Made by a program: the position numbers and the translations under genes
Notes under the pieces: generated by a model
The model's database searches: none
What the model saw: the letters and a program-made list of their open reading frames with translations, nothing else
Told to the model about the DNA's origin: nothing
Part shown: positions 1 to 39,560 of the stretch, in pieces
Numbering within the stretch: the stretch's first letter is position 1
Layout of the letters: each line of letters begins with the position of its first letter
Source: a virus
Reading direction: 5' to 3' (one strand)
IMG/VR virus record: IMGVR_UViG_3300009177_000068
Location: 1 to 39,560 of that record
Length of the DNA: 39,560 nucleotides

Positions 1-971
1 TGGGCACCTTCCTGAACGCTGGGGGCAGCGGTCTCGCTGTCGGTCTCGCCAATGCCGTCACCATCAGCCTGAGTGGCGATGTGACTGGCACCGTGCAATT
101 CGACGGCACGGCCGCAACCAACATCGCAACGACTTTGACGCCGTCCGGCGTCACGGCGGGCACCTACTACGCTCCGATCATTTCGGTCGATGCTTCTGGC
201 CGTATCGTTTCGGCACAAAGCCCCGGCCCGGCTAACACCGACTATGCGGCTATCGCCAACGCGATTGGCGGGCCGCCTGCCACGGTCTCGAACTCCGTCC
301 AAAAGACGGGTGGCGTGATGACCGGCACCCTCACCGTCACCAACGCCAACGTCAACGCGACGGGCACCGGCAAGATCATGGAGAGCAACGCTGCTCTGAT
401 CCCGCGTGGCGTCATCGTCATGTGGACCGGCAATGCGACCAGTGTTCCGGCCGGTTGGGCTGTCTGCAACGGCATCACCCCCGACAGCAAGACACCGCCC
501 GTCCCCGATCTTCGTGGCCGTTTCGTCATCGGCGGCACAGACACCGGCGACACGGCCTATGGTTTGGCCGGTGGCAACTCTAGCCTCACCGCTTCCACCT
601 CGTTCGACGGCGCCCACTCGCACGTCATGACGGTGGGTGATTCTCCCGGTCACAACCACTCGGGCAATACCCTTGGTCACGCATTGACCACGGCAGAGCT
701 TCCGGCCCACACTCACGGCCTCGCGGCGTCTACGGGTGGTGTTCCGCGCGTCGGCACCGGCTTCGGCTATGCGGGCACCGCCGGGGTCACCGGCGTGGCT
801 CTCACTGCCACCGATCCGGTCGGTAGCGGCGTCGCTCACATTCACCCCATTTCATCTGACGGTGTGCACAAGCACGTCGTTACTGCATCAAACGCGGCGG
901 TCCACGCTCACTCTGTGACGTTCGACAATCGCCCGGCCTACTACGCGTTGGCCTATATCATGAAGCTCTAA
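1..971 (+). CDS. Tail fibre / receptor-binding protein with phage tail collar domain (5' partial)
   Basis: The reading frame is open from base 3, so the protein starts upstream of the window; the first in-frame start-like codon (GTG at 81) is probably internal. The N-terminal part has the repetitive Gly/Thr/Ala-rich sequence typical of trimeric fibre shafts. About two fifths in, from roughly base 402, RGVIVMWTGN, PAGWAVCNG and PDLRGRFVIGG match the phage tail collar (microcystin-dependent protein) domain. The C-terminal third carries six HxH motifs (AHSH, GHNH, AHTH, AHIH, HKH, HAH). In T4 gp37 similar HxH motifs bind iron in the needle-like tip; that role here is inferred. Expected at the distal end of a fibre, contacting the host surface. 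Confidence 0.85.
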   Translation, partial: GTFLNAGGSGLAVGLANAVTISLSGDVTGTVQFDGTAATNIATTLTPSGVTAGTYYAPIISVDASGRIVSAQSPGPANTDYAAIANAIGGPPATVSNSVQKTGGVMTGTLTVTNANVNATGTGKIMESNAALIPRGVIVMWTGNATSVPAGWAVCNGITPDSKTPPVPDLRGRFVIGGTDTGDTAYGLAGGNSSLTASTSFDGAHSHVMTVGDSPGHNHSGNTLGHALTTAELPAHTHGLAASTGGVPRVGTGFGYAGTAGVTGVALTATDPVGSGVAHIHPISSDGVHKHVVTASNAAVHAHSVTFDNRPAYYALAYIMKL

Positions 972-982
972 GGAATAACGCC

Positions 983-1558
983 ATGACCATGCGGAAATAC
1001 CTCGACATCCTGAAGGAAGCGGAAACTCTTCGTTATCCGAACGGCGAAGTTCACCACACCGAATACGATGCGCCCGCAGAGGGCTCGCGTATTCGTGAAA
1101 AGTCCACGGGTCGCGAAGGCGTCATGGTCGATTCCGAGCCGAGCCATCACGGCGAGGATTTCGAGCCCGATGTGTTTGTTGCGTTCGACGACGATCAGCA
1201 CGAAGATAAGCCGGACGAGCAGTTCGTCACTCGTCTCACGCTGAACGAAATCGAGCCCATCATGACTGAAGACCTCGACGACGATGAACCCGAAGTTCCG
1301 CCGTTCACGGTTGAATATTTCGATGAAGACCCTGACGGCGACGAAGGCCGCGCTGGCGACGGCTACTACTTCCAACTCGACGGCGAAGATAGCTGGTCGG
1401 GCGCGTGGCATAGCGAAGAAGAAGCCGAGCAAGAAGCGTGGGCTGCTATCGAGGACCGCAAGGCTGATGCCGAGCGCGCTGCTCGTCGTCAAGCTGCTGC
1501 TGCTGCGGCAGCCGCCCCGGCGCCTGCTGCGACTCCGGCCCGGATCGCCCGCCCCTAA
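983..1558 (+). CDS. Acidic, Ala-rich-tailed protein with a capsid-targeting-like N-terminus
   Basis: 191 aa, function not recognised. ATG 983 is chosen because AAGGA lies 8 nt upstream; a second ATG at 989 would give the N-terminus MRKYLDILKEAE. That end aligns with T4 internal-protein targeting sequences (basic residue at 2, aromatic at 4, hydrophobic 7-8, E10, A11) and contains an L-x-E site of the kind cut by T4 prohead protease. The body is strongly acidic (many D/E runs) with a DGEDSWSGAWHSEEEAEQEA stretch, and the tail is an Ala/Pro-rich low-complexity segment. The acidic, helical character would fit a head-internal or scaffold-core protein, but this is inference. It lies 11 bp after the tail-fibre stop and ends in a shared stop region with the reverse-strand ClpP-like gene. 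Confidence 0.75.
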   Translation: MTMRKYLDILKEAETLRYPNGEVHHTEYDAPAEGSRIREKSTGREGVMVDSEPSHHGEDFEPDVFVAFDDDQHEDKPDEQFVTRLTLNEIEPIMTEDLDDDEPEVPPFTVEYFDEDPDGDEGRAGDGYYFQLDGEDSWSGAWHSEEEAEQEAWAAIEDRKADAERAARRQAAAAAAAAPAPAATPARIARP

Positions 1559-2058
1559 TAACGGAGCTTGATGATGTCGTCGTAGTGCTTGGGTTCCAAC
1601 TGGTTCACGAGCCCAAGCGCCACCGCTTCATCTCGCCAAAGATACTCTTCGGTCTTTCCGAAGAATTTTTCGATCATCGCATCGCCCCAGCCAAAATCTT
1701 GGCGGAAACGCTGGTAGGAAATCTGCGTCTGCAAATCGTCGCTCTTGCCGTCGAGCGAAGCCTCGTGAAGCATGAAGCGCGCGGTGGGTGAAGCGGTGCG
1801 AATCGTGCCGCCCGCATAGATCAAACAGCCAGCCGACATGCAATCGCTGAAGGCGTGGGTGTCGAAGTCAAACTCTTTGATGAAGTTCGAAAGCATCAGC
1901 CCCCAATACGAATTCCCACCCTTGATATTCTCAAGGCCAAGGGTGACGTGGTCGCCGTTCTTTTTGTATTCAGAAAGCTCATCAATGATGCGCTCGCAGT
2001 CCCGCGCCTGAAGCGTGTTGAAGCTGCTGTCTTGGACGAGACGAAGGAGAATCCGCAT
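1555..2058 (-). CDS. ClpP-like / crotonase-fold serine protease
   Basis: 167 aa. The sequence CMSAGCLIYAGGTIRTASP followed by TARFMLHEAS resembles the ClpP active-site region: Ser75 in place of the nucleophile and His98 23 residues later (25 in E. coli ClpP), with the A-x-G...P-x-A-R-x-M-x-H framework. The C-terminal DEAVALGLVNQ matches the EA..yGLVD strand of ClpP and other crotonase-fold enzymes. The catalytic Asp is not obvious in the KTEEYLWRDEA stretch. It may be a head-maturation or cytoplasmic protease, or an inactive relative. The ATG at 2058 is preceded by TAAATAGGAGT, which holds both a late-promoter-like box (5 nt away) and a GGAG too close to be an ideal Shine-Dalgarno site. Confidence 0.65.
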   Translation of the reverse strand: MRILLRLVQDSSFNTLQARDCERIIDELSEYKKNGDHVTLGLENIKGGNSYWGLMLSNFIKEFDFDTHAFSDCMSAGCLIYAGGTIRTASPTARFMLHEASLDGKSDDLQTQISYQRFRQDFGWGDAMIEKFFGKTEEYLWRDEAVALGLVNQLEPKHYDDIIKLRY

Positions 2059-2063
2059 ACTCC

Positions 2064-2071
2064 TATTTACC
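2064..2071 (-). promoter_or_regulatory. T4-type late promoter box (GGTAAATA), 5 nt before ATG 2058
   Basis: On the reverse strand TAAATA is followed by five bases and then ATG. By analogy with T4 late promoters (box at -13 to -6) transcription would begin at the A of the ATG. Confidence 0.5.
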
Positions 2072-2091
2072 GATTTTATGGTGCGGCCCTC

Positions 2092-2099
2092 AATAAATA
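2092..2099 (+). promoter_or_regulatory. T4-type late promoter box (AATAAATA), 5 nt before GTG 2105
   Basis: AATAAATA, then ACGAC, then an in-frame GTG. The predicted late transcript would start on the GTG, supporting this start over the internal ATG at 2153. Confidence 0.55.
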
Positions 2100-2104
2100 A
2101 CGAC

Positions 2105-2323
2105 GTGAGCGGCTACCATCCTTACCGTGTTTCTATCGGCCGTGAGCACATCATGACCAACGGTTTTCTGAGTGATGAAGGGAAGGCGTGGTTGGACGAA
2201 AACGGCGCCGGAAAAGACTGGTATGTGATCGACGGTCCCTATATCGCCCGCCACCATTCGCAAAAATGCGCGTGGTTCAAAGATCAAAGCTTGGCGACGC
2301 TCTTTCGACTGTTTTTCGGGTAA
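2105..2323 (+). CDS. Small protein of the C-terminal F-x-D...FK/RLxW family
   Basis: 72 aa from GTG 2105, or 56 aa from ATG 2153 (start MTNGFLSDEGKAWLDENG). GTG is preferred because it lies exactly five bases after a TAAATA box; no Shine-Dalgarno sequence is visible for either start. The end, WFKDQSLATLFRLFFG, resembles the C-termini of at least five other small proteins in this window. Function unknown. Its TAA stop forms part of the next late box (TAAATA at 2321). Confidence 0.65.
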   Translation: MSGYHPYRVSIGREHIMTNGFLSDEGKAWLDENGAGKDWYVIDGPYIARHHSQKCAWFKDQSLATLFRLFFG

Positions 2324-2326
2324 ATA
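2319..2326 (+). promoter_or_regulatory. T4-type late promoter box (GGTAAATA), 4 nt before ATG 2331
   Basis: The TAA stop of the preceding gene is embedded in the box; TCCG then separates it from ATGCGC. No Shine-Dalgarno site lies before the ATG. Confidence 0.5.
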
Positions 2327-2330
2327 TCCG

Positions 2331-2735
2331 ATGCGCGATCTCATCAACCTCGTCGAATCTGCCCAGTATGAGCCAGACCAAAAATATTTCGGGCTCATTC
2401 CGGCAATCAAATATCTGCCGGTGTCCGCTATCCATCGACAGGAGATGGATCACATGCCTGAAGTGATGTCGGTCAGCGATGAGGTGGCCCGCAATATGGA
2501 TTTCTCCGAACCGGTCGAAGTCACCGCATTTCGTTTCGCACACAATGCTCGGGATCGTCAGGAAGACGATGATGCGCTACCCGAAGTCACACTTCGTGAT
2601 GGCCATCATCGCACGGCTGCGGCAATCCAGACGGGACGCCCCTATCTGCCGGTCGAGTGTCGCGCCATCAACGCCAAGGGCTACAAGCTGAACGCGCTGA
2701 TCGCCCTCTCCAAGCAGATCGAAGCGAGGCTATAA
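2331..2735 (+). CDS. ParB/sulfiredoxin-like domain protein with capsid-targeting-like N-terminus
   Basis: 134 aa. The N-terminus MRDLINLVESAQ matches the targeting-like motif shared with four other proteins here and contains an L-V-E cleavage-type site. Residues about 26-110 resemble the ParB-like nuclease/sulfiredoxin fold: IKYLPVSAIHRQE, then PVEVTAFRF, then RDGHHRTAAA at 89-98 and GRPYLPVE, the arrangement seen around the GxHR box of that superfamily. In that fold the box binds nucleotide or phosphate; DNA or nucleotide binding is plausible but unproven. ATG 2331 lies 4 nt after a TAAATA box. If packaged, it could enter the host with the DNA (inference). Confidence 0.65.
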   Translation: MRDLINLVESAQYEPDQKYFGLIPAIKYLPVSAIHRQEMDHMPEVMSVSDEVARNMDFSEPVEVTAFRFAHNARDRQEDDDALPEVTLRDGHHRTAAAIQTGRPYLPVECRAINAKGYKLNALIALSKQIEARL

Positions 2736-2738
2736 ATA
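2731..2738 (+). promoter_or_regulatory. Perfect T4 late promoter box TATAAATA, 4 nt before ATG 2743
   Basis: Exact TATAAATA overlapping the TAA stop of the upstream gene. CGTG follows, then ATGCGC. A start at +1 after five bases would fall on the T of the ATG, or on the A with a one-base shift. Confidence 0.65.
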
Positions 2739-2742
2739 CGTG

Positions 2743-3003
2743 ATGCGCGAATTCATCAACATCGTCACCGAGAGCAACGACCCGAAGGCACTGAAGGCGC
2801 GGCTGCGCAAGATCGAGTCTGATCGTCGGTATCTGATTACTGCCATGTGCACGAATGCGTGTGGCCGCGCCGCTGCGGCTCTTGCGGAAGGCGACACTGA
2901 ACGCCACGCGAAGATCATGGCGAATGTCGCCACCTACGTGGAGCAGGCTGCCGCGCTGGAAAAGGAAGCGACCGAAGTCGCCAACCAACTAAACGGCGTC
3001 TGA
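2743..3003 (+). CDS. Small helical protein with capsid-targeting-like N-terminus
   Basis: 86 aa, MREFINIVTESN... A GTG at 2740 would add one residue. The first twelve residues match the shared motif, including V-T-E. The rest is predicted mostly helical (KALKARLRKIESDR..., AAALEKEATEVANQL) with an Ala-rich middle; no known domain is recognised. Candidate internal head protein by its N-terminus only. Its 3' end overlaps the convergent reverse gene (2989-3165) by 15 bp. Confidence 0.65.
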   Translation: MREFINIVTESNDPKALKARLRKIESDRRYLITAMCTNACGRAAAALAEGDTERHAKIMANVATYVEQAAALEKEATEVANQLNGV

Positions 3004-3165
3004 CTTCCGCAGCCGTTCGATCTCGTCCGCAGCTTCCTCAAGAAGGTCCGCGATCCGGTCCCGCTGACCATCCTGCACCGATTTGCGGGTGGGGATTTGG
3101 CGCCTGATCTCGGCGCGCTTCCGCAGCCGATAGACCAGATCGTTTTCGTCAATTTCGCTCATCAT
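2989..3165 (-). CDS. Small charged helical protein, last gene of the PLP-enzyme operon
   Basis: 58 aa (MMSEIDENDLVYRLRKRAEI... to ...EIERLRKSDAV). Start codons ATG 3165 and 3162 are in tandem; the first overlaps the upstream TGA as ATGA. The sequence has a high share of Arg/Glu/Asp and a coiled-coil-like C-terminal half (RDRIADLLEEAADEIERLRK). Function not recognised. Confidence 0.65.
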   Translation of the reverse strand: MMSEIDENDLVYRLRKRAEIRRQIPTRKSVQDGQRDRIADLLEEAADEIERLRKSDAV

Positions 3166-3431
3166 TCCCCCTCGATGTCAGGCACGAGTTTGTCGGCCGC
3201 AATCTGGTCGAAGTCAAATTCCTTCGCCTCTCCCAGCCCGTCCAATAGCGTGACGTTGGTGAGCACCGCTTGGTGATACTCACTGTGATTGCCGTCACCC
3301 CATGCGATCCAGATCATGGGCTTGCGTTCGAGTCGCACGATGGTCCCGAGCATCACATCGGTCGTGCTGGTCACCGATACGGTTTGCCTAACCCGCAGGT
3401 CTTCCCACGGCACCTTGGATAGCTGGCTCAC
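3162..3431 (-). CDS. Hypothetical protein, fourth gene of the PLP-enzyme operon
   Basis: 89 aa from GTG 3431, one base after the TAA of the upstream gene; the frame stays open further upstream but that part is out-of-frame shadow of the preceding gene. The first half looks like a small beta-barrel (VRQTVSVTSTTDVMLGTIVRLERKPMIWIAWG split into strands). The second half is acidic (EFDFDQIAADKLVPDIEGE). Function unknown. Confidence 0.6.
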   Translation of the reverse strand: MSQLSKVPWEDLRVRQTVSVTSTTDVMLGTIVRLERKPMIWIAWGDGNHSEYHQAVLTNVTLLDGLGEAKEFDFDQIAADKLVPDIEGE

Positions 3432-3432
3432 C

Positions 3433-3918
3433 TTATTCGGCGTTCCAGAGGAAGATGCTCTCTTCCGGGTAGCTCTGGGTCGCGTCGTCCCAGTTTCGCT
3501 TCGCGAAGAACTCGATGACCGTAATCTTGCCGTCCACCTCGTTGGTGATGGCATGGATATAGTGGGCGAACAGGTCGAAGCGGCGGATGATGACATCTCC
3601 GCTCTTGCGACGATAGTCGCGGGTCCAAGCGGATTTCTTGAACGGCGGCCGGGGCCAATGACTGTAGTGCTTCTTCGTATAGGCCCAGAACGCCGCCTCG
3701 TCCGCGTGGAGCTTCACGCCCGTGGACACATAGTCCTTTCGACCCTGCTCGACCACGATGAAACCGCCCTGCCGATAGCTGCGGTCGGGGAGCGCCACCT
3801 CCTTGTAGTCGGTGTCGTCCTTGTGTCGCGCCCAGATGGCATCGGTCGCCCAAGTTGCTCCGTCGGCGTTGATGAGTTCGAGAATCGCCGCGACGTGATC
3901 TGCTGATTTAAGGGTCAT
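3433..3918 (-). CDS. Hypothetical protein, third gene of the PLP-enzyme operon
   Basis: 161 aa from ATG 3918, which overlaps the TGA of the HExxH gene as ATGA, so translation is probably coupled. N-terminal helix (SADHVAAILELINADGATWA), then an alpha/beta region rich in Tyr, Trp and basic residues (KKHYSHWPRPPFKKSAWTRD) and a C-terminal set of hydrophobic strands (KITVIEFFAKRNW). I do not recognise a family. Confidence 0.65.
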   Translation of the reverse strand: MTLKSADHVAAILELINADGATWATDAIWARHKDDTDYKEVALPDRSYRQGGFIVVEQGRKDYVSTGVKLHADEAAFWAYTKKHYSHWPRPPFKKSAWTRDYRRKSGDVIIRRFDLFAHYIHAITNEVDGKITVIEFFAKRNWDDATQSYPEESIFLWNAE

Positions 3919-4748
3919 GCCTTCGCCATCGCCTTCGCATATTTTTCCTTGTTCGCCCAGTAGAAGGTGGCGAACAGTTCGGCCTCTTGGCGGAACGGCA
4001 CGTTGTCCACGGGGTCCTTCGCGGCCTCCGTGGTGATCCAGTTGAGATGGTGCGCGAGGGCTTCCTCGCGGCTCACGGCCGTCGCCATCTGGAAGTTCGA
4101 CATGTGGTTCTCGACTTCTACGTAGCGATCCGACCATGTGATCGAGTAGATGGCGTTCTGCTCAGCGAACCGGCGAATCCATTGCTCGGTGATGTCCATC
4201 AGGTGTTCGGGCTTGCTGACCATCACGTCGCGGCGGATCGACCGAATGGTCTCCACGGCCACGTCCTTGTTGGTCGCCCACAGCGCCTTCATGTCCACGT
4301 CGTCCAAGAACCGATCCGCATAGATCGGGTGCGGGAACGAGTTCGCGCGAAGTTCCGGCATCTCGAAATAGATGGTGATCTCGGACATGCTGCTCGCTTC
4401 GAGTTCGTTGCGTTGCATTTTGTCGTCGAATGCCGCCTTCCCGATGTTCGGGACGTAGGGCATGTGCGCCGAGTGATAGAACTCGTGCAGAAGATAGAGA
4501 TCGTGGATCACCGGGTTGGTGTAGTCGTCGCGGAGCATGATAACGCCCCACCACGTCGAGAAGTGGGCGCGCTCAAGATGGTCGTTCGACATCTCGGCGA
4601 AGATGCGCGGCAGCCACGCGAACCGCTCGACGGCCCGCCAGATGAAACCGCCCGACTGGTGCGAATCACGGAACATGTCCGTCTTCCACTGGCTCAGGAC
4701 GAATTCGTGAATGGCGTCCTTGCTGGCGATGGCACGCACGTTCTTCAT
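3915..4748 (-). CDS. HExxH-containing protein (gluzincin-like metallopeptidase or diiron protein)
   Basis: 277 aa from ATG 4748, overlapping the TGA of the aminotransferase-fold gene (ATGA). Residues 88-92 are HEFYH in the context LYLLHEFYHSAH, and 23 residues later comes NELEASSMSE (114-123) followed by FEMP. HExxH plus a downstream E in an NE..AS context is the pattern of gluzincin metallopeptidases and resembles the ImmA/IrrE layout. ExxH also occurs in ferritin-like or haem-oxygenase-like diiron enzymes, and the largely helical, aromatic-rich sequence would fit those too. Its pairing with a PLP enzyme favours a biosynthetic role, but neither reading is proven. No signal peptide. Confidence 0.55.
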   Translation of the reverse strand: MKNVRAIASKDAIHEFVLSQWKTDMFRDSHQSGGFIWRAVERFAWLPRIFAEMSNDHLERAHFSTWWGVIMLRDDYTNPVIHDLYLLHEFYHSAHMPYVPNIGKAAFDDKMQRNELEASSMSEITIYFEMPELRANSFPHPIYADRFLDDVDMKALWATNKDVAVETIRSIRRDVMVSKPEHLMDITEQWIRRFAEQNAIYSITWSDRYVEVENHMSNFQMATAVSREEALAHHLNWITTEAAKDPVDNVPFRQEAELFATFYWANKEKYAKAMAKA

Positions 4749-5794
4749 TGGATCACCCCGCTGGTTCCGATCCGTTCGGCGAGGCCCGGCGTCAGGCACA
4801 GGCGCACCTTGCCCGCCCGCGTCAGATAGTCGGCCAGATCGTTGGGAAACTCGGTGACGCCATTCGCGAGCATGAACACGTCGGACGGTTCGAGCAGATG
4901 GATTTTGGTTTCCTTGGAAACCCGCACCGTCATGGCGCGCTGGTAGGAACCATAGGTCTCCGGCATGTAGAAGACGCCGTGACGCTGCATCATGGTGGTG
5001 CCGAGACGCAGCCCGGTCAGGCCCTTGAACCATTTGTTGCCGAACAGGCCCAAGTCCTCTTCGCGGCAGAACACGCCGCCGATGCGGTCGTAGTAGAAGC
5101 CGAAGGGCTTCGACAGGCTGAAGACCACGTTGCGGATCGACGGCTGGTTCAGATTGAACTTTTCGACGATCCTGCTCGACGGCACCGCGCCGACGTAGGT
5201 CATGTCGGCCACCACGGTGTTGTGCGGCATCTTCGAGATGAACTCGTTGAACTCGGGCCAGACGTTCCCGTCGATGGCTGACGGCTGACTGATGAAGAAC
5301 ATTTCGGTGCGCGGCATGGACGCGGCGATGGTCTCCCACTTGTCGCGGGGCCATTCTCGCACGATGCACCCGGCGGCTTCCGCCATGGCCTTGTAGCCTT
5401 CGTATTCGCCCTCGAAGAAATTGACGCAGCCGGTCAGGCCGCTCAGGCGGATGCGGGCCGCGTAGGCGAAGATCAGGTGACGAAGGGGCTCGCTGGCCCC
5501 GGCGGTCGGATAGAAGAACGGGAAGAGGGTGCGATCCAGTTCGACCACCGGCTTCGACCACTCGTGCCACACCTCGAAGAACTCTTCGTGGTAGCGATCC
5601 TGCTTTGCGGTCCATGCATCGCGGAATTGTTCGAGGTAGGCGTTGCGCTCGGCTGAGCCCAGATCGCCGAACACCTCGGCTTTCACGGCTTCAGTTTCCG
5701 GGGTGACCAGCGCGTAGACCGTCTTGCTGACGCCCATCGCGAGCAGCCGCGCATTGAGGGCCACGTTCGGGTTGAATTGCGTCGTGGTCGCCAT
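4745..5794 (-). CDS. PLP-dependent aminotransferase-fold (type I) enzyme
   Basis: 349 aa, first gene of a five-gene reverse operon, with an excellent Shine-Dalgarno sequence (AAGGAGG) before ATG 5794. Fold type I marks: YPTAGASEPLRH (about 95-106, cofactor phosphate loop region), FFEGEYEGY, VVADMTYVGA with Asp197 (PLP ring N contact), and FSLSKPFGFYYDRIGG with Lys229 as the Schiff-base lysine and Arg237. Length is near the usual 350-420 aa but short at the C-terminal domain. The substrate cannot be read; transamination, decarboxylation or group transfer are all possible. Followed by an ATGA-coupled HExxH protein. Confidence 0.7.
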   Translation of the reverse strand: MATTTQFNPNVALNARLLAMGVSKTVYALVTPETEAVKAEVFGDLGSAERNAYLEQFRDAWTAKQDRYHEEFFEVWHEWSKPVVELDRTLFPFFYPTAGASEPLRHLIFAYAARIRLSGLTGCVNFFEGEYEGYKAMAEAAGCIVREWPRDKWETIAASMPRTEMFFISQPSAIDGNVWPEFNEFISKMPHNTVVADMTYVGAVPSSRIVEKFNLNQPSIRNVVFSLSKPFGFYYDRIGGVFCREEDLGLFGNKWFKGLTGLRLGTTMMQRHGVFYMPETYGSYQRAMTVRVSKETKIHLLEPSDVFMLANGVTEFPNDLADYLTRAGKVRLCLTPGLAERIGTSGVIQ

Positions 5795-5817
5795 GGTCCC
5801 TCCTTGATCGAGAAGTC

Positions 5818-5845
5818 ATTCTCGTCTCGTTTGCGAAAATGTCAA
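5818..5845 (-). promoter_or_regulatory. Sigma-70-like promoter for the PLP-enzyme operon
   Basis: Reverse strand: TTGACA (5845-5840), 16-bp spacer, GAGAAT (5823-5818), about 24 bp upstream of the ATG at 5794. The -35 box is perfect, the -10 box weak. Confidence 0.5.
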
Positions 5846-5882
5846 CAGAAAGTAGAAAACAGAATTCGCCGACCGCTTATTG

Positions 5883-5910
5883 TTGACGCCCTTCGAACCC
5901 GTGGTAGTTT
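5883..5910 (+). promoter_or_regulatory. Sigma-70-like promoter for the glycosyltransferase cassette
   Basis: TTGACG (5883-5888), 16-bp spacer, TAGTTT (5905-5910), then AAGGAG before ATG 5945. It is divergent from the reverse promoter at 5818-5845; the 150-bp intergenic region is AT-richer than its surroundings. Confidence 0.6.
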
Positions 5911-5944
5911 TTGTTCACATTCGAGTTGAAGGAGCGACCCACAA

Positions 5945-6997
5945 ATGAAAATCGGCGTGTTGATCCCGGCCTATAATGAAGAGTGCGTAATCGCCGACAC
6001 CATCGGCGCGCTCATCGTGGCTGGCTATTCGCCGACCGACATTTATGTGGTCAACGACCGCTCCACCGACCGCACGGAAGAGATCGCTCTTTCGCTCGGC
6101 GTGCACGTCATCACGGTCCCGGTCAACGGCGGCAAGGCCAAGGCGCAGGAATATGCGCTGAAGAACTATGGCCTCACCGATCTTTACGACTGGATCGTCT
6201 TCCTCGACGGCGACACCAAGGTTGAGCCCAATTTCGGCCGCGTGTTCGAGTTCGCCGCCATCGACAATCCCGACGTTTCGCTTTTCGTCGGCCAAGTCGC
6301 CTCGGCCAACAACCGCCATATCTTCTCGGCGTATCGGGCGTTCGAATACGCCTACGCGCAGAACATCATCAAAAAGGGTCAGGACAACTTCAGCGTCGTC
6401 TACGTCTCGCCCGGTTGCGCGTCCATGTATAAGTCCAGCGTGCTGGCCCAACTGCACATCGACTCCAACACGCTGGCCGAAGACATGGACCTGACTCTTC
6501 AGGTTCATCGGCTGGGCGGCAAAGTGAAATACGTTCACGATGCGGTAGTCGTGACGCAGGACCCGAATTCCCTCAAGGATTATGTCAAGCAATCCATGCG
6601 CTGGAAGCGCGGATTCTGGCAAACGATCCTCAAGCACCGGACGTTCTCGTTCACGCGCAAGCAAGCGGTGGACTGGTATATGATCTACCTGACGCTGGAA
6701 TCTCTCATCTTCAACAAAATCTTCCTGTTGGGGGCGGCGTGGATTCTGTCGGGTCCGATGGTGATTGTGTGGGGGCTGTTGTTCGACCTGCTCATCTTTT
6801 CGGCAATCGCTTTCTACTCATTTACCAAAACAAAGCGGGTTGACACTCTCACACATATACCTGTATTTTACCTGCTCGCTTACGTCGGCCTCTATGTCCA
6901 CCTCGTGAGTTTTGTAGAGATCATCGTGCTCCGCAAACACATCTTGGCGTGGAACAAGGTCGAACGGTATCAATTCGACGATCTAGTAACCGCGTAA
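5945..6997 (+). CDS. Processive membrane glycosyltransferase, family GT2
   Basis: 350 aa. GT-A domain at about 1-230: LIPAYNEE at 6-13, NDRSTD with Asp38, FLDGDTKVEPN with DGD at 88-90, VSPGCASMY near 154-162, AEDMDLT with ED at 179-180, and QSMRW at 216-220, the QxxRW motif of processive beta-glycosyltransferases (cellulose, chitin, hyaluronan and poly-GlcNAc synthases). Two or more membrane helices follow (about 245-292 and 303-330). It should polymerise or add sugars from UDP-sugars on the inner face of the cytoplasmic membrane. Shine-Dalgarno AAGGAG lies close upstream of ATG 5945. Bases about 6700-6990 are less GC-rich. It is first in a cassette with exported proteins and an L,D-transpeptidase-like protein, suggesting envelope modification. 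Confidence 0.85.
   Translation: MKIGVLIPAYNEECVIADTIGALIVAGYSPTDIYVVNDRSTDRTEEIALSLGVHVITVPVNGGKAKAQEYALKNYGLTDLYDWIVFLDGDTKVEPNFGRVFEFAAIDNPDVSLFVGQVASANNRHIFSAYRAFEYAYAQNIIKKGQDNFSVVYVSPGCASMYKSSVLAQLHIDSNTLAEDMDLTLQVHRLGGKVKYVHDAVVVTQDPNSLKDYVKQSMRWKRGFWQTILKHRTFSFTRKQAVDWYMIYLTLESLIFNKIFLLGAAWILSGPMVIVWGLLFDLLIFSAIAFYSFTKTKRVDTLTHIPVFYLLAYVGLYVHLVSFVEIIVLRKHILAWNKVERYQFDDLVTA
6840..6867 (+). promoter_or_regulatory. Possible internal promoter within the glycosyltransferase gene
   Basis: TTGACA (6840-6845), 16-bp spacer, TGTATT (6862-6867), same spacing as other promoters here. It could give extra transcription of the exported protein gene at 7032. Chance occurrence in an AT-richer stretch is possible. 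Confidence 0.3.
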
Positions 6998-7031
6998 AGT
7001 TTTGTCAGAAAACAACAGAAGGACTACACAC

Positions 7032-7484
7032 ATGAAGACCACCACTCTCCTGCTCGCCGCCGCTGTATCCGCTCTGGCTACCGCCGCGTCCGCCGCTCCG
7101 CTGGCCTATCCCGGCACCGCTTGGGGCACCGTCACCTATCCGTCGAGCGTCATCGGCCACAGCCCCGAGTCGAACGATCTGGTCTACCAAGGCCAAATCA
7201 CGCAGGGCGCCGATCTGGCCGTCGTGAACGGCTGGACCGTGGACACCTTCGGCCGCCTGAACTACACCATCGACACCAAGGGCGTGGACTGGAACAACAA
7301 GGTCCAGCCGTCGGTCGGCGTGAAGATCACCCGTCCCGTGAAGATCGGCGGCGCCACCGGCGTGCTCGATCTGGGCGTGGAAGCCGTCTACGAGCGTCGC
7401 TTCGGCACCGAGTTCAAGACCCCCGACCGCGACGGCGTCGGCGTGCGTGTGAGCGCGGGCTACTGGTTCGGCTGGGGCCACTAA
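7032..7484 (+). CDS. Exported (periplasmic or outer-membrane) protein with signal peptide
   Basis: 150 aa from ATG 7032 (AGAAGGAC upstream). Residues 1-22 are a classical Sec signal: MKTTTLLLAAAVSALATAAS ending A-S-A before APLAYPG. The mature part alternates polar and hydrophobic residues (VLDLGVEAVYERRF, GVGVRVSAGYWFGWGH) like a small beta-rich protein, and an aromatic-rich C-terminus is compatible with an outer-membrane beta-barrel. Family not recognised. Lies 34 bp after the glycosyltransferase. Confidence 0.7.
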   Translation: MKTTTLLLAAAVSALATAASAAPLAYPGTAWGTVTYPSSVIGHSPESNDLVYQGQITQGADLAVVNGWTVDTFGRLNYTIDTKGVDWNNKVQPSVGVKITRPVKIGGATGVLDLGVEAVYERRFGTEFKTPDRDGVGVRVSAGYWFGWGH

Positions 7485-7523
7485 GGTCCCCGCCAACTAG
7501 CAGCCACAGAAAGGAACACGCAC

Positions 7524-7742
7524 ATGTATGGTAACGTCACTGGCGGAAGTTCGCTGATCGTGAATCTCGCGATGCGCTTCCCGAAGACCGCCGCTGCTGT
7601 GGCCGCCACGGCGGCCGTGGTCGCGGTCGCCACTCCGGCGCAGGCTCCGGCCACTCCGGCTCCGGCCCCGGTCGCCCAAATCCAGCCGGTCGCGGCCAAG
7701 CCGCTTCCGGTCCTGCCCGCCCGCAAGCACATCTCGGGCTAA
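7524..7742 (+). CDS. Small Ala/Pro-rich exported or membrane-anchored peptide
   Basis: 72 aa, AAAGGA upstream of ATG 7524. A hydrophobic Ala/Val stretch at about 24-40 (AAAVAATAAVVAVATPAQA) could be a signal or anchor. It is followed by a Pro/Ala-rich tail with P-A-P repeats and a basic end (PARKHISG), typical of linkers that span the periplasm or cell wall. Function unknown; context suggests an envelope role. Confidence 0.6.
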   Translation: MYGNVTGGSSLIVNLAMRFPKTAAAVAATAAVVAVATPAQAPATPAPAPVAQIQPVAAKPLPVLPARKHISG

Positions 7743-7748
7743 GGCAAC

Positions 7749-8102
7749 ATGGTCGAAGTCGTCGTCCATCTGATTGCGGCTACGATCTGCTTTTCGGGAT
7801 CGTGTCACCCCGTCCTTGTGGGTGACACGACTCCGACTGGCACCTACGATCTGAAGCACTATGCGACCGCTGCTCCCGGCTACGGCGGGGACATTCTGGT
7901 CTACAAGGATGACGGCAGCGACCGCGTGTTCGCCGTCCACCGTGTCCTGAACATCAAGGGCGAAAATCGCCCGCAGCGTTTGCGGAGCAGCAACCCGTCC
8001 GACCGCCGCGCCGTGACGCATGGCTGCATCAACGTCGAGCCCATCGTCTATAAGCGTCTGACGGACTGCTGCTCGTCCGCGAAGCTGGTCATCACCCGAT
8101 AG
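7749..8102 (+). CDS. L,D-transpeptidase-like (YkuD-type) protein
   Basis: 117 aa. VTHGCINVEP at 89-98 matches the YkuD catalytic motif (S/T)HGCxN with Cys93 as nucleophile. His64 (FAVHRV) is a candidate for the upstream motif His, though about eight residues farther away than usual. TTPTGTYDLKHY at about 27-38 matches the substrate-side strand of the family. The hydrophobic first 16 residues may be an export signal, but no clear cleavage site is seen. The family cross-links peptidoglycan or attaches proteins to it, in the periplasm. Shorter than most full-length enzymes. It follows the Ala/Pro-rich peptide by 6 bp and converges directly on the next gene. Confidence 0.7.
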   Translation: MVEVVVHLIAATICFSGSCHPVLVGDTTPTGTYDLKHYATAAPGYGGDILVYKDDGSDRVFAVHRVLNIKGENRPQRLRSSNPSDRRAVTHGCINVEPIVYKRLTDCCSSAKLVITR

Positions 8103-9059
8103 CTACTTCGAAGAGACCTTGAACATTTTACCCCACAGGTCTTGCCGCAGGGGTTTCTTGGTTCCGAGTTCGAAGATGCCAGTCAATCGAAGTGGTGAAT
8201 CCGGGGCGAACACCACTTCATGCTCTTCGGGGAAAATGTAGTTCTGCGCTACGGTTTCTTCGATATTCACCTGACCTGACACTTCACCAACGAACAAGAC
8301 GTTCGGTTGCGCCATCAGGTCTGCGGTGTTGATGTCGGGGCGCAAGGCCCAGAAGAAACCTAGCGAGGCGCCGGGCGTCAATCGGGTGAGATCACTCTCG
8401 TCCAACTGCATGACGCGGTAGACGGTGAGCGCAGGCTGCTTAGCTAATTTTGTTGCGCTGTCGATCTCGATGTTCAGAAGTTCGTGCCAGATGCCGTCGT
8501 CATCATCGTCCTCGGGGAACGCGTTGAGCCCATCCTGTTCGTCGATCAACTGAATGATCCGGGGGATGTTGACTTCGATGAACGGAGCTTCCTCGTTCAG
8601 GTCATCGCCGCCGTAGGTCACGAACATCGCATCCTTGCCGGTGAACAGTTGGATGCCGTCGATGGTCGGATCGAGCGCGCGGACGAACTTGCCGATGTCG
8701 TCGAAGTCAACCACAAACTCGCGGTTGCTCGGATAGCCCAGCAAGCGTTGCGCGCCTTGCAGCCATATTTGGTAATCGTTCACTCCGTCGAAGCGCAGAG
8801 CGTTGTCGGGAAGATAGGCGCGCGGGATTTCGATGACGCGACCATAGGCGGCTGCGTCCTTCTTGTTGGCAGTGAAGTAGAGTCCCAGCCCATAGGTCGC
8901 CATGCCATGACCCGAATGTTCACTGACCCCGCGCCACAGGCGCGCGCTCGCCGGAAGCTTTACCCCATGCTTGCAGCGATGGTCGGAGAGGATTTGGGCG
9001 GCAAGCTCGGGAGGAATTTGTCTCTGAGCTTCAGCCAAAAGATTGATGAAATGACGCAC
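8103..9059 (-). CDS. ADP-ribosyltransferase-like protein with capsid-targeting-like N-terminus
   Basis: 318 aa from GTG 9059, 4 nt after a TAAATA box. N-terminus MRHFINLLAEAQ fits the T4 internal-protein targeting pattern with an L-A-E site. Two regions look like mono-ADP-ribosyltransferases. Region 1 (about 38-125) has LWRG with Arg43, then YGLGLYFTANKKDAAAYG (56-73), like the (H/Y)G..GLYFT....A..Y pattern. Region 2 (about 210-300) has VYRVMQ with Arg215, PGASLGFFWAL at the S-T-S position, and FPEEHEVVF with E279-H-E281 as an ExE-type motif. An acidic run (DDDDD near 184-188) separates them. T4 Alt is a packaged ADP-ribosyltransferase that modifies host RNA polymerase; a comparable injected role is inferred. 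Confidence 0.65.
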   Translation of the reverse strand: MRHFINLLAEAQRQIPPELAAQILSDHRCKHGVKLPASARLWRGVSEHSGHGMATYGLGLYFTANKKDAAAYGRVIEIPRAYLPDNALRFDGVNDYQIWLQGAQRLLGYPSNREFVVDFDDIGKFVRALDPTIDGIQLFTGKDAMFVTYGGDDLNEEAPFIEVNIPRIIQLIDEQDGLNAFPEDDDDDGIWHELLNIEIDSATKLAKQPALTVYRVMQLDESDLTRLTPGASLGFFWALRPDINTADLMAQPNVLFVGEVSGQVNIEETVAQNYIFPEEHEVVFAPDSPLRLTGIFELGTKKPLRQDLWGKMFKVSSK

Positions 9060-9063
9060 CCAT

Positions 9064-9071
9064 TATTTAGG
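9064..9071 (-). promoter_or_regulatory. T4-type late promoter box (CCTAAATA), 4 nt before GTG 9059
   Basis: Reverse strand; the TAA stop of the deoxyribosyltransferase-like gene is part of the box. ATGG follows, then GTGCGTCAT. Confidence 0.5.
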
Positions 9072-9684
9072 TGCGCTTCATGGCCGCCATCAGAAGTTCT
9101 TCCAGATCGTGGAAGACCGGTGTGTTGTATCGCCGGGCCAGAGCTTCGAGATATTTCGTCTTCGGAGACCCGGCCGGGAAGCCCAAGATTGCCTTGCCGG
9201 ACGCGACCGACAGGCCGAACTCGACGTTGGTCGTGAAGGCGGGCATATCGACAAGGTCCCTCGGAACCCAGAAGACAATCGCGCTGGCGCGATCCAGTCC
9301 GGCCCACTCCCATTCGATCTGGCCATCGTAGTTGTCATGGCTCGCCCAATCCGGTTGCTCGGGCACCAAGACCGTTCCCGCAAAGCGATGCTGGTTGAGG
9401 ATCGCCAGCGCACGCGGGCGCCACGACGGCACGTCTTGGCTGCGCGGGGTGGGACCGGCCAAGAAGATGACCTTGGGAAGCTCCTGAAGGGCGTAGACGA
9501 CGTTCATGCCCAGATTGCTGTCCGTGGGCACATACGGCGCGACATCGGCCTCAGCGGGCTCCGCAGAGGCTTTGTGGCACATTCCACCGCACCATTCGCT
9601 GACTTCGCATGACCACTTCGATGGACAGTTCGGACTAGCCTTGAACGCACCACCAATCGGTTGGCTTTCACGCAGGTCGCCCAT
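9067..9684 (-). CDS. Nucleoside 2-deoxyribosyltransferase-like protein
   Basis: 205 aa. From about residue 70: KVIFLAGPTPR, SWRPRALAIL, GTVLVPEQ, YDGQIEWEWAGLDRASAIVFW and TTNVEFGLSVASGKAILGFP follow the nucleoside 2-deoxyribosyltransferase-like pattern (Rossmann-like fold, GP loop, D..D, E-x-G). Such enzymes move deoxyribose between bases or hydrolyse the glycosidic bond and may serve nucleotide salvage. The N-terminal 65 residues are unrelated and contain three Cys in CEVSEWCGGMC. ATG 9684 has no good Shine-Dalgarno sequence; an internal Met about 10 residues before KVIFLAG is an alternative start. Confidence 0.65.
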   Translation of the reverse strand: MGDLRESQPIGGAFKASPNCPSKWSCEVSEWCGGMCHKASAEPAEADVAPYVPTDSNLGMNVVYALQELPKVIFLAGPTPRSQDVPSWRPRALAILNQHRFAGTVLVPEQPDWASHDNYDGQIEWEWAGLDRASAIVFWVPRDLVDMPAFTTNVEFGLSVASGKAILGFPAGSPKTKYLEALARRYNTPVFHDLEELLMAAMKRT

Positions 9685-9828
9685 TTTAGCGAGTGCTCCG
9701 AGGATCGTTGGGAAGCGGACGGTTCGATGTCCGGGTGGGAGTGGGCCGCCCAGTCGAACGCGGGTCGGACATGCCGGGGCGGGGAGCGAGCGGGATGGGT
9801 CGGTTGATTCTCATCCCTATCGTATAAC
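9685..9828. other. Intergenic gap without visible gene
   Basis: 144 bp, G/C-rich at its centre, between two reverse-strand genes. No ORF, repeat or convincing hairpin seen. Confidence 0.5.
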
Positions 9829-10212
9829 CTACTGTTTGAGCTTCGGCACTATGTATCGGTCAATGATCGCGTCGGCTTCAGCCAATTTGTGTGCGATCTG
9901 TGTGGGGCTGCTTTCCATCGTGGTCAAAAGTTCATCAGCATCCCACGGCTGAACGTCAGACGTGAAGATGTCCACTTGTTTCTGTGGGCCGAGAATGTCG
10001 ATCTCCCGGCCGTCGGGCATCACGCAATATGCATGGGCCACATAGTCACCATGCTCCGCATCGCGATGCATTTGCGCCATGATCGGCCAGCCGAAGCGAC
10101 GGTTCATCGCGACGGCCAACCACATACAGTCGCCGTGGGAGTATTGCTCCACAATGTGTTCAGGCACACCCCGAAGCTCTGCTTCTAGAATGGCCATCCA
10201 GTGCCGCATCAT
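9829..10212 (-). CDS. Papain-like cysteine protease candidate with capsid-targeting-like N-terminus
   Basis: 127 aa from ATG 10212 or 126 aa from the adjacent ATG 10209 (MRHWMAILEAEL). The frame is open further upstream, but that part is shadow of the divergent gene. A TAAATA box ends 5 nt before ATG 10212. Numbered from 10209, HGDCMWLAVAMNRRFG places Cys28 at the start of a helix, then VAHAYCVMPDGREIDILG gives His59 and Asp71. C-helix, then H, then D is the order of papain-like and transglutaminase-like folds; protease activity is an inference. The N-terminus includes I-L-E, usable by a T4-type prohead protease. Confidence 0.6.
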   Translation of the reverse strand: MMRHWMAILEAELRGVPEHIVEQYSHGDCMWLAVAMNRRFGWPIMAQMHRDAEHGDYVAHAYCVMPDGREIDILGPQKQVDIFTSDVQPWDADELLTTMESSPTQIAHKLAEADAIIDRYIVPKLKQ

Positions 10213-10217
10213 GAGAG

Positions 10218-10225
10218 TATTTATG
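10218..10225 (-). promoter_or_regulatory. T4-type late promoter box (CATAAATA), 5 nt before ATG 10212
   Basis: Reverse strand CATAAATAC then TCTC and tandem ATGATG. No Shine-Dalgarno sequence. Confidence 0.55.
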
Positions 10226-10270
10226 GATGCGATACTTGACATGGCTCTGCCATTGCGGCAAGCCAACACC

Positions 10271-10600
10271 ATGACCAAATCCACCACCCCGATTGCCTTT
10301 GGCGGCCACCTCACGACTGAGGAAGAGGACGACAACAGCGTTCGTCTGCGCGAAGCCGTTATCATCGGTGGTCCGGCCACGCTTCGGAGCGTCGCGGCGT
10401 TCCTGACGTGGTGCGCCGACCAGATCGACAGCGGGAACGAACAGGATCACTACCACTGGGGCGGCGATGGCACGCCGCAGGCCCCCGAACTCGTGGTGGT
10501 CACTGACGCGGCCGTGCGTGAACGCTATGAGGACATCGCCTTCCACGACAAGTCCAAGGCCGAAGCCTACAAGGAAGAGAACGCCCAATTCTTTAGTTGA
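10271..10600 (+). CDS. Hypothetical acidic protein
   Basis: 109 aa from ATG 10271 (MTKSTTPIAFGG...). In-frame ATGs at 10226 and 10241 are alternatives, but they precede an unlikely leader and overlap the divergent promoter region; no start has a clear Shine-Dalgarno site. The sequence has an acidic N-terminal stretch (TTEEEDDN), a helix with LRSVAAFLTWCADQID, and a charged C-terminus (DKSKAEAYKEENAQFF). The family is not recognised. Confidence 0.6.
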   Translation: MTKSTTPIAFGGHLTTEEEDDNSVRLREAVIIGGPATLRSVAAFLTWCADQIDSGNEQDHYHWGGDGTPQAPELVVVTDAAVRERYEDIAFHDKSKAEAYKEENAQFFS

Positions 10601-10654
10601 CCAGTTCAGAACTCGTGAGACACTCAGCTTAAGAGTTTCACAGGAGACCTGCAC

Positions 10655-10834
10655 ATGGCCACCAAGACCGCTCGCAAGCCCAAGCCCGTCAAGGTCGAAG
10701 AGATCGACGCCGACACTTGGGCGGAAAGCGGTGGCACGGCTGGCATGTTCGGCAAGCTCTGGAAGCAAGGTCGCCTGAAGATCGTCCCGACGCCGGACGA
10801 CTATTCGCAGATCATCCCCGAGTCCTTCCGATGA
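10655..10834 (+). CDS. Small basic-N-terminal protein
   Basis: 59 aa, MATKTARKPKPVKVEEIDAD..., strong AGGAG about 10 nt before ATG 10655. Lys/Arg/Pro-rich first 15 residues, then GGTAGMFGKLWKQGRLKIVP. TGA overlaps the next ATG (ATGA). Function unknown. The leader contains TTAAGAGTTTC, also seen before gp46. Confidence 0.65.
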   Translation: MATKTARKPKPVKVEEIDADTWAESGGTAGMFGKLWKQGRLKIVPTPDDYSQIIPESFR

Positions 10835-11136
10835 CCGATTTCGTCCGCAACGACGACGGGTCCTACAGCTTCGGTGTCTGGCAGATCGTGCCGGATGCCG
10901 GGGGCCGCGTTTACGCGGATCAGGCCGCCAAAGCCAAGACGCGTGAGTGGTGGATCGGTAAGAACGACGACACCACGACTGGCGATGCTTGGATTCGCCA
11001 TACGACCAAGACGCTCGCCGAAGCCCGCGAGTGGGTTCTCACCAAGGCGCTGGCGGATGCCGAGACGCTGATCGACATGTTCGATGCCGATCTGGTGAGT
11101 AAGTTCCGCTATCTGATTTGGCAGACGGAAAACTGA
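10831..11136 (+). CDS. Hypothetical protein
   Basis: 101 aa from ATG 10831 (ATGA overlap with the previous gene). MTDFVRNDDGSYSFGVWQIV... looks like beta strands followed by a long helix (TLAEAREWVLTKALADAETL) and ends KFRYLIWQTEN. No family recognised. The stop overlaps the next start as TGATG. Confidence 0.65.
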   Translation: MTDFVRNDDGSYSFGVWQIVPDAGGRVYADQAAKAKTREWWIGKNDDTTTGDAWIRHTTKTLAEAREWVLTKALADAETLIDMFDADLVSKFRYLIWQTEN

Positions 11137-11543
11137 TGGTCGCCATCGCTGCCAAAGACGTAGCCGCCATCTACAACCACGTCTGGGATCACCGGGGTCA
11201 AACTACCACGGTCGCCGGGTTGACGCTCGTTGCGACGCGCCCGAATGCGTTCCGGCTGGTCCGCCAGAAGGGACCATTTCTGGATGAAATTTGGCGGCTG
11301 GAATTCGTCCTCAAGAACGATCACTGGGTCGGCCCGACTGGCGCGATGCGCGAGGGTGAAATCCTGTTCCGTGACTATCACCCGAACACGCACGGGGGTG
11401 GCTGGGGCGCCGTGGACTTCAAGGACTACCAGCGCTGCGGCAAATTCCAGATCAAGAAGGTGAGCGGCGATCTGACTCAGTTCCAAAAGGATTGGGTGAT
11501 GCTGCTCATGTTCCAGCACGAGTTCACGGAAGCCGCCGACTAG
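11136..11543 (+). CDS. Hypothetical protein
   Basis: 135 aa from ATG 11136, overlapping the previous TGA. Mixed alpha/beta sequence with LVATRPNAFRLVRQKGP and a glycine-rich THGGGWGAVDFKDYQ stretch; helical, hydrophobic C-terminus (WVMLLMFQHEF). Not recognised. Its stop overlaps the convergent reverse gene by 4 bp, leaving no room for a terminator. Confidence 0.65.
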   Translation: MVAIAAKDVAAIYNHVWDHRGQTTTVAGLTLVATRPNAFRLVRQKGPFLDEIWRLEFVLKNDHWVGPTGAMREGEILFRDYHPNTHGGGWGAVDFKDYQRCGKFQIKKVSGDLTQFQKDWVMLLMFQHEFTEAAD

Positions 11544-12001
11544 ACTTTCAGCTTGCCCCGCTTGAGGCGAGTGCCTTCGAGTTCAAATAGGCAGAGCACC
11601 GCTTCCCTATCGGTGGCGATCATTCCGTATTCCCAGTCATACTTGTTCCACGGGATGGTGATGATGTGCGTCACCCGATCCTCTTCCCATTCGCTATAGC
11701 CTATGAGCTTGCCCGACGCCCGGAGACGGCCCTCCAAGGCATAGCTCATCTCGAACACGGCGTGATCGAGCGGGAAAGAGGTGTGGACGGAATACAAAAT
11801 CTGATTGAGGGAGCCATTAGCGTGATGGCTGAGCACCCCAAACATGATTCCGGCCGAGCCGTTCCCGCCGCTGTCGAGTGGACTGCAATGACCCGAAACA
11901 CGGATCGGTTCATCTGTTTCTAGGCACAGGCGCTCGGCCTCTGCGATGGCGGCTTCGAATTCTTCGAGGGTCGCGGTGGAGATGCTGGTCGTATAAAGCA
12001 T
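11540..12001 (-). CDS. Hypothetical protein behind a late box
   Basis: 153 aa from ATG 12001 (MLYTTSISTATLEEFEAAIA...). This start is chosen because TAAATA ends exactly 4 nt upstream; the frame is open to 12061 but the longer version would contain the promoter. Alpha/beta sequence with a Gly/Ser loop (PLDSGGNGSAG) and a charged, strand-like C-terminus ending KRGKLKV. Family not recognised. Confidence 0.65.
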   Translation of the reverse strand: MLYTTSISTATLEEFEAAIAEAERLCLETDEPIRVSGHCSPLDSGGNGSAGIMFGVLSHHANGSLNQILYSVHTSFPLDHAVFEMSYALEGRLRASGKLIGYSEWEEDRVTHIITIPWNKYDWEYGMIATDREAVLCLFELEGTRLKRGKLKV

Positions 12002-12005
12002 CTTA

Positions 12006-12013
12006 TATTTATG
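12006..12013 (-). promoter_or_regulatory. T4-type late promoter box (CATAAATA), 4 nt before ATG 12001
   Basis: Reverse strand CATAAATA-TAAG-ATG; no Shine-Dalgarno sequence in between. Confidence 0.55.
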
Positions 12014-12050
12014 GTTGACCAATTCCACGAATTCATAGAAAGCTCCACCG

Positions 12051-12251
12051 ATGGAACCCAAACTGACCGTGAAATTTTTCGTGTCGGCCTACGACGAGAG
12101 CGGCTACGGAGAAAACTGCTCTCGGGAGTTCGACAACGGCAACGAGGCGGTCAAGTATGCCGAATCCTTGGAGGCACGTTTCCATGCCTCCGTGTCGAAG
12201 CGGATCACGATGGAGCCGATGAGCATCCACGTTTGGCCCCCGAGGGACTAA
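12051..12251 (+). CDS. Small hypothetical protein
   Basis: 66 aa, MEPKLTVKFFVSAYDESGYG..., one strand-rich half and one helix (NEAVKYAESLEARF) before VSKRITMEP. Divergent from the 12001 gene. A weak TTGACC (12015-12020) with TAGAAA 15 bp later could drive it almost leaderless. No Shine-Dalgarno sequence. Confidence 0.55.
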   Translation: MEPKLTVKFFVSAYDESGYGENCSREFDNGNEAVKYAESLEARFHASVSKRITMEPMSIHVWPPRD

Positions 12252-12252
12252 C

Positions 12253-14211
12253 TCACTGCAAGTAGAACGAGTGTGACTTCGTCGGGTGACCGACGCTGGT
12301 GACGAACTTGTTCGGAGTGGCCCACGACGGTGTGGCCGCCGACGGGTTCACATACTGCGTGCAGCGCTTGTTGGCCTTGATCGGCGCCACGGCGCTGCTG
12401 CACGGGAAGGTGCCAGCCAGCAGCCTCGACGCGATGTCGTGACAGTGCGCCCATTCCTTGCTGCCCTGCGACGCCTTGATCTTCTCGATGCCACGCTTCT
12501 CGCCAGAGGCGAAGAGCGCTTTGCTCACCGTGAGATGGCCGCCGCTGCGGCTTGCGCCGCCGCCCACGTCGAGTGAGCGACCGTTGGTGGACCAGAAATA
12601 CGAGAACGCCGCATAGGCCAACACATACTTCTTGATGCCCGACCAATCGTCATTCCTGACATTGCCGCCAAAACCGGTGGCGACGCGGTTGATGACCACC
12701 TGACCAACCGCCGATAGCATGTCGTCGCCAAGGCCGCCTGCTTCGGTGAGCAGGCAAACCGTCAGCCACGTCACATCATCATCGGTGATATCCTGCAACG
12801 CGGCTTCGTTCGGAACCACCGACGAATTCGTCACAGAGTTCGCGTCGTCCGTGGACGCAAATTCGTCCGAGCCCTTCAGGTCAGGCTTGTTCGAAGCGTC
12901 GGTGCTGCTGTTCGCGTTGGTGGACGCACCGTTCTTCGGGTGGTGCTGGTAAGGCTCGTGCGTCGGCATACGACGCGTGATCGTCTTGCGGGTGCTCTGA
13001 TCGTAGCAGGGAGCCTCGCCATTGACCTCGGGTAGATCGCGCGGCTTCTCCACCTTGGCGGCCGGAGGATTGGCGGCCGGAGCACCGGTCGAGGAATTGT
13101 CGTGGATGACGGAGGCCGAGCGAATGTTTGCACCAGCCGACGCCGACGTGATGTCGCCACCGGCGCCCAGACGCAGAGTGCCCACGGCGCCGAGAATGAT
13201 GTTGCCGCCTGCGCGGGTGGACGACGTGCCACCGAAGTCGAGCACGAGATCACCGTTGCCCGCAATGTTGGTGTGGTGTGCGCTCTGGATGGTGAGGTTG
13301 CCGCCCGCGCGTAGATTCAGGTTGCCATCGGCCTCGATGTTGAGCGAGCCGTCCGCATGGAGGTTCAGCGAACCTTCCGACCGCAGGCTGACCGAGCCCT
13401 TGCTGTAAACGTCAACGCCCTTGTCGGAGATTTCGACCCACGAGTTGCCGTCCTTCGAGTTGATGTAGACGAAACCGTTGGTCTCGTTGATGAGGACTTG
13501 CGCACCGCTGCGCGTGCGCATCCGAATGAATTCATTGAGCGGATTGTCATCGACATAGACTTGGTTGCCACGCGGGGTGGACCAGCCGTAGACCTTCGAC
13601 GGAGCTTCCCGGCGGGCGCTCGACGTGGACGGCCCGCGCTCGGGGTCGCTGAACAATCCCTGCTGCGACAGACCATTCGCCAGCGGCGTGTAGGCGGCGC
13701 GCTTGGGGTTGTCCGGGTTCTCCTTGGACCACTTGTTGTATTCCGCCACCGGGGGCAGGCTCGAACAATAGTTGCCGTCCTCTGTGGGCGTGCCCACGGC
13801 GATGCCGGGGACCATGTGGTTCATGTTCTGCTGGTAAATGCAGGCGAACCAGAAGCCCAACGCGGTGTCGCCATTGGCGAAACAGACGAGCACTTGGTTT
13901 TCGAGATCGGGCGGGTTCATCCAGAAGCCATAGGACTGCTGGGTGCCGTCGAGGGCCTTCGAATTTTCGACTAGGGCATTGGGGTTGGTCACCCCGGCGA
14001 ACGGGCTCGCATAGCTGACGGTGAACCAGCTTTTCGGATCGTTCGGGTTGCCGCCGATCTCGGGAATCCAGACGGCCAGACGACCCATGCGCTGACCATC
14101 GTCGTTGCGCTTGACGACGCCGACATAGATGTTGCTGTCCCGCACGCGACCCATGTGGGAGTCGCGACGGTAGCCATTGGGGACACGAGTGACGTTGTAG
14201 TTCGGCTTCAT
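12253..14211 (-). CDS. 5: Baseplate central spike gp5 with C-terminal cell-wall hydrolase domain
   Basis: 652 aa, last gene of the baseplate operon, ATGA-coupled to the hub gene. The N-terminal OB-fold region (about 25-165: VGVVKRNDDGQRMGRLAVWIPE, KSWFTVSYASPFAG) matches T4 gp5. Residues about 260-340 contain eight-residue repeats (GSVSLRSE, GSLNLHAD, GSLNIEAD, GNLNLRAG), the triple beta-helix spike. From about 477 to the end, VTWLTVCLLTEAGGLGDDML and AVGQVVINRV match SleB/CwlJ-type hydrolases with the Glu of LTEAGG as likely catalyst. T4 gp5 instead has a lysozyme domain between OB and helix, so the enzyme here differs in both family and position. It should puncture the outer membrane and cut peptidoglycan during entry. 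Confidence 0.85.
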   Translation of the reverse strand: MKPNYNVTRVPNGYRRDSHMGRVRDSNIYVGVVKRNDDGQRMGRLAVWIPEIGGNPNDPKSWFTVSYASPFAGVTNPNALVENSKALDGTQQSYGFWMNPPDLENQVLVCFANGDTALGFWFACIYQQNMNHMVPGIAVGTPTEDGNYCSSLPPVAEYNKWSKENPDNPKRAAYTPLANGLSQQGLFSDPERGPSTSSARREAPSKVYGWSTPRGNQVYVDDNPLNEFIRMRTRSGAQVLINETNGFVYINSKDGNSWVEISDKGVDVYSKGSVSLRSEGSLNLHADGSLNIEADGNLNLRAGGNLTIQSAHHTNIAGNGDLVLDFGGTSSTRAGGNIILGAVGTLRLGAGGDITSASAGANIRSASVIHDNSSTGAPAANPPAAKVEKPRDLPEVNGEAPCYDQSTRKTITRRMPTHEPYQHHPKNGASTNANSSTDASNKPDLKGSDEFASTDDANSVTNSSVVPNEAALQDITDDDVTWLTVCLLTEAGGLGDDMLSAVGQVVINRVATGFGGNVRNDDWSGIKKYVLAYAAFSYFWSTNGRSLDVGGGASRSGGHLTVSKALFASGEKRGIEKIKASQGSKEWAHCHDIASRLLAGTFPCSSAVAPIKANKRCTQYVNPSAATPSWATPNKFVTSVGHPTKSHSFYLQ

Positions 14212-16655
14212 GATTGTCCTGACGACCCCGCGCCGTCGGCAGGCTGGGCCGAAGTCTTGTTGTCTCCGCTGCTCTTGATCGTCGTGATGAGTTCGAGCTT
14301 GATCGCTTCGAGCGTTTGCTTGAATTCGCCGTTCACGAAGTTGCTCTTGACGTTGGTCACCCGGTAGAGACCGTTGAACACGTCATCATCTCGGATGATC
14401 GGCGAACCATCCTGCGCGTTGATGCGGCTCGGGAAGCGCAAGATCAGCGCGAATGTCGAGTCACCCTCCGCGAAATTCGGAAGCGGATCATCGGGGTTGT
14501 GCTTCTGACCACCGGTCAACAGAGCCCGGCGCTCGACGTGCGAGTAACCGATCCAGTAGGGATCGCCGCGAATTTCCAAATTGATCGACGCGAGCGACGC
14601 GGTGACCGGCTCGTAAAGCTGGTTCATGACCGCGCCCGCCAAACTGGCGCCACGATGCCATTGGCCCAAGAATCCGGCCCCGGCGGTGTTGGTCGCCTCG
14701 TCGTGAGCCTGCACGTAGGTCATCTGATCCGGCGTGATATCCGGGCGAGCATCCTCGGCGTAAATGTTGACCGGACCTTGGGCCTCGATCTGTTCGCGCT
14801 GAAGACGTTGGCGCGTAAGGCTTTGGCTCCGGCGCGTGTTTAGCTGACCAGCAATTTCACCCTTGCGGCGGTTCGCGGCTTCGATGACCGCATTAGCTTG
14901 AGCTTTCTGATCCGGCGGTGCAGTCTCGGAGGACACGACGCCTTTTGCCGCGTCGATGTCGGTGTTGAACTGCTGCAACTTCGTCCGAAGCTGGCTGTCC
15001 GAAAGCGGCTGGCCGGGGCCTGCGGTCGTTGACGGGAAATCGCTCCCGGTCATCGCGGAATTGGAGATCAGAGCCGGGTTGCGTTTTTCGTGGTCCGAGA
15101 CTTCGTTGATGCCCGCGCGCCAGCCGGTGAGTTTGGGCATGACGGCCGCGAACGCAAAGTTGTAGTCGAGATCGAAGCGAATGACCTCGGTGTTCATGCC
15201 GGTGAAGCGGTGCTCGTAGCGCTTGCGGAGATAGCCACGCTTGCGAAGCTCGTTGGCGATCCGCACGGGAATGCCGGGATCGTCCTTGATCTTCGTGTAT
15301 TGCTCGGGCGCGATATTGACGGTGTATGAACGATAGCCCCACACGTAGTAGGTGATCTCTTTCATATACTGGCCGGTGATGTCGTCGTAGCCCGTGACTT
15401 TCACGTCGGCTTCGACCATCGGCACGATGGGGACGCGATAATCCTTCTTGTTGTAGGTGATCGACTCACCGCCACCGGCGTCTTCCGTGTCTTGCGCGGA
15501 GTTCGTATCCAGCATCATCTTCTGCGCTTCTTCGGTGTGGCAGTAGAGGAACATGATTACGTCGTTGATCGTCGTCCCGGCCGGAATCTGGGCGTGAGGC
15601 GTCTTCCCGCTGCCCGCGTCGAGCGACAGGTTTCGAATGGGGTCGTATTCGCCCTGCGCCAGCTTGAACGCACCCGCGTCTCGTGTGTCGTCCTGAAGCG
15701 GTAGAACCTTGATCTTGAACTTGTAGATTTCGCCGAGATAGCGTTCCTTCCAAGTCTGGGTGAGCTTGTCCGCGAAATCGTCGCAGAACGATTGAATGGT
15801 GCCGCCGCTGACGCTCAGCACGTCGGGCACCCGGCCGCAGGTTTCGTCTTCAAAGGCGAGCGACGAATAGGGACGGCACGTCAGCTTGTAGTTGGCGCCG
15901 TTCTCATTCATGTTGACTTCCATATTGGCGATGGCGACTTGCCACACCCAGTGGCCGCCATTCTTCAGGTCCATCCCCGCCAACGGGTCGGTGTTGATGG
16001 TCCCGTCCTCGTTGTAGCCAAGGAAAGTCAGTTCGAGGTAATACCAGACCTTGCCGAAGTTCTGGATGCCAAGCTGGATGCCAGCATTCATCATCGACTC
16101 AACGAGGCTCGAACCCAACGGCTCGGTCAGGTTGATGTTGATCTGGGACATGTAGGAGCTACGGTTGCGCCAGCCCGGCCCAATCGTGTGGTCGATCTCC
16201 ACGCTCGTGATGTTGAAGCCCGCCGTCACACCGCTTTCGGCGATGGTGACGTTCGGAATGCTCTTGAGGGTGTTGTAGAGCGACGTGATGTCGTCCGAGC
16301 CCGCACCGGTGACTAGCTCGTGCTCGGTCGTCATGAACAGGCGGAAATGATACGACGGCTGCCGCGTGCTGCTCAGCGCATTCAGATCGTAGTTGTCGTC
16401 GTTCAGAATTTCGAGCAGCGCTTTGTTGGTGGCGGCGCCGACCGTCGTGTTCCCCGTAGCAGTGGAGGTGATGCCGTTCGCAGTCTGCTGCTGTCCGCTG
16501 GGCGCGATTTCTCCCGTGGACGGAAGAGTGTCCATCAGCGAATAGGAAGGTGTGGTTCCACCGGCGACTGGGACGTTGTTGATGCGGCTGGGGGCGGGAG
16601 TATCGTCAGGGATCAACGGTCGGCTGTTTGCTTGCTTTCCACTGTCTATTGTCAT
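14208..16655 (-). CDS. Baseplate hub protein (gp27-like role)
   Basis: 815 aa from ATG 16655, ATGA-coupled to gp53; an upstream in-frame start would add only shadow residues. The N-terminal 90 residues are Ser/Thr/Pro-rich and probably disordered. The middle resembles contractile-tail hub proteins (SYHFRLFMTTEHELVTGAG, ISQININLTEPLG-type strands, VWYYLELTFLGYNEDG), and the end DVFNGLYRVTNVKSNFVNGEF is the typical hub LysM-like/barrel ending. A coiled, Gln/Arg-rich segment near 590-640 is inserted. It is larger than T4 gp27 (391 aa), so it may combine hub and adapter functions. Sits beneath the tube and holds the gp5 spike. Confidence 0.7.
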   Translation of the reverse strand: MTIDSGKQANSRPLIPDDTPAPSRINNVPVAGGTTPSYSLMDTLPSTGEIAPSGQQQTANGITSTATGNTTVGAATNKALLEILNDDNYDLNALSSTRQPSYHFRLFMTTEHELVTGAGSDDITSLYNTLKSIPNVTIAESGVTAGFNITSVEIDHTIGPGWRNRSSYMSQININLTEPLGSSLVESMMNAGIQLGIQNFGKVWYYLELTFLGYNEDGTINTDPLAGMDLKNGGHWVWQVAIANMEVNMNENGANYKLTCRPYSSLAFEDETCGRVPDVLSVSGGTIQSFCDDFADKLTQTWKERYLGEIYKFKIKVLPLQDDTRDAGAFKLAQGEYDPIRNLSLDAGSGKTPHAQIPAGTTINDVIMFLYCHTEEAQKMMLDTNSAQDTEDAGGGESITYNKKDYRVPIVPMVEADVKVTGYDDITGQYMKEITYYVWGYRSYTVNIAPEQYTKIKDDPGIPVRIANELRKRGYLRKRYEHRFTGMNTEVIRFDLDYNFAFAAVMPKLTGWRAGINEVSDHEKRNPALISNSAMTGSDFPSTTAGPGQPLSDSQLRTKLQQFNTDIDAAKGVVSSETAPPDQKAQANAVIEAANRRKGEIAGQLNTRRSQSLTRQRLQREQIEAQGPVNIYAEDARPDITPDQMTYVQAHDEATNTAGAGFLGQWHRGASLAGAVMNQLYEPVTASLASINLEIRGDPYWIGYSHVERRALLTGGQKHNPDDPLPNFAEGDSTFALILRFPSRINAQDGSPIIRDDDVFNGLYRVTNVKSNFVNGEFKQTLEAIKLELITTIKSSGDNKTSAQPADGAGSSGQS

Positions 16656-16957
16656 GATCCGACGGCTTTCTTGATTGTAGCCAGTGACGGGATGATGATC
16701 GTCTTGCCGATCTCCAAGTCCCAAATCGGATCACTGATGAGATTGCGGTTGCGCACCGCGAACACCCACCAGTAAGCGGGTGTGCCATATTGGTCATTGC
16801 TCAGCACGTCTGGGCGATGCTGGTAGCGCTTGCTGATCGTCAACGTCTTGTCATCGCCAGCCGGAGAAATCGGCCGGTGGACGTAGTTCGAAATATACCA
16901 ACTCGTCTGCGGAGTGGCGGCATAGGGCGAAGATGCGGGGTAGTTGATCCGGCTCAT
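16652..16957 (-). CDS. 53: Baseplate wedge protein gp53
   Basis: 101 aa. YQHRPDVLSNDQYGTPAYWW followed by VFAVRNRN and DPIWDLEIGKTIIIPS is the conserved gp53 signature, which ends in a LysM-like segment. T4 gp53 is 196 aa, so this is a short version keeping the core. A wedge subunit that joins wedges around the hub. ATG 16957 follows the upstream stop after 1 bp; its TGA overlaps the hub ATG. Confidence 0.85.
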   Translation of the reverse strand: MSRINYPASSPYAATPQTSWYISNYVHRPISPAGDDKTLTISKRYQHRPDVLSNDQYGTPAYWWVFAVRNRNLISDPIWDLEIGKTIIIPSLATIKKAVGS

Positions 16958-16958
16958 A

Positions 16959-17753
16959 TCAAATCCACCCCGTCGTTCCGCTGGTCATGAGTTCGCCGGT
17001 GCGGAATTTGTCCAAGCTGAACTCCTTGCGCATCTGCGTCGGTGTCTGCTGGACCTGAAGCTCGATCTGGACTTGGAACAGCGAAGGTAGCTTCGCCATG
17101 CCGTTTGGCGTGTTGACCGTGACCATGTTCATGGTCTTGTCGAGCGTGTAGCTGTGAGACTTCACGATGACCGGCAGGTTGTTGAACATGTAGTCGCCGT
17201 AGCCCTCGAAGATGAGGACCGGCGGCGGCAGGCCAGCCTTACCGGCGGCCTTGTCGATCTCGCCGAAATACATCTTCGAGACCGTGCGCAAGAAATGCAG
17301 GCAGGCCAGCGTGTAACGACCTTCGCGTTGGTTCTGCACGGTGAAATCGGCAGTAACGCTCAAGCCAACGCTCGGCGTCCGCGCATAGGTCGCAATGTCA
17401 CCGTTGGTGTGGACGAGTTCGGTCGAGTTGTAGTTGACGGTCTGGCTGACGGAGATCGTCGGCGTATACGGGAACATCATCCCGTCCGTTTCGTAGAGGA
17501 TGCTCAACAGGTTCGTGTCAACCTGCTCGCCATAGACGCTGAGCATCTGAGCATCACCGCGCATCGCGCGTAGGCGAACGCGCGTATCCTTCGACGGATT
17601 GACTAGGGTCTCTTCACCGTCGGACGTTACGTCCGTGCCTTGGCCCGCCGGGTTGTAGTCGGGGGAGACAATGTTCCTTGGGTTGGTGGGAGTAGCAACG
17701 ACCTGCGCGCCACCTCGTCCGAGACTATTTTCTAGCTGAATAGATGTTGCCAT
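16959..17753 (-). CDS. Baseplate / tail-tube initiator protein (gp48/gp54-like)
   Basis: 264 aa, starting at ATG 17753, which shares a base with the TAA of the upstream gene. The central FPYTPTISVSQTVNYNSTEL and LPVIVKSHSYTLDKTMNMVT followed by FQVQIELQVQQTP match the tube-like domain of T4-type baseplate-tube junction proteins. N-terminal 60 residues are low in structure. Position between gp53 and the hub in a baseplate operon agrees. Whether it equals gp48 or gp54 cannot be told from sequence reading. Confidence 0.7.
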   Translation of the reverse strand: MATSIQLENSLGRGGAQVVATPTNPRNIVSPDYNPAGQGTDVTSDGEETLVNPSKDTRVRLRAMRGDAQMLSVYGEQVDTNLLSILYETDGMMFPYTPTISVSQTVNYNSTELVHTNGDIATYARTPSVGLSVTADFTVQNQREGRYTLACLHFLRTVSKMYFGEIDKAAGKAGLPPPVLIFEGYGDYMFNNLPVIVKSHSYTLDKTMNMVTVNTPNGMAKLPSLFQVQIELQVQQTPTQMRKEFSLDKFRTGELMTSGTTGWI

Positions 17754-18283
17754 TAGACTCCCATACCGACACGAACGGCTTCGTAGAGTTCTCGTGTCAG
17801 TGTTTCGTCGGTCGTCGCAGACAGATCGCGGAACGCGTTGAAGTTGCCGTCCGCCGCAGCGGCGCGAGCGCTCGATGCGCTTGCATCCTCGGCCTTCCGG
17901 GTGATCGCTTTCACTTCAGCGTGCTTCAAACCCAACACTTCTGATCCCTCGTAAGCGGCCAAAAGTTTGGAGAACGCATCTCGGCGGTCTTCGCCGACGA
18001 TCATCACGCCATCGTCCACACCATCGGCCGCCATATCGAGACCGGCCTCGAACAGCGTCTTCGCCAGTCGAACTTCCACGTCAGGGAAGAGCTTCCGGGC
18101 AAAGGCAAGTTTCTGTTCGGGAGTGAGCGGATTGCGTTCGTCGTCGTGGGTTTGGGACAAATACAGGCGAGCAACGGCGCCCTCGCGTTGAGCTTCTTCA
18201 CGAAGCTTTTCAACAACACGACGGTGGCCGCTGGTCGGCGGGTTCATCCGCCCAAAAGCGAAGACTGCTTTCACGTTCTTCAT
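17753..18283 (-). CDS. Nucleotidyltransferase (HxGH/TxGH family)
   Basis: 176 aa. VFAFGRMNPPTSGHRRVVEKL at 7-27 carries the T-x-G-H nucleotide-binding motif after the first beta strand, as in NMN/pantetheine-phosphate adenylyltransferases and cytidylyltransferases. LSQTHDDERNPLTPEQKLAF and VMIVGEDRRDAF give further family-like elements. Substrate unknown. The C-terminal 50 residues are Ala/Ser-rich and may be a separate tail. First gene of the baseplate operon, with ATG 18283 located 5 nt after a TAAATA box and no Shine-Dalgarno site. Confidence 0.75.
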   Translation of the reverse strand: MKNVKAVFAFGRMNPPTSGHRRVVEKLREEAQREGAVARLYLSQTHDDERNPLTPEQKLAFARKLFPDVEVRLAKTLFEAGLDMAADGVDDGVMIVGEDRRDAFSKLLAAYEGSEVLGLKHAEVKAITRKAEDASASSARAAAADGNFNAFRDLSATTDETLTRELYEAVRVGMGV

Positions 18284-18288
18284 GTCCG

Positions 18289-18296
18289 TATTTATG
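18289..18296 (-). promoter_or_regulatory. T4-type late promoter box (CATAAATA), 5 nt before ATG 18283
   Basis: Reverse strand CATAAATAC-GGAC-ATG. It heads the whole reverse baseplate operon (18283 to 12253). Confidence 0.65.
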
Positions 18297-18497
18297 AGTG
18301 GCTTTATGTCCGATGTTTACTCTACGGCCATCGAGACGAAATAAGCAAAATTCAAACGCCAGAAGAGAGCAAAAATCTGCCCGGCGTCAGCCCTCACACA
18401 ACGGTGATTCACCAATCTAGCGCAACTGGTTCCCGAAAACCATTTGATTCCCTTTATTATATTGCAACGAGTATTCAGGAGAGGATATACCTAACAT
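18297..18497 (+). other. Leader region of the late sigma factor gene
   Basis: About 200 bp, AT-richer than average. It ends in AGGAGAGG about 13 nt before ATG 18498. TATTAT at 18455-18460 is a possible -10 box, but I find no good -35 partner. No gene seen. Confidence 0.4.
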
Positions 18498-19361
18498 ATG
18501 AGTTCAACCACAACAACCGCGCCCGCATCCAAGATCAAATACATCAACAACAAAGAATTGCTGTCAGAGATTCACAACAGCAAGAAATCGTTTTGTGTAT
18601 ACCTCGAACCAGAGCACGCGAACTTCGACACCATCGTGCACAACGTGTCGCAGATCACGCCTGAACTGATCGAGGAAGTCCGGCTCAAGAAGTCCAAGCC
18701 CCGTGGCAAGCCTGCCATCGCGCTCGAAGACCTGCCGCCGGAAGGGATCGTGGTTCGAGTGATGACCTACGAACACATTCCTCTGGACCCGGATCGGGTC
18801 CGCAAGAGCCGCGTGACCGACCAGTCGTATGCACGCACCAGCTTCCCGCCCTTCAAGCACTACGTCCTCGAAAACGGCGTCGCCCGTGAAGTCCTCCGCT
18901 CACATTGGAAGGGCGGCTTCGACAACGGTCACTTCGTCGCAGACCACGGCCGCATCAACAACCGTCTCGCCATGATGTTCATGCTACTGGTCGAACGTTA
19001 TTCCCGCCGGGGCAACTGGCGTGGCTACACCTACGTGGACGAGATGCGGAGCCAAGCTCTCCTGCAACTGTCCCAGATCGGACTTCAGTTCGACGAATCC
19101 AAGTCGGATAACCCCTTCGCATTTTACACCACCGCCATTCGGAACTGCTTCACGAGGGTCCTCAACCTCGAAAAGAAGAGCCAGAACATTCGGGACGATT
19201 TGCTCATCATGAGCGGCGCGGCGCCGTCCTATACCCGCCAGATCGACAATGAGCTTGAGTATCGCTTCCCCTCCGACAAGGCTGGCGAGGCTCCGAAACG
19301 TAGAGGGCCGGGGGCTCCTAAGAAGAGCGTCACTCCTGTGCCTCCCTCAGTGCTCGATTAA
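18498..19361 (+). CDS. 55: Late transcription sigma factor gp55
   Basis: 287 aa. GRINNRLAMMFMLLVERYSR near 150-170, then YTYVDEMRSQALLQLSQIGL, FDESKSDNPFAFYTTAIRNC and FTRVLNLEKKSQNIRDDLL match the region 2-like core of T4 gp55, including NPFAYYT. T4 gp55 is 185 aa; the extra here is mainly an N-terminal extension of about 110 residues with a Lys-rich segment and a DPDRVRKSRVTDQSYART stretch. With host RNA polymerase it would recognise the TATAAATA-like late boxes seen twelve times in this window. The sliding-clamp partner gp45 and coactivator gp33 are not in this window. Confidence 0.85.
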   Translation: MSSTTTTAPASKIKYINNKELLSEIHNSKKSFCVYLEPEHANFDTIVHNVSQITPELIEEVRLKKSKPRGKPAIALEDLPPEGIVVRVMTYEHIPLDPDRVRKSRVTDQSYARTSFPPFKHYVLENGVAREVLRSHWKGGFDNGHFVADHGRINNRLAMMFMLLVERYSRRGNWRGYTYVDEMRSQALLQLSQIGLQFDESKSDNPFAFYTTAIRNCFTRVLNLEKKSQNIRDDLLIMSGAAPSYTRQIDNELEYRFPSDKAGEAPKRRGPGAPKKSVTPVPPSVLD

Positions 19362-19426
19362 AATATCGACTTCTGATTAACCACGATTCTAGTGTGGGCG
19401 TATTGTTTTGGACATTACGCCTACTC

Positions 19427-20194
19427 ATGCATTTCATCAACTCGAAGACCCCGGATGTTCATCCGGGTGCGGTGGACTATATCCGCCAAGCAGCAGACTG
19501 GACGCAATACCATCCCAGCGTCAACGTAAGCGGTAAAAGCGCCTCGCGCGACGCTGGGATGACTTTTGAACACCTTCTCGGCGTTCCAATCAACAGCATC
19601 GCGGCGCCCGATTTGCCGGGGGTGAGCACCGAGGTGAAGACCGGCCGTGACGAGTCTGGCAGTATGCTGACGCTGTTCACGAAGAACCCGCCGCGCGCCA
19701 TGCGGCGCCTGACGGCACGGTTTGGAACAGATGTCCTCACCGAAGAGCGCGACCGCCGCAGCTTTTACCTGACCCATTCGAACAGGGAGACGTGCGCGTC
19801 ACCGTTTGTGCTGCACGATGCACCGGATCGCTTGTTGATCCGCCACGGCGATGAAGATGTCGCGCACTGGACCACGAAGCAGTTGGCCGGAGCGATGGCG
19901 AAGCTGGACAGGCTTTGCTACGCGAAGGCGTCGAGCAAGGTCATCGACGGCCACGAGCACTTCAAATTCCACAGCTTCGAACTCTACCACGGGTTCAAGG
20001 CGCAGACGTTCTACAAGGCCATCCTCAGTGGGGACGCCTACGTCGATTTCCGCGCCCACTTCTGCAACCTCAAGAACAAATTCCGCGACCATGGGACAGC
20101 GTTCCGCGTCAACGCGAAGACGTTCGGGGCGGCGTTCTACAATGGCTATGTCACCGCTGATCTGGTCGAGCCCGCGCTCGCGTGTGCGGCGTGA
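19427..20194 (+). CDS. MvaI/BcnI-family restriction-endonuclease-like nuclease
   Basis: 255 aa from ATG 19427 (MHFINSKTPDVHPG); the frame is open for 11 more codons upstream but no Shine-Dalgarno sequence supports a longer form. GMTFEHLLGVP, then AAPDLPGVSTEVKTGRDESG at about 63-82 and SMLTLFTKNPP are close to the E...D...(E)xK core of MvaI/BcnI enzymes. No methyltransferase is next to it, so it may act in host DNA breakdown or recombination rather than in restriction-modification. Ends in a GTGA overlap with the next gene. Confidence 0.65.
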   Translation: MHFINSKTPDVHPGAVDYIRQAADWTQYHPSVNVSGKSASRDAGMTFEHLLGVPINSIAAPDLPGVSTEVKTGRDESGSMLTLFTKNPPRAMRRLTARFGTDVLTEERDRRSFYLTHSNRETCASPFVLHDAPDRLLIRHGDEDVAHWTTKQLAGAMAKLDRLCYAKASSKVIDGHEHFKFHSFELYHGFKAQTFYKAILSGDAYVDFRAHFCNLKNKFRDHGTAFRVNAKTFGAAFYNGYVTADLVEPALACAA

Positions 20195-20784
20195 GCAAGG
20201 CCAAAACCCCGAGGGTTCCCAAGCACAAAAATGAGATGGTGAAGCCGATTAGCAACGGCTTCATCGCTTCGCGCCTCTACGATTTCACCCACCCCGACCC
20301 GGAAACCGACGCGTGTCTGAAGGAAGTCCTGAAGATGGGCTCACCGCTCGGATTCTGGGCCGAACTGCGACTGCACAAAGCGCTCAAGGATGAGTTCACC
20401 CGCAAAAACCAAACGCCCGGTCGCGACTACATCAGTATCGAGACCGACGGTCGGGATGGTGAGCACAAAAACACCAACTCCACCGGAGTTGTGAGCCTTC
20501 TCCCCAGCGGAGCAAAGGGCGGTAGTCGTTCGTCTGCCACGGTGAGTGCTAAGACGGGCCGCACGATCCTTCAACAGTTTCAGGTCAACTGCAAAACCGT
20601 TGATTACTACGTCGTCGATAGTCTGTATCTGCGCGAGACCGGTCATATCCGCTATCTCGTCTTCGGCGGACTGGATTTGCTGAAAGCGAAGCGCCACAGC
20701 TTCACCAAGGCCGAACTCGAACCGTTCTTCGAATCTATTCACGTTCCGGGCGAGCCCGATGATATGGTTAACCATAATGTTTGA
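20191..20784 (+). CDS. Unrecognised protein in the recombination block
   Basis: 197 aa from GTG 20191 (GTGA overlap). Basic N-terminus (SKAKTPRVPKHKNEMVK), a helix with LGFWAELRLHKALKDEF, then a strand-rich half with TVDYYVVDSLYLRETG and HIRYLVFGGLDLLKAKRH. The arrangement of an E-containing helix, acidic strands and basic segments recalls small nucleases, but no catalytic motif can be assigned. It lies between the MvaI-like nuclease and gp47 and overlaps gp47 by 8 bp. Confidence 0.6.
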   Translation: MSKAKTPRVPKHKNEMVKPISNGFIASRLYDFTHPDPETDACLKEVLKMGSPLGFWAELRLHKALKDEFTRKNQTPGRDYISIETDGRDGEHKNTNSTGVVSLLPSGAKGGSRSSATVSAKTGRTILQQFQVNCKTVDYYVVDSLYLRETGHIRYLVFGGLDLLKAKRHSFTKAELEPFFESIHVPGEPDDMVNHNV

Positions 20785-21808
20785 TCCCCTTTTCAAAAAA
20801 GCCGTTACTCTCACCGACGTGCACTTCGGCCGCCAAGGCAACAGCCCGCAGGCGAATCAAGACAACCTCGACTTCTTGGCGTGGTTCATTGAGGAAGCGA
20901 AGACGTGGGGCGCCGAGCGCTGCATCATGATGGGCGACTGGCACGACAATCGCCACAGCCTGCACGTCTCGACGATGAACTACAGCCTGCGCGCCATGCA
21001 GATGTTGAACGACGCCTTCGAGCACGTTCACTGGGTGCCGGGCAACCACGACCTGTTCTATCGGGACAAGCGCGATCTCAGCAGCTTCCCGTTCGCCGAC
21101 CTTCTGCCCAACGTCCAGATCGTCCACAAGCCGACCACGGTCGCGGGCGTGACCTTCCTGCCGTGGCTGGTGGGCGACGAGGCGACCAAACTGAAGTCGC
21201 TGAAGTCCCGCTACATCTTCGGCCACCTCGAACTGGGTGGTTTCATGATGAACGCCAAGGTCGAGATGCCGGAGACGGATCACGGCCTGAAGGCGTCCTC
21301 ATTCATCAATCAGGACTACGTCTTCTCCGGCCACTTCCACATTCGCCAGCAGAAGGCGAAGGTGGTCTACACCGGCAACATCATGCCCTTCAATTTCTCG
21401 GACAACTGGGACGAGGATCGCGGGATGATGTTCTTGGAATGGGGCAAGGAGCCCTTCTTCAAGGCATGGCCGGATCAGCCGCTCTTCCGCACGATGAACC
21501 TGTCCGAACTGCTCGAAAAGCCTGCTCAACTGTTGAAGCCGGGCATGACGACGCGCGTGACCATGGACATCGACATTTCCTACGAGGAAGCCCAACTCAT
21601 CAAGGACACGTTCCTCACTGACTACGGCCTGCGCAAGCTTCTGCTTGTCCCGCAGATGAAGAACAGCGTGGACGATCAAGAGTTCGCGGGCGACGTGATC
21701 TACCAGACGGTGGATCAGATCGTCGTGGACGGCCTCATGTCGGTGCAGAGCGTCGGCATGTCTCCCGAAACGCTGGTTCAAATCTATAAGGAGCTTCCGA
21801 ACCTGTGA
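20777..21808 (+). CDS. 47: Recombination endonuclease subunit gp47 (Mre11/SbcD family)
   Basis: 343 aa from ATG 20777 (MFDPLFKKAVTLTDVHFG); T4 gp47 is 339 aa. Calcineurin-like phosphoesterase motifs in order: LTDVHFGRQ (D-x-H), MMGDWHDNR (GD...D), WVPGNHD (GNHD), FGHLELGG (GH), and FSGHFHIRQ (GHxH). With gp46 it forms the Mre11-Rad50-type complex that resects DNA ends in phage recombination and degrades host DNA. The start overlaps the preceding gene; its TGA overlaps the GTG of the retropepsin-like gene. Confidence 0.9.
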   Translation: MFDPLFKKAVTLTDVHFGRQGNSPQANQDNLDFLAWFIEEAKTWGAERCIMMGDWHDNRHSLHVSTMNYSLRAMQMLNDAFEHVHWVPGNHDLFYRDKRDLSSFPFADLLPNVQIVHKPTTVAGVTFLPWLVGDEATKLKSLKSRYIFGHLELGGFMMNAKVEMPETDHGLKASSFINQDYVFSGHFHIRQQKAKVVYTGNIMPFNFSDNWDEDRGMMFLEWGKEPFFKAWPDQPLFRTMNLSELLEKPAQLLKPGMTTRVTMDIDISYEEAQLIKDTFLTDYGLRKLLLVPQMKNSVDDQEFAGDVIYQTVDQIVVDGLMSVQSVGMSPETLVQIYKELPNL

Positions 21809-22200
21809 TTAGGGGAACCTCAGACCCGACATCGAAACTGTCGGAAATCGTCATTCGAGTCTCCAAGTGGGGTTCGTTTTCGAATGCTGGCAAAGACGAA
21901 GGTGTGGCAGTCCGTGCCCTCGTCGATACCGGCGGACAACGGTCGATGCTTAGTCAAACAGTGATCGACTCTTTGAACCTGCTTTCTTGTGGGGAGATCA
22001 ATTGCCTTAGCTCGATGGGTGCATCAACCCGAAAGAAATATCGAGTCGATCTGGCAATGGATGGTGATGAGACCGTTATTGTTTCTGGCGTGGAAGTCCT
22101 CGGTGGTTCCGTCGCAAAATATGAAGCAATTTTGGGGATGGACGTGATCTCACAATTTACGTTCACGCGGCATCCAGACGGCACTTTTTCGCTTGTCTAA
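21805..22200 (+). CDS. Retropepsin-like aspartic protease
   Basis: 131 aa from GTG 21805 (GTGA overlap with gp47). VRALVDTGGQRSMLSQTVID contains the D-T-G motif (Asp41) in the typical setting of hydrophobic strand, DTG and S, and the C-terminal YEAILGMDVISQFTFTRHPD matches the hhLGxDhh strand of single-domain retropepsin-like proteases. The length suits a homodimer. No transmembrane segment. Substrate unknown; its position between gp47 and gp46 is unusual and suggests co-expression with the recombination complex. Confidence 0.65.
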   Translation: MIRGTSDPTSKLSEIVIRVSKWGSFSNAGKDEGVAVRALVDTGGQRSMLSQTVIDSLNLLSCGEINCLSSMGASTRKKYRVDLAMDGDETVIVSGVEVLGGSVAKYEAILGMDVISQFTFTRHPDGTFSLV

Positions 22201-22225
22201 ATTGCGATTCGACCCCCGCTCGGGG

Positions 22226-22252
22226 TAGGATACATCATACTTTAAGAGTTTC
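22226..22252 (+). promoter_or_regulatory. Possible promoter / leader element before gp46
   Basis: TAGGAT at 22226-22231 with TTGCGA 18 bp upstream (22202-22207) is a weak promoter candidate. TTAAGAGTTTC at 22242-22252 recurs before the 10655 gene; AAGAG may serve as the ribosome-binding site. An ACCCC...GGGGT hairpin sits between the two boxes. Confidence 0.3.
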
Positions 22253-22258
22253 CTTTTC

Positions 22259-24325
22259 ATGATTTCCATCAAAAACCTGACGATGAAGAACTTCTTGTCG
22301 GTGGGCGCCGTGACACTCGCGCTGAACCTCGACAAGCATGGTTTGACTCTCGTCCTCGGTGCGAACACCGACTCAGCAGGCGGTCTGACGCGCAACGGCG
22401 CGGGCAAGACGACGGTCCTGCAAGCGATCAGCTTCGCCCTCTACGGCAAGCCTCTCTCGAAGATCAAAATCCCGAACCTCATCAACAACGTCAACAACAA
22501 GCAGATGTTGGTGACCATCGAGTTCGAGCGCGGCGAAGACAAGTATCGCATCGAGCGTGGGCGCAAGCCCGACGTGATGAAATTCTACGTCAACAACCAA
22601 GAGGTGAAGGACGAAGAAGACAACACGGGCGGCAGCCAGCAGGGCGAGAACCGCCACACGCAGGAAGAAATCGAGCGCATCATCGGCATGAGCCACACGA
22701 TGTTCAAGCACATCGTGGCGCTGAACACCTACACCGATCCGTTCCTGCGGATGGCGGTGGCGCAGCAGCGCGAGGTGATCGAAGAGCTTCTCGGCGTGAC
22801 CCAGATCAGCCACCGGGCCGAAGTGCTCAAGAAGCTGATCGGCCAAACCAAGGAGTCGATGCGCGACGAGCAGGCGACCCTCAAGGCGCACATCGAGACG
22901 AACACGCGGATCGAGAATGCCATCGCTCAAGCCGACCGCCTGTCATCCGCTTGGCTGGCGGAACACCAGAGCACGCTCTCGACGCTCGACGAAGAGATCA
23001 AGGCCCTCGAAGGCATCGACTACGAAGCCGAGATCGTGAAGTTTGACGAGATCGACGCGTGGACTACGAAGGAGCGGGAAATCCGTGAGGGCGCCGACGC
23101 GGCCAACCGCGAGGTGTCATTGCTGACGCGCGAGATCGGAGCCCTCGAAGCTGAAGCGGCCCGTCTCACGAAGGACGCTCACACCGACATCACGGCGCAG
23201 ATCAAGCGTTTCGAGAACGAGAAGGCCCGGAAGGAAAAAGACATCGCCAACATGCTGGCCGATGTTGAAACCAAGACGGCCGAACTCGCGAAGCTCCGCA
23301 GCGACATTGAACTGTCCGGCAAGCTGGAATGCTTCTGTTGTGGTCAGGAGCTTGAGGGCACCGACCACCTCGAAACGGTGCTCATGAAGATGCACCGCGA
23401 CGTTGGGCGGCGTGAGGAAGCCATTGCGGATTTCCAAGCGGCGATCAAAGACCTGACGGCCGAAGTCGCCCACATCGACGAAGAGATCGTGCACGTCACC
23501 ACAGCGGCCGAAACCCGTCGCGTGGACTTCGAGGCCAAGGCTGCGGCCAAGCTGGAAGCGACCGTCGAGCCCAAGTCTCGGTTGGCCACGCAACGCGCCA
23601 TGGCCGAAGAGTTTGAAGCCATGCTGTCGCAGGTTGGCGAGCGGCCGGAGGCTCTGTTCTCCACCCGCGACGAGGTGTATCGGGCCAAGCAACTGTTTGA
23701 CAAGCTGGTGCGCGAAGTCGAGTTGGAATCTGCCAAGCAGAACCCGCACGCGGCTCAGGTCGAAACGTTCCGGGCCACCCTGCAAGAGGTGGATTACACG
23801 GCGCTGAACGATCTCGACAACCTGCACAAGCACCAAGACTTCCTGCTGCGGCTGCTGACCAACAAAGACAGCTTCATCCGCAAGAAGATCATCGACCAAA
23901 ACCTGAACTACCTGAACAGCCGCCTGAACCACTATCTCGTCCTGTTGGGCCTGCCGCACGAAGTGTGCTTCCAATCGGACCTGAGCGTGGACATCACGCT
24001 GCTCGGCCGGGACTTCGACTTCGAGCAGTTGTCTCGCGGCGAAATGAACCGGGTCATCATGGCCACGTCGTGGAGCTTCCGTGACGTGTGGGAGAGCTTG
24101 AACGAAAGCTTCAACCTGATGTTCGTGGACGAGATGCTCGACCAAGGCACCGACGCTCAAGGCGTCGAGGCGGCGCTCAGCATCCTCAAGGGCATGGCGC
24201 GTGACCGGAACAAGAACGTGTTCCTCATCAGCCACCGCGACGATCTGACGGCTCGCATCGACCGCATCCTTCTGGTGCGGAAGGAAAATGGTTTCACGCG
24301 TTTCGAGGAAGACGCTCTTGTTTGA
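22259..24325 (+). CDS. 46: Recombination endonuclease ATPase gp46 (Rad50/SbcC family)
   Basis: 688 aa (T4 gp46 is 560). The N-terminal ATPase half has the Walker A GAGKTT at 47-52, preceded by GANTDSAG. Long Glu/Lys/Ala-rich coiled coils lie on both sides of a zinc hook, CFCC at 358-361. The C-terminal half has LSRGEMNRV (ABC signature) and LMFVDEMLDQGT (Walker B), then LISHRDD (His switch). It partners gp47 for ATP-dependent DNA-end processing. The extra length is in the coiled coil. Confidence 0.92.
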   Translation: MISIKNLTMKNFLSVGAVTLALNLDKHGLTLVLGANTDSAGGLTRNGAGKTTVLQAISFALYGKPLSKIKIPNLINNVNNKQMLVTIEFERGEDKYRIERGRKPDVMKFYVNNQEVKDEEDNTGGSQQGENRHTQEEIERIIGMSHTMFKHIVALNTYTDPFLRMAVAQQREVIEELLGVTQISHRAEVLKKLIGQTKESMRDEQATLKAHIETNTRIENAIAQADRLSSAWLAEHQSTLSTLDEEIKALEGIDYEAEIVKFDEIDAWTTKEREIREGADAANREVSLLTREIGALEAEAARLTKDAHTDITAQIKRFENEKARKEKDIANMLADVETKTAELAKLRSDIELSGKLECFCCGQELEGTDHLETVLMKMHRDVGRREEAIADFQAAIKDLTAEVAHIDEEIVHVTTAAETRRVDFEAKAAAKLEATVEPKSRLATQRAMAEEFEAMLSQVGERPEALFSTRDEVYRAKQLFDKLVREVELESAKQNPHAAQVETFRATLQEVDYTALNDLDNLHKHQDFLLRLLTNKDSFIRKKIIDQNLNYLNSRLNHYLVLLGLPHEVCFQSDLSVDITLLGRDFDFEQLSRGEMNRVIMATSWSFRDVWESLNESFNLMFVDEMLDQGTDAQGVEAALSILKGMARDRNKNVFLISHRDDLTARIDRILLVRKENGFTRFEEDALV

Positions 24326-24620
24326 TACTCTGTTCTCAAAGCCCTGCGACCCCTCTCTCGACGTTCAGTGGGAGCAGGGGGACGTGGGCAACTGGAAACT
24401 GCGGGTCGGTAAGATCAAGCAAGTTGCCCACGTCTATCAGAACCCGTGGAGCCCGTTGTGGTGCGCGGAAGTGAAGGCGGCTGACTTTTTGGACTCCTGT
24501 GTTTCGGTTGATGAAGCAAAACTCGTGGCTGAACTCGCCGTGCGAGCGTGGATCGAGGATTTGCTCTACAGTCCGCCGCGTTATGACGACATTATCTTTT
24601 TCAACGATGGCACCGACTGA
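24318..24620 (+). CDS. Hypothetical protein downstream of gp46
   Basis: 100 aa from TTG 24318, which overlaps the gp46 stop; ATG 24288 is the alternative (110 aa, 38-bp overlap). Contains WEQGDVGNWKLRVGKIKQVA, HVYQNPWSPLWCAEVKAADF and a helix SVDEAKLVAELAVRAWIED. No family recognised. Confidence 0.55.
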   Translation: MFDTLFSKPCDPSLDVQWEQGDVGNWKLRVGKIKQVAHVYQNPWSPLWCAEVKAADFLDSCVSVDEAKLVAELAVRAWIEDLLYSPPRYDDIIFFNDGTD

Positions 24621-24628
24621 GTTTTCGT

Positions 24629-24656
24629 TGACGAGATGACAAATTGGCGTATGGTG
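24629..24656 (+). promoter_or_regulatory. Sigma-70-like promoter of the 24681 accessory operon
   Basis: TTGACG (24629-24634), 16-bp spacer, TATGGT (24651-24656), then AGGAGG before ATG 24681. One of the best-formed promoters in the window. Confidence 0.65.
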
Positions 24657-24680
24657 CATCCTGAACAATTAGGAGGCACC

Positions 24681-25016
24681 ATGGCTCTGTCGTCCATCAG
24701 TCTCGCCGTAGTCGATGTCCATCAGTGGCAACGCGACAACGCCGTGAAGATCAACACCGATCAACCGGTGGGCGCGATCAAGATCGTGGACACGCCGTCA
24801 TTCACGAACGCCGACAAGCTAATCGTGGCGCCCCATACCTATGAAGACTTCGCCGCCGAACAGGCGGCGGCGAGCATCCACATGGCCGCCAGCACTGAAG
24901 TGCCGCCACATTCCCTGACATGGCCAGAAGCCTTCGAGTATGTCGGCATCGGCGTTTGCATCGTGGTCGGCGTCATTTTCGGCGTCCGCGCGCTCGGCAA
25001 GGCGTTCGTCGGGTGA
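24681..25016 (+). CDS. Small membrane protein with one C-terminal TM helix
   Basis: 111 aa, strong AGGAGG before ATG 24681. A soluble N-terminal part (about 1-80), then TWPEAFEYVGIGVCIVVGVI as the start of a hydrophobic helix ending FGVRALGKAF. The TWPxAxxY...VC..V segment resembles the 47-aa protein at 25246. GTGA overlap with the next gene. Function unknown; expressed from its own sigma-70-type promoter, so probably early. Confidence 0.7.
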   Translation: MALSSISLAVVDVHQWQRDNAVKINTDQPVGAIKIVDTPSFTNADKLIVAPHTYEDFAAEQAAASIHMAASTEVPPHSLTWPEAFEYVGIGVCIVVGVIFGVRALGKAFVG

Positions 25017-25237
25017 GCCGCTATCTCGTCATCGACTGCCCCCACTGCGGTGGCAACGGCAAAGAGCCGCATGACGGGTTCATGGCTCTCGCCACTCTCG
25101 GTATGAGCATCATCGTGGACAAGGCGTTCGACGCTGACTGCTCGCGCTGCGACGGCTCGGGCCAAGTCTACGCGACCCAAGACGATCTGCGTCAGGCTCG
25201 CCGGAAGAGCCATCCCCAACGATTCAAATTTTTCTAG
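25013..25237 (+). CDS. Zinc-ribbon protein with DnaJ-type CxxCxGxG motifs
   Basis: 74 aa from GTG 25013. Two motifs, CPHCGGNG (9-16) and CSRCDGSG, are the CxxCxGxG repeats of the DnaJ cysteine-rich domain and would bind one zinc. No J domain is present. The basic tail (RQARRKSHPQRFKFF) may bind nucleic acid or the membrane. It lies between two genes for TM proteins with related TM segments. Confidence 0.7.
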   Translation: MSRYLVIDCPHCGGNGKEPHDGFMALATLGMSIIVDKAFDADCSRCDGSGQVYATQDDLRQARRKSHPQRFKFF

Positions 25238-25245
25238 GAGGATAC

Positions 25246-25389
25246 ATGCCGGTTCAAACTTGGCCGCAGGCCATCCAATATTTCGTCGATCACGGGCTTC
25301 TCAAGGTCTGCGTGACCGTGGTGATCGTGATCGCGATCCGTGCCGTCGTCGGGTTCTTCAACACGCTCGTCGTCGCCAACGCCCGCTGA
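25246..25389 (+). CDS. Very small membrane protein
   Basis: 47 aa: MPVQTWPQAIQYFVDHGLLK then a hydrophobic helix (VCVTVVIVIAIRAVVGFF) and NTLVVANAR. Excellent AGGAGG 5 nt before the ATG. Stop and next start overlap as TGATG. It appears paralogous to the TM region of the 24681 gene. Confidence 0.7.
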   Translation: MPVQTWPQAIQYFVDHGLLKVCVTVVIVIAIRAVVGFFNTLVVANAR

Positions 25390-25697
25390 TGCTGGCCGAC
25401 TTCACCATCCATCCGGTCGATCCTCGTGAAGAGGGTTGGGCGCCGGTCGTGCTGTTCAAGCCGATCCGGTATCGAATCTTCCTGAAGGATTCGATGAACT
25501 GGATGGCGAGGCTGACGGCGCGCACCAACTTCGCGAAGCAAATGACGGGTGATGAGGGCTATGACTGGCTCATCACCGAGGACTTCGAAATCTACTGCTC
25601 GACCATCACCTTCCTGATGATGGCCCGGCTGTCCGAGAACGAAGAGTTCGAGACCCTCATCGAGCGGATTGAAGAGCGCAACGACCGCGATGAATGA
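25389..25697 (+). CDS. Hypothetical protein
   Basis: 102 aa from ATG 25389. MLADFTIHPVDPREEGWAPV then a basic/hydrophobic segment (PIRYRIFLKDSMNWMARL) and an acidic C-terminus (NEEFETLIERIEERNDRDE). Not recognised. Its end overlaps the next gene by 8 bp. Confidence 0.65.
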   Translation: MLADFTIHPVDPREEGWAPVVLFKPIRYRIFLKDSMNWMARLTARTNFAKQMTGDEGYDWLITEDFEIYCSTITFLMMARLSENEEFETLIERIEERNDRDE

Positions 25698-26106
25698 TTC
25701 CGATCAACTGCCGTCGAACCGGCCGCCGCCGATAATCGCGAACCCTCGGGGGCATTTCACCCATTCGCTCGGCCTCACCGGCGATCTTGACGAGAATTAC
25801 GTCTCGCCGCGTGTGGTGCTCTGCCGGATCACCAACGACTTCGACCGGGCATCGGAAACCGACATTCTCTATGCCGCCGAGAAGCGAGGCTACATTGACA
25901 AACTGGTAATCGAAGTGCCCGACTTCCAATGGGCGGAAGACCGCGTTAAGGCCATGCTCGCGGCCAAGCATCTTGCCACAAATGACAAGTGGACGTGCTT
26001 CCTGACGTTCGCGATGGGCGTCGGCGATTCCGCCAAGCTCGTGTTCGCGTTCAAGAGCCAAGTGGACCGCTTGCTGTTCAGCATGGAATGGCCGCGTGGG
26101 GATTAA
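25690..26106 (+). CDS. Small-protein paralogue family member (C-terminal F.F...LF.xxW)
   Basis: 138 aa. The N-terminal 30 residues are Pro/Asn-rich. The rest, from VSPRVVLCRITNDF to WTCFLTFAMGVGD and KLVFAFKSQVDRLLFSMEW, follows the layout of the 26117 and 28976 products: a strand, a helix with D-R-V, an aromatic W-T/x strand, then F.F....D..LF..(R/E)W. Function unknown. Confidence 0.65.
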   Translation: MNDSDQLPSNRPPPIIANPRGHFTHSLGLTGDLDENYVSPRVVLCRITNDFDRASETDILYAAEKRGYIDKLVIEVPDFQWAEDRVKAMLAAKHLATNDKWTCFLTFAMGVGDSAKLVFAFKSQVDRLLFSMEWPRGD

Positions 26107-26116
26107 CATCTTCCGC

Positions 26117-26449
26117 ATGGCGATCCCCGTGCATCCCACGCGGTTCCTGCCGCCCACGCAGGCGATGGCCATCACCCAGCAGCGCGCCAACGGCATCGAG
26201 CACGAAGAAACCTTGGCGCACCTCGAAGAGACCGGCTACCTGTATGTCTGCCGATTCAAGGAGAAATACGTGACCCGAGCGGCAGATCGTGTAGCGGCTT
26301 TCTGCGAGACCATTTACGTGCCGTTCAACGACTACTGGACGCTTTTCTACGTCTCCCGTGACTTCAGTAATTCGGGCCAAGGCGAGATCATGGCCGGGTT
26401 CAAAGACCGGAACGATTGGCTGATGTTCAAGCTGCTTTTCGAGCACTAA
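26117..26449 (+). CDS. Small-protein paralogue family member
   Basis: 110 aa from ATG 26117; GTG 26096 would add seven residues and overlap the upstream gene. Layout: MAIPVHPTRFLPPTQAMAIT, then YLYVCRFKEKYVTRAADRVA, YWTLFYVSRDF, and finally AGFKDRNDWLMFKLLFEH. The end matches the shared F.D..D..(M/F)FK(L/M) motif. Function unknown. Confidence 0.65.
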   Translation: MAIPVHPTRFLPPTQAMAITQQRANGIEHEETLAHLEETGYLYVCRFKEKYVTRAADRVAAFCETIYVPFNDYWTLFYVSRDFSNSGQGEIMAGFKDRNDWLMFKLLFEH

Positions 26450-26454
26450 TATTG

Positions 26455-26482
26455 TTGACGGATTCTGCTTCGGTAGTATTCT
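26455..26482 (+). promoter_or_regulatory. Sigma-70-like promoter of the 26513 operon
   Basis: TTGACG (26455-26460), 16-bp spacer, TATTCT (26477-26482), followed by AGGAG and ATG 26513. Nearly the same architecture as the promoters at 5883 and 24629. Confidence 0.65.
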
Positions 26483-26512
26483 GAAACTACTGAAACGCAG
26501 GAGATTGCTCGC

Positions 26513-27166
26513 ATGGTCCGTCCCGCCTTCGATACCACGCTCGCTGATCTGGCCGACATCACCGTTTCGGTGAACCGGACGACCGCGCAAGCGACGGCGG
26601 ACAAGCCCTGCATCGCGACGGTGTCGATCCCCGCGCATCTTCTGCAACAAATCCTGACGGCCGCCAGCCTGCACATGTCGGACAATCCCTTCCAGCCGCG
26701 CCCGGAAGTTGGCGATATGGCGGAAGTGATCGCGCAAAACAACGCCGTCGATCAGGACTGGCACTGGGAGATGCGCGACGCCATCGAAATCCTGTCGGCC
26801 CGCTGCTCGGTCGCCCAGTCGCCGGACTATCCGCAAAACGGTCTGGCCAAGGAACGCAGCGTCGTCAGCGACCGTGAATTCCGCCCCACGAAGCAAAAGT
26901 GGGCGGCGGAAGCCAAGGACAAGGCCGAAGCCCTCGACGCCGACAGCCCGGAAGGCATGAAGGCCCGCTGGGACGCCATGAACGTGAAGCCGCTCGACAA
27001 TCGCAAGATCATCGGCCTGATGGCCAAGCTGCTGGAAGGCGAAGCGCCCCAAGGCTACGCTTGGAGCATCGTGGCCCCGCTGTTCGAGAACTATCGCAAG
27101 GAAGCCCAAAAGGCGACCAAGGCCGACGAAGCCATCAAGGCGGCCCGCAAAGTGTTGGGCTGCTAA
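26513..27166 (+). CDS. Hypothetical protein, first gene of an accessory operon
   Basis: 217 aa, AGGAG upstream, own promoter. N-terminal strand region with repeated Thr/Ala (TVSVNRTTAQATADKPCIAT), middle with HWEMRDAIEILSARCS, then a Lys/Glu-rich helical C-terminus (FENYRKEAQKATKADEAIKA). No family recognised. Confidence 0.7.
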   Translation: MVRPAFDTTLADLADITVSVNRTTAQATADKPCIATVSIPAHLLQQILTAASLHMSDNPFQPRPEVGDMAEVIAQNNAVDQDWHWEMRDAIEILSARCSVAQSPDYPQNGLAKERSVVSDREFRPTKQKWAAEAKDKAEALDADSPEGMKARWDAMNVKPLDNRKIIGLMAKLLEGEAPQGYAWSIVAPLFENYRKEAQKATKADEAIKAARKVLGC

Positions 27167-27167
27167 G

Positions 27168-27542
27168 ATGCCCCAGACAACCTACATCGTGGAATGGAAC
27201 CAAGGCCGGGCCACCAAGGTCCACGTCATCGAAGGCGCGAGCTTCGGCGAGCCGGGCTTCTATCGCCAGACGGAGAGCATGAACGCTTTCCGCCGGAATG
27301 CGCATCGCATCGGCGCCGAGCTTCTTCGGAACCGCAGTCTGGACACGCGTTTCCATGTGCGCTGGGGCGGCGAGTTCGAAGCCGACATGGAGTCCGAGCA
27401 ACGGACCTTTGACGAGATTGCCGCGCTCGGTCGCGTGCCGAAACTGCCCCGCACGGCGGACCTGCCGCGTATCAATCACTTCGACTGCAAGGCGTTCTAC
27501 GCCGCAGTCGGCTACGACACCAAGCGGAGGCTTTTTCGATGA
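27168..27542 (+). CDS. Hypothetical protein
   Basis: 124 aa, ATG 27168 one base after the preceding stop. MPQTTYIVEWNQGRATKVHV opens a strand pair; FRRNAHRIGAELLRNRSLDT is a helix; ends GYDTKRRLFR. Unknown. ATGA overlap with the next gene. Confidence 0.65.
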   Translation: MPQTTYIVEWNQGRATKVHVIEGASFGEPGFYRQTESMNAFRRNAHRIGAELLRNRSLDTRFHVRWGGEFEADMESEQRTFDEIAALGRVPKLPRTADLPRINHFDCKAFYAAVGYDTKRRLFR

Positions 27543-27826
27543 GCATCATCTACAATCGGACCACCGGCCTCTTCGAGGATTCGATCCCGAATAACGAGCA
27601 GCACTGGGCAGACTGGCTCGCCGCCGGAAACAAGCCGGAGCGTGGCTCGATGCTCGAAATCTATCTGGAACGCGTGGGTCTCATTCCACCGTTCGCGGCG
27701 AAGCTGACCGACGAGGAAAAAGCGGCCACGCAAGCCGGGGTGCGCGCTTTCTACAAGCAATGGTTCGCCGAGAATCCCGGCCAGACGCCGACCCCGGAAC
27801 TCGCCACCTTCATTGAAGGCGCCTGA
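27539..27826 (+). CDS. Hypothetical protein
   Basis: 95 aa. MSIIYNRTTGLFEDSIPNNE... with helical LTDEEKAATQAGVRAFYKQW and a Pro-rich end. Not recognised. One base separates its stop from ATG 27828. Confidence 0.65.
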   Translation: MSIIYNRTTGLFEDSIPNNEQHWADWLAAGNKPERGSMLEIYLERVGLIPPFAAKLTDEEKAATQAGVRAFYKQWFAENPGQTPTPELATFIEGA

Positions 27827-27827
27827 G

Positions 27828-28175
27828 ATGAGCAACATCGTCACCATTGATCTGGATGCCGTCGTCCACGACAACGAGCAGTGGTATGACGAGGTGCTCG
27901 CGCCCGCCCTGCTGAAGATCGCCGAAGAGATGCAGCAGCGCGGCTTGGGCTTCCTCGCCTCCGTCGAATACAATCCCAATGAGTTCGGCACCACGCTCAA
28001 CGGCGTGGGCAAGAAGTCCGACGCCCTGCGTCTCGGCTACTACGGCGCGCGGTCGCACGGTAACATCGACTCCGTCGCGATCCAGTGGGTGCGCGAGGCC
28101 CGCGAGGCCGGTCGCGCCCATAACTCCATCGTCATGAACTCCATGGGTTTGGACCCGGACCCGGCCAAACGCTGA
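27828..28175 (+). CDS. Hypothetical protein
   Basis: 115 aa. MSNIVTIDLDAVVHDNEQWY..., helix VLAPALLKIAEEMQQRGLGF, then strands and a basic helix (VREAREAGRAHNSIV). No family recognised. TGATG junction with the next gene. Confidence 0.65.
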   Translation: MSNIVTIDLDAVVHDNEQWYDEVLAPALLKIAEEMQQRGLGFLASVEYNPNEFGTTLNGVGKKSDALRLGYYGARSHGNIDSVAIQWVREAREAGRAHNSIVMNSMGLDPDPAKR

Positions 28176-28381
28176 TGTGGACGGTCACGCGCACACCCGC
28201 CGGTGAATACGAGTGCCACGACGGCACTCGTCTGCGCGCGATCATCCAGAAGGATTCGGCCAAGTCATGGCGGGTGACGCGCATCAACTCGATGGGTGGC
28301 AACACCGGCGCCGACACCTTCCACACGTTCGCGGAGGCGAAATCGTTCGTCACCGAGCGACCGGGCATCTGGGGCGTGTGA
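28175..28381 (+). CDS. Small hypothetical protein
   Basis: 68 aa. MWTVTRTPAGEYECHDGTRL, then WRVTRINSMGG and FHTFAEAKSFVTERPG: strand, strand, helix, like a small beta-sheet protein. Function unknown. Confidence 0.65.
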   Translation: MWTVTRTPAGEYECHDGTRLRAIIQKDSAKSWRVTRINSMGGNTGADTFHTFAEAKSFVTERPGIWGV

Positions 28382-28720
28382 ATGCGACACAGTCCACGCA
28401 ACAGCAGTCCGCTTGATTTCCGTCCAAAATATTTCGCGTGTCTGTGTGACCAACCCAATGTCTCGGTGCCCTCCGAGAATTTCCTCATTGGTGATCCGAC
28501 CAGAGAGCCGTGGGAGTTGCCCGCCGAATGCGTGAAGTGGCTCGAAGAGAACGTTGGCCCCGAGAGTGATACGCCGGAACTCACCGACGGCGGCGCGTGG
28601 AACTGGGCCATAGACGAACTCTACCCGGCGGAAATCACGAAGATGACTGACCGTTTCGCGGCCCATTTCGTGTTTGCCGATATGAAGGCCGCAGCCCTCT
28701 TCAAAATGGTATGGGGCTGA
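28382..28720 (+). CDS. Small-protein paralogue family member
   Basis: 112 aa, ATG 28382 directly after the preceding TGA. It contains a variable N-terminal half (LPAECVKWLEENVGPESD) and ends FAAHFVFADMKAAALFKMVW-G, the C-terminal signature shared with the products of 2105, 26117, 28976 and the reverse 34822 gene. Last gene before a 255-bp gap with the tRNA-like RNA. Confidence 0.65.
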   Translation: MRHSPRNSSPLDFRPKYFACLCDQPNVSVPSENFLIGDPTREPWELPAECVKWLEENVGPESDTPELTDGGAWNWAIDELYPAEITKMTDRFAAHFVFADMKAAALFKMVWG

Positions 28721-28734
28721 TCTCGTAAACGAAA

Positions 28735-28763
28735 TTGCATTCCCCCAAGTATGACCGTATGAT
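28735..28763 (+). promoter_or_regulatory. Candidate promoter for the tRNA-like RNA and tyrS
   Basis: TTGCAT (28735-28740), 17-bp spacer, TATGAT (28758-28763). Transcription would begin near 28770, ahead of the structured region. Confidence 0.5.
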
Positions 28764-28800
28764 GATGGTCTCAGACTTGACGGCGTGGGAGTCCTAGCAC

Positions 28801-28928
28801 GCGGGAATGGTGGAATCTGGCATACACTACGGTGTGGGTAAGGCCCCTCACTGTTGTCGGGACAATCGGGCGACCGATCCCGGCTGCCTAACATGCGGGT
28901 GTTTGCTGGTTCGAAACCAGCTTCGCGA
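28801..28928 (+). ncRNA. tRNA-like structured RNA (Leu/class II-like), possibly a tyrS leader
   Basis: Candidate D arm at 28810-28827: GTG/CAC stem around GAATCTGGCATA, very like class II (Leu) tRNAs. T arm at 28905-28921: GCTGG-TTCGAAA-CCAGC. Flanks GCGGGAA (28801-28807) and TTCGCGA (28922-28928) pair at five of seven positions. The total of 128 nt is far beyond a normal tRNA (about 75-95). Where the anticodon arm should be, ACGGT runs straight into GTGGG-TAAGGCCC-CTCAC, which looks like a class II variable arm. An extra hairpin follows, CGGG-aca-ATCGG-GCGA-CCGAT-CCCG (28858-28882), with a GNRA loop. No standard anticodon loop can be assigned. It may be a decayed tRNA, a tRNA with an insertion, or a tRNA-mimic leader. 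It lies in front of the 28976-tyrS operon. Confidence 0.45.
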
Positions 28929-28975
28929 TTGGCATGTGATTGCCGGGGTGACGACCGGCTCAAGGATGAGAACTG

Positions 28976-29215
28976 ATGGTGGTGAAGAGCTACGACCCGG
29001 TTACGATGAAAGTTGCCGCCGAATATCCTTTTGAAGTGACGGTCCAATCGGACGCCGATGTAATGATAGAAATGATGGAGTGGTGTGAAGCCAACTGCGT
29101 CCGGTTTTGGATGTTCGGCCCAACTCTACCCATCAAAGTTTTTGAGACGTGGACCTACTTCATCGCTTTCCAAGACGACCAAGACGCGATGTTTTTCAAG
29201 ATGCGGTGGCAATGA
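28976..29215 (+). CDS. Small-protein paralogue family member, coupled to tyrS
   Basis: 79 aa. VTVQSDADVMIEMMEWCEAN, then KVFETWTYFIAFQDDQDAMF and FKMRWQ at the end: the clearest example of the family layout (helix D-x-V..., W-T-Y-F-I strand, F.DD.DA..FKMRW). The TGA overlaps the tyrS ATG (ATGA). Function unknown. Confidence 0.7.
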   Translation: MVVKSYDPVTMKVAAEYPFEVTVQSDADVMIEMMEWCEANCVRFWMFGPTLPIKVFETWTYFIAFQDDQDAMFFKMRWQ

Positions 29216-30438
29216 ATTCTGACCTGATCCGAACGCTCAACGAGCGAGGTTTTATCAACCAAGCGACCAACCTCGAAGGTTTGGATGCGCTTACTGCTGA
29301 GCGCAAGATCACCGGCTACATCGGCTTTGACCTGACGGCCGATAGCCTGCATGTCGGCTCGCTGATCCAGATCATGGTGCTGCGCCATCTCGCCGCCTTT
29401 GGCCACGAGCCGCTCATCCTGCTGGGTGAGGCCACGACGCGCGTGGGCGACCCTTCCGGTAAGACGGCCTCCCGGCCGATGCTGACCACCGCCCAGATCG
29501 AGCACAACAAGCAGGGCATCGAGAAAGTGTTCCGCAAGCTGGTGGACAAGCCCGTCTTCGTGTCGAACAGCGCATGGTTCAACGACGACACCACGCTCTT
29601 CGACTACCTGCATTCCTACGGCCCGCATTTCTCCATCAACCGGATGCTGACCTTCGATTCGGTCAAGTCCCGACTGCGTGGCGACAAGAGCCTGTCGTTC
29701 CTCGAATTCAACTACATGCTGATGCAGGCCATCGACTTCTACAAGCTGTCGATCCTCTCAGACTGCGCGCTGCAAATCGGTGGCTCCGACCAGTGGGGCA
29801 ACATCATCAACGGCGTCGAACTCGTCCGTCGAAAGGAGGGCCGGGAAGTCTTTGGCTTCACGACCCCGCTGATGACGAACTCGGCTGGCGAGAAGATGGG
29901 CAAGACCGCCGACGGCGCCATCTGGCTCGACCCTGACAAGACATCGGCTTTCGAGTTCTGGCAGTTCTGGCGCAACGTCGAAGACGTGAAGGTCGGAGAA
30001 TTCCTCCGGCTGTTCACCGACGTGCCTATGGACGAGATCACTCGCCTCGAAATCCTCGGCGGGTCCGAACTGAACGAGGCCAAGAAAATTTTGGCCACGG
30101 AAGTCACCGCCATGGTCCACGGCCGCGCCACGGCCAATCACTCGGCGCTGCTGGCTGGCGGCGGCCGTGTCGAGCCGTGCCCCGACAGTATGCCGATGCA
30201 CATCATTCCGGCGCAGGTTTGGAATGGTGGCGTGACGCTCGCGCAAATCTTGCTGGACGCCAAGCTGGTGACCTCCAAGGGCGAGGCCGACCGCATGGCC
30301 GCCAATGACGGCGTCAAGATCAACGGGCACGTCGTGAATGAAGTGCGCACGGTCCTCCCGCGCGCCGCGTTCGAGGACAGCAATTTCCTGCTCTCAGTCG
30401 GCAAGAAGAAGATGGTCGCCGTGAGGATCGAAGACTGA
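29212..30438 (+). CDS. tyrS: Tyrosyl-tRNA synthetase, full length
   Basis: 408 aa from ATG 29212; bacterial TyrRS is about 400-430 aa. Class I catalytic signatures: ADSLHVGS (HIGH motif, 47-50), IGFDLTADS for tyrosine and ATP binding, GGSDQWGNIINGVEL (190-204), and EKMGKTADG (KMSKS equivalent KMGKT, 228-232). The C-terminal portion has an anticodon-binding helical region and an S4-like domain (VTLAQILLDAKL, DGVKINGHVV). All key residues seem present, so it should charge tRNA-Tyr. Complete aminoacyl-tRNA synthetases are uncommon in phages. Composition does not differ obviously from neighbours. It is flanked by phage-type small genes and coupled on both sides (ATGA, TGATG). Confidence 0.92.
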   Translation: MNSDLIRTLNERGFINQATNLEGLDALTAERKITGYIGFDLTADSLHVGSLIQIMVLRHLAAFGHEPLILLGEATTRVGDPSGKTASRPMLTTAQIEHNKQGIEKVFRKLVDKPVFVSNSAWFNDDTTLFDYLHSYGPHFSINRMLTFDSVKSRLRGDKSLSFLEFNYMLMQAIDFYKLSILSDCALQIGGSDQWGNIINGVELVRRKEGREVFGFTTPLMTNSAGEKMGKTADGAIWLDPDKTSAFEFWQFWRNVEDVKVGEFLRLFTDVPMDEITRLEILGGSELNEAKKILATEVTAMVHGRATANHSALLAGGGRVEPCPDSMPMHIIPAQVWNGGVTLAQILLDAKLVTSKGEADRMAANDGVKINGHVVNEVRTVLPRAAFEDSNFLLSVGKKKMVAVRIED

Positions 30439-30623
30439 TGGAAGATCGCACCAAAGAGTTTGAGGCGATCCGCCGAGCGTTCGGCAAGAAAGATTTGCCC
30501 CAGCATGAAGGTGTGAAAATCGGAGGCGGTGAGTTCAAGCTCACTGCCGCTCAGCGGCGCGCATACCAAAAGAAGAAGCTGGCGGCGCAGGCCCGTGCCG
30601 ACGCTATCGGGAGAACTGATTGA
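30438..30623 (+). CDS. Small basic protein downstream of tyrS
   Basis: 61 aa. MEDRTKEFEAIRRAFGKKDL..., C-terminal KLTAAQRRAYQKKKLAAQAR is highly basic and helical, suggesting nucleic-acid contact. TGATG overlaps on both sides. Function unknown. Confidence 0.65.
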   Translation: MEDRTKEFEAIRRAFGKKDLPQHEGVKIGGGEFKLTAAQRRAYQKKKLAAQARADAIGRTD

Positions 30624-30835
30624 TGGCCGTCATCGACGAAGAGATGGTCTACATCCTCCAAAAGGCGGGTGATCGACTTCAGCAGATGGCCAACAATTGC
30701 CGTGGCACGGTCTGTGACGATCACAAAGTCTATGGCCTGCAAAAAGAAGCCGACGCCATCCGGCAAGCGGTGAACATTTTCGTTCGCCAAATGCCCCCGT
30801 CTCGTCTCTCCAAATACGATGTGATCGAGAAATGA
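30623..30835 (+). CDS. Small helical hypothetical protein
   Basis: 70 aa from ATG 30623. MAVIDEEMVYILQKAGDRLQ, two Cys in NNCRGTVCDD, and a second helix (EADAIRQAVNIFVRQ). Not recognised. Confidence 0.65.
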   Translation: MAVIDEEMVYILQKAGDRLQQMANNCRGTVCDDHKVYGLQKEADAIRQAVNIFVRQMPPSRLSKYDVIEK

Positions 30836-31071
30836 TCGACGACAACGAAGAGTGGAAAGATATGGACAGCGTGCCCCGAGATGGCACACCGTTCCAAGTG
30901 CTTACCGTTCATACGTTTCGGTGGAACCCATATAAGGATTTCGCCAGAACAAAATTCGTGATCGGCAAGAAAGCACAGATCATCAATGGTCAACCCGGTC
31001 GCTGGCAATATCTGGACGACAAGGGTCAATGGCAAAACACGATTGAACCCAAAGGACATTGGAAAAAATGA
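30832..31071 (+). CDS. Small hypothetical protein
   Basis: 79 aa, ATGA overlap. MIDDNEEWKDMDSVPRDGTP with repeated Trp (W8, then FRWNPY, GRWQYL, GQWQNT, GHWKK). WxxMDSVPRDGTPFxV resembles a short segment common in phage proteins (often W..M.S.P.DG). Function unknown. Confidence 0.65.
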   Translation: MIDDNEEWKDMDSVPRDGTPFQVLTVHTFRWNPYKDFARTKFVIGKKAQIINGQPGRWQYLDDKGQWQNTIEPKGHWKK

Positions 31072-31325
31072 GCAATATGATGGCCCAAAAGGCTGCTCAA
31101 GAATATCTGAAGACCATCGAGCCCAACGTGCAATATCACGACGGCGCCTCCATCGGGAACATCGTCAGCGGCTTCCGCAATGAGCACGCCTCCGCGCTCA
31201 AAGAAGTCACCGGCTACTGCCGCCGCGAGGGCCTGAAGCTCTCTGAAGCGCAGATCGCCGAACTCATCACGGTGACGCGGGCAGCGCTTCCGGCTCCGAC
31301 GAACTATCGGACGGTGACGGCGTAG
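31068..31325 (+). CDS. Small hypothetical protein
   Basis: 85 aa from ATG 31068 (ATGA overlap). Helical throughout (AQKAAQEYLKTIE, SGFRNEHASALKEVTGYCRR, SEAQIAELITVTRAA). Its 3' end overlaps the convergent reverse gene by 59 bp. Not recognised. Confidence 0.6.
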   Translation: MSNMMAQKAAQEYLKTIEPNVQYHDGASIGNIVSGFRNEHASALKEVTGYCRREGLKLSEAQIAELITVTRAALPAPTNYRTVTA

Positions 31326-31680
31326 GCCGATCCACGTAGCGATAGGCCCTAGCGATCATGCTAGGGTGAGCCATCGTCAGCACGACCAAATCCGATTCAC
31401 TTTCGAGCAGCACCTTGGTGCTGAGGATCGTCCTGCGACGGTGCTGAATGATCTTCGCCCGGCGGCCGATCATGGATCGGATCGTCGCGATGAAGGTCTG
31501 CAATTCGTTGAAATCCTCCCGCTCCTTGGCGGTGATCCAACGCGAGCCGTTGAACCCCTCTAGCAGGGGAATGTTCGACACGTCGTGCGTCCTGATCTCG
31601 ATGTTGAAACGAGTCTGACGGAACGGCCGGAGCTTACGGCGAAGGTGCAACCGGGCTCGGGGGCTACGATGCAGGGACAT
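31267..31680 (-). CDS. Hypothetical basic protein
   Basis: 137 aa. Arg-rich N-terminus (RSPRARLHLRRKLRPFRQTR), a central helix FNELQTFIATIRSMIGRRAK, and a Pro/Ser-rich tail overlapping the convergent gene. ATG 31680 overlaps the end of the nuclease gene by 17 bp. A real but unrecognised gene is likely; the long convergent overlap lowers confidence. Confidence 0.5.
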   Translation of the reverse strand: MSLHRSPRARLHLRRKLRPFRQTRFNIEIRTHDVSNIPLLEGFNGSRWITAKEREDFNELQTFIATIRSMIGRRAKIIQHRRRTILSTKVLLESESDLVVLTMAHPSMIARAYRYVDRPTPSPSDSSSEPEALPASP

Positions 31681-32212
31681 CAGCGTTCGCCTTGTCTGAC
31701 AGTCGCTCGATGGTGGCTTTGTTGTCGGTGATGAACTGCACGAGGTTCGTCACCACATATTGGATGCCGGATTCGGCCGTGTAGACGATATAGCTCGGCA
31801 GGACGAATTGGTCCTTGAGCTTGGCGTCAAAGCAGGCGGCCCATTCGCGGCGGTTGGCCCGGAACGCCAGCATCCAGAAATCTCCTTCGTCCACGGCGTC
31901 AAGGGTCTGGCCGATCCATGTGTCGAGCAGCTTGATGGGGGTGGGGGTGATGAACTGGTGGTATGGGAACTCCGCGTAGAATTTCGATTCTAGCACGAGA
32001 TGCGGCAGATGGTCAGGGGTGATGATGTCCCCCTTGGACGCTTTGATCTGGGTGTCGCTGAGGATGCCCCGACGGTAGGCGTTCTTGCCACCCGTGAAGG
32101 CGCCGGACGTGAAGACGCGCTGGAAGCTGCCGCCAAACACACCCTCGAACAGGCGGCACAATTCGCGCTCGCCTGCGTTGCCCTTGTTCTTACTCTTGTT
32201 GCCACCGGCCAT
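31664..32212 (-). CDS. PD-(D/E)XK nuclease, Holliday-junction-resolvase-like
   Basis: 182 aa. KNKGNAGERELCRLFEGVFG with Glu15, GDIITPD with Asp62, and LVLESKFY with E75-x-K77 form the E...D...ExK core in the GNxGERE setting of archaeal Hjc-type resolvases and related phage nucleases. The N-terminal 10 residues are basic. It would cut branched DNA during replication, recombination or packaging (inferred from family). Conventional start: TAAGGGA lies about 8 nt before ATG 32212, with the late box farther upstream. Confidence 0.7.
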   Translation of the reverse strand: MAGGNKSKNKGNAGERELCRLFEGVFGGSFQRVFTSGAFTGGKNAYRRGILSDTQIKASKGDIITPDHLPHLVLESKFYAEFPYHQFITPTPIKLLDTWIGQTLDAVDEGDFWMLAFRANRREWAACFDAKLKDQFVLPSYIVYTAESGIQYVVTNLVQFITDNKATIERLSDKANADVPAS

Positions 32213-32236
32213 GGTAGTTCCCTTAAATCCTACCTT

Positions 32237-32244
32237 TATTTAGC
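32237..32244 (-). promoter_or_regulatory. T4-type late promoter box (GCTAAATA) with normal leader
   Basis: Reverse strand. Predicted +1 lies about 20 nt before ATG 32212, with a Shine-Dalgarno site in the leader, unlike the abutting boxes. Confidence 0.5.
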
Positions 32245-32254
32245 CAGTTCAATT

Positions 32255-32284
32255 TTGACCTTCTGACCGCCTCCGACGTATTAT
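32255..32284 (+). promoter_or_regulatory. Sigma-70-like promoter of the 32304 operon
   Basis: TTGACC (32255-32260), 18-bp spacer, TATTAT (32279-32284), then AGGAG before ATG 32304. Divergent from the reverse late box. Confidence 0.45.
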
Positions 32285-32303
32285 CTGAGTATAGGAGCAC
32301 GGC

Positions 32304-32819
32304 ATGACAGTTGAAGTTCGCATCATTCCCCAAGGCGTTTCTGGAATTCCCAAGAAGAAAAGCACCACCAGCAAGCGCAAAGCTGCGAAACAACCTAATC
32401 ACCCCGCACCCGTCAAGCGTTTCACGAAAGATGCCGAGTATCTTCCCGGCGGCGGTCGCTACGACCAAGCTGCTCTCTCGACCGCCACCAAGATGCAGGC
32501 GGACAACAAGGCCGAGCACCAACGGCTGAGCAACAAGCAGATCAGGAAGCTGCTGCGCGAAAATTTGGTAATCCAACATCCGAACAAGTCTGGCAAAGAG
32601 ATTGATGCTCTGGTAGACCAAGTGTGGCCAACGGTTATGGCCGCATACCGTGGCGCCCCAGCGCTGAAGCGCCCCGAGCGCTCGGAGTTGGAAAGCGCGG
32701 TCTGGACGGCCCGCAACACCGAACGGCGTCGCGTGGTGAAAGCAAACCGGCTGCGCCGCAAGGCCGATCAGCCCATGTCGAAGGCAGACCGCGAGTGGGT
32801 GAACCAAAACTTCGCATGA
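32304..32819 (+). CDS. Basic hypothetical protein
   Basis: 171 aa, AGGAG 6 nt upstream. Lys/Arg-rich throughout: KKKSTTSKRKAAKQPNHP at 17-34 (likely disordered, nucleic-acid contacting), helix RLSNKQIRKLLRENLVIQHP, basic C-terminus RRRVVKANRLRRKADQP. Family unknown. ATGA overlap with the next gene. Confidence 0.65.
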   Translation: MTVEVRIIPQGVSGIPKKKSTTSKRKAAKQPNHPAPVKRFTKDAEYLPGGGRYDQAALSTATKMQADNKAEHQRLSNKQIRKLLRENLVIQHPNKSGKEIDALVDQVWPTVMAAYRGAPALKRPERSELESAVWTARNTERRRVVKANRLRRKADQPMSKADREWVNQNFA

Positions 32820-33025
32820 CTCGCGAGGACGAGATCAAAGAGATGGTTCATCTGAACGCTCTCTTGAAGATCGCTGACATCTCCGCAACCGTGTTCCATT
32901 GGCACTTTCCGCGCACGGGCATCATGGTCTTTCGCCACGGCGATGAGAATGAATCCTTCACGGATTTCGACGTTCTGAAAGCGCGCGTCCATTCATTTCT
33001 GACCGAAAGCATGGTGTCCGCGTGA
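32816..33025 (+). CDS. Small hypothetical protein
   Basis: 69 aa from ATG 32816. MTREDEIKEMVHLNALLKIA, then TVFHWHFPRTGIMVFRHGDE and FTDFDVLKARVHSFLTES. Strand/strand/helix, unknown. GTGA overlap with the RNase H gene. Confidence 0.6.
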   Translation: MTREDEIKEMVHLNALLKIADISATVFHWHFPRTGIMVFRHGDENESFTDFDVLKARVHSFLTESMVSA

Positions 33026-33399
33026 GGCTCTATTTCGACGGTGGCTGCAAACCCAACCCCGGCAAGATGGAAGTCGCCGTGGTGTCCGATGACGGGACGA
33101 TCAAGGAGCACGCGCGGGTGCACGATGGCACCAACAACGAGGCCGAATGGCTGGCCTTCCTGTGGGCCTGCACCATCGCCATCGACAAGGGGCTCAACGC
33201 CCGGCCGCTCTCTATTCTCGGGGACTCCAAGCTGGTGATCTCTCAGGCACAAGGCGTCTGGAAGGTCAAGCAACCGTCCCTCGCCGTTTTCCGCGATGAG
33301 TTCCTGAAGCTCCAACCTGAGTTCAAGCAACTGCGTCTGCTGCATGTTCTGCGCGATGCGAACCCGGCCGGGCACTACATCGAGCAGGTCAATGGCTGA
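33022..33399 (+). CDS. rnhA: Ribonuclease HI-like protein
   Basis: 125 aa from GTG 33022. RLYFDGGCKPNPG has the first catalytic Asp6; GTNNEAEWLAFLWAC the Glu42; ILGDSKLVISQ the Asp68. The end, HVLRDANPAGHYIEQ, matches the family's R..N..A(D) strand, but the last catalytic Asp is replaced (Gly117-His118). It is also shorter than E. coli RNase HI (155 aa), lacking most of the basic handle. It could remove RNA primers with reduced activity, or bind RNA:DNA only. Confidence 0.75.
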   Translation: MRLYFDGGCKPNPGKMEVAVVSDDGTIKEHARVHDGTNNEAEWLAFLWACTIAIDKGLNARPLSILGDSKLVISQAQGVWKVKQPSLAVFRDEFLKLQPEFKQLRLLHVLRDANPAGHYIEQVNG

Positions 33400-33769
33400 C
33401 AAATATTATCTCATCTCCCACGAGGTGGCGGTCGATAAGTATGCGCTCCATAGCTCGGTGGCGCGACCGGGCATGGCAATCAACCAAGCCGATCAATACA
33501 GCCGGTTCGACCAGCAGGTTGAAACGATTCGCTCGGACGCGGAAACAACCTCCGGCGTCAGCCCGGTGTTCGTGAGCTTCAGTATGCCGCATGGCCGGAG
33601 TAGCGCTGTTTTGAACTGGTGCCTGTTCAACGAAAATTCCGCACTCACGTTCGCAATGCTGGTGAGCGGAAACGTCAGTGAACACGAATGGCCGGAACCA
33701 ATGACCGGCCTATCAGACGAGGAAATCCTCGTGAAATTTTTCGAAGTCGTTGCGACACAATTTTGGTGA
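33392..33769 (+). CDS. Hypothetical protein
   Basis: 125 aa from ATG 33392, overlapping the RNase H stop by 8 bp. MADKYYLISHEVAVDKYALH..., a central strand region (SPVFVSFSMPHGRSSAVL) and an acidic helical end (TGLSDEEILVKFFEVVATQF). Not recognised. Confidence 0.65.
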   Translation: MADKYYLISHEVAVDKYALHSSVARPGMAINQADQYSRFDQQVETIRSDAETTSGVSPVFVSFSMPHGRSSAVLNWCLFNENSALTFAMLVSGNVSEHEWPEPMTGLSDEEILVKFFEVVATQFW

Positions 33770-33775
33770 GACGAG

Positions 33776-34297
33776 ATGGACAAATTCTGTAAATTCTGTG
33801 GCGTTGAGCACACCGCAGCCGAATATCCGAAGACCTGCGAGGCGTGCACGCAGACCACATGGATCAACCCGACGCCGGTCGCCGTGCTGCTTCAGCCGGT
33901 GGTGGACGGTGATCGACGCGGCATTATCATCGGGGAACGGGGCATCGAGCCGCAAAAGGGCAACTGGGGTCTGCCCGGCGGCTTCATCGACCCGAACGAT
34001 GCTGACGTGATTGCGGCTGCCCGCCGTGAGTTCTGGGAAGAGACCGGCATCGAAGCCACTCCGGCCGATCTCATGCAACTCTACTGGTCGTTCTCGAACC
34101 GGCGCCAACTGCTGCTGTTTGTGATCGCCCGGTGCGCGATGGACATCAAGATGCTGGACGGCTTTGTGCCGAACTACGAATGCCCGTCGATCCGCGTTTC
34201 GTGGGAACCCGAAGAACTCTGCTTCGAGTCGCACACCGCCGCTATGGCGAAGTATTTTCGTGGGCTTGAGATCGCCAAAACGAGAACGTTCGAATGA
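33776..34297 (+). CDS. Nudix hydrolase with N-terminal zinc ribbon
   Basis: 173 aa. CKFCGVEH...CEACTQ at 5-24 is a CxxC...CxxC zinc ribbon as in NADH pyrophosphatase-type proteins. The Nudix box lies within GGFIDPNDADVIAAARREFW followed by EETGI: the REx2EE core is intact, but the first half has a short insertion and Asp in place of the usual Glu. It would hydrolyse a nucleoside diphosphate-X substrate (NAD(H), mutagenic dNTP, capped RNA 5' ends); which one cannot be read. ATGA overlap with the next gene. Confidence 0.85.
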   Translation: MDKFCKFCGVEHTAAEYPKTCEACTQTTWINPTPVAVLLQPVVDGDRRGIIIGERGIEPQKGNWGLPGGFIDPNDADVIAAARREFWEETGIEATPADLMQLYWSFSNRRQLLLFVIARCAMDIKMLDGFVPNYECPSIRVSWEPEELCFESHTAAMAKYFRGLEIAKTRTFE

Positions 34298-34509
34298 ACA
34301 TCGAAAAGGCATATGCGAAGCGAGAGCTTCTCTCACGGAAAGACCTTGAGCAACTCTATCAAGGCTTGCTGGACGAACTCGTGCGCTACCGCAGGGCCAT
34401 ACAGAACTATCCGCCAGAGCGGATGGAAAAATATGGCGAGCCGTTCCTGAAGCGCCTTGAAGGCAGGATTTCCGAAGTCGAAGCTCTGCTTACGACCAGC
34501 GCAGTTTGA
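34294..34509 (+). CDS. Small helical protein
   Basis: 71 aa, MNIEKAYAKRELLSRKDLEQ..., two amphipathic helices (LYQGLLDELVRYRRAIQNY, KRLEGRISEVEALLTTS), coiled-coil-like. Overlaps the convergent reverse gene by 20 bp. Not recognised. Confidence 0.6.
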   Translation: MNIEKAYAKRELLSRKDLEQLYQGLLDELVRYRRAIQNYPPERMEKYGEPFLKRLEGRISEVEALLTTSAV

Positions 34510-34822
34510 AGTGAAGGGCTTCGCCTACCTCTTCGAAGACGAAGCCTTCCTCGCAAACTTTCCAGCCGCCACGAAGCTCTTCCACGACCCACTGTAGGCG
34601 TTCACCCACGCCCTTGGGGTTGATGCTCTTGTGCACGGGAATGACATGCTCCCCGGCTTCGGACCATCGCGGCAGAGCATCGAGCTTCGAGGTTCCGCGT
34701 AGCCACTCTGGCGGGTGTGGTTCGAGGCCCATCCGCAACAGGATTTGGTTCACCTTATGCAGGGGTGCGCCGAAAAAATCCGCCACGCTGACCCCAAAGT
34801 CGAGTTGGTCCATCGAACTCAT
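34490..34822 (-). CDS. Small-protein paralogue family member, possibly a baseplate-operon companion
   Basis: 110 aa from ATG 34822, which overlaps the TGA of the frameshift ORF (ATGA). SVADFFGAPLHKVNQILLRM and LRGTSKLDALPRWSEAGEHV come first; the end KVCEEGFVFEEVGEALHFKL-RWS matches the C-terminal F.F.....A..FKLRW motif. Third in the reverse operon with the gp26-like gene; role unknown. Confidence 0.65.
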   Translation of the reverse strand: MSSMDQLDFGVSVADFFGAPLHKVNQILLRMGLEPHPPEWLRGTSKLDALPRWSEAGEHVIPVHKSINPKGVGERLQWVVEELRGGWKVCEEGFVFEEVGEALHFKLRWS

Positions 34823-35052
34823 AGGAGCGGTAGACCGTTCTTCTCGACGCTCTTCACGCGGTCGTCGATCTGAGAAAGAATCGACTTCCGTTCTTCGTGG
34901 CTGAGCGTCCACGCTTCTTGGCGGGAGAGGCTCCCGCGCATGTGCCACATGATCGAGTGGATGTGCTCCACCAGATCACGTTGCTCTTTGCGGAAGCTGT
35001 TTAGAAGCCCCTGAAGCTCCCGAAGGTCTGTGATTCTCAGGAGCCGTTGCCG
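34819..35052 (-). CDS. Downstream ORF probably expressed by -1 frameshift from the gp26-like gene
   Basis: The frame has no ATG, GTG or TTG near the end of the preceding gene. The only junction codon is CTG at 35040, overlapping the TGA as CTGA. In the -1 frame after the slippery site (35052-35058) translation runs RQRLLRITDLRELQGLL... to ...KSVEKNGLPLL, about 77 aa. The conserved-looking end RQEAWTLSHEERKSILSQID resembles small tail-assembly proteins in other T4-like phages (memory, not searched). In-frame ATGs at 35112 and 35091 lie inside the upstream gene and are less likely. A rare CTG start is the alternative. Confidence 0.6.
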   Translation of the reverse strand, partial: RQRLLRITDLRELQGLLNSFRKEQRDLVEHIHSIMWHMRGSLSRQEAWTLSHEERKSILSQIDDRVKSVEKNGLPLL

Positions 35053-35987
35053 AAAAAACTTGTAGGATCGAACTCGACCTCGGTGGTCCATTCGTGCTCG
35101 CACTTGGTGCACTGAACGTCGAGTTTCTTGTTGATGCCCGCGCCGTTGATCTCAGCGAGCTTGTCCTCGATCTTCTTCGCCCACGTTTGGCTGGTGTTGT
35201 TGATGAACTCCAAGATGTTGGCCTTGTCGGTCACCAGACCGGAGGGGATCGACACCGAGATCACGCAAGAAGCCACCGCGTCGATGTTCAGCTTGCTCAT
35301 CTTGACGAAACTCTCGTTCCGGGCATCCGCCATGCGCTTTTCGGCCATGGCCCGCTCTTCCGGGGTGCCGTCGAACAGTTCAACCACTTCTTCGGCGATA
35401 CCTTGCAGCTTCCGAGCCTCGCCGAAGCTTTCCATGGCGACCTTGGTGGCCACTTCCAGCGTGTAGGGTCGCAGGCTGACGACGATATCGTCCGTGAGCC
35501 GGACTTCGTTGATCGGGTCCACGAACGTCATGTTCGCCATCATCGACGGCAAGTGGCAGTCGAAGGCGTTCTCGTGCGTGCAGTTCGGGCAGACGACTTC
35601 GATCTCCATGTTCTCGCCATAGGTCGAAGCACGGATCGCCAGAAGGATCACATCCAGATCAGGCGTGCTGACGAGACGGGGCCGACGGATCGCCGGAACG
35701 CAAGAGCGCACCAGTTCTTCAAGGGCCAGCCCACTCATCAGAGCATCGGGCGAGCGAAGCAGCAGTTCGTCGGCCGCCTTCATCGGGAACACCGGCACGT
35801 CACCGGCCAGCGTGGGATCGTAATCCTCCGGCGGGAGGAAGGCGCCCCGCGTCGGTAGCGTGATGTGCAGACCCGGCATACGGAAATAACCGGCCAGCGG
35901 GTTACTCGACGGAACTCCGGCGGTTTTCGGCACTGGTTGGAAGAATTCGGCTTCGTTGAAGTCGTCTTCAGGAATGTCTTTGGTCAT
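35037..35987 (-). CDS. 26: gp26-like baseplate hub / tail assembly protein (T4 baseplate family)
   Basis: 316 aa. LHITLPTRGAFLPPEDYDPT, VFPMKAADELLLRSPDALMS, and STPDLDVILLAIRASTYGEN followed by VCPNCTHEN (CxxC) are the marks of the T4-type baseplate protein family that includes gp26. A second pair, CTKCEHEW, near the C-terminus could complete a zinc site. T4 gp26 is 208 aa. The late box lies upstream with a leader of about 26 nt lacking a Shine-Dalgarno site. It ends FFGNGS with a -1 slippery site seven codons before the stop. Divergent from the tape measure gene, consistent with a role in assembling hub or tail around it. Confidence 0.75.
   Translation of the reverse strand: MTKDIPEDDFNEAEFFQPVPKTAGVPSSNPLAGYFRMPGLHITLPTRGAFLPPEDYDPTLAGDVPVFPMKAADELLLRSPDALMSGLALEELVRSCVPAIRRPRLVSTPDLDVILLAIRASTYGENMEIEVVCPNCTHENAFDCHLPSMMANMTFVDPINEVRLTDDIVVSLRPYTLEVATKVAMESFGEARKLQGIAEEVVELFDGTPEERAMAEKRMADARNESFVKMSKLNIDAVASCVISVSIPSGLVTDKANILEFINNTSQTWAKKIEDKLAEINGAGINKKLDVQCTKCEHEWTTEVEFDPTSFFGNGS
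35052..35058 (-). promoter_or_regulatory. Candidate -1 programmed frameshift site (T_TTT_TTC)
   Basis: On the reverse strand the codons AGT TTT TTC contain the X_XXY_YYZ heptamer T_TTT_TTC. Seven bases later GCTCC can pair with GGAGC (about 20-nt loop) as a stimulatory stem. The -1 frame continues without stop to 34819. Confidence 0.65.
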
Positions 35988-36017
35988 GAATTTCCATGTG
36001 TTTGAGTAATGTGCGAG

Positions 36018-36025
36018 TATTTAGA
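36018..36025 (-). promoter_or_regulatory. T4-type late promoter box (TCTAAATA) for the gp26-like operon
   Basis: Reverse strand; predicted +1 is about 26 nt before ATG 35987. Confidence 0.55.
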
Positions 36026-36054
36026 GACGCATTAACTGCTGAGTTTATGCATAT

Positions 36055-36062
36055 CCTAAATA
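36055..36062 (+). promoter_or_regulatory. T4-type late promoter box (CCTAAATA) for the tape measure gene
   Basis: Forward strand; predicted +1 near 36068, about 20 nt before ATG 36088. Divergent pair with the reverse box at 36018. Confidence 0.55.
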
Positions 36063-36087
36063 AAGGATCATATCAGCATTTTGAGTC

Positions 36088-38667
36088 ATGAGCGATATTA
36101 CAGAACAGCAAATGGACGATTTGATCCAGACTCTTAACAAGTCTGCCGGATCACTTGGGAAAATTGCTGACAAGTTCTCGTCAAACAGTCAGGGCCGCGC
36201 AAATGCGCGCGACACCCTGCGTCAGAACTTGAATGCCGCTCGCAAAGAAGACACCAAGCAGACACAGGATCACTTCAAGGCGATTAAGGACGCGACCGGC
36301 GCTGTCAAAAACTATGCCATGACGTTCACAGAGTTCGCGGTCGGTGCGACCGTTCTCCGTGAACTCTGGAAGTGGGGCAAGCAGACCAGCGAAGTCTATC
36401 GTGACCTGAGCAACTACGGCCAGAGCTTCGGTGGCAGCATGATCCGCATGACTGCGGCGGCTGCTGACGCCGGTCTACCGCTGAAGGCGTTCGCCGAAGC
36501 GATCAAGCACAATTCTGTCGTCGTGAAGCAGATGGGCGAAGGTCCCAACAGCTTCGCGTCGGTCCAAAAGAACCTCCGCACGATGACGGAGAAGTCCGGT
36601 CTCTATGGCTACTCCATTGAAGAACTGAACGACCTCACCCTCGACTACATGGACACCCAGCGTCTTGCGGGCAAGAACCTCTCGAAGTTGGCTGGACCGG
36701 CATCGGCCGCTGAAATCCAGAAGTTCGCATTGGGCGTCACGGGTATTGCCGACGTGCTCGGAACCGAGCGCAAAGCCGTCATGGAACAGACCATGAAGCT
36801 GATGCAGGACGGCGAGGTTTCGGCCACGATGCGCCTGAACTCGCTTCAGGGCATGGAGGGCTACAACAAGGCCATGACGGAAGTCGTGGCCGACCTGAAG
36901 GCCCAACCGGGTAAGGCCGGTGAAGTGCTTGGTCAGGCGATGTCTGAGACGTTCAGCAACGTCGGCGGCGCCATGTTCACCGATCTGGGCAAGAAGCTGG
37001 CCGAGACCGGTCAGGGTGGCGCCATGGCCATCCTCGACGAGGCTAACCAGCGCGTGAAGGCGGGCGAAGACTCCCACAAGGTGGCGATGGAAACCGTCTC
37101 GAAGATGTCGGACGAGTTGACGAACCCCGAGACTCTGAACAGCCTTCGACTGCTGGCTTCGACTGGTAATGCAAGCGCCAAGGAAATCTTGGCGATGGCT
37201 TCCAGCATGAAGAAATATACCTTGCAGGATATCAAGAACGCCGAAGAAGCCCGTAAGAACTCGGACAACTTCACGACTTTCATGAATAGCTTCGAGAGCG
37301 TCTTCGAGAAGCTGAAGGGTGCGTTCATCAGTGGGTTCCTGCAACCCTTCATGACCATGGGCAAGATCGACCCCGAAAAGGTCAAGCAATTCTGGGATCA
37401 CATCGAAGCTTTGGGTCCGGTGCTGGGTCGATTCGGCGAGCAAATCGGGGGAGTGATTTCCCAGCTTGCGAAGCCCGGAACGCTCGAACTGATCGGATCG
37501 GTCATCAGCGGAATGCTGGCCGTCGGCCGCATCGTCATCAACACAACCACCTTCATCATGAAGATGATGACCACCGTGTTTGGCGGCATCCACAAGGCGC
37601 TCAGCATCTTCGGTCAGAAAACTGCTGACGTGGGAACCGGCCTCGCGGCGATTGCCGCTTGGTTCGCCGGTAAAGCTCTCTTCAAGGCCGTTTTGGGTGG
37701 GTTCGCCCGCATGTTTGGCATGGCCAAGGTGGTCACGGTCAACGGTCGTATCGTCAACGTCAATGGTGGCGGGGGTGGTGGTCTCGGGGCCGACGATCTC
37801 ATTGGTGAAGGCGAAGGCAAGGGCGCAAAGGGTGCTTCGGCCATGGCTCGCCGTGAAGCGAAGCTGCGCAAGCTCAAAGCCAAGGGTATTTCCAAGGGTC
37901 TGAAGGGCGCCGCCCTCGAAGAATTCATGATGAAAGAAGCCACCGGCGGTAAGCTCGGTGGTTTGATGCGCGGTGTTGGAAAGGTCGCTGGAAAGGTTCC
38001 GGGCGCAGCCAAGATCGGTGGCATCGCAGGCAAGCTTATGGGTCTGGGCAAAGGAATGGCCCCGGCTCTGCGAACTGCTGGCAAATTCGCAGGCCCCATT
38101 GCTGCTGGCTTGGCGGCCGTGTTCACGGTGGCTGACGCCGCCAACTCCATCAAGGAAATTCACGATCAGGTGGCTGCGGGAAAGATGACCCCGGAACAGG
38201 GTCGTAAGGCTCTCGGCAAGATCGCGGGCAGCACCACGGGTTCGCTGGCTGGTGGACTGGTCGGTGGCTTGGTCGGCCAAGCACTGATCCCGATCCCCGG
38301 CGTTGGTTTCGCCATTGGTTCCGTCGTGGGCGGGCTGGTTGGCGACAAACTGGGCGGCATGGCGGGTTCGGGAATTGCTGGAATGCTTGGCGGTTCCCCC
38401 AAGGCTGCTGGTGGGCGGGCAAGCGCGGGCGCCGTCGCTACTCCGGCGGGCTCGCCAGTCGTCGGAAATCCCACGGTCATCGACGATGATGCCCTGCTGC
38501 AAACTCGCACCGATGCAATGCTCGGAAACGATAAGGCCATCAGTGAATTGAAGAAAATCCAAGAAGCTCTGGATCGACACACAGCTATTCTGGCAAGCCA
38601 GCAAGCGAAGAATATTCAAGCCACTCAAGCGACGACTTCTGCTATCCGCGCCGGGCAGGGTGTTTGA
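36088..38667 (+). CDS. Tail tape measure protein (gp29-like role)
   Basis: 859 aa. N-terminal 60 residues polar and helical; a long helical part to about residue 440 with many Ala/Lys/Glu; hydrophobic segments near 470-500 (LIGSVISGMLAVGRIVINTT) and 530-550. Then comes a Gly-rich region (VNGGGGGGLGADD), a basic stretch (RREAKLRKLKAKGISKGLKG), and glycine-zipper-like membrane-active repeats (GSLAGGLVGGLVGQALIPIP, GSVVGGLVGDKLGGM). It ends in a helix (KKIQEALDRHTAILASQQ). Length, helical core and hydrophobic glycine zippers fit a tape measure that sets tail length and helps DNA cross the inner membrane. T4 gp29 is 590 aa. The leader lacks a Shine-Dalgarno site. Confidence 0.75.
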   Translation: MSDITEQQMDDLIQTLNKSAGSLGKIADKFSSNSQGRANARDTLRQNLNAARKEDTKQTQDHFKAIKDATGAVKNYAMTFTEFAVGATVLRELWKWGKQTSEVYRDLSNYGQSFGGSMIRMTAAAADAGLPLKAFAEAIKHNSVVVKQMGEGPNSFASVQKNLRTMTEKSGLYGYSIEELNDLTLDYMDTQRLAGKNLSKLAGPASAAEIQKFALGVTGIADVLGTERKAVMEQTMKLMQDGEVSATMRLNSLQGMEGYNKAMTEVVADLKAQPGKAGEVLGQAMSETFSNVGGAMFTDLGKKLAETGQGGAMAILDEANQRVKAGEDSHKVAMETVSKMSDELTNPETLNSLRLLASTGNASAKEILAMASSMKKYTLQDIKNAEEARKNSDNFTTFMNSFESVFEKLKGAFISGFLQPFMTMGKIDPEKVKQFWDHIEALGPVLGRFGEQIGGVISQLAKPGTLELIGSVISGMLAVGRIVINTTTFIMKMMTTVFGGIHKALSIFGQKTADVGTGLAAIAAWFAGKALFKAVLGGFARMFGMAKVVTVNGRIVNVNGGGGGGLGADDLIGEGEGKGAKGASAMARREAKLRKLKAKGISKGLKGAALEEFMMKEATGGKLGGLMRGVGKVAGKVPGAAKIGGIAGKLMGLGKGMAPALRTAGKFAGPIAAGLAAVFTVADAANSIKEIHDQVAAGKMTPEQGRKALGKIAGSTTGSLAGGLVGGLVGQALIPIPGVGFAIGSVVGGLVGDKLGGMAGSGIAGMLGGSPKAAGGRASAGAVATPAGSPVVGNPTVIDDDALLQTRTDAMLGNDKAISELKKIQEALDRHTAILASQQAKNIQATQATTSAIRAGQGV

Positions 38668-38672
38668 TTCTG

Positions 38673-38680
38673 ACTAAATA
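38673..38680 (+). promoter_or_regulatory. T4-type late promoter box (ACTAAATA) for the portal gene
   Basis: Forward strand; predicted +1 near 38686, then a leader with TTGGAG and ATG 38712. Confidence 0.55.
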
Positions 38681-38711
38681 ACATCGCACATATCCCGAAA
38701 TTGGAGTTGCG

Positions 38712-39560
38712 ATGTCTTGGAAGAAACACTTCCGAATTGTGAATACGAGCGGTTCATCTGGTGGCGCAGTCGCCATGGGATCGACGGTCGATGAGCGAGC
38801 GAGCGCGGGCACAAGCTCGAAATACGCCAGCTACCTCCCCGAAGTTTACGCGGGTCACCCGAACCGGATTCAACGCTACTACCAGTATGACGACATGGAT
38901 CGAGACAGCGACATCAACGCTGCGCTCGACACCATCGCTGACTTCTGCACGCAGTCCGAAGAGCAGAACGATGAGCCCTTCGAGATCGTCTACAATGAAG
39001 AGGCGAACGAGACCGAAGTCACGCTCATCAAGACGAACCTGAAGCTCTGGATCAAGCTCAACGACTTCAAGAGCCGTCTGTGGCACATCTTCCGCCAGAC
39101 CGTGAAGAATGGTGACCAGTTCTTCTTGCGTGATCCCGAAACGGCCGAGTGGCTGTGGATCGACCATTTCGCCGTCGAAATGGTGAAGGTCGATGAGACC
39201 GCAGGCAAGGAACCCGACGAATACATCATCCGTGGCCTCGATCTGAACCGTCAGGCGAAGTTCGCCACGCGTTCAGCCGATCCGTCTCAATATCGTACGC
39301 CGTTTGGCACGAGTCTTGTCCCCGGTAGCCGCCCGCAAATTCCGGGTGGCGGTGGTGGTCAACAGGCCAGCAACGTCTTTGCGATGTCTGGTTCCACTCG
39401 TGACCCTCGCTCGATGCAGCAAGGTCAACAGTTGAACGAACTCTATGTGATCAACGCCGATCACGTCGTCCATCTGTCCCGGTCGGTGGGCATGGACATC
39501 AACTGGCCGGTGGGCGCGTCGATCTTGGAGCCGATCTTCAAGACCTACAAGCAAAAGGAA
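38712..39560 (+). CDS. 20: Portal protein gp20 (3' partial)
   Basis: The first 283 codons are in the window with no stop. YYQYDDMDRDSDINAALDTI followed by ADFCTQSEEQN is the T4-type portal signature. FEIVYNEEANETEVTLIKTN, FRQTVKNGDQFFLRD and WLWIDHFAVEMVKVDE continue the wing/stem region, and HVVHLSRS with WPVGASILEPIFKTYKQKE follows. A Gly/Gln-rich loop near 205-240 appears to be an insertion relative to T4. It forms the dodecameric ring at the capsid vertex for DNA passage. T4 gp20 is 524 aa, so roughly half is present. Confidence 0.9.
   Translation, partial: MSWKKHFRIVNTSGSSGGAVAMGSTVDERASAGTSSKYASYLPEVYAGHPNRIQRYYQYDDMDRDSDINAALDTIADFCTQSEEQNDEPFEIVYNEEANETEVTLIKTNLKLWIKLNDFKSRLWHIFRQTVKNGDQFFLRDPETAEWLWIDHFAVEMVKVDETAGKEPDEYIIRGLDLNRQAKFATRSADPSQYRTPFGTSLVPGSRPQIPGGGGGQQASNVFAMSGSTRDPRSMQQGQQLNELYVINADHVVHLSRSVGMDINWPVGASILEPIFKTYKQKE

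Follow-up and report, generated by a model that had tools for sequence, protein, structure and literature searches.

TAAATA late promoter boxes four or five bases before start codons in a jumbo T4-superfamily phage clade, with predicted leaderless late mRNAs

Late boxes and genes of the window

The window analysed comprises 39,560 bases of IMGVR_UViG_3300009177_000068 and carries a gene for a gp55-type late sigma factor (18498-19361, plus strand; PHROG 12791, E 3e-81; PHROG 234, E 3e-23). Relatives of this gp55 were present in 358 phage records. The nearest were encoded on the long viral contigs G001 (149 kb), G002 (561 kb), G003 (578 kb) and G005 (608 kb), the G001 protein being 90% identical to that of the window. 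Among named phages, Sinorhizobium phage Phosso and Agrobacterium phage Atu_ph07 came first, followed by PA5oct and 121Q-like phages. Since these relatives are long jumbo contigs and named jumbo phages, the window is, on the basis of sequence comparison, a fragment of a jumbo phage of the T4 superfamily with relatives of 500-600 kb. Megablast of window positions 20-32 kb against named phages gave no match, and searches of PDB and Rfam, for tRNAs and with PADLOC yielded nothing useful.

The late box was defined as TAAATA, with d or N denoting the number of bases from box to start codon. All twelve boxes reported in an earlier note on this DNA were found, against 1.69 expected; at least twelve were reached in none of 100 shuffled sequences. 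The note had further placed eight of them exactly four or five bases before a start codon, and all eight spacings were confirmed. Two of these boxes are divergent. The box at 2064-2069 (minus) lies N5 before ATG 2058 of a predicted leaderless gene (1555-2058, minus) for a ClpP/head-maturation-protease-like protein of 167 aa; the start follows from the spacing and the assignment from PHROG 1827 (E 7e-6), while a Pfam CLP_protease match (E 0.002) remained below the cut-off. Its partner at 2094-2099 (plus) lies N5 before GTG 2105 of a 72-aa gene (2105-2323, plus) without assigned function, for which a search revealed no relative. Downstream, the plus-strand boxes at 2321-2326 and 2733-2738, the latter in the full form TATAAATA, are each N4 from an ATG (2331 and 2743), and the TAA of each doubles as stop codon of the preceding gene. 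The predicted leaderless genes behind them encode proteins of 134 aa (2331-2735, plus; MRDLINLVESA..., weak match to PHROG 21912) and 86 aa (2743-3003, plus; MREFINIVTES..., start from spacing), both with a capsid-targeting-like N-terminus.

The remaining close boxes are on the minus strand. The box at 9064-9069 is N4 from GTG 9059 of a gene (8103-9059) whose predicted 318-aa product, with its start inferred from spacing, begins with the capsid-targeting-like VRHFINLLAEA; residues 14-160 were matched at 48% by a relative in G002, and searches of Pfam and PDB gave no match. An N5 spacing separates the box at 10218-10223 from ATG 10212 of a 127-aa gene (9829-10212; N-terminus MMRHWMAILEAE..., start from spacing) with weak relatives in G010 and G002, the G002 copy standing N4 behind a box. 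The box at 12006-12011 is N4 from ATG 12001 of a 153-aa gene without assigned function (11540-12001), and as for 2105+, spacing is the sole basis for this start. In the case of the box at 18289-18294, N5 from ATG 18283 of a nucleotidyl/cytidylyltransferase gene (17753-18283; 176 aa; PHROG 3041, E 4e-36), the position of the start is established by orthologous proteins with the same first residue. For the starts at 2331+, 2743+ and 9059-, and less clearly for those at 2058- and 10212-, the basis includes an N-terminus of the type MR-x-x-I-N-I-V-x-E that their products share.

Six of the close starts are ATG and two GTG, and seven lack a Shine-Dalgarno-like string, both as previously claimed; in the exception, 2058-, a single base separates a GGAG in the spacer from the ATG, and this string precedes the predicted +1. 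ATG followed TAAATA at offset 4-5 six times against 0.4 expected (p about 10^-5.8), which ranks this hexamer first of 4096 in the window alone. The other four boxes have the ordinary leaders attributed to them, of 24-31 bases, with two positions corrected by two bases each (36057 for 36055, 38675 for 38673). They precede a RusA-like gene (box 32237-32242, minus; 24 nt to ATG 32212), a baseplate hub-like gene (36018-36023, minus; 30 nt to ATG 35987), a gene for an 859-aa virion structural protein (36057-36062, plus; 25 nt to ATG 36088) and a gene that runs off the window (38675-38680, plus, with GGAG; 31 nt to ATG 38712), the G001 orthologue of which also has d = 31.

Spacing in relatives and range among phages

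For comparison, 149-400 kb were read from each of G001, G002, G003, G005 and G010, with G003 extended to 460 kb. Gene starts were called by an in-house script, and distance was taken from the box to the first in-frame start. The earlier note had named a genome-wide peak at 4-5 nt beforehand as a test, and it was strongly evident in these approximately 1.5 Mb. TAAATA ranked first of 4096 hexamers for ATG at offset 4-5 in all five relatives: such an ATG followed 22 of 58 boxes in G010 (1.9 expected), 44 of 125 in G002 (4.8), 33 of 118 in G003 (3.4), 57 of 156 in G005 (5.3) and 9 of 43 in G001 (1.4). Permuted hexamers, including others that contain TAA, had no excess at this offset; ATAAAT, owing to its overlap with the box, gave an echo at an offset larger by one base.

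In the window and the five relatives together, the distances were bimodal, with 119 starts at d4-5, 23 at d6-8, only 6 at d9-17 and 96 at d18-35. At finer resolution, the counts were 1 at d2, 2 at d3, 50 at d4, 69 at d5, 13 at d6, 6 at d7 and 4 at d8. A Shine-Dalgarno-like string was present in the leader of none of the 119 genes at d4-5, compared with 23 of 41 at d18-25 and 33 of 55 at d26-35 (56-60%). Over all genes, 22-33% had an upstream Shine-Dalgarno sequence in the clade of the window versus 46-53% in T4, Atu_ph07 and Phosso. Close starts were mostly ATG in the relatives too, with about 11 GTG. The 121 close genes fall into 84 protein clusters and therefore do not represent one copied cassette; their products include baseplate wedge, tail and head proteins, a lipase-like protein and others.

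Orthologous genes were found in both arrangements. The gene for the phrog_11591 virion protein (350-360 aa) has the same initiating Met in seven phages; it is N4 or N5 from a box and without Shine-Dalgarno in G010, G002, G003 and G005, and at d19-27 with Shine-Dalgarno in PA5oct, G009 and Phosso. Orthologues of the nucleotidyltransferase gene at 18283- are N5 in G001, G002, G016 and G017, at d3 in G005, and leadered (d10-17) in G009, G011 and Phosso. Other late genes keep their leaders within those same phages, and the close class is therefore selective.

In the window clade, starts at d4-5 account for roughly one third to well above one half of the boxes, and in G014 for 12 of 33. This share did not exceed a few percent in G009, G011, Phosso (1 of 69 boxes), Atu_ph07 (1 of 89), T4 and PA5oct; T4 had no start at d4-8 among 46 boxes, and Syn9 none at d3-8. 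Pattern counts of close sites versus control showed the class in three further phages, with 48 vs 0 in G018, 72 vs 7 in G038 and 41 vs 5 in G028. In marine AT-rich contigs with phrog_11591, 65 starts were at d5, 33 at d6-8 and 1 at d9-14, and Shine-Dalgarno-like strings occurred in 0 of 100 leaders at d3-8 and in 59 of 75 at d15-35. In the cultured SAR11 phage HTVC008M, 12 starts at d4-5 and 4 at d6-8 were separated from 14 at d18-38 by an empty range at d9-17. Its deposited CDS starts coincide with the N5 starts for tape measure (16007-), DNA end protector (18916-), head completion (18943+), baseplate wedge (31132+) and tail completion (75830+) genes. The arrangement, first described as a feature of positions 2058-18296, is indeed present there and belongs to a lineage-wide class of late genes that extends to a cultured phage.

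Leaderless translation had also been linked to alphaproteobacteria. The host class of the window phage was not established here, and an alphaproteobacterial host was rejected as sufficient cause, since Phosso and Atu_ph07, phages of alphaproteobacteria, have leadered late genes and lack the close class. High levels of IF3 disfavour leaderless mRNA, according to a review (PMC9031893), and in the first sample phage IF3 genes were seen only in leadered jumbo phages. A strict rule with IF3 as switch was refuted by G028, which encodes both IF3 and gp55 and has the close sites counted above. What remains is a trend, uncorrected for kinship, with the close class in 1 of 10 phages with IF3 versus 7 of 13 without. 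Phage bS21 did not distinguish the close from the leadered class.

Promoter architecture and gene products

As T4 late promoters extend from -13 to -6, +1 falls at offset 5 after the box. Leadered boxes favour A at this offset (53 of 113 in the clade, 42 of 59 in Atu_ph07, 14 of 23 in T4). In N5 genes, offset 5 is the A of the ATG, and C or T precedes the ATG in 84 of 97; a pyrimidine at -1 with A at +1 is the usual initiator pattern and would be expected if this A is +1. N4 genes have G, not a pyrimidine, before the ATG in 45 of 68 cases, which is unexplained. The T4 geometry would put their +1 on the T of the ATG and lose the A, so that initiation must shift one base upstream; the exact 5' end of this class remains open. 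The earlier proposal that +1 falls on the start codon thus agrees with the base preferences for the A of N5 genes, while for the T of N4 genes it needs the shift of one base. Neither class had conserved positions upstream of the box beyond the preceding base, and the preference for C or A there is common to close and leadered boxes. Virion genes preceded by boxes include those for the structural protein behind box 36057+, the baseplate hub, phrog_11591 and the baseplate wedge.

Capsid-targeting-like N-termini, of which the window holds the three examples given above, were encoded by 31% of close genes (d4-8). The share was 2.7% among leadered late genes and 4.6% over the whole gene set (Fisher p 1e-9). 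The capsid targeting sequence of T4 is MKTYQEFIAE. The clade motif, MR-x(3-5)-[IL]-[ILF]-x-E, differs from it but, like the T4 sequence on internal proteins and Alt, forms a short N-terminus ending in a hydrophobic pair and E. A gp21-type prohead protease (PF03420) was encoded in 10 of 10 relatives searched, and two capsid-targeting-like proteins of G003 are clear ART-PolyVal domains, recalling T4 Alt. Taken together, the enriched N-termini, the protease and the ART-PolyVal domains suggest that many close genes probably encode injected cargo, an inference made without packaging or cleavage data.

Proposed leaderless late mRNAs and alternative explanations

Even with the boxes acting as late promoters, the close spacing could also arise if the true 5' ends lay further upstream, owing to another promoter or read-through from the preceding gene, with the genes translated by coupling or by Shine-Dalgarno-free initiation on a leader without structure, and the spacing a mere by-product of tight packing around a TAA stop. 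At boxes 2321 and 2733 and at 16 of the 121 close boxes of the clade, the preceding gene does take its stop codon from the box, but the other 105 supply none, and further permutations containing TAA lack the excess at N4-5. Moreover, the divergent genes 2058- and 2105+ have no upstream cistron, and both the gap at d9-17 and the bias for a pyrimidine at -1 and A at +1 would be left unexplained. We regard this explanation as improbable. Even less credit can be given to the view that TAAATA next to ATG is an AU-rich translation-initiation element or the -10 box of a host sigma-70 promoter. AU-rich upstream sequence can in general aid initiation, though no result obtained here supports this; the exact hexamer is needed, general A+T richness being insufficient, and the same box, with the same C or A before it, precedes late structural genes at d18-35. 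As for sigma-70, a -35 element was found at shuffled level only, in close and leadered classes alike, and with a -10 box a spacing longer by one or two bases would be preferred.

The enrichment of capsid-targeting-like N-termini among close genes might instead suggest that the peak consists of duplicated copies of one promoter with a capsid-targeting cassette, without selection for leaderlessness. This is the least plausible of the explanations weighed and was already disfavoured: the close genes are spread over many clusters and include baseplate wedge, tail and head proteins, orthologous genes outside any cassette switch between close and leadered positions, and N5 also dominates in HTVC008M and the marine contigs.

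The best explanation, to which we assign a probability of about 0.83, is that T4-type late promoters fire leaderless mRNAs. It is supported by the bimodal distances, the lack of Shine-Dalgarno sequences, the initiator-like bias, the box-only promoters, the presence of gp55 and the leadered orthologues elsewhere. It rests on DNA sequence without RNA 5' ends; the late firing of the boxes, the position of +1 and the translation of leaderless transcripts are all inferred. Host RNA polymerase with the phage gp55-type sigma factor would read TAAATA boxes that have no -35 element. At the third to half or more of the late promoters of the clade that sit 4-5 bases before a start codon, transcription would begin on, or within one base of, the AUG or GTG, and the resulting leaderless late mRNA would be translated by recognition of its 5'-terminal start codon without Shine-Dalgarno. 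Most other late promoters would retain leaders of 18-35 bases, usually with Shine-Dalgarno. Genes for capsid-targeted, injected proteins would be over-represented in the predicted leaderless set, which would also include tail, baseplate and head genes.

GTG is usually a poor start codon on leaderless mRNA. Its use at two of the eight window starts counts against the best explanation, as do the misfit of the N4 class to the T4 geometry and the absence of measured 5' ends. The stop codons supplied by some boxes likewise leave room for a contribution of read-through mRNA and translational coupling.

It is conceivable, although doubtful at present, that leaderless placement forms a regulatory layer, a separate mRNA class for injected effectors and selected virion parts. 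Leaderless translation would then be favoured late, for example by an altered balance of initiation factors or by phage bS21, and promoter position would set both timing and mode of ribosome recruitment; these additions share the same tentative standing.

Late transcription in T4 is a textbook system in which late mRNAs are leadered. The clade resembles this system (gp55/gp33/gp45, TATAAATA at -13 to -6) in its box-only promoters before structural genes, its gp55 homologue and the A at offset 5, but in T4 the distance from box to start is mostly about 12-30 bases, and a Shine-Dalgarno is usually present. With the leaderless mRNAs of lambda cI and Mycobacterium, the close genes share the lack of Shine-Dalgarno and a start codon that is predicted to coincide with the 5' end or to lie no more than one base from it; in contrast to these, they form a whole class of T4-type late structural and cargo genes set by promoter placement. 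HTVC008M and the marine T4-like contigs likewise pair an N5 class without Shine-Dalgarno with a leadered class that has it, although an N4 class is almost absent from them and HTVC008M is a distant relative with a 147 kb genome. Phosso and Atu_ph07 share the jumbo genome, the TAAATA boxes and a similar gene order around gp55 and the nucleotidyltransferase, yet their late genes are leadered, mostly with Shine-Dalgarno. The UTRs of AR9 measure 26-491 nt, and this phage was therefore rejected as an earlier example of late genes without leaders. In the accessible parts of the review cited above, lambda cI is the sole phage example named (PMC9031893), and published cyanophage work, as far as it was available, describes NATAAATA late promoters without mention of leaderless mRNA. 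In a literature search, with most subscription papers outside its scope, no description of leaderless late genes of the T4 type came up.

The coupling of T4-type late promoters to leaderless mRNAs would thus be new: a known sigma system seems to produce leaderless mRNAs for a large share of the late genes in several T4-superfamily lineages, including a cultured SAR11 phage. The spacing predicts starts that gene finders can miss, such as GTG 2105 and ATG 12001, and the leaderless layout would allow very compact divergent promoters, as between 2058- and 2105+. Leaderless translation under heavy load would become testable in lytic infection and would be linked to injected effectors.

Compact divergent predicted late promoters

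Within 48 bases (window 2058-2105), two divergent late promoters are accommodated together with both start codons, a packing made possible by the predicted leaderless layout. A comparable divergent pair is present in the cultured SAR11 phage HTVC008M (18916-/18943+). In the window, the predicted leaderless gene at 1555-2058 on the minus strand encodes a ClpP/head-maturation-protease-like core; the phage lineage of this gene additionally has a gp21-type protease.

Sequence context of the start codons

In the clade loci L083-L160, the base preceding ATG was G in 45 of 68 genes with four bases between the TAAATA box and the start codon, often as GG, whereas C or T occupied this position in 84/97 genes with five. 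The G preference of the four-base class is unexplained and may signal a different +1. In the relative G002 (loci L101-L120), TGAAAT was found 4-5 bases before ATG 69 times versus 22.6 expected, and AAGTTGA occurred 7-8 bases before starts. These represent a second start-proximal motif, possibly another promoter class. The strong motifs TCGAAAC and GTATAAC of Agrobacterium phage Atu_ph07 (loci L186-L205), located 17-18 and 31-32 bases before starts, probably constitute an early or middle promoter class.

Translation-related and putative cargo genes

A phage tyrosyl-tRNA synthetase is encoded in the window at 29149-30438 on the plus strand (PHROG 9270, E 6e-122). Full-length translation initiation factor IF3 genes are carried by the jumbo phages G009, G011, Phosso and Atu_ph07 (L237:4068-4595, L260:3862-4398, L225:2308-2829 and L186:244-747), with relatives in about 80 viral contigs. 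Two genes of the relative G003 (L123:4585-5250 and L126:6998-7699) combine an ART-PolyVal ADP-ribosyltransferase domain and a capsid-targeting-like N-terminus with a predicted leaderless promoter ahead. Genes for putative cargo of this kind seem to be numerous in the jumbo clade.

Follow-up and report, generated by a model that had tools for sequence, protein, structure and literature searches.

Why would a virus carry, in one tight row, a gene resembling those of polysaccharide synthases and a gene for a protein resembling L,D-transpeptidases? This question is raised by a four-gene locus in the window analyzed here, a 39,560-base virus fragment (IMG/VR virus record IMGVR_UViG_3300009177_000068, positions 1 to 39,560). 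The four open reading frames, encoding a GT2 glycosyltransferase (GT), a small exported beta protein (P2), a small membrane protein (P3) and an L,D-transpeptidase-like protein (P4; its family is called LDT below), lie where a preliminary description had placed them, all on the + strand (Table 1). Our best explanation, to which we give a probability of about 0.58, is that they constitute a mobile phage cassette in which a polymer synthase is tethered to the cell wall by the LDT.

Table 1. Features of the four-gene locus, in window positions
Feature	Position	Strand	Basis
GT2 membrane glycosyltransferase (GT), 350 aa	5945..6997	+	Pfam, NCBIfam, profile, residue conservation, hydropathy
Small exported beta protein P2, 150 aa from ATG	7032..7484	+	homologues, AlphaFold2 (AF2) model, structural neighbours
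Small membrane protein P3 (Ala/Pro-rich), 72 aa	7524..7742	+	conserved core, arm, C-terminal tail
P3 C-terminal tail KHISG, proposed LDT recognition and acceptor signal	7725..7739	+	tail-class statistics
P4, minimal YkuD-fold L,D-transpeptidase-like protein (LDT), 117 aa, THGCIN, phrog_38499 family	7749..8102	+	
P4 putative catalytic residues: His64 (7938-7940), Thr90 (8016-8018), Cys93 (8025-8027)	7938..8027	+	alignment

The assignment of the window to a T4-like myovirus, made in the preliminary description, is backed by a T4_baseplate gene at 35037-35987 (Pfam 8e-19) and by a hub protein whose relatives belong to large myoviruses, e.g. PA5oct, Atu_ph07 and Phosso. Within the locus, the genes are separated by gaps of 34, 39 and 6 nt, and because the gene at 8103-9059 is oriented in the opposite direction, the four-gene unit stops at 8102. 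A host-type promoter had also been proposed ahead of the operon; this part is not supported, as a promoter scan gave no sigma-70-like site immediately upstream of the GT gene. Two genes at 3915-5794 on the - strand diverge from the cassette and encode a protein of unknown function and an aminotransferase-like PLP protein (Pfam 0.0015, hisC-like 0.0019), the latter with no relative in the phage collection. On the other side, 9067-9684 (- strand) encodes a nucleoside 2-deoxyribosyltransferase-like protein (Pfam 1e-14), which has a weak homologue in one LDT locus (L039). The window also contains a full-length tyrosyl-tRNA synthetase-like gene at 29212-30438 on the + strand (Pfam tRNA-synt_1b, 8.8e-67), which is unusual for a phage; no tRNA gene was found in the 39,560-base fragment.

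The first gene of the cassette had been described as a QxxRW membrane GT2 like those of polysaccharide synthases, and our analysis agrees with this. The window GT matches Pfam Glyco_tranf_2_3 (E 2.7e-28), and D38, D88-G-D90, E179-D180 and Q216xxR219W220 are invariant in eight homologues. Hydropathy peaks solely at residues 258-294 and 305-330, which suggests about three C-terminal membrane segments, and an N-terminal membrane segment is absent. The protein thus carries the set that marks a processive GT2 synthase (D, DxD, ED, QxxRW and membrane segments). Its nearest curated families in NCBIfam are PgaC/IcaA and NodC, both matched far below their equivalog cut-offs (PgaC_IcaA TIGR03937: 1.3e-26, 93.6 bits, against a cut-off of 422.3 bits), and a profile built from the eight cassette GT homologues matches hyaluronan and cellulose synthases in the PDB, best of all the hyaluronan synthase 8snc (6e-11). 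Phage surface conversion (seroconversion) is well known, and the GT could instead be a non-processive GtrB-like enzyme that modifies the host O-antigen or virion glycoproteins, as a partial match to the GtrB-like phrog_841 (E 5e-7, residues 1-95 only) might suggest. We regard this as quite improbable, since QxxRW and the wider processive residue set are invariant, the best families are PgaC and NodC, and the gene keeps company with an outer-membrane-like protein and, in related loci, with deacetylase, acyltransferase and GH16 genes.

These related loci came from alignment-based scans with the LDT, to which scans with GT and P2 added more; a DNA-level search of phages gave no match, and exact-peptide scans using single cassette proteins gave no relatives. 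Cassettes were sorted by an HMM survey and flank comparison, separate contexts being those that share fewer than two flanking ORFs. They fall into ten contexts, of which the window is one by itself. The full order GT2-P2-P3-LDT occurs in six contexts, one of them the window, whose flanks are unrelated and whose GTs show 45-56% identity, and further contexts hold the GT-P2-P3 core without an adjacent LDT. This conservation of gene order across contexts argues that the four-gene set is not due to chance. The preliminary description knew of no such set in a T4-like phage and had named a scattered neighbourhood as evidence against a functional unit; instead, the cassette recurs elsewhere with its order kept in unrelated phage contexts. 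Of the other window genes that were compared with the related loci, only one matched, in an LDT locus lacking the cassette; the cassette thus travels as a module. Capsid and terminase scans found Gp23 in three large cassette contigs, the other contigs being too short or divergent to judge.

Sister cassettes carry Polysacc_deac_1 (E 4.5e-17 to 2.7e-19), Acyl_transf_3 (2.8e-18) and GH16 (about 1e-12 to 1e-16) genes, and the window cassette is a minimal form, without the deacetylase or GH16. A set of deacetylase, acyltransferase and hydrolase genes beside a PgaC-like synthase is similar in composition to operons of the PNAG type. The earlier suggestion that the locus synthesizes a surface polymer is supported by these companions, from which we infer the polymer chemistry.

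The second gene product had been characterized as a beta-rich protein with a signal peptide, and both features were found again. The first 21 residues of P2 are signal-peptide-like (judged by eye), and its AF2 model (pLDDT 85) comprises one short and five long antiparallel beta strands, the long ones with the alternating polarity of amphipathic strands. Among its best structural matches, almost all are outer-membrane barrels (OpcA, PagL, OmpA), at Z scores of 8.7 and lower that lie near the tool's quoted background, and a Foldseek search returned no significant match. The predicted count of ~6 strands is low for a monomeric barrel when a closed barrel of 8 or more strands is the standard of comparison. 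Judging from the model, P2 is probably an outer-membrane beta-barrel subunit. P2 homologues are present in every cassette; searched alone, P2 has no relatives in Pfam, PHROG, phages or plasmids, and in sampled bacterial genomes it is rare (2/369 and 1/398), one of the hits being a two-repeat version. A protein with two tandem P2 beta modules is encoded at 772-1851 of a bacterial locus (L101, genome G183), and this duplication suggests that P2 forms a dimeric or oligomeric barrel.

The last gene had been read as a THGCIN L,D-transpeptidase-like protein, and this reading is supported by a predicted YkuD fold and by conserved putative active-site residues. P4 itself matches Pfam YkuD (PF03734) with an E value of 0.0019 and 19.2 bits, under the gathering score of 23.4 bits, and 22 of its 36 relatives match the same family at E<=0.01 (best 1.6e-5). 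The AF2 model, built from an alignment of 36 homologues, has a pLDDT of 94.6 and was placed by VIA-align closest to the mycobacterial L,D-transpeptidase 4xvo (Z 13.7) and B. subtilis YkuD 1y7m (Z 13.4), which makes the YkuD fold a secure prediction. The structural match spans residues 1-117, so P4 would be a bare catalytic domain. P4 (4.6e-38) and all 36 homologues also match phrog_38499, whose function is listed as unknown. His64, Gly92, Cys93 and Asn95 do not vary among the homologues, which have either Ser or Thr at position 90 and all keep the GC[IV]N end; 34 of the 36 aligned LDTs have another residue in place of the histidine of the HGC motif. In the window, THGCIN is present with a His-to-[ST] spacing of about 25; we take the classical YkuD motif to be H-X(14-17)-[ST]HGChN.

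The frequent loss of the HGC histidine and the Pfam score under the cut-off would fit a YkuD protein that acts as a hydrolase (an L,D-carboxypeptidase or a DpaA-like amidase) or as a peptidoglycan-binding scaffold, on which the partner tail described below docks non-covalently; DpaA provides a precedent, YkuD folds being able to hydrolyse protein-peptidoglycan bonds (PMC10653827). We consider such a function unlikely, because the homologues all keep the GC[IV]N end as well as the active-site His, Ser/Thr and Cys, and because the best structural matches are transpeptidases.

LDT loci were found 42 times in IMG/VR and seven times in bacteria. P4 shares ~53% identity with a protein of Stenotrophomonas phage Summit and has relatives in Xanthomonas and Erwinia phages. 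The Summit gene (locus L002, 78043-78396) is mis-annotated: the annotated CDS begins about 105 nt inside it, so that the catalytic domain was called truncated. How such an enzyme would reach the periplasm is a question raised by its N terminus. The first residue of P4 falls at the very beginning of the YkuD catalytic domain, and a classical signal peptide is absent. A signal peptide is lacking in 34 of 36 aligned LDTs; a signal-peptide-like N-terminal extension was seen in only three relatives (those of loci L027 and L042 and the gonococcal LDT). The hydropathy of the first strand averages 2.13, with a minimum of 1.37, in the 34 proteins without a signal peptide, versus 0.53, 0.51 and -0.43 in the three extended forms. 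As a guess from the sequence, this hydrophobic strand could itself serve as an export signal. In one locus (L009, E. coli pSTEC648_2, 1569-8525), an LDT-family domain (8e-22) is part of a 2318-aa protein encoded near GH104, holin and lysozyme genes, and this is perhaps a virion-delivered form.

What, then, would the LDT act on? The gene immediately 5' of the LDT encodes one of several unrelated types of exported protein, including P3, Gly/Asn/Ser-rich exported proteins with an ACGPLQ domain, a family of 130-150 aa (GSGTPG/PTAATIWPR) and others, and nearly all of these partners share a lysine-containing C-terminal tail, for example KHISG (window), KRIRQ, KRIGE, KKISQ, KKKKE and KKPLG. The pattern K-x(2-4)-[GEQ]-COOH is present in 41 of 44 LDT partners and broken in three, as compared with 29 of the 649 remaining ORFs in these loci (Fisher 1.8e-43, a value that counts related sequences as independent, applies no phylogeny correction and concerns a pattern defined after the tails were seen). 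An origin of the tail from overlap with a Shine-Dalgarno sequence was rejected on account of the partners that end 40 nt or more ahead of the LDT, all of which carry it (19/19). A second exported family (LTSSNDTCMGS...LKN.RE.WNMG) is encoded two genes 5' of many LDTs, directly before a tailed partner of the GSGTPG type (L052-L055, L057, L061 and L067).

The pairing extends to a bacterial chromosome. In gonococcus, a secreted LDT homologue adjoins a BamE-domain ORF ending in KPKRIRQ; the surrounding genes, identified by eye, are leuS-like and ppk-like. In that record the BamE-domain gene looks disrupted, since an upstream stretch that is likely a lipoprotein signal peptide is in another frame. 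Anchoring of the Braun type would need such a pair, an LDT and, next to it, an outer-membrane lipoprotein that carries a Lys tail.

Within the cassettes, the tail goes with the LDT. P3 consists of an N-x-x-MR[FW]P core with a hydrophobic stretch, a Pro/Ala-rich arm and the C-terminal tail, and its core is conserved both in LDT-positive and in LDT-less cassettes. The third gene had been described as encoding an Ala/Pro-rich exported peptide; the ORF stands, and for its product a protein that crosses the membrane once, with the Pro-rich arm in the periplasm, is a better reading than a secreted peptide. The tail, mostly borne on the Pro-rich arm, is found on P3 in 10 of 10 cassettes with an adjacent LDT and in none of the seven others (p 5e-5; about 0.005 once cassettes are collapsed to contexts). 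In six LDT-less cassettes P3 has no tail, and in three of these it is just 35-38 aa long. Locus L061 has flanks in common with tailed cassettes; here the LDT lies upstream beside a different tailed protein (KKIKE), and P3 has the arm without the tail. It had been suggested that the locus fixes a polymer or a protein to peptidoglycan; the protein version is favoured, as the partners share a Lys tail that P3 bears only when the LDT is adjacent. The tail is thus probably the LDT substrate, tethering the partner protein to peptidoglycan.

The same observations admit a looser arrangement, in which GT, P2 and P3 make a polymer and the LDT and tail form an independent module that anchors or cross-links any upstream exported protein (e.g. 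for wall stiffening or lysis delay), the link to the polymer being secondary. Most LDT loci do lack a GT and pair the LDT with other exported tailed proteins, and L061 indicates that LDT and partner move together as a pair. However, in six contexts the LDT lies directly behind P3 and the tail is on P3, so that in these the LDT probably has a subunit of its own cassette as target; we consider the looser arrangement unlikely, while giving it real weight. A role of the gene set in lysis, weakening or reshaping the wall before release, seems very unlikely. The set would act on the envelope, and one cassette (locus L067) has a lysozyme-like gene ~4 kb downstream; nevertheless, no holin or endolysin was recognized beside the window cassette, and a lysis role is disfavoured because in phage Summit the full set of holin, endolysin and spanin genes is about 49 kb away from the LDT and tailed partner.

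We therefore return to the tethered synthase. From the computed gene order, folds, catalytic-residue conservation and tail-LDT association we infer a mechanism, conditional in its polymer chemistry, P3 topology, LDT export route, covalent cross-link and benefit to the phage, by which the four genes would remodel the envelope of an infected Gram-negative cell. The GT2, with P3 as partner subunit, would polymerize sugar from cytoplasmic nucleotide sugars and pass the polymer, probably of the beta-linked N-acetylhexosamine type (Pga/Ica/NodC/hyaluronan class), across the inner membrane. P2 may provide an exit or docking element in the outer membrane. P3 would span the inner membrane once and reach into the periplasm with its Pro-rich arm, where the LDT would join the tail Lys to meso-DAP of peptidoglycan stems. 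Since the LDT neighbour in the window is P3, the probable inner-membrane synthase partner, it is the polymer machine that would be tethered to the wall. The likely benefit would be masking of receptors against competing phages, or protection of the infected cell.

A broader proposal, to which we give slightly less than even odds, is that a minimal LDT and an exported partner with the shared signal Lys-x(2-4)-[G/E/Q]-COOH form a dedicated Gram-negative system for sorting proteins to the wall, present in phages and some betaproteobacteria, similar to sortase/LPXTG and swapped among unrelated partners, which here would fasten a polysaccharide synthase of the virus to the wall of its host. The tail has a substantial chance of being a sorting signal that is both new and general. 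If these readings are true, phages can make a polymer of their own and anchor it to the host surface as a form of superinfection control, and phrog_38499 gains a function. The tail would also point to a portable C-terminal signal of general use in linking proteins covalently to Gram-negative peptidoglycan, and this could help to predict which proteins are anchored in the wall. Against our best explanation we count that most LDTs lack a signal peptide, that the Lys lies 3-5 residues inside the terminus, that three tails are exceptions, that the HGC His is replaced in most LDTs, that the window cassette has no deacetylase or GH16, and that P2 has few predicted strands for a monomeric barrel and no significant Foldseek match.

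LDT anchoring and phage surface modification are each already known separately; for their combination, the mobile viral synthase cassette, the pairing of a dedicated tail with the LDT, or a phage LDT of this type, the open-access literature searched gave no description. Among polymer synthases, the cassette resembles Pga/Ica (PNAG) operons, NodC and hyaluronan synthases, including that of Chlorella virus, in its processive GT2 with QxxRW, an adjoining small membrane protein, an outer-membrane-like component and, added by sister cassettes, a CE4-type deacetylase, an acyltransferase and a glycoside hydrolase. It differs in that the GT has no N-terminal membrane segment and stays below the PgaC and NodC equivalog cut-offs, in the small P2 that takes the place of the large PgaA porin, and in being phage-borne. 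Jumbo-phage clusters for capsule or O-antigen modification (PMC7824862) are likewise phage glycosyltransferase clusters, proposed to pre-empt rival phages; they are, however, cyanophage clusters of NDP-sugar and multiple GT genes, and the text of that paper mentions neither YkuD nor a transpeptidase.

For the anchoring step, the closest parallels are the LDT tethering of Lpp and OutB (PMC12274547), LimB and Lpg1810 (PMC12729407), in which a YkuD enzyme acts with an exported or membrane protein whose accessible Lys is in most cases C-terminal or close to the C terminus. LDTs attach Lpp and the inner-membrane protein OutB via a C-terminal Lys (PMC12274547) and Lpg1810 via a C-terminal Lys-Thr motif (PMC12729407), and OutB further resembles P3 in being an inner-membrane protein with a periplasmic linker. 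In contrast to the terminal Lys acceptors of Lpp and OutB, the Lys of P3 is near the C terminus, and the cassette tail ends in G, E or Q. Here, moreover, enzyme and substrate would be a dedicated adjacent pair, the enzyme is a bare catalytic domain, and the pair is viral. To phrog_38499, a family of unknown listed function, our analysis adds a predicted fold, a partner tail and a cassette.

What the first reader, a model, noticed from the sequence alone, without database searches (positions are those of the whole stretch)
8103..9059. Two-domain ADP-ribosyltransferase-like protein with a packaging-type N-terminus (Alt analogue)
Two separate regions carry ADP-ribosyltransferase-like marks: LWRG...GLYFT....AAAYG and VYR...GASLGFF...EEHE. 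Together with the targeting-like N-terminus this gives the same logic as T4 Alt, a head-packaged enzyme that modifies host RNA polymerase, but I see no clear sequence similarity to Alt. A tandem arrangement could mean two targets or one inactive regulatory copy.
Basis: partly seen in the sequence, partly recalled or inferred. Interest (0 to 1): 0.75.

Follow-up and report, generated by a model that had tools for sequence, protein, structure and literature searches.

The report
Tandem ADP-ribosyltransferase with capsid-targeting tag
A giant phage gene encodes a protein with two enzyme-like domains of a kind that tags host proteins, behind a short address label like the one phage T4 uses to load proteins into its head, which suggests it is injected into the bacterium with the viral DNA.

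Summary
Window 8103-9059 (-) is a real gene under purifying selection, in a contig related to Atu_ph07-type T4-superfamily jumbo phages. The C-terminal domain has an ADP-ribosyltransferase (ART) fold: 28 homologues gave an AlphaFold model of pLDDT 88, and all 50 structural matches listed are ART-superfamily chains. R215 and E279-x-E281 are conserved (28/28 and 27/28), but the usual Ser is Ala. This family has no Pfam or PHROG entry. The N-terminal domain resembles ART-PolyVal, with weaker evidence; its strand-1 His is Arg. N-domain orthologues are standalone genes in two related phages and C-domain relatives are separate genes in four records, so the window gene is a fusion. The N-terminus matches T4's capsid-targeting sequence and is kept in both standalone orthologues. 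In related 400-600 kb phages the same tag precedes single ART-PolyVal, GNAT and other domains, and most of those phages encode a T4-type prohead protease. Best reading: a head-packaged, injected effector, one of an arsenal of separately tagged domains. No sequence similarity to T4 Alt was found. Packaging, activity and target are untested.

The parts
8103..9059 (-). Gene for the 318-aa tandem ART-like protein (GTG start)
9027..9059 (-). N-terminal capsid-targeting-like peptide MRHFINLLAEA; predicted prohead-protease cut after E10 (LAE|A)
   Evidence: T4 IPII/IPIII N-termini read from NC_000866; rule scan; conserved in standalone orthologues; cleavage is inferred
8565..9026 (-). N-terminal ART-PolyVal-like domain, residues 12-165; R43, Y61, D143 invariant in 4 of 4 aligned sequences; no Glu seen at strand 5
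8532..8564 (-). Junction, residues 166-176 (PRIIQLIDEQD), possible relic of a second targeting peptide; speculative
   Evidence: the G002 homologue has a full tag, MRNFMNILEG, just after the same domain; no statistical test made
8106..8582 (-). C-terminal segment, residues 160-318, with ART-fold domain: R215, W237, A238 (Ser in most relatives), E279-x-E281
9067..9684 (-). Upstream neighbour in the same direction, nucleoside 2-deoxyribosyltransferase-like (Pfam 1e-14); ends 7 bases before the ART start
9829..10209 (-). Tagged (MRHWMAILEAEL) small protein, papain-like by eye; its homologue is fused to the N-domain in G002
7749..8102 (+). L,D-transpeptidase-like neighbour (weak Pfam match), convergent; a longer ORF that I take by eye for a transpeptidase also adjoins the orthologue in G047
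989..1558 (+). Another tagged gene (MRKYLDILKEAE)
2331..2735 (+). Another tag-like gene start (MRDLINLVESAQ; relaxed rule only), ParB-like by eye
2743..3003 (+). Another tagged gene (MREFINIVTESN)

Best explanation
The gene encodes a cargo protein that is drawn into the phage prohead by a T4-type capsid-targeting peptide, trimmed by the prohead protease after LAE-10, and injected with the DNA. In the host the C-terminal ART domain (Arg215, Glu279-x-Glu281) uses NAD+ to ADP-ribosylate a host macromolecule, most likely a protein, early in infection. The N-terminal ART-like domain is either a second transferase with an unusual Arg-Tyr-(Asp) site or a target- or NAD-binding module without activity. 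The protein arose by fusion of two effector genes that are separate in relatives, and is one of a set in which single domains known from phage polyvalent proteins each carry the same tag. Shown here: the gene, its conservation, the C-domain fold and motifs, the tag motif and its recurrence, the separate genes in relatives, and the protease in relatives. Inferred: packaging, cleavage, injection, enzyme activity and target.
For: C-domain fold: AF2 with 28 sequences, mean pLDDT 88.4, pTM 0.80; VIA-align on 994 chains that Foldseek pre-ranked, top Z 6.7, and all 50 entries shown are ARTs, PARPs, ART toxins or the TASOR pseudo-PARP (TreX/TreTu known to me as ARTs from recall). Best Foldseek PDB match is Vis, an ART (E 0.025). 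R 28/28, W 28/28, E281 28/28, ExE 27/28. Tag: 3 of 1257 window starts fit the T4 rule, control mean 0.07; 1 of 6254 internal Met positions fits, and that one is the gene start at 989. DNA pattern: 15 places in 6 of 19 records, 0 in the reversed-pattern control, all 15 opening ORFs of 82-598 aa. All 16 separate ORFs with ART-PolyVal matches whose starts I read have a tag-like peptide at or near the ORF start. Orthologues keep the tag: MREYIDILAEAQ and MRKFINLIEEAR. T4-type prohead protease (PF03420) in 8 of 11 records including T4. CTS rules and injection in T4: passages of PMC9026906. Virion ARTs: passages of PMC9503650.
Against: The C-domain Ser is Ala in this copy (Ser 23, Ala 3, Thr 2 of 28), and the A-x-x-H-W-G stretch kept in most relatives is degenerate here, so activity may be reduced or lost. 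The best Z, 6.7, is under the 8 that the tool treats as safe. The model covers residues 160-318 only; a single-sequence model of the whole protein was useless (pLDDT 32), so the N-domain has no tested fold. The N-domain has no Pfam hit of its own to an ART family. The relaxed tag rule was written after seeing 15 of the 16 ART-PolyVal ORFs; of 22 further N-termini put to it 9 failed: T4 IPI and Alt, L150, L158, L152, L139, L151, L095 and L097. The strict DNA pattern has no match in Atu_ph07 or Phosso. The virion structural genes of the window start about 3 kb away, not next to this gene.
Confidence: 0.72

Rival explanations
1. It is packaged and injected, but catalytically dead: both domains are pseudo-ARTs that bind NAD+/ADP-ribose or a host protein, for example to soak up an NAD-derived immune signal or to shield a target.
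For: Ala at the C-domain Ser; Arg for His and no visible Glu in the N-domain; a pseudo-PARP fold is among the structural matches (TASOR).
Against: Arg and ExE of the C-domain are kept while much of the rest diverges, and the N-domain is under purifying selection.
Confidence: 0.22
2. It is an ordinary cytoplasmic ART made after infection (ModA/ModB-like), and the N-terminal peptide is not a packaging tag but a helix with another role.
For: No virion data exist; the gene is not beside head genes; the T4 Alt N-terminus does not fit the relaxed tag rule.
Against: The same peptide recurs on unrelated domains and is kept in orthologues; it matches positions 4, 7, 8 and 10 of the IPIII CTS described in PMC9026906.
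Confidence: 0.12
3. It is a toxin of a toxin-antitoxin or superinfection-exclusion module carried by the phage.
For: ART toxins occur in phage toxin-antitoxin systems (PMC9503650 passages); it has close neighbours on the same strand.
Against: The neighbours differ between window and G047, no antitoxin-like partner was recognised, and the tag is unexplained.
Confidence: 0.04

Closest known systems
T4 Alt (head-packaged ART)
   Same: ART chemistry predicted, packaging and injection predicted, Arg and ExE of the R-S-E type in the C-domain.
   Different: No detectable sequence similarity; T4 Alt is 682 aa; its N-terminus is unlike this tag; here two ART-like domains of two different types.
T4 internal proteins IPII/IPIII and their capsid-targeting sequence
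   Same: N-terminal motif with basic residue 2, aromatic 4, hydrophobic 7 and 8, Glu 10, Ala 11.
   Different: Cargo is a pair of ART-like domains; the tag begins MR rather than MK; packaging not shown.
ART-PolyVal domains of phage polyvalent proteins (PF18760; Iyer et al. 2017, PMC5512222)
   Same: N-domain motif pattern; relatives of the phage encode many PF18760 domains.
   Different: Strand-1 His is Arg; score below the family cut-off; here domains are mostly separate tagged proteins rather than parts of a giant polypeptide.
Vis and TreX/TreTu type ARTs
   Same: Among the nearest solved folds to the C-domain; ExE motif in Vis.
   Different: 8-15% identity in the structural listings; no sequence match with the full profile.

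Membership tests
ADP-ribosyltransferase superfamily, R-S-E clade (C-domain) | ART fold | tested here: met
   AF2 pLDDT 88.4; 50 of 50 listed VIA-align entries are ART-superfamily chains, best Z 6.7, rmsd 3.0 over 95 residues
ADP-ribosyltransferase superfamily, R-S-E clade (C-domain) | Arg in strand 1 | tested here: met
   R215; 28 of 28
ADP-ribosyltransferase superfamily, R-S-E clade (C-domain) | Ser in strand 2 | tested here: not met
   A238 in the window copy; family Ser 23, Ala 3, Thr 2 of 28
ADP-ribosyltransferase superfamily, R-S-E clade (C-domain) | ExE glutamates | tested here: met
   E279 and E281; both Glu in 27 of 28
ADP-ribosyltransferase superfamily, R-S-E clade (C-domain) | NAD+-dependent transferase activity | not testable with these tools
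   needs protein
ART-PolyVal, PF18760 (N-domain) | score over the Pfam cut-off | tested here: not met
   no hit for the window domain; homologue L085 E 0.041-0.055, G047 orthologue E 0.0105, both under 31.2 bits
ART-PolyVal, PF18760 (N-domain) | profile similarity above chance | tested here: met
   hhalign score 30.5, probability 47.5%, over a 16-column stretch; 100 column shuffles reach at most 19.8
ART-PolyVal, PF18760 (N-domain) | His in strand 1 (H-Y-D site, PMC5512222 passage) | tested here: not met
   Arg in 4 of 4
ART-PolyVal, PF18760 (N-domain) | Tyr in strand 2 and Asp in strand 5 | tested here: inconclusive
   Y61 and D143 invariant in 4 of 4, but strands were not predicted and the strand-5 register is uncertain
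T4 Alt family | sequence similarity to Alt | tested here: not met
   BLASTP best E 0.58, 19 residues
T4 Alt family | present in virion and modifies host RNA polymerase | not testable with these tools
   needs proteomics and assay
T4-type capsid-targeting sequence cargo | N-terminal motif with key positions 4, 7, 8, 10 | tested here: met
T4-type capsid-targeting sequence cargo | T4-type prohead protease in the phage | tested here: inconclusive
   not on this 39.6 kb contig; present in G001, G002, G003, G005, G049, Atu_ph07, Phosso and T4
T4-type capsid-targeting sequence cargo | cleaved and packaged | not testable with these tools
   needs virion mass spectrometry
Polyvalent proteins | several disparate domains in one polypeptide delivered with DNA | tested here: inconclusive
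   two ART-like domains only; C-domain relatives do occur in very long ORFs, e.g. 1262 aa in G048

The most novel reading that the evidence does not exclude
Jumbo phages related to Atu_ph07 carry an unlinked polyvalent arsenal: many small effectors of one or two domains (ART-PolyVal, the uncatalogued Arg/ExE ART family described here, GNAT, kinase-like, papain-like, ParB-like), each behind an interchangeable T4-type capsid address tag. The tag would let one read a phage's injected protein set straight from its genome, and fusions such as this gene and the doubly tagged gene in G002 show tags and domains being shuffled, possibly with prohead-protease cuts separating fused domains inside the head.
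Probability: 0.55. Interest if true: 0.8.

Novelty: new variant of a known kind. Interest (0 to 1): 0.62.

Why it matters
Head-packaged ARTs are known or predicted from T4 and others, but which proteins a giant phage injects is usually unknown until virion proteomics is done. A tag readable from sequence would make the injected set of 400-600 kb phages predictable and testable. The C-domain family occurs in many large-phage contigs and is absent from Pfam and PHROGs, so it adds an ART family with no assigned function. The fusion also bears on whether giant polyvalent proteins and separate tagged effectors are two formats of one delivery strategy.

Tried and rejected
Whole-protein searches found nothing: phages tblastn to E 1, viral contigs, genome contigs with the protein and with an N-domain alignment. 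Half the window as DNA (bases 1-25000) has no near match in phages. The PDB profile hit to Vis with 6 sequences (E 0.051) vanished with 28 sequences, so I do not lean on it. A full-length alignment laid C-domains on the N-domain and was not used for folding. N-domain against C-domain similarity is weak: hhalign probability 7-11%, score 22.9 against at most 17.9 in 100 shuffles; C-domain against ART-PolyVal gave nothing. A first shuffle control had unexplained scores near 135 in 3 and 2 of 40 draws, in untrimmed alignments; I repeated it on trimmed columns, 100 of 100 usable in each set. I considered that phages lacking the T4-type protease put their ARTs in giant proteins and phages with it use tags; rejected, because records G062 and G067 have both long ORFs and the protease. 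The structure search in the viral library gave no named ART near the top.

Full report
What was asked.

The gene and its genome. The ORF is on the minus strand, 318 aa, GTG start. The window is a 39,560-base virus record. Its baseplate-hub gene is nearest to those of Agrobacterium phage Atu_ph07 and Sinorhizobium phage Phosso (42% and 40% identity), and its sigma-factor gene found 181 relatives in viral contigs, 80 kept, the best 90% identical on a 149 kb contig. It is therefore a piece of a T4-superfamily jumbo phage, probably with an alphaproteobacterial host (inference). Bases 1-25000 have no near DNA match in the phage collection, and the protein had no tblastn match there to E 1 and no useful Pfam or PHROG hit.

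Relatives of the two halves. A search of 37 related records gave the N-part in one (G002, 48%) and the C-part in another (G003, 36%). Later searches gave an N-part orthologue in G047 at 66% over residues 1-154, 157 aa long, also with a GTG start, in a region that shares genes with the window in similar order, and a 149-aa orthologue in a 499 kb contig. These two standalone orthologues end where the window's N-domain ends. C-part relatives are separate genes in G002, G003, G005 and G047. The window gene is thus best read as a fusion. In G002 the N-domain is instead fused to a papain-like segment before it, homologous to the window's separate gene at 9829-10209, and to a second tag after it. Codon comparison of the window and G047 N-domains gives dN 0.25 and dS 1.5.

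C-domain. A profile scan returned 33 loci encoding relatives, many in contigs of 100 kb or more. In the 28-row alignment R215, G234, W237, T269 and E281 are invariant; E279 is Glu in 27; position 238 is Ser in 23, Ala in 3 (the window among them) and Thr in 2. Near-identical loci were left out of that alignment when rows were chosen. AlphaFold2 on it gave pLDDT 88.4 and pTM 0.80, with R215 in the first strand, W237-A238 in the second, and ExE at the start of a later strand. Foldseek's best PDB match was Vis, an ART, at E 0.025, with nothing at E 0.001 or better. VIA-align over 994 pre-ranked chains listed 50 entries; all are ART-superfamily chains (ART toxins, PARPs, TreX/TreTu, Pierisin, HopU1 and the TASOR pseudo-PARP), best Z 6.7 over 95 residues at 3.0 A (I class TreX/TreTu as ARTs from recall). 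The best Z is moderate, but the list is uniform. None of the 28 members matched an ART family in Pfam at E 1, and no PHROG was matched by more than 3 members at E 0.1. In the library of viral models the top matches are uncharacterised phage proteins, and one annotated phage arginine ART stands at E 0.59.

N-domain. Four aligned sequences keep LWRG, G-x-YFT, A-x-x-YG and GxD-x-x-FV. Support for an ART is weaker: Pfam ART-PolyVal matches one homologue at E 0.041-0.055 and the G047 orthologue at E 0.0105, all below the cut-off; a profile comparison with 13 ART-PolyVal domains from relatives scored 30.5 against at most 19.8 in 100 column shuffles, but over 16 columns only. Published ART-PolyVal sites are His-Tyr-Asp (PMC5512222 passage); here the His is Arg in 4 of 4. 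No Glu is visible at the strand-5 place. Its fold was not predicted.

The N-terminal tag. T4 IPII and IPIII were read from NC_000866; published work places CTS targeting mainly at residues 4 and 7 and processing at 8 and 10 (passages of PMC9026906). A rule from these positions fits 1 of 6254 internal Met sites in long ORFs, and that one is itself a gene start. In the window it fits 3 of 1257 start codons, this gene included; random stretches of the same proteins give 0.07 on average, at most 1 in 200 draws. A relaxed rule fits 5 window starts (989, 2331, 2743, 9059 and 10209), but its control mean there is 1.97 and maximum 7, so in the window it proves little by itself. A DNA pattern for the arginine form occurs at 15 places in 6 of 19 records with 0 in the reversed control. 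Read out, these are ORFs of 82 to 598 aa (the 15th place appears there as the first tag of the L119 frame). Of the eight non-window ORFs among them that I scanned, two have ART-PolyVal (E 1.5e-16 and 1.1e-20), one GNAT and one DUF7178 domains over the Pfam cut-off; two I call kinase-like by eye, and Pfam gave them no significant kinase hit. Pfam ART-PolyVal has 26 matches in 7 of 11 records, over cut-off in 5. Of these I read the starts of 16 separate ORFs: all 16 have a tag-like peptide at or near the ORF start. The relaxed rule was written after seeing 15 of them; the 16th was read later and fits. Not counted: three matches in one 3662-aa G048 frame, one second match in an ORF already counted, and six matches without a locus. 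Against 57 annotated starts of Atu_ph07 and Phosso the relaxed rule fits 0, and against 7022 internal Met sites 11. Of 22 further N-termini put to it, 13 fit; T4 IPI and Alt, and seven C-domain relatives, do not. A T4-type prohead protease is in 8 of 11 records, T4 included; it is missing from the window contig, from G047 (its likely sister contig G001 has it) and from G048.

How it most likely works. Packaged by the tag, trimmed, injected, then ADP-ribosylation by the C-domain, with the N-domain as a second or regulatory ART-like module. Gene, fold of the C-domain, motifs and tag are shown; packaging, cleavage, activity and target are inferred. The Ala at position 238 is the main reason for doubt about activity.

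What is known. ARTs packaged in virions are an accepted theme, and PMC9503650 reports that about 44% of the phage ARTs it recovered lie in contexts suggestive of packaging (passage). Find searches there gave no hit for targeting sequence, propeptide or prohead; in PMC5512222 none for targeting sequence, propeptide or packaging signal; in the 2026 jumbo-phage review PMC13282480 none for targeting sequence or prohead protease. Fifteen library papers hold the phrase capsid targeting sequence; I saw their listing, and passages of one of them. I found no description of this C-domain family or of the tagged single-domain arsenal in those searches, which cover open-licence papers only, and mostly as listings.

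Verdict. It is a new variant of a known kind: head-packaged ART effectors.

Noticed in passing
window 9067-9684 (-): Nucleoside 2-deoxyribosyltransferase-like gene (Pfam PF15891, 1e-14) directly upstream of the ART gene; might act in nucleotide or NAD-derived signal handling.
   Followed up: no
window 9829-10209 (-), and L085 6700-8496: A tagged, papain-like small protein is separate in the window and fused to the ART N-domain in G002, a gene-fusion link between them.
   Followed up: partly
L085 6700-8496: A 598-aa ORF with a second complete capsid-targeting-like peptide in its middle, suggesting a fused pair of cargo proteins.
   Followed up: partly
G003 (578 kb record): Nine ART-PolyVal matches at E 0.1 or better in one phage record, five of them over the Pfam cut-off.
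   Followed up: partly
L133 (G048 344000-362000): ORFs of 1262 and 1518 aa, and a frame of about 3662 aa, with several ART-like motifs side by side.
   Followed up: partly
G001 and G047: Two contigs of one metagenome (149 and 415 kb) look like two pieces of one phage close to the window's phage.
   Followed up: no
window 4745-5794 and 5945-6997: Aminotransferase-like (weak) and glycosyltransferase genes of cellular type near the structural genes.
   Followed up: no

Follow-up and report, generated by a model that had tools for sequence, protein, structure and literature searches.

The window analysed here is a complete IMG/VR record (39,560 bases). PHROG matches to a T4-type baseplate hub, to SbcC/SbcD-like proteins and to portal proteins indicate that it is part of a tailed phage genome. 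The nearest named-phage relatives of its SbcC-like protein are the jumbo phages Sinorhizobium phage Phosso and Agrobacterium phage Atu_ph07; the source is a large, T4-like phage whose nearest named relatives, judged by this protein, are alphaproteobacterial jumbo phages. In another part of the window, positions 2397–2703 resemble, with 65% nucleotide similarity, a gene of a Tunturiibacter phage that carries the annotation ADP-ribosyltransferase. The region of interest is a 255-bp gap (28721–28975) between two open reading frames, 28382–28720 and 28976–29215, of which the second leads into a gene for a tyrosyl-tRNA synthetase (TyrRS). We found one relative of this locus, a 149-kb viral contig (L002) whose TyrRS is 84% identical. 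The genes around the gap are:

28382–28720: upstream open reading frame, preceding the gap
28976–29215, plus strand: ORF1, 79 aa, of no family; reading frame kept in L002
29212–30438, plus strand: tyrS, tyrosyl-tRNA synthetase, 408 aa; Pfam tRNA-synt_1b (E=8.8e-67) and SYY C-terminal domain; 84% identical in L002

PHROG and Pfam searches with ORF1 gave no match, and we judged it to be a real gene because its reading frame is kept in L002. Its stop codon and the tyrS start codon overlap in the sequence ATGA (29212–29215), a usual arrangement for translational coupling. Similar C-terminal motifs (LFKMVWG, FFKMRWQ, LFSMEWP and MFKLLFE) occur in the small proteins encoded at 25669–26106, 26096–26449, 28382–28720 and 28976–29215; the proteins with such ends, ORF1 included, are perhaps a paralogous family.

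The gap contains a 128-nt tRNA-like element (28801–28928), as the initial annotation had described. That annotation took the 128 nt as the unit; the conserved unit proved larger and spans 28767–28975. Its parts, together with a promoter-like site in front of it, are:

28735–28763, plus strand: promoter-like site TTGCAT-17-TATGAT, 8/12 consensus letters; the aligned L002 site is TTGCAA-17-TAATAT
28767–28975, plus strand: conserved leader RNA, about 209 nt, from the predicted 5' end to just before the ORF1 start codon
28767–28780, plus strand: 5' strand of helix P0, GGTCTCA-GA-CTTGA, predicted to pair with 28960–28974 in 12 pairs with a GA/GA internal loop
28783–28802, plus strand: hairpin P1, GCGTG/CACGC, overlapping the first two acceptor bases; paired letters the same in both phages
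28801–28807, plus strand: 5' strand of the acceptor-like stem, GCGGGAA, 5/7 pairs with 28922–28928
28810–28827, plus strand: Leu-type D arm, GTG / GAATCTGGCATA / CAC, named for its likeness to the tRNA-Leu D arm
28829–28854, plus strand: hairpin A, loop UAAGGC (UAAGGA in L002), 9 pairs, two of them changed on both sides
28858–28882, plus strand: hairpin B, variable-arm-like, with a GCGA (GNRA) tetraloop, 9 pairs, one double change and one change to wobble
28883–28899, plus strand: hairpin C, anticodon-arm-like, GCTGC-CTAACAT-GCGGG, loop CUAACAU; invariant
28891–28896 and 28932–28937 (span 28891–28937), plus strand: alternative helix P5, ACAUGC/GCAUGU, which carries the T arm and excludes hairpin C; invariant in L002
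28905–28921, plus strand: T arm, GCTGG-TTCGAAA-CCAGC, perfect; conserved except for one loop base
28922–28928, plus strand: 3' strand of the acceptor-like stem, TTCGCGA, with no CCA after it
28942–28959, plus strand: hairpin D, GCCGG/CCGGC, with one C-G pair changed to U-G in L002
28960–28974, plus strand: 3' strand of helix P0, including the Shine-Dalgarno sequence AAGGA (28962–28966)

The promoter candidate proposed in the initial annotation holds only in part: TTGCAT-17-TATGAT scores below the cut-off of the promoter scan, although a site of the same form stands at that place in L002. No repeated promoter motif was found across the window.

Within the element the order is GCGGGAA, T8, G9, D arm, hairpins A, B and C, TGTTT, T arm, TTCGCGA and a final T, which occupies position 73; CCA is not encoded. 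Three features named in the initial annotation are present: the Leu-like D arm (TGGTGGAATCTGGCATACAC) shares 95% identity over 20 nt with a real phage tRNA-Leu D arm, the T arm is perfect, and a hairpin with a GNRA loop lies at 28858–28882. The elbow letters, GG in the D loop and UUCGA in the T loop (sought as UUCRA), are kept in both phages. The acceptor-like stem forms 5/7 pairs in both phages, with mismatches at G1-A72 and G4-G69. Hairpin C has 4/5 pairs, U33 and A37 and is followed by a 5-nt variable loop of class I size. The absence of a proper anticodon arm, as first reported, is only partly right, holding for the position directly after the D arm: the anticodon-arm-like hairpin C adjoins the T arm.

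The element was compared with the known classes of tRNA-like RNA. ARAGORN called neither a tRNA nor a tmRNA in it, and Rfam gave no match at the gathering threshold and nothing tRNA-like at E<=10. Against the Rfam tRNA model (RF00005) the element scores 10.9 bits, where the cut-off is 29. The anticodon arm of a tRNA follows straight after the D arm, while here hairpins A and B intervene, and the 7-bp acceptor stem of a tRNA is reduced to 5/7 pairs. Neither ARAGORN nor Rfam gave a tmRNA match, and Rfam gave no T-box match even at E<=10. T-box leaders resemble the phage leader in being leader RNAs of synthetase operons, but T-boxes bind tRNA and do not mimic it, whereas the phage leader is itself tRNA-like. 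Candidate anticodon loops are the GUAA of hairpin A, with its G in the closing pair, and loop C, where AAC stands in place of the anticodon; neither matches the standard loop for Tyr. The identity of a tRNA-Tyr is not clear in the element either, which has G1-A72 rather than G1-C72, T73 rather than A73, and a Leu-type D arm.

These features bear on whether the element could be a translating tRNA whose D and anticodon arms are separated by about 54 nt of insert or intron, with AAC, by position, as a Val-like anticodon. Hairpin C reads as an anticodon arm in our test, as do 12/60 of the listed class-I-type long genes described below, where shuffles would give about 1.8. When the element is turned into a covariance model, positions 87–124 of that model, covering hairpin C and the T arm, match ordinary tRNAs; we therefore take the 3' part to be the 3' half of a tRNA whose variable loop is of class I size. 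Lak megaphages have been reported to carry introns in their tRNA genes (PMC6784885) and offer a parallel as phage tRNA-type genes interrupted by extra sequence; unlike these, the leader gives no sign that its hairpins are removed, has an imperfect acceptor and forms part of an mRNA leader. Joined exons would not make a complete tRNA: removing 28829–28882 leaves both acceptor mismatches, a G27-G43 mismatch and T73. A34, the missing CCA, a Leu-type D arm combined with a Val-like loop, the low score against the tRNA model and the conservation of the flanks also speak against translation, and we consider this reading improbable.

In the relative L002 the element occupies the corresponding position, with ORF1 and tyrS again following it, which supports the original description of a phage TyrRS operon preceded by a tRNA-like RNA. 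Upstream of the leader the two phages have different genes (window 28173–28716), while leader, ORF1 and tyrS are kept, as if travelling as a cassette. In the alignment of the two phages, which covers 28732–28995, 188/212 aligned leader positions are identical (88.7%), compared with 79/167 (47%) of the fourfold sites in the tyrS gene next to it; a Fisher test that treats sites as independent gives P about 1e-18. Leader identity so far above that of the tyrS fourfold sites argues for a functional RNA leader and not a decaying tRNA.

A decayed tRNA gene had been one of the explanations offered at the outset, and the strong purifying selection rejects it. In its wider form, as a decaying tRNA gene or a tRNA-Leu fused with another tRNA and now without function, this explanation is highly improbable, since the helices are compensated as well; it is plausible as an origin, not as the present state. 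As such an origin it would account for the Leu-like 5' half, for the 3' half resembling another tRNA and for the mismatched acceptor. More distant phages, with TyrRS at 40% identity, have tRNA arrays next to tyrS; this agrees with a leader that arose from a tRNA and would make a remnant at this place unsurprising. The simplest origin that we infer from the sequence would be a tRNA gene with extra hairpins between its D and anticodon arms. A fusion with the tRNA-Val of L002's own contig was considered and dropped, that tRNA not being a close match.

Conservation is uneven along the alignment. Identity is 18/35 (51%) in the promoter region and 34/35 (97%) over 28767–28800; the core has 112/130 identical positions, and the 3' flank, which reaches the start codon, has 42/47. 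The first 34 nt of the leader, which precede the tRNA-like core, are therefore its most conserved part. Conservation begins just past the -10-like box of the promoter-like site and continues into the ORF1 start codon, which argues for a leader rather than a free 128-nt RNA. The two phages differ in this leader by four indels, each of one base, and thus no reading frame is conserved through it. This weighs against the view that the conserved feature is a translated upstream frame, encoding a leader peptide or an N-terminal extension of ORF1. Such a frame is open in L002 from 2462 through the leader into ORF1, and the window has an overlapping frame of 75 codons, but the latter is not joined to ORF1, and half of the core differences fall in paired columns, where they are compensated. 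We regard a translated frame as very improbable.

The structure of the core is conserved between the phages as well. All 35 proposed core pairs hold in both, with four double changes, one change to wobble and none broken; the five varied pairs are all kept. The double changes replace acceptor pair G3-C70 by A-U, two pairs of hairpin A (A-U by G-C and C-G by G-U) and one of hairpin B (U-A by G-C). When partner columns are slid by 1–3 positions, pairing falls to 35–48%, the structure itself having been derived from the same two sequences. A two-sequence shuffle control reaches the observed pair values in 39/500 cases, so the compensated pairs count as support and not as proof. The two sequences do not differ in P0, P1, hairpin C or the stems of the D and T arms, which hence carry no covariation signal. 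Folding-energy z scores are only moderately unusual, at -2.69 for the core and -2.15 for the leader (RNAfold).

Searches beyond L002 returned little. Window positions 28700–29230 had no match among phage records, the exact 24-nt D-arm pattern did not occur in the viral contigs, and scans of genome contigs with the D-to-T pattern and with a 24-mer from hairpin C and the T arm found nothing. Viral scans with hairpin C plus T arm and with a 20-mer from the 5' leader recovered only the L002 contig and one ordinary tRNA-Arg. Run against 26 related phage records, the covariance model gave a full strong match only to the L002 contig, the rest being matches to ordinary tRNAs. No such leader lies directly upstream of tyrS in L003–L010, whose TyrRS proteins are relatives at 40–60% identity, and at three annotated phage tyrS loci there is no upstream gap of the leader's length. 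A literature search found no paper describing the element.

To assess how the leader might act, we predicted its folding. RNAfold predicts helix P0 (GGUCUCA-GA-CUUGA with UCAAG-GA-UGAG-A-ACU; -17.7 kcal/mol) for each of the two sequences, and alifold predicts it for the pair; in this prediction the AAG of the Shine-Dalgarno sequence is paired. Pairings as stable or better arose in 27/2000 shuffles of the 5' strand and at 108/4942 other window positions, giving this predicted helix a moderate significance of about 0.014–0.02. When the first 15 nt are removed, the predicted unpaired probability of the three AAG bases rises to 0.43, 0.91 and 0.89 in the window; in L002 the Shine-Dalgarno sequence is only partly freed.

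Two sets of folds partly exclude each other: the tRNA-like core (acceptor, D arm, hairpin C and T arm) and a set with P1 and P5, with hairpins A and B common to both. Each set taken with P0 (52 pairs for the tRNA-like set and 65 for the alternative) has no pair broken in either phage. For the full leader RNAfold favours the non-tRNA-like fold by about 11 kcal/mol, in an energy model that leaves tertiary contacts outside, and in the predicted fold of the isolated core the D and T strands cross-pair. The compensated acceptor pair separates the two sets and favours the tRNA-like core. The competing folds proposed initially hold in altered form: the ACAC-UACG-GUGU hairpin falters, because its UNCG loop is AGGG in L002 and so is not conserved, and its loop positions are those at which double changes support hairpin A, but a switch is possible through other helices, with hairpin C and the acceptor-like stem opposed to P1 and the ACAUGC/GCAUGU helix.

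The element also has counterparts elsewhere in phages. We scanned viral contigs for a Leu-type D arm, 60–90 nt and a T loop, with the acceptor outside the pattern, and kept elements with a perfect T stem, at least 4 acceptor pairs and no ordinary ARAGORN call. At least 67 distinct elements resulted (the window and L002 included), at least 60 of them with 7/7 acceptor pairs, and a control scan with class I D arms added at least 57 further elements. The total is at least 120 distinct phage tRNA-like genes with 50–90 nt between D and T arms (L011–L129, L232–L351), at least 110 of them with 7/7 acceptor pairs. LeuRS does not need the anticodon; a Leu-specific cause of the group was nevertheless rejected, as the class I control yields the same kind of genes. 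Among the matches listed, no specific neighbour gene is shared by the group and none of the elements is a tmRNA; the Rfam tRNA model accepts several members, with inserts. The window element has the same architecture as this group and differs from it by its imperfect acceptor and conserved flanks.

Such a group lends substance to the idea that tRNA-processing enzymes release the element from the transcript as a tRNA-like RNA of its own that acts in trans, its position before tyrS being incidental. Besides the sheer number of Leu-type and class-I-type genes with full acceptor stems, many members have no other tRNA in the locus examined, and, among the matches listed, endonuclease-like genes are the only neighbours that recur. 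A perfect T arm (CCGGG-TTCGAAT-CCCGG, then an acceptor-like strand) also ends the stable RNA species 1 of phage T4 (rnaC), which like the element is longer than a tRNA; it differs in lying in a tRNA cluster, in having no Leu-type D arm and in preceding no synthetase gene. Against a trans-acting role, most listed group members have a full acceptor stem, compared with 5/7 pairs and T73 here, and both flanks, as far as the ORF1 Shine-Dalgarno sequence and start codon, equal or exceed the core in conservation, which a free RNA would not need. We consider it unlikely, while giving it real weight.

To our knowledge, the regulation of the synthetase genes carried by some large phages has been little studied. 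The reading we favour, with a probability of about one half, is a cis-acting leader derived from a tRNA-type gene, with the Shine-Dalgarno sequence held by P0 and tyrS coupled through ORF1. A tRNA-type gene would have been taken over, with hairpins A and B separating its D arm from hairpin C. The 5' end would, in the ground state, pair around the ORF1 Shine-Dalgarno sequence and limit ribosome entry; translation of tyrS would be coupled to that of ORF1 via the ATGA overlap, and a factor recognising the tRNA-like core would stabilise or open the P0 arrangement. P0, the occlusion of the Shine-Dalgarno sequence and the transcript start are predictions, and regulation by the leader is a further inference; on this model the leader probably controls the ORF1–tyrS operon. 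A tRNA-derived leader, if real, would show that phages turn tRNA genes into regulators of mRNA, as the thrS operator has long led people to suspect.

The most economical candidate for the factor would be the operon's own TyrRS, giving a thrS-like feedback. The E. coli thrS operator imitates the L-shape of tRNA, and its mimics of the anticodon arm are what its own synthetase binds (PMC9976931). In both systems the 5' UTR of an aminoacyl-tRNA synthetase operon contains a tRNA-like structure, and the leader is thrS-like in this arrangement, with thrS-type binding and repression by its own synthetase a candidate only. The thrS operator mimics anticodon arms and has no acceptor equivalent, whereas the phage leader has recognisable D and T arms; it belongs to a phage and to Tyr rather than Thr, and a small ORF precedes the phage tyrS. 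Regulation of TyrRS by tRNA mimicry, as the initial annotation suggested, is plausible given a Shine-Dalgarno sequence in a predicted helix and the overlap with tyrS. That TyrRS itself is the ligand is a tentative guess from location and the thrS analogy, with the odds against it: the element has no tRNA-Tyr identity set and the other phage tyrS genes examined have no such leader. Doubtful, too, is the fuller proposal that a phage tRNA gene became a TyrRS-responsive translational operator in which TyrRS, or uncharged tRNA competing for TyrRS, decides between a hidden and an open Shine-Dalgarno sequence; it would be an independent, tRNA-gene-derived counterpart of the E. coli thrS operator.

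The long-middle tRNA-like genes are not called as ordinary tRNAs by the standard finder ARAGORN, and they bear on a long-standing question, the role of stable phage RNAs like T4 species 1. T4 rnaC itself (L136:1409–1547, NC_000866) may belong with these long RNAs. Phage locus L256 has four long tRNA-type genes, of which three, on the minus strand at 9329–9444, 11061–11173 and 11301–11413, are paralogues with different acceptor stems that share the hairpin GGNCATGTCCGTGNCC and, after it, the motif CAGCAA or CTGCAA; the fourth, at 12328–12454, has 55 extra nt in its variable region instead. A hairpin and then an ACAGCAA-like motif between D arm and anticodon-like arm mark a subfamily with members in L242, L249, L253, L256, L261, L274, L283, L287, L295, L302, L307, L318, L320, L335 and L342. 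Genes of tRNA-Leu type, mostly with a UAA anticodon and with a 47–51-nt insert in the anticodon loop, occur in L104, L122, L039, L062, L047, L049, L076 and L088, and have the letters CAGTG...CAGCAC...ACCA in common. On the phage contig L084, a Leu-type long tRNA-like gene (1480–1604) lies about 130 nt downstream of an Rfam tmRNA match (992–1347). Near the tRNA array of the phage contig L256 there is also a HEARO RNA (HNH endonuclease-associated RNA), at 14095–14337.

Follow-up and report, generated by a model that had tools for sequence, protein, structure and literature searches.

A predicted -1 frameshift joining a gp26-like gene to a start-less frame in a virus of the Rak2-like circle

The locus and its two predicted products

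The window analysed here, i.e., the whole of a 39.6-kb virus record from IMG/VR (IMGVR_UViG_3300009177_000068), carries on its minus strand a gp26-like gene whose 3' end reads AGT TTT TTC GGC AAC GGC TCC TGA, and from this end an open frame continues in the -1 phase. How is this second frame translated, and does the gene have one product or two? The first-pass annotation of the sequence proposed a -1 frameshift that joins the gp26-like protein to the downstream ORF, a proposal that now has the support of 116 of 116 homologous loci, of a peptide conserved from the slip onwards and of a conserved hairpin. Judged by sequence comparison, one start very probably serves two products, a short protein (TAC-N) and a fusion created by -1 slippage (TAC-NC), most likely a pair of tail assembly chaperones (TAC); that the ribosome slips at all, how often it does so, what the hairpin does and that the proteins act as chaperones is what we infer from this comparison.

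According to the proposed mechanism, most ribosomes would read the gp26-like gene to its TGA and yield TAC-N, whereas a minority would pause at the hairpin and slip back by one base on U_UUU_UUC, where the tRNA-Phe in the P and A sites would re-pair from UUU-UUC to UUU-UUU. The slipped ribosomes would read 77 more codons to give TAC-NC as a minority product, for which a length of 389 amino acids (gp26-like residues 1-312 plus the -1 extension) is predicted. Most likely, TAC-N and TAC-NC would cover the tape measure protein while the tail is being built, in the manner of gpG and gpGT of phage lambda, and would be shed before the virion is complete. The features on which this proposal draws are listed in Table 1.

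Table 1. Features of the gp26-like locus and its neighbours, in window coordinates
Feature	Positions	Strand	Basis
TAC-N, gp26-like short protein, 316 aa, two CxxC pairs	35037..35987	-	PF12322 T4_baseplate / phrog_150
Slippery heptamer T_TTT_TTC, 0 frame, proposed -1 shift site	35052..35058	-	found in phase at all 116 homologous loci
Predicted stimulatory hairpin, GGCUCCUGAG paired with UUCGGGAGCU, 11-nt loop	35015..35045	-	stem statistics
TAC-C, -1 frame extension, 77 codons and stop	34819..35052	-	open frame, conservation, gp51 similarity
Tape-measure candidate, 859 aa, phrog_14121 virion structural protein, divergent neighbour	36088..38667	+	profile match, E 4.6e-6
Portal protein, T4 gp20-like, runs off the window	38712..39560	+	profile match

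The gp26-like protein scores 68.6 bits against PF12322, well above the Pfam gathering cut-off of 24.5, matches phrog_150 (baseplate hub) among the PHROGs profiles and is homologous to T4 gp26 (E 8.9e-10). Its nearest relative is a protein from an IMG/VR contig (76% identity) and its nearest isolate relatives, at 38-40% identity, belong to Agrobacterium phage Atu_ph07 and Sinorhizobium phage Phosso; on these sequence relationships the window is placed in the circle of Rak2-like jumbo phages. An AlphaFold model of TAC-N (pLDDT 89.9), which like that of TAC-C was computed from alignments of window and contig loci only, found many gp26-family matches among viral structure models and no significant match in a structure search of the PDB. 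When 15 gp26-like proteins were scanned jointly, no stretch was conserved enough for a profile; closer subsets of them worked.

The slippery heptamer and the frame beyond it

The heptamer T_TTT_TTC is present near the 3' end of the gp26-like gene, at 35058-35052, with the minus-strand sequence that the first-pass annotation had given, and it runs into the -1 ORF four codons ahead of the 0-frame stop (35039-35037). Phenylalanine is specified by TTC at 15 of the 16 Phe codons of this gene, and the sole TTT lies inside the heptamer; over ten window genes, TTT occurs 19 times and TTC 164 times. The string T6C is found three times in the window, always on the minus strand. Homologous loci were drawn from contig collections, with the aid of peptide patterns from the N-terminal quarter of the gp26-like protein, and from isolate genomes, and as most of the 116 loci were found by these N-terminal patterns, their choice did not depend on the heptamer. 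It is in phase in every one of the 116, a set that includes the window and consists of the loci whose 3' end is visible. When the loci were clustered by their -1 product at 70% identity, 49 non-redundant ones remained, among which the heptamer reads T6C in 47 and T7 in two (L013 and L017). The codon before FF ends in T in all 49, where it encodes S, N, D, H, Y, A, R, T or G, and is followed by TTT-TTC in 47; the T run has a non-T base just before it in every locus. A second in-phase T_TTT_TTC (GAT TTT TTC) lies in the next ORF on the minus strand (34772-34778). The homologous locus L001 has TAT TTT GGC at this place and the -1 frame there closes within a few codons; because it is not conserved in L001 and opens only a short -1 frame, this second heptamer serves as a natural negative control.

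From 35052 the -1 frame runs for 77 codons after FF to a stop at 34821-34819. In GC-rich DNA an open -1 frame is nothing unusual, and homologues were compared for this reason: taken by itself, the window offers weak evidence (4.7% of shuffles keep its -1 frame open as long), and it is the comparative data that make the open frame decisive. Across the 49 loci, the -1 frame has 70-93 open codons past the heptamer, as compared with 1-11 in the 0 frame and 0-30 in the +1 frame. The -1 peptide is conserved from the first residue past the slip (FF|RxRLL) and further on has a core with the pattern W(Y/H)MRGG..S..EA..LS..ER. The -1 frame is under purifying selection: its substitutions, counted by codon position over 350 pairs, number 7135/4471/13170, with the third position dominant, and between the window and L001 pN is 0.151 and pS 0.433. 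An alignment of homologous loci had been suggested at the outset as a check on conservation, and the heptamer is in phase in all 116 loci and the -1 ORF open in all 49. Not one of the 116 homologues combines a normal ATG with the lack of a slippery site, a state that would argue against a frameshift and that only distant groups such as Cygsa01 approach.

By profile-profile comparison, TAC-C is similar to the C-terminus of T4 gp51 (E 6.3e-5 over a 35-column alignment; of 60 column-shuffled controls, none did better than 0.049). Its AlphaFold model is helical (pLDDT 92.0), and a structure search with this model returned only middling helical matches. Pfam and PHROGs give TAC-C no name, and ten members match phrog_18291, a family of unknown function. 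Likenesses to the "tape measure chaperone" of Moogle (E 1.2) and to ZZ1 gp51 (E 4.6), which came up among viral models, were set aside as too weak. In the public records, the starts annotated for CBB_249 and for SCTP-2 gp87 fall inside the conserved -1 stretch, and the RaK2 record leaves this stretch without annotation. The ATG of a 110-aa ORF (34490-34822, minus strand) overlaps the stop of TAC-C (ATGA); this ORF is also conserved in L001, and it matches no known family.

Could the downstream ORF be a separate gene, translated by coupling to the gp26-like gene through re-initiation, for which the CTG of CTGA (35040) and the internal ATG at 35091 are candidates? The CTG does overlap the TGA in the window and in L001, the window also has an in-frame ATG 11 codons upstream, and Atu_ph07 and Phosso have an ATG two codons past the slip that overlaps the TGA. 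The absence of ATG, GTG and TTG from the junction, as claimed in the first-pass annotation, nevertheless holds for the first 25 codons of the -1 frame past the heptamer in the window, and among the 49 lineages none of these codons occurs within 12 codons past the slip in 33 and within 25 in 12. Upstream of the heptamer, the -1 frame of the window contains three start-like codons inside gp26, two GTG and the ATG at 35091-35089, on account of which a mechanical ORF list gives a 97-aa GTG ORF. This ATG arises from a conserved zinc-ribbon tryptophan codon together with the preceding base and is not general among relatives; an open -1 frame start upstream of the heptamer exists in only six of the 49 lineages. 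Moreover, the peptide ahead of the candidate re-initiation starts is the conserved FF|RxRLL, and re-initiation has no need of an invariant in-phase heptamer. We regard coupling as very improbable.

A predicted hairpin downstream of the heptamer

A GCTCC/GGAGC stem had been noted 7 nt past the heptamer; the stem itself was recovered, but it is slightly longer and closer than first described, with 10 bp that begin 6 nt past the heptamer and include the 0-frame stop. In the window it stands out against shuffles (p 0.01), and the fold as a whole, with z between +0.1 and -1.5 according to the length folded, does only modestly better than shuffles that keep the dinucleotides. Over the 49 loci, a sliding fold analysis gives a mean z of -1.82 at the junction as compared with about -0.25 at most upstream offsets, and bases 13-19 from the heptamer start have mean probabilities of downstream pairing of 0.79-0.90, against 0.29-0.65 at control positions. 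The best stem starting 5-7 nt past the heptamer is significant in 29 of the 49 loci, as opposed to 2-7 of 49 at six control offsets; the Fisher combination for the family (p 6.5e-30) overstates the significance, the lineages being related. Stem arms differ from lineage to lineage yet remain complementary, e.g., GGCUCUUUGU/ACAAAGAGCC, AGGCUUUUGAC/GUCAAAAGCCU, CCAUCAAGUCC/GGACUUGAUGG and GCCUCCUGAC/GUCAGGAGGC, and the length of the loop varies widely. The stem measure is not significant in 20 of the 49 lineages, and since some lineages have no clear stem, the hairpin looks like a stimulator in many lineages and not like a universal requirement. It may be that a large group of jumbo phages possesses a dedicated, covarying stem-loop, placed 5-7 nt past the heptamer and often burying the 0-frame stop, which would stimulate the gp26-type TAC frameshift and set the TAC-N:TAC-NC ratio for long tails, a regulatory element not described so far; we give this fuller proposal an even chance of being right. 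In Atu_ph07 (L004) the junction hairpin encloses a second, inner hairpin. A second folding dip, weaker than that at the junction, appears in the 49 loci about 180-200 nt downstream of the heptamer (mean z -1.48 and -1.20), near the end of TAC-C, and perhaps represents terminators in some lineages.

The same T run could in principle act on the polymerase, so that transcriptional slippage would produce a mixed pool of mRNA and the fusion would be translated from an altered message. A run of six T (seven in L013 and L017) lends itself to such a reading, and the resulting fusion would look the same. Polymerase slippage, however, usually requires longer runs, and the run here is T6C in 47 of 49 lineages, held in the one phase T|TTT|TTC and bounded by a non-T base in all 49, with a hairpin at a fixed spacing of 5-7 nt that suits stimulation of the ribosome; we take this explanation to be very improbable. 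That an error of assembly or sequencing split one gene into two frames, as might be feared for an error-prone homopolymer in a metagenomic virus contig, has a negligible probability and is refuted by the identical codon break in 116 loci, including the independently sequenced isolates CBB, 121Q, RaK2, Atu_ph07, Phosso and Cassandra.

The chaperone reading and known systems

The classical frameshifting TAC pair is that of phage lambda, in which gpG, a short TAC, and gpGT, a longer -1 fusion, are encoded beside the tape measure gene and the slippery sequence is GGGAAAG. The window is predicted to have the same design of a short product and a long -1 product, and its tape-measure candidate is divergent, whereas in lambda the tape measure gene lies downstream. 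The first-pass annotation had already read the locus as one for tail assembly chaperones, and this reading gains support from the homology to T4 gp26 and gp51, from synteny with the tape-measure candidate and from the absence of the products from the virion list of a relative. The order gp26-like gene, tape-measure candidate and portal gene is common to the window, Phosso, Cassandra and CBB. The candidate itself is proposed as a tape measure on the grounds of synteny, of a weak profile match and of the presence of its relative in virions: this relative, CBB_251, has 722 amino acids, matches phrog_14121 at 1156 bits and was detected in CBB virions with 29 unique peptides (PMC5259590). At 0.15 nm per helical residue, 722 residues would extend over 108 nm, near the 123 nm of the CBB tail (measured with collar and baseplate; PMC5259590). 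Neither the gp26-like CBB_250 nor the downstream CBB_249 is among the 55 proteins listed by mass spectrometry of CBB virions (PMC5259590), which, as absence from one list, is weak negative evidence. The RaK2 record notes a similarity of the neighbouring gene to tape measure protein, and a tblastn search of phages with the window's candidate found nothing. Taken together, the neighbour fits a tape measure with its chaperones on the other strand. Atu_ph07 is an exception to the synteny, with its gp26-like gene at 469 kb and its portal gene at about 160 kb, not adjacent.

In T4 itself, the counterparts of TAC-N and TAC-NC, gp26 and gp51, come from two separate genes and the heptamer is lacking (FF is TTC TTT), whereas the window has one heptamer-joined locus. 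The 2022 study of Vladimirov, Gautam and Davidson reportedly proposes that several T4-like groups conserve the frameshifting and that T4 has 26 and 51 as separate genes. According to papers that cite it, this study (Virology 566:9-15) identified the TAC genes of T4-like phages (PMC10885494, PMC12846349), and one of them credits it with poly-T slippery sites in T4-like TAC-N genes (PMC12846349). The supposition of the first-pass annotation that no such shift had been described for a T4-type gp26-like gene therefore has to be withdrawn. For the Vandenendeviridae and Andersonviridae, TAC-N has been described as carrying at its 3' end a poly-T site for a -1 shift, with the -1 frame open in all genomes (PMC12846349); the likeness is one of site layout, and the motif there is an invariant GTTTTT as opposed to the T_TTT_TTC of the window. 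A literature search, mostly outside subscription papers, turned up no report of the shift in Rak2-like or Atu_ph07-like jumbo phages and none of a hairpin at the jumbo-phage gp26-like shift. The TAC frameshift of T4-like phages is known already; what is added here is that it extends across jumbo phages and, in many lineages, has a covarying hairpin behind it.

Two cyanophages, Pelagibacter phage Mosig, Aeromonas phage Ah1 and Stenotrophomonas phage Mendera have, as does the window, an in-phase T_TTT_TTC and a TAC-C-like -1 frame. Their TAC-C is shorter than that of the window and either lacks an annotation or is given as "baseplate hub assembly catalyst (gp51)" or as a hypothetical protein; in one cyanophage and in Ah1, these shorter products align to T4 gp51 at E 1e-7. 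The findings indicate that frameshifting is common throughout the T4-like superfamily and that some lineages, T4 among them, use two genes in its place. The annotation can be corrected across the group, in which the C-terminal part is now called hypothetical, given a late internal start or omitted (CBB_249, SCTP-2 gp87, RaK2), and the "baseplate hub" gp26 proteins of jumbo phages gain a testable role as tail assembly chaperones. The approximately 49 naturally varied heptamer-hairpin sites are also a resource for studies of bacterial -1 frameshifting.

The gp26 homologues of Cygsa01, Vi01 and Vibrio K356 (L125, L127 and L128) are without T_TTT_TTC; in them ATTTTC or CTTTTC precedes a -1 frame that encodes a TAC-C-like domain, with TAATG at the stop in Cygsa01 and K356; these phages may use another slippery site or re-initiation. 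Elsewhere on the plus strand of the window are genes for an MvaI/BcnI-type restriction endonuclease (19394-20194; PF15515, E 7.7e-26) and for a tyrosyl-tRNA synthetase (29149-30438; PF00579, phrog_9270).
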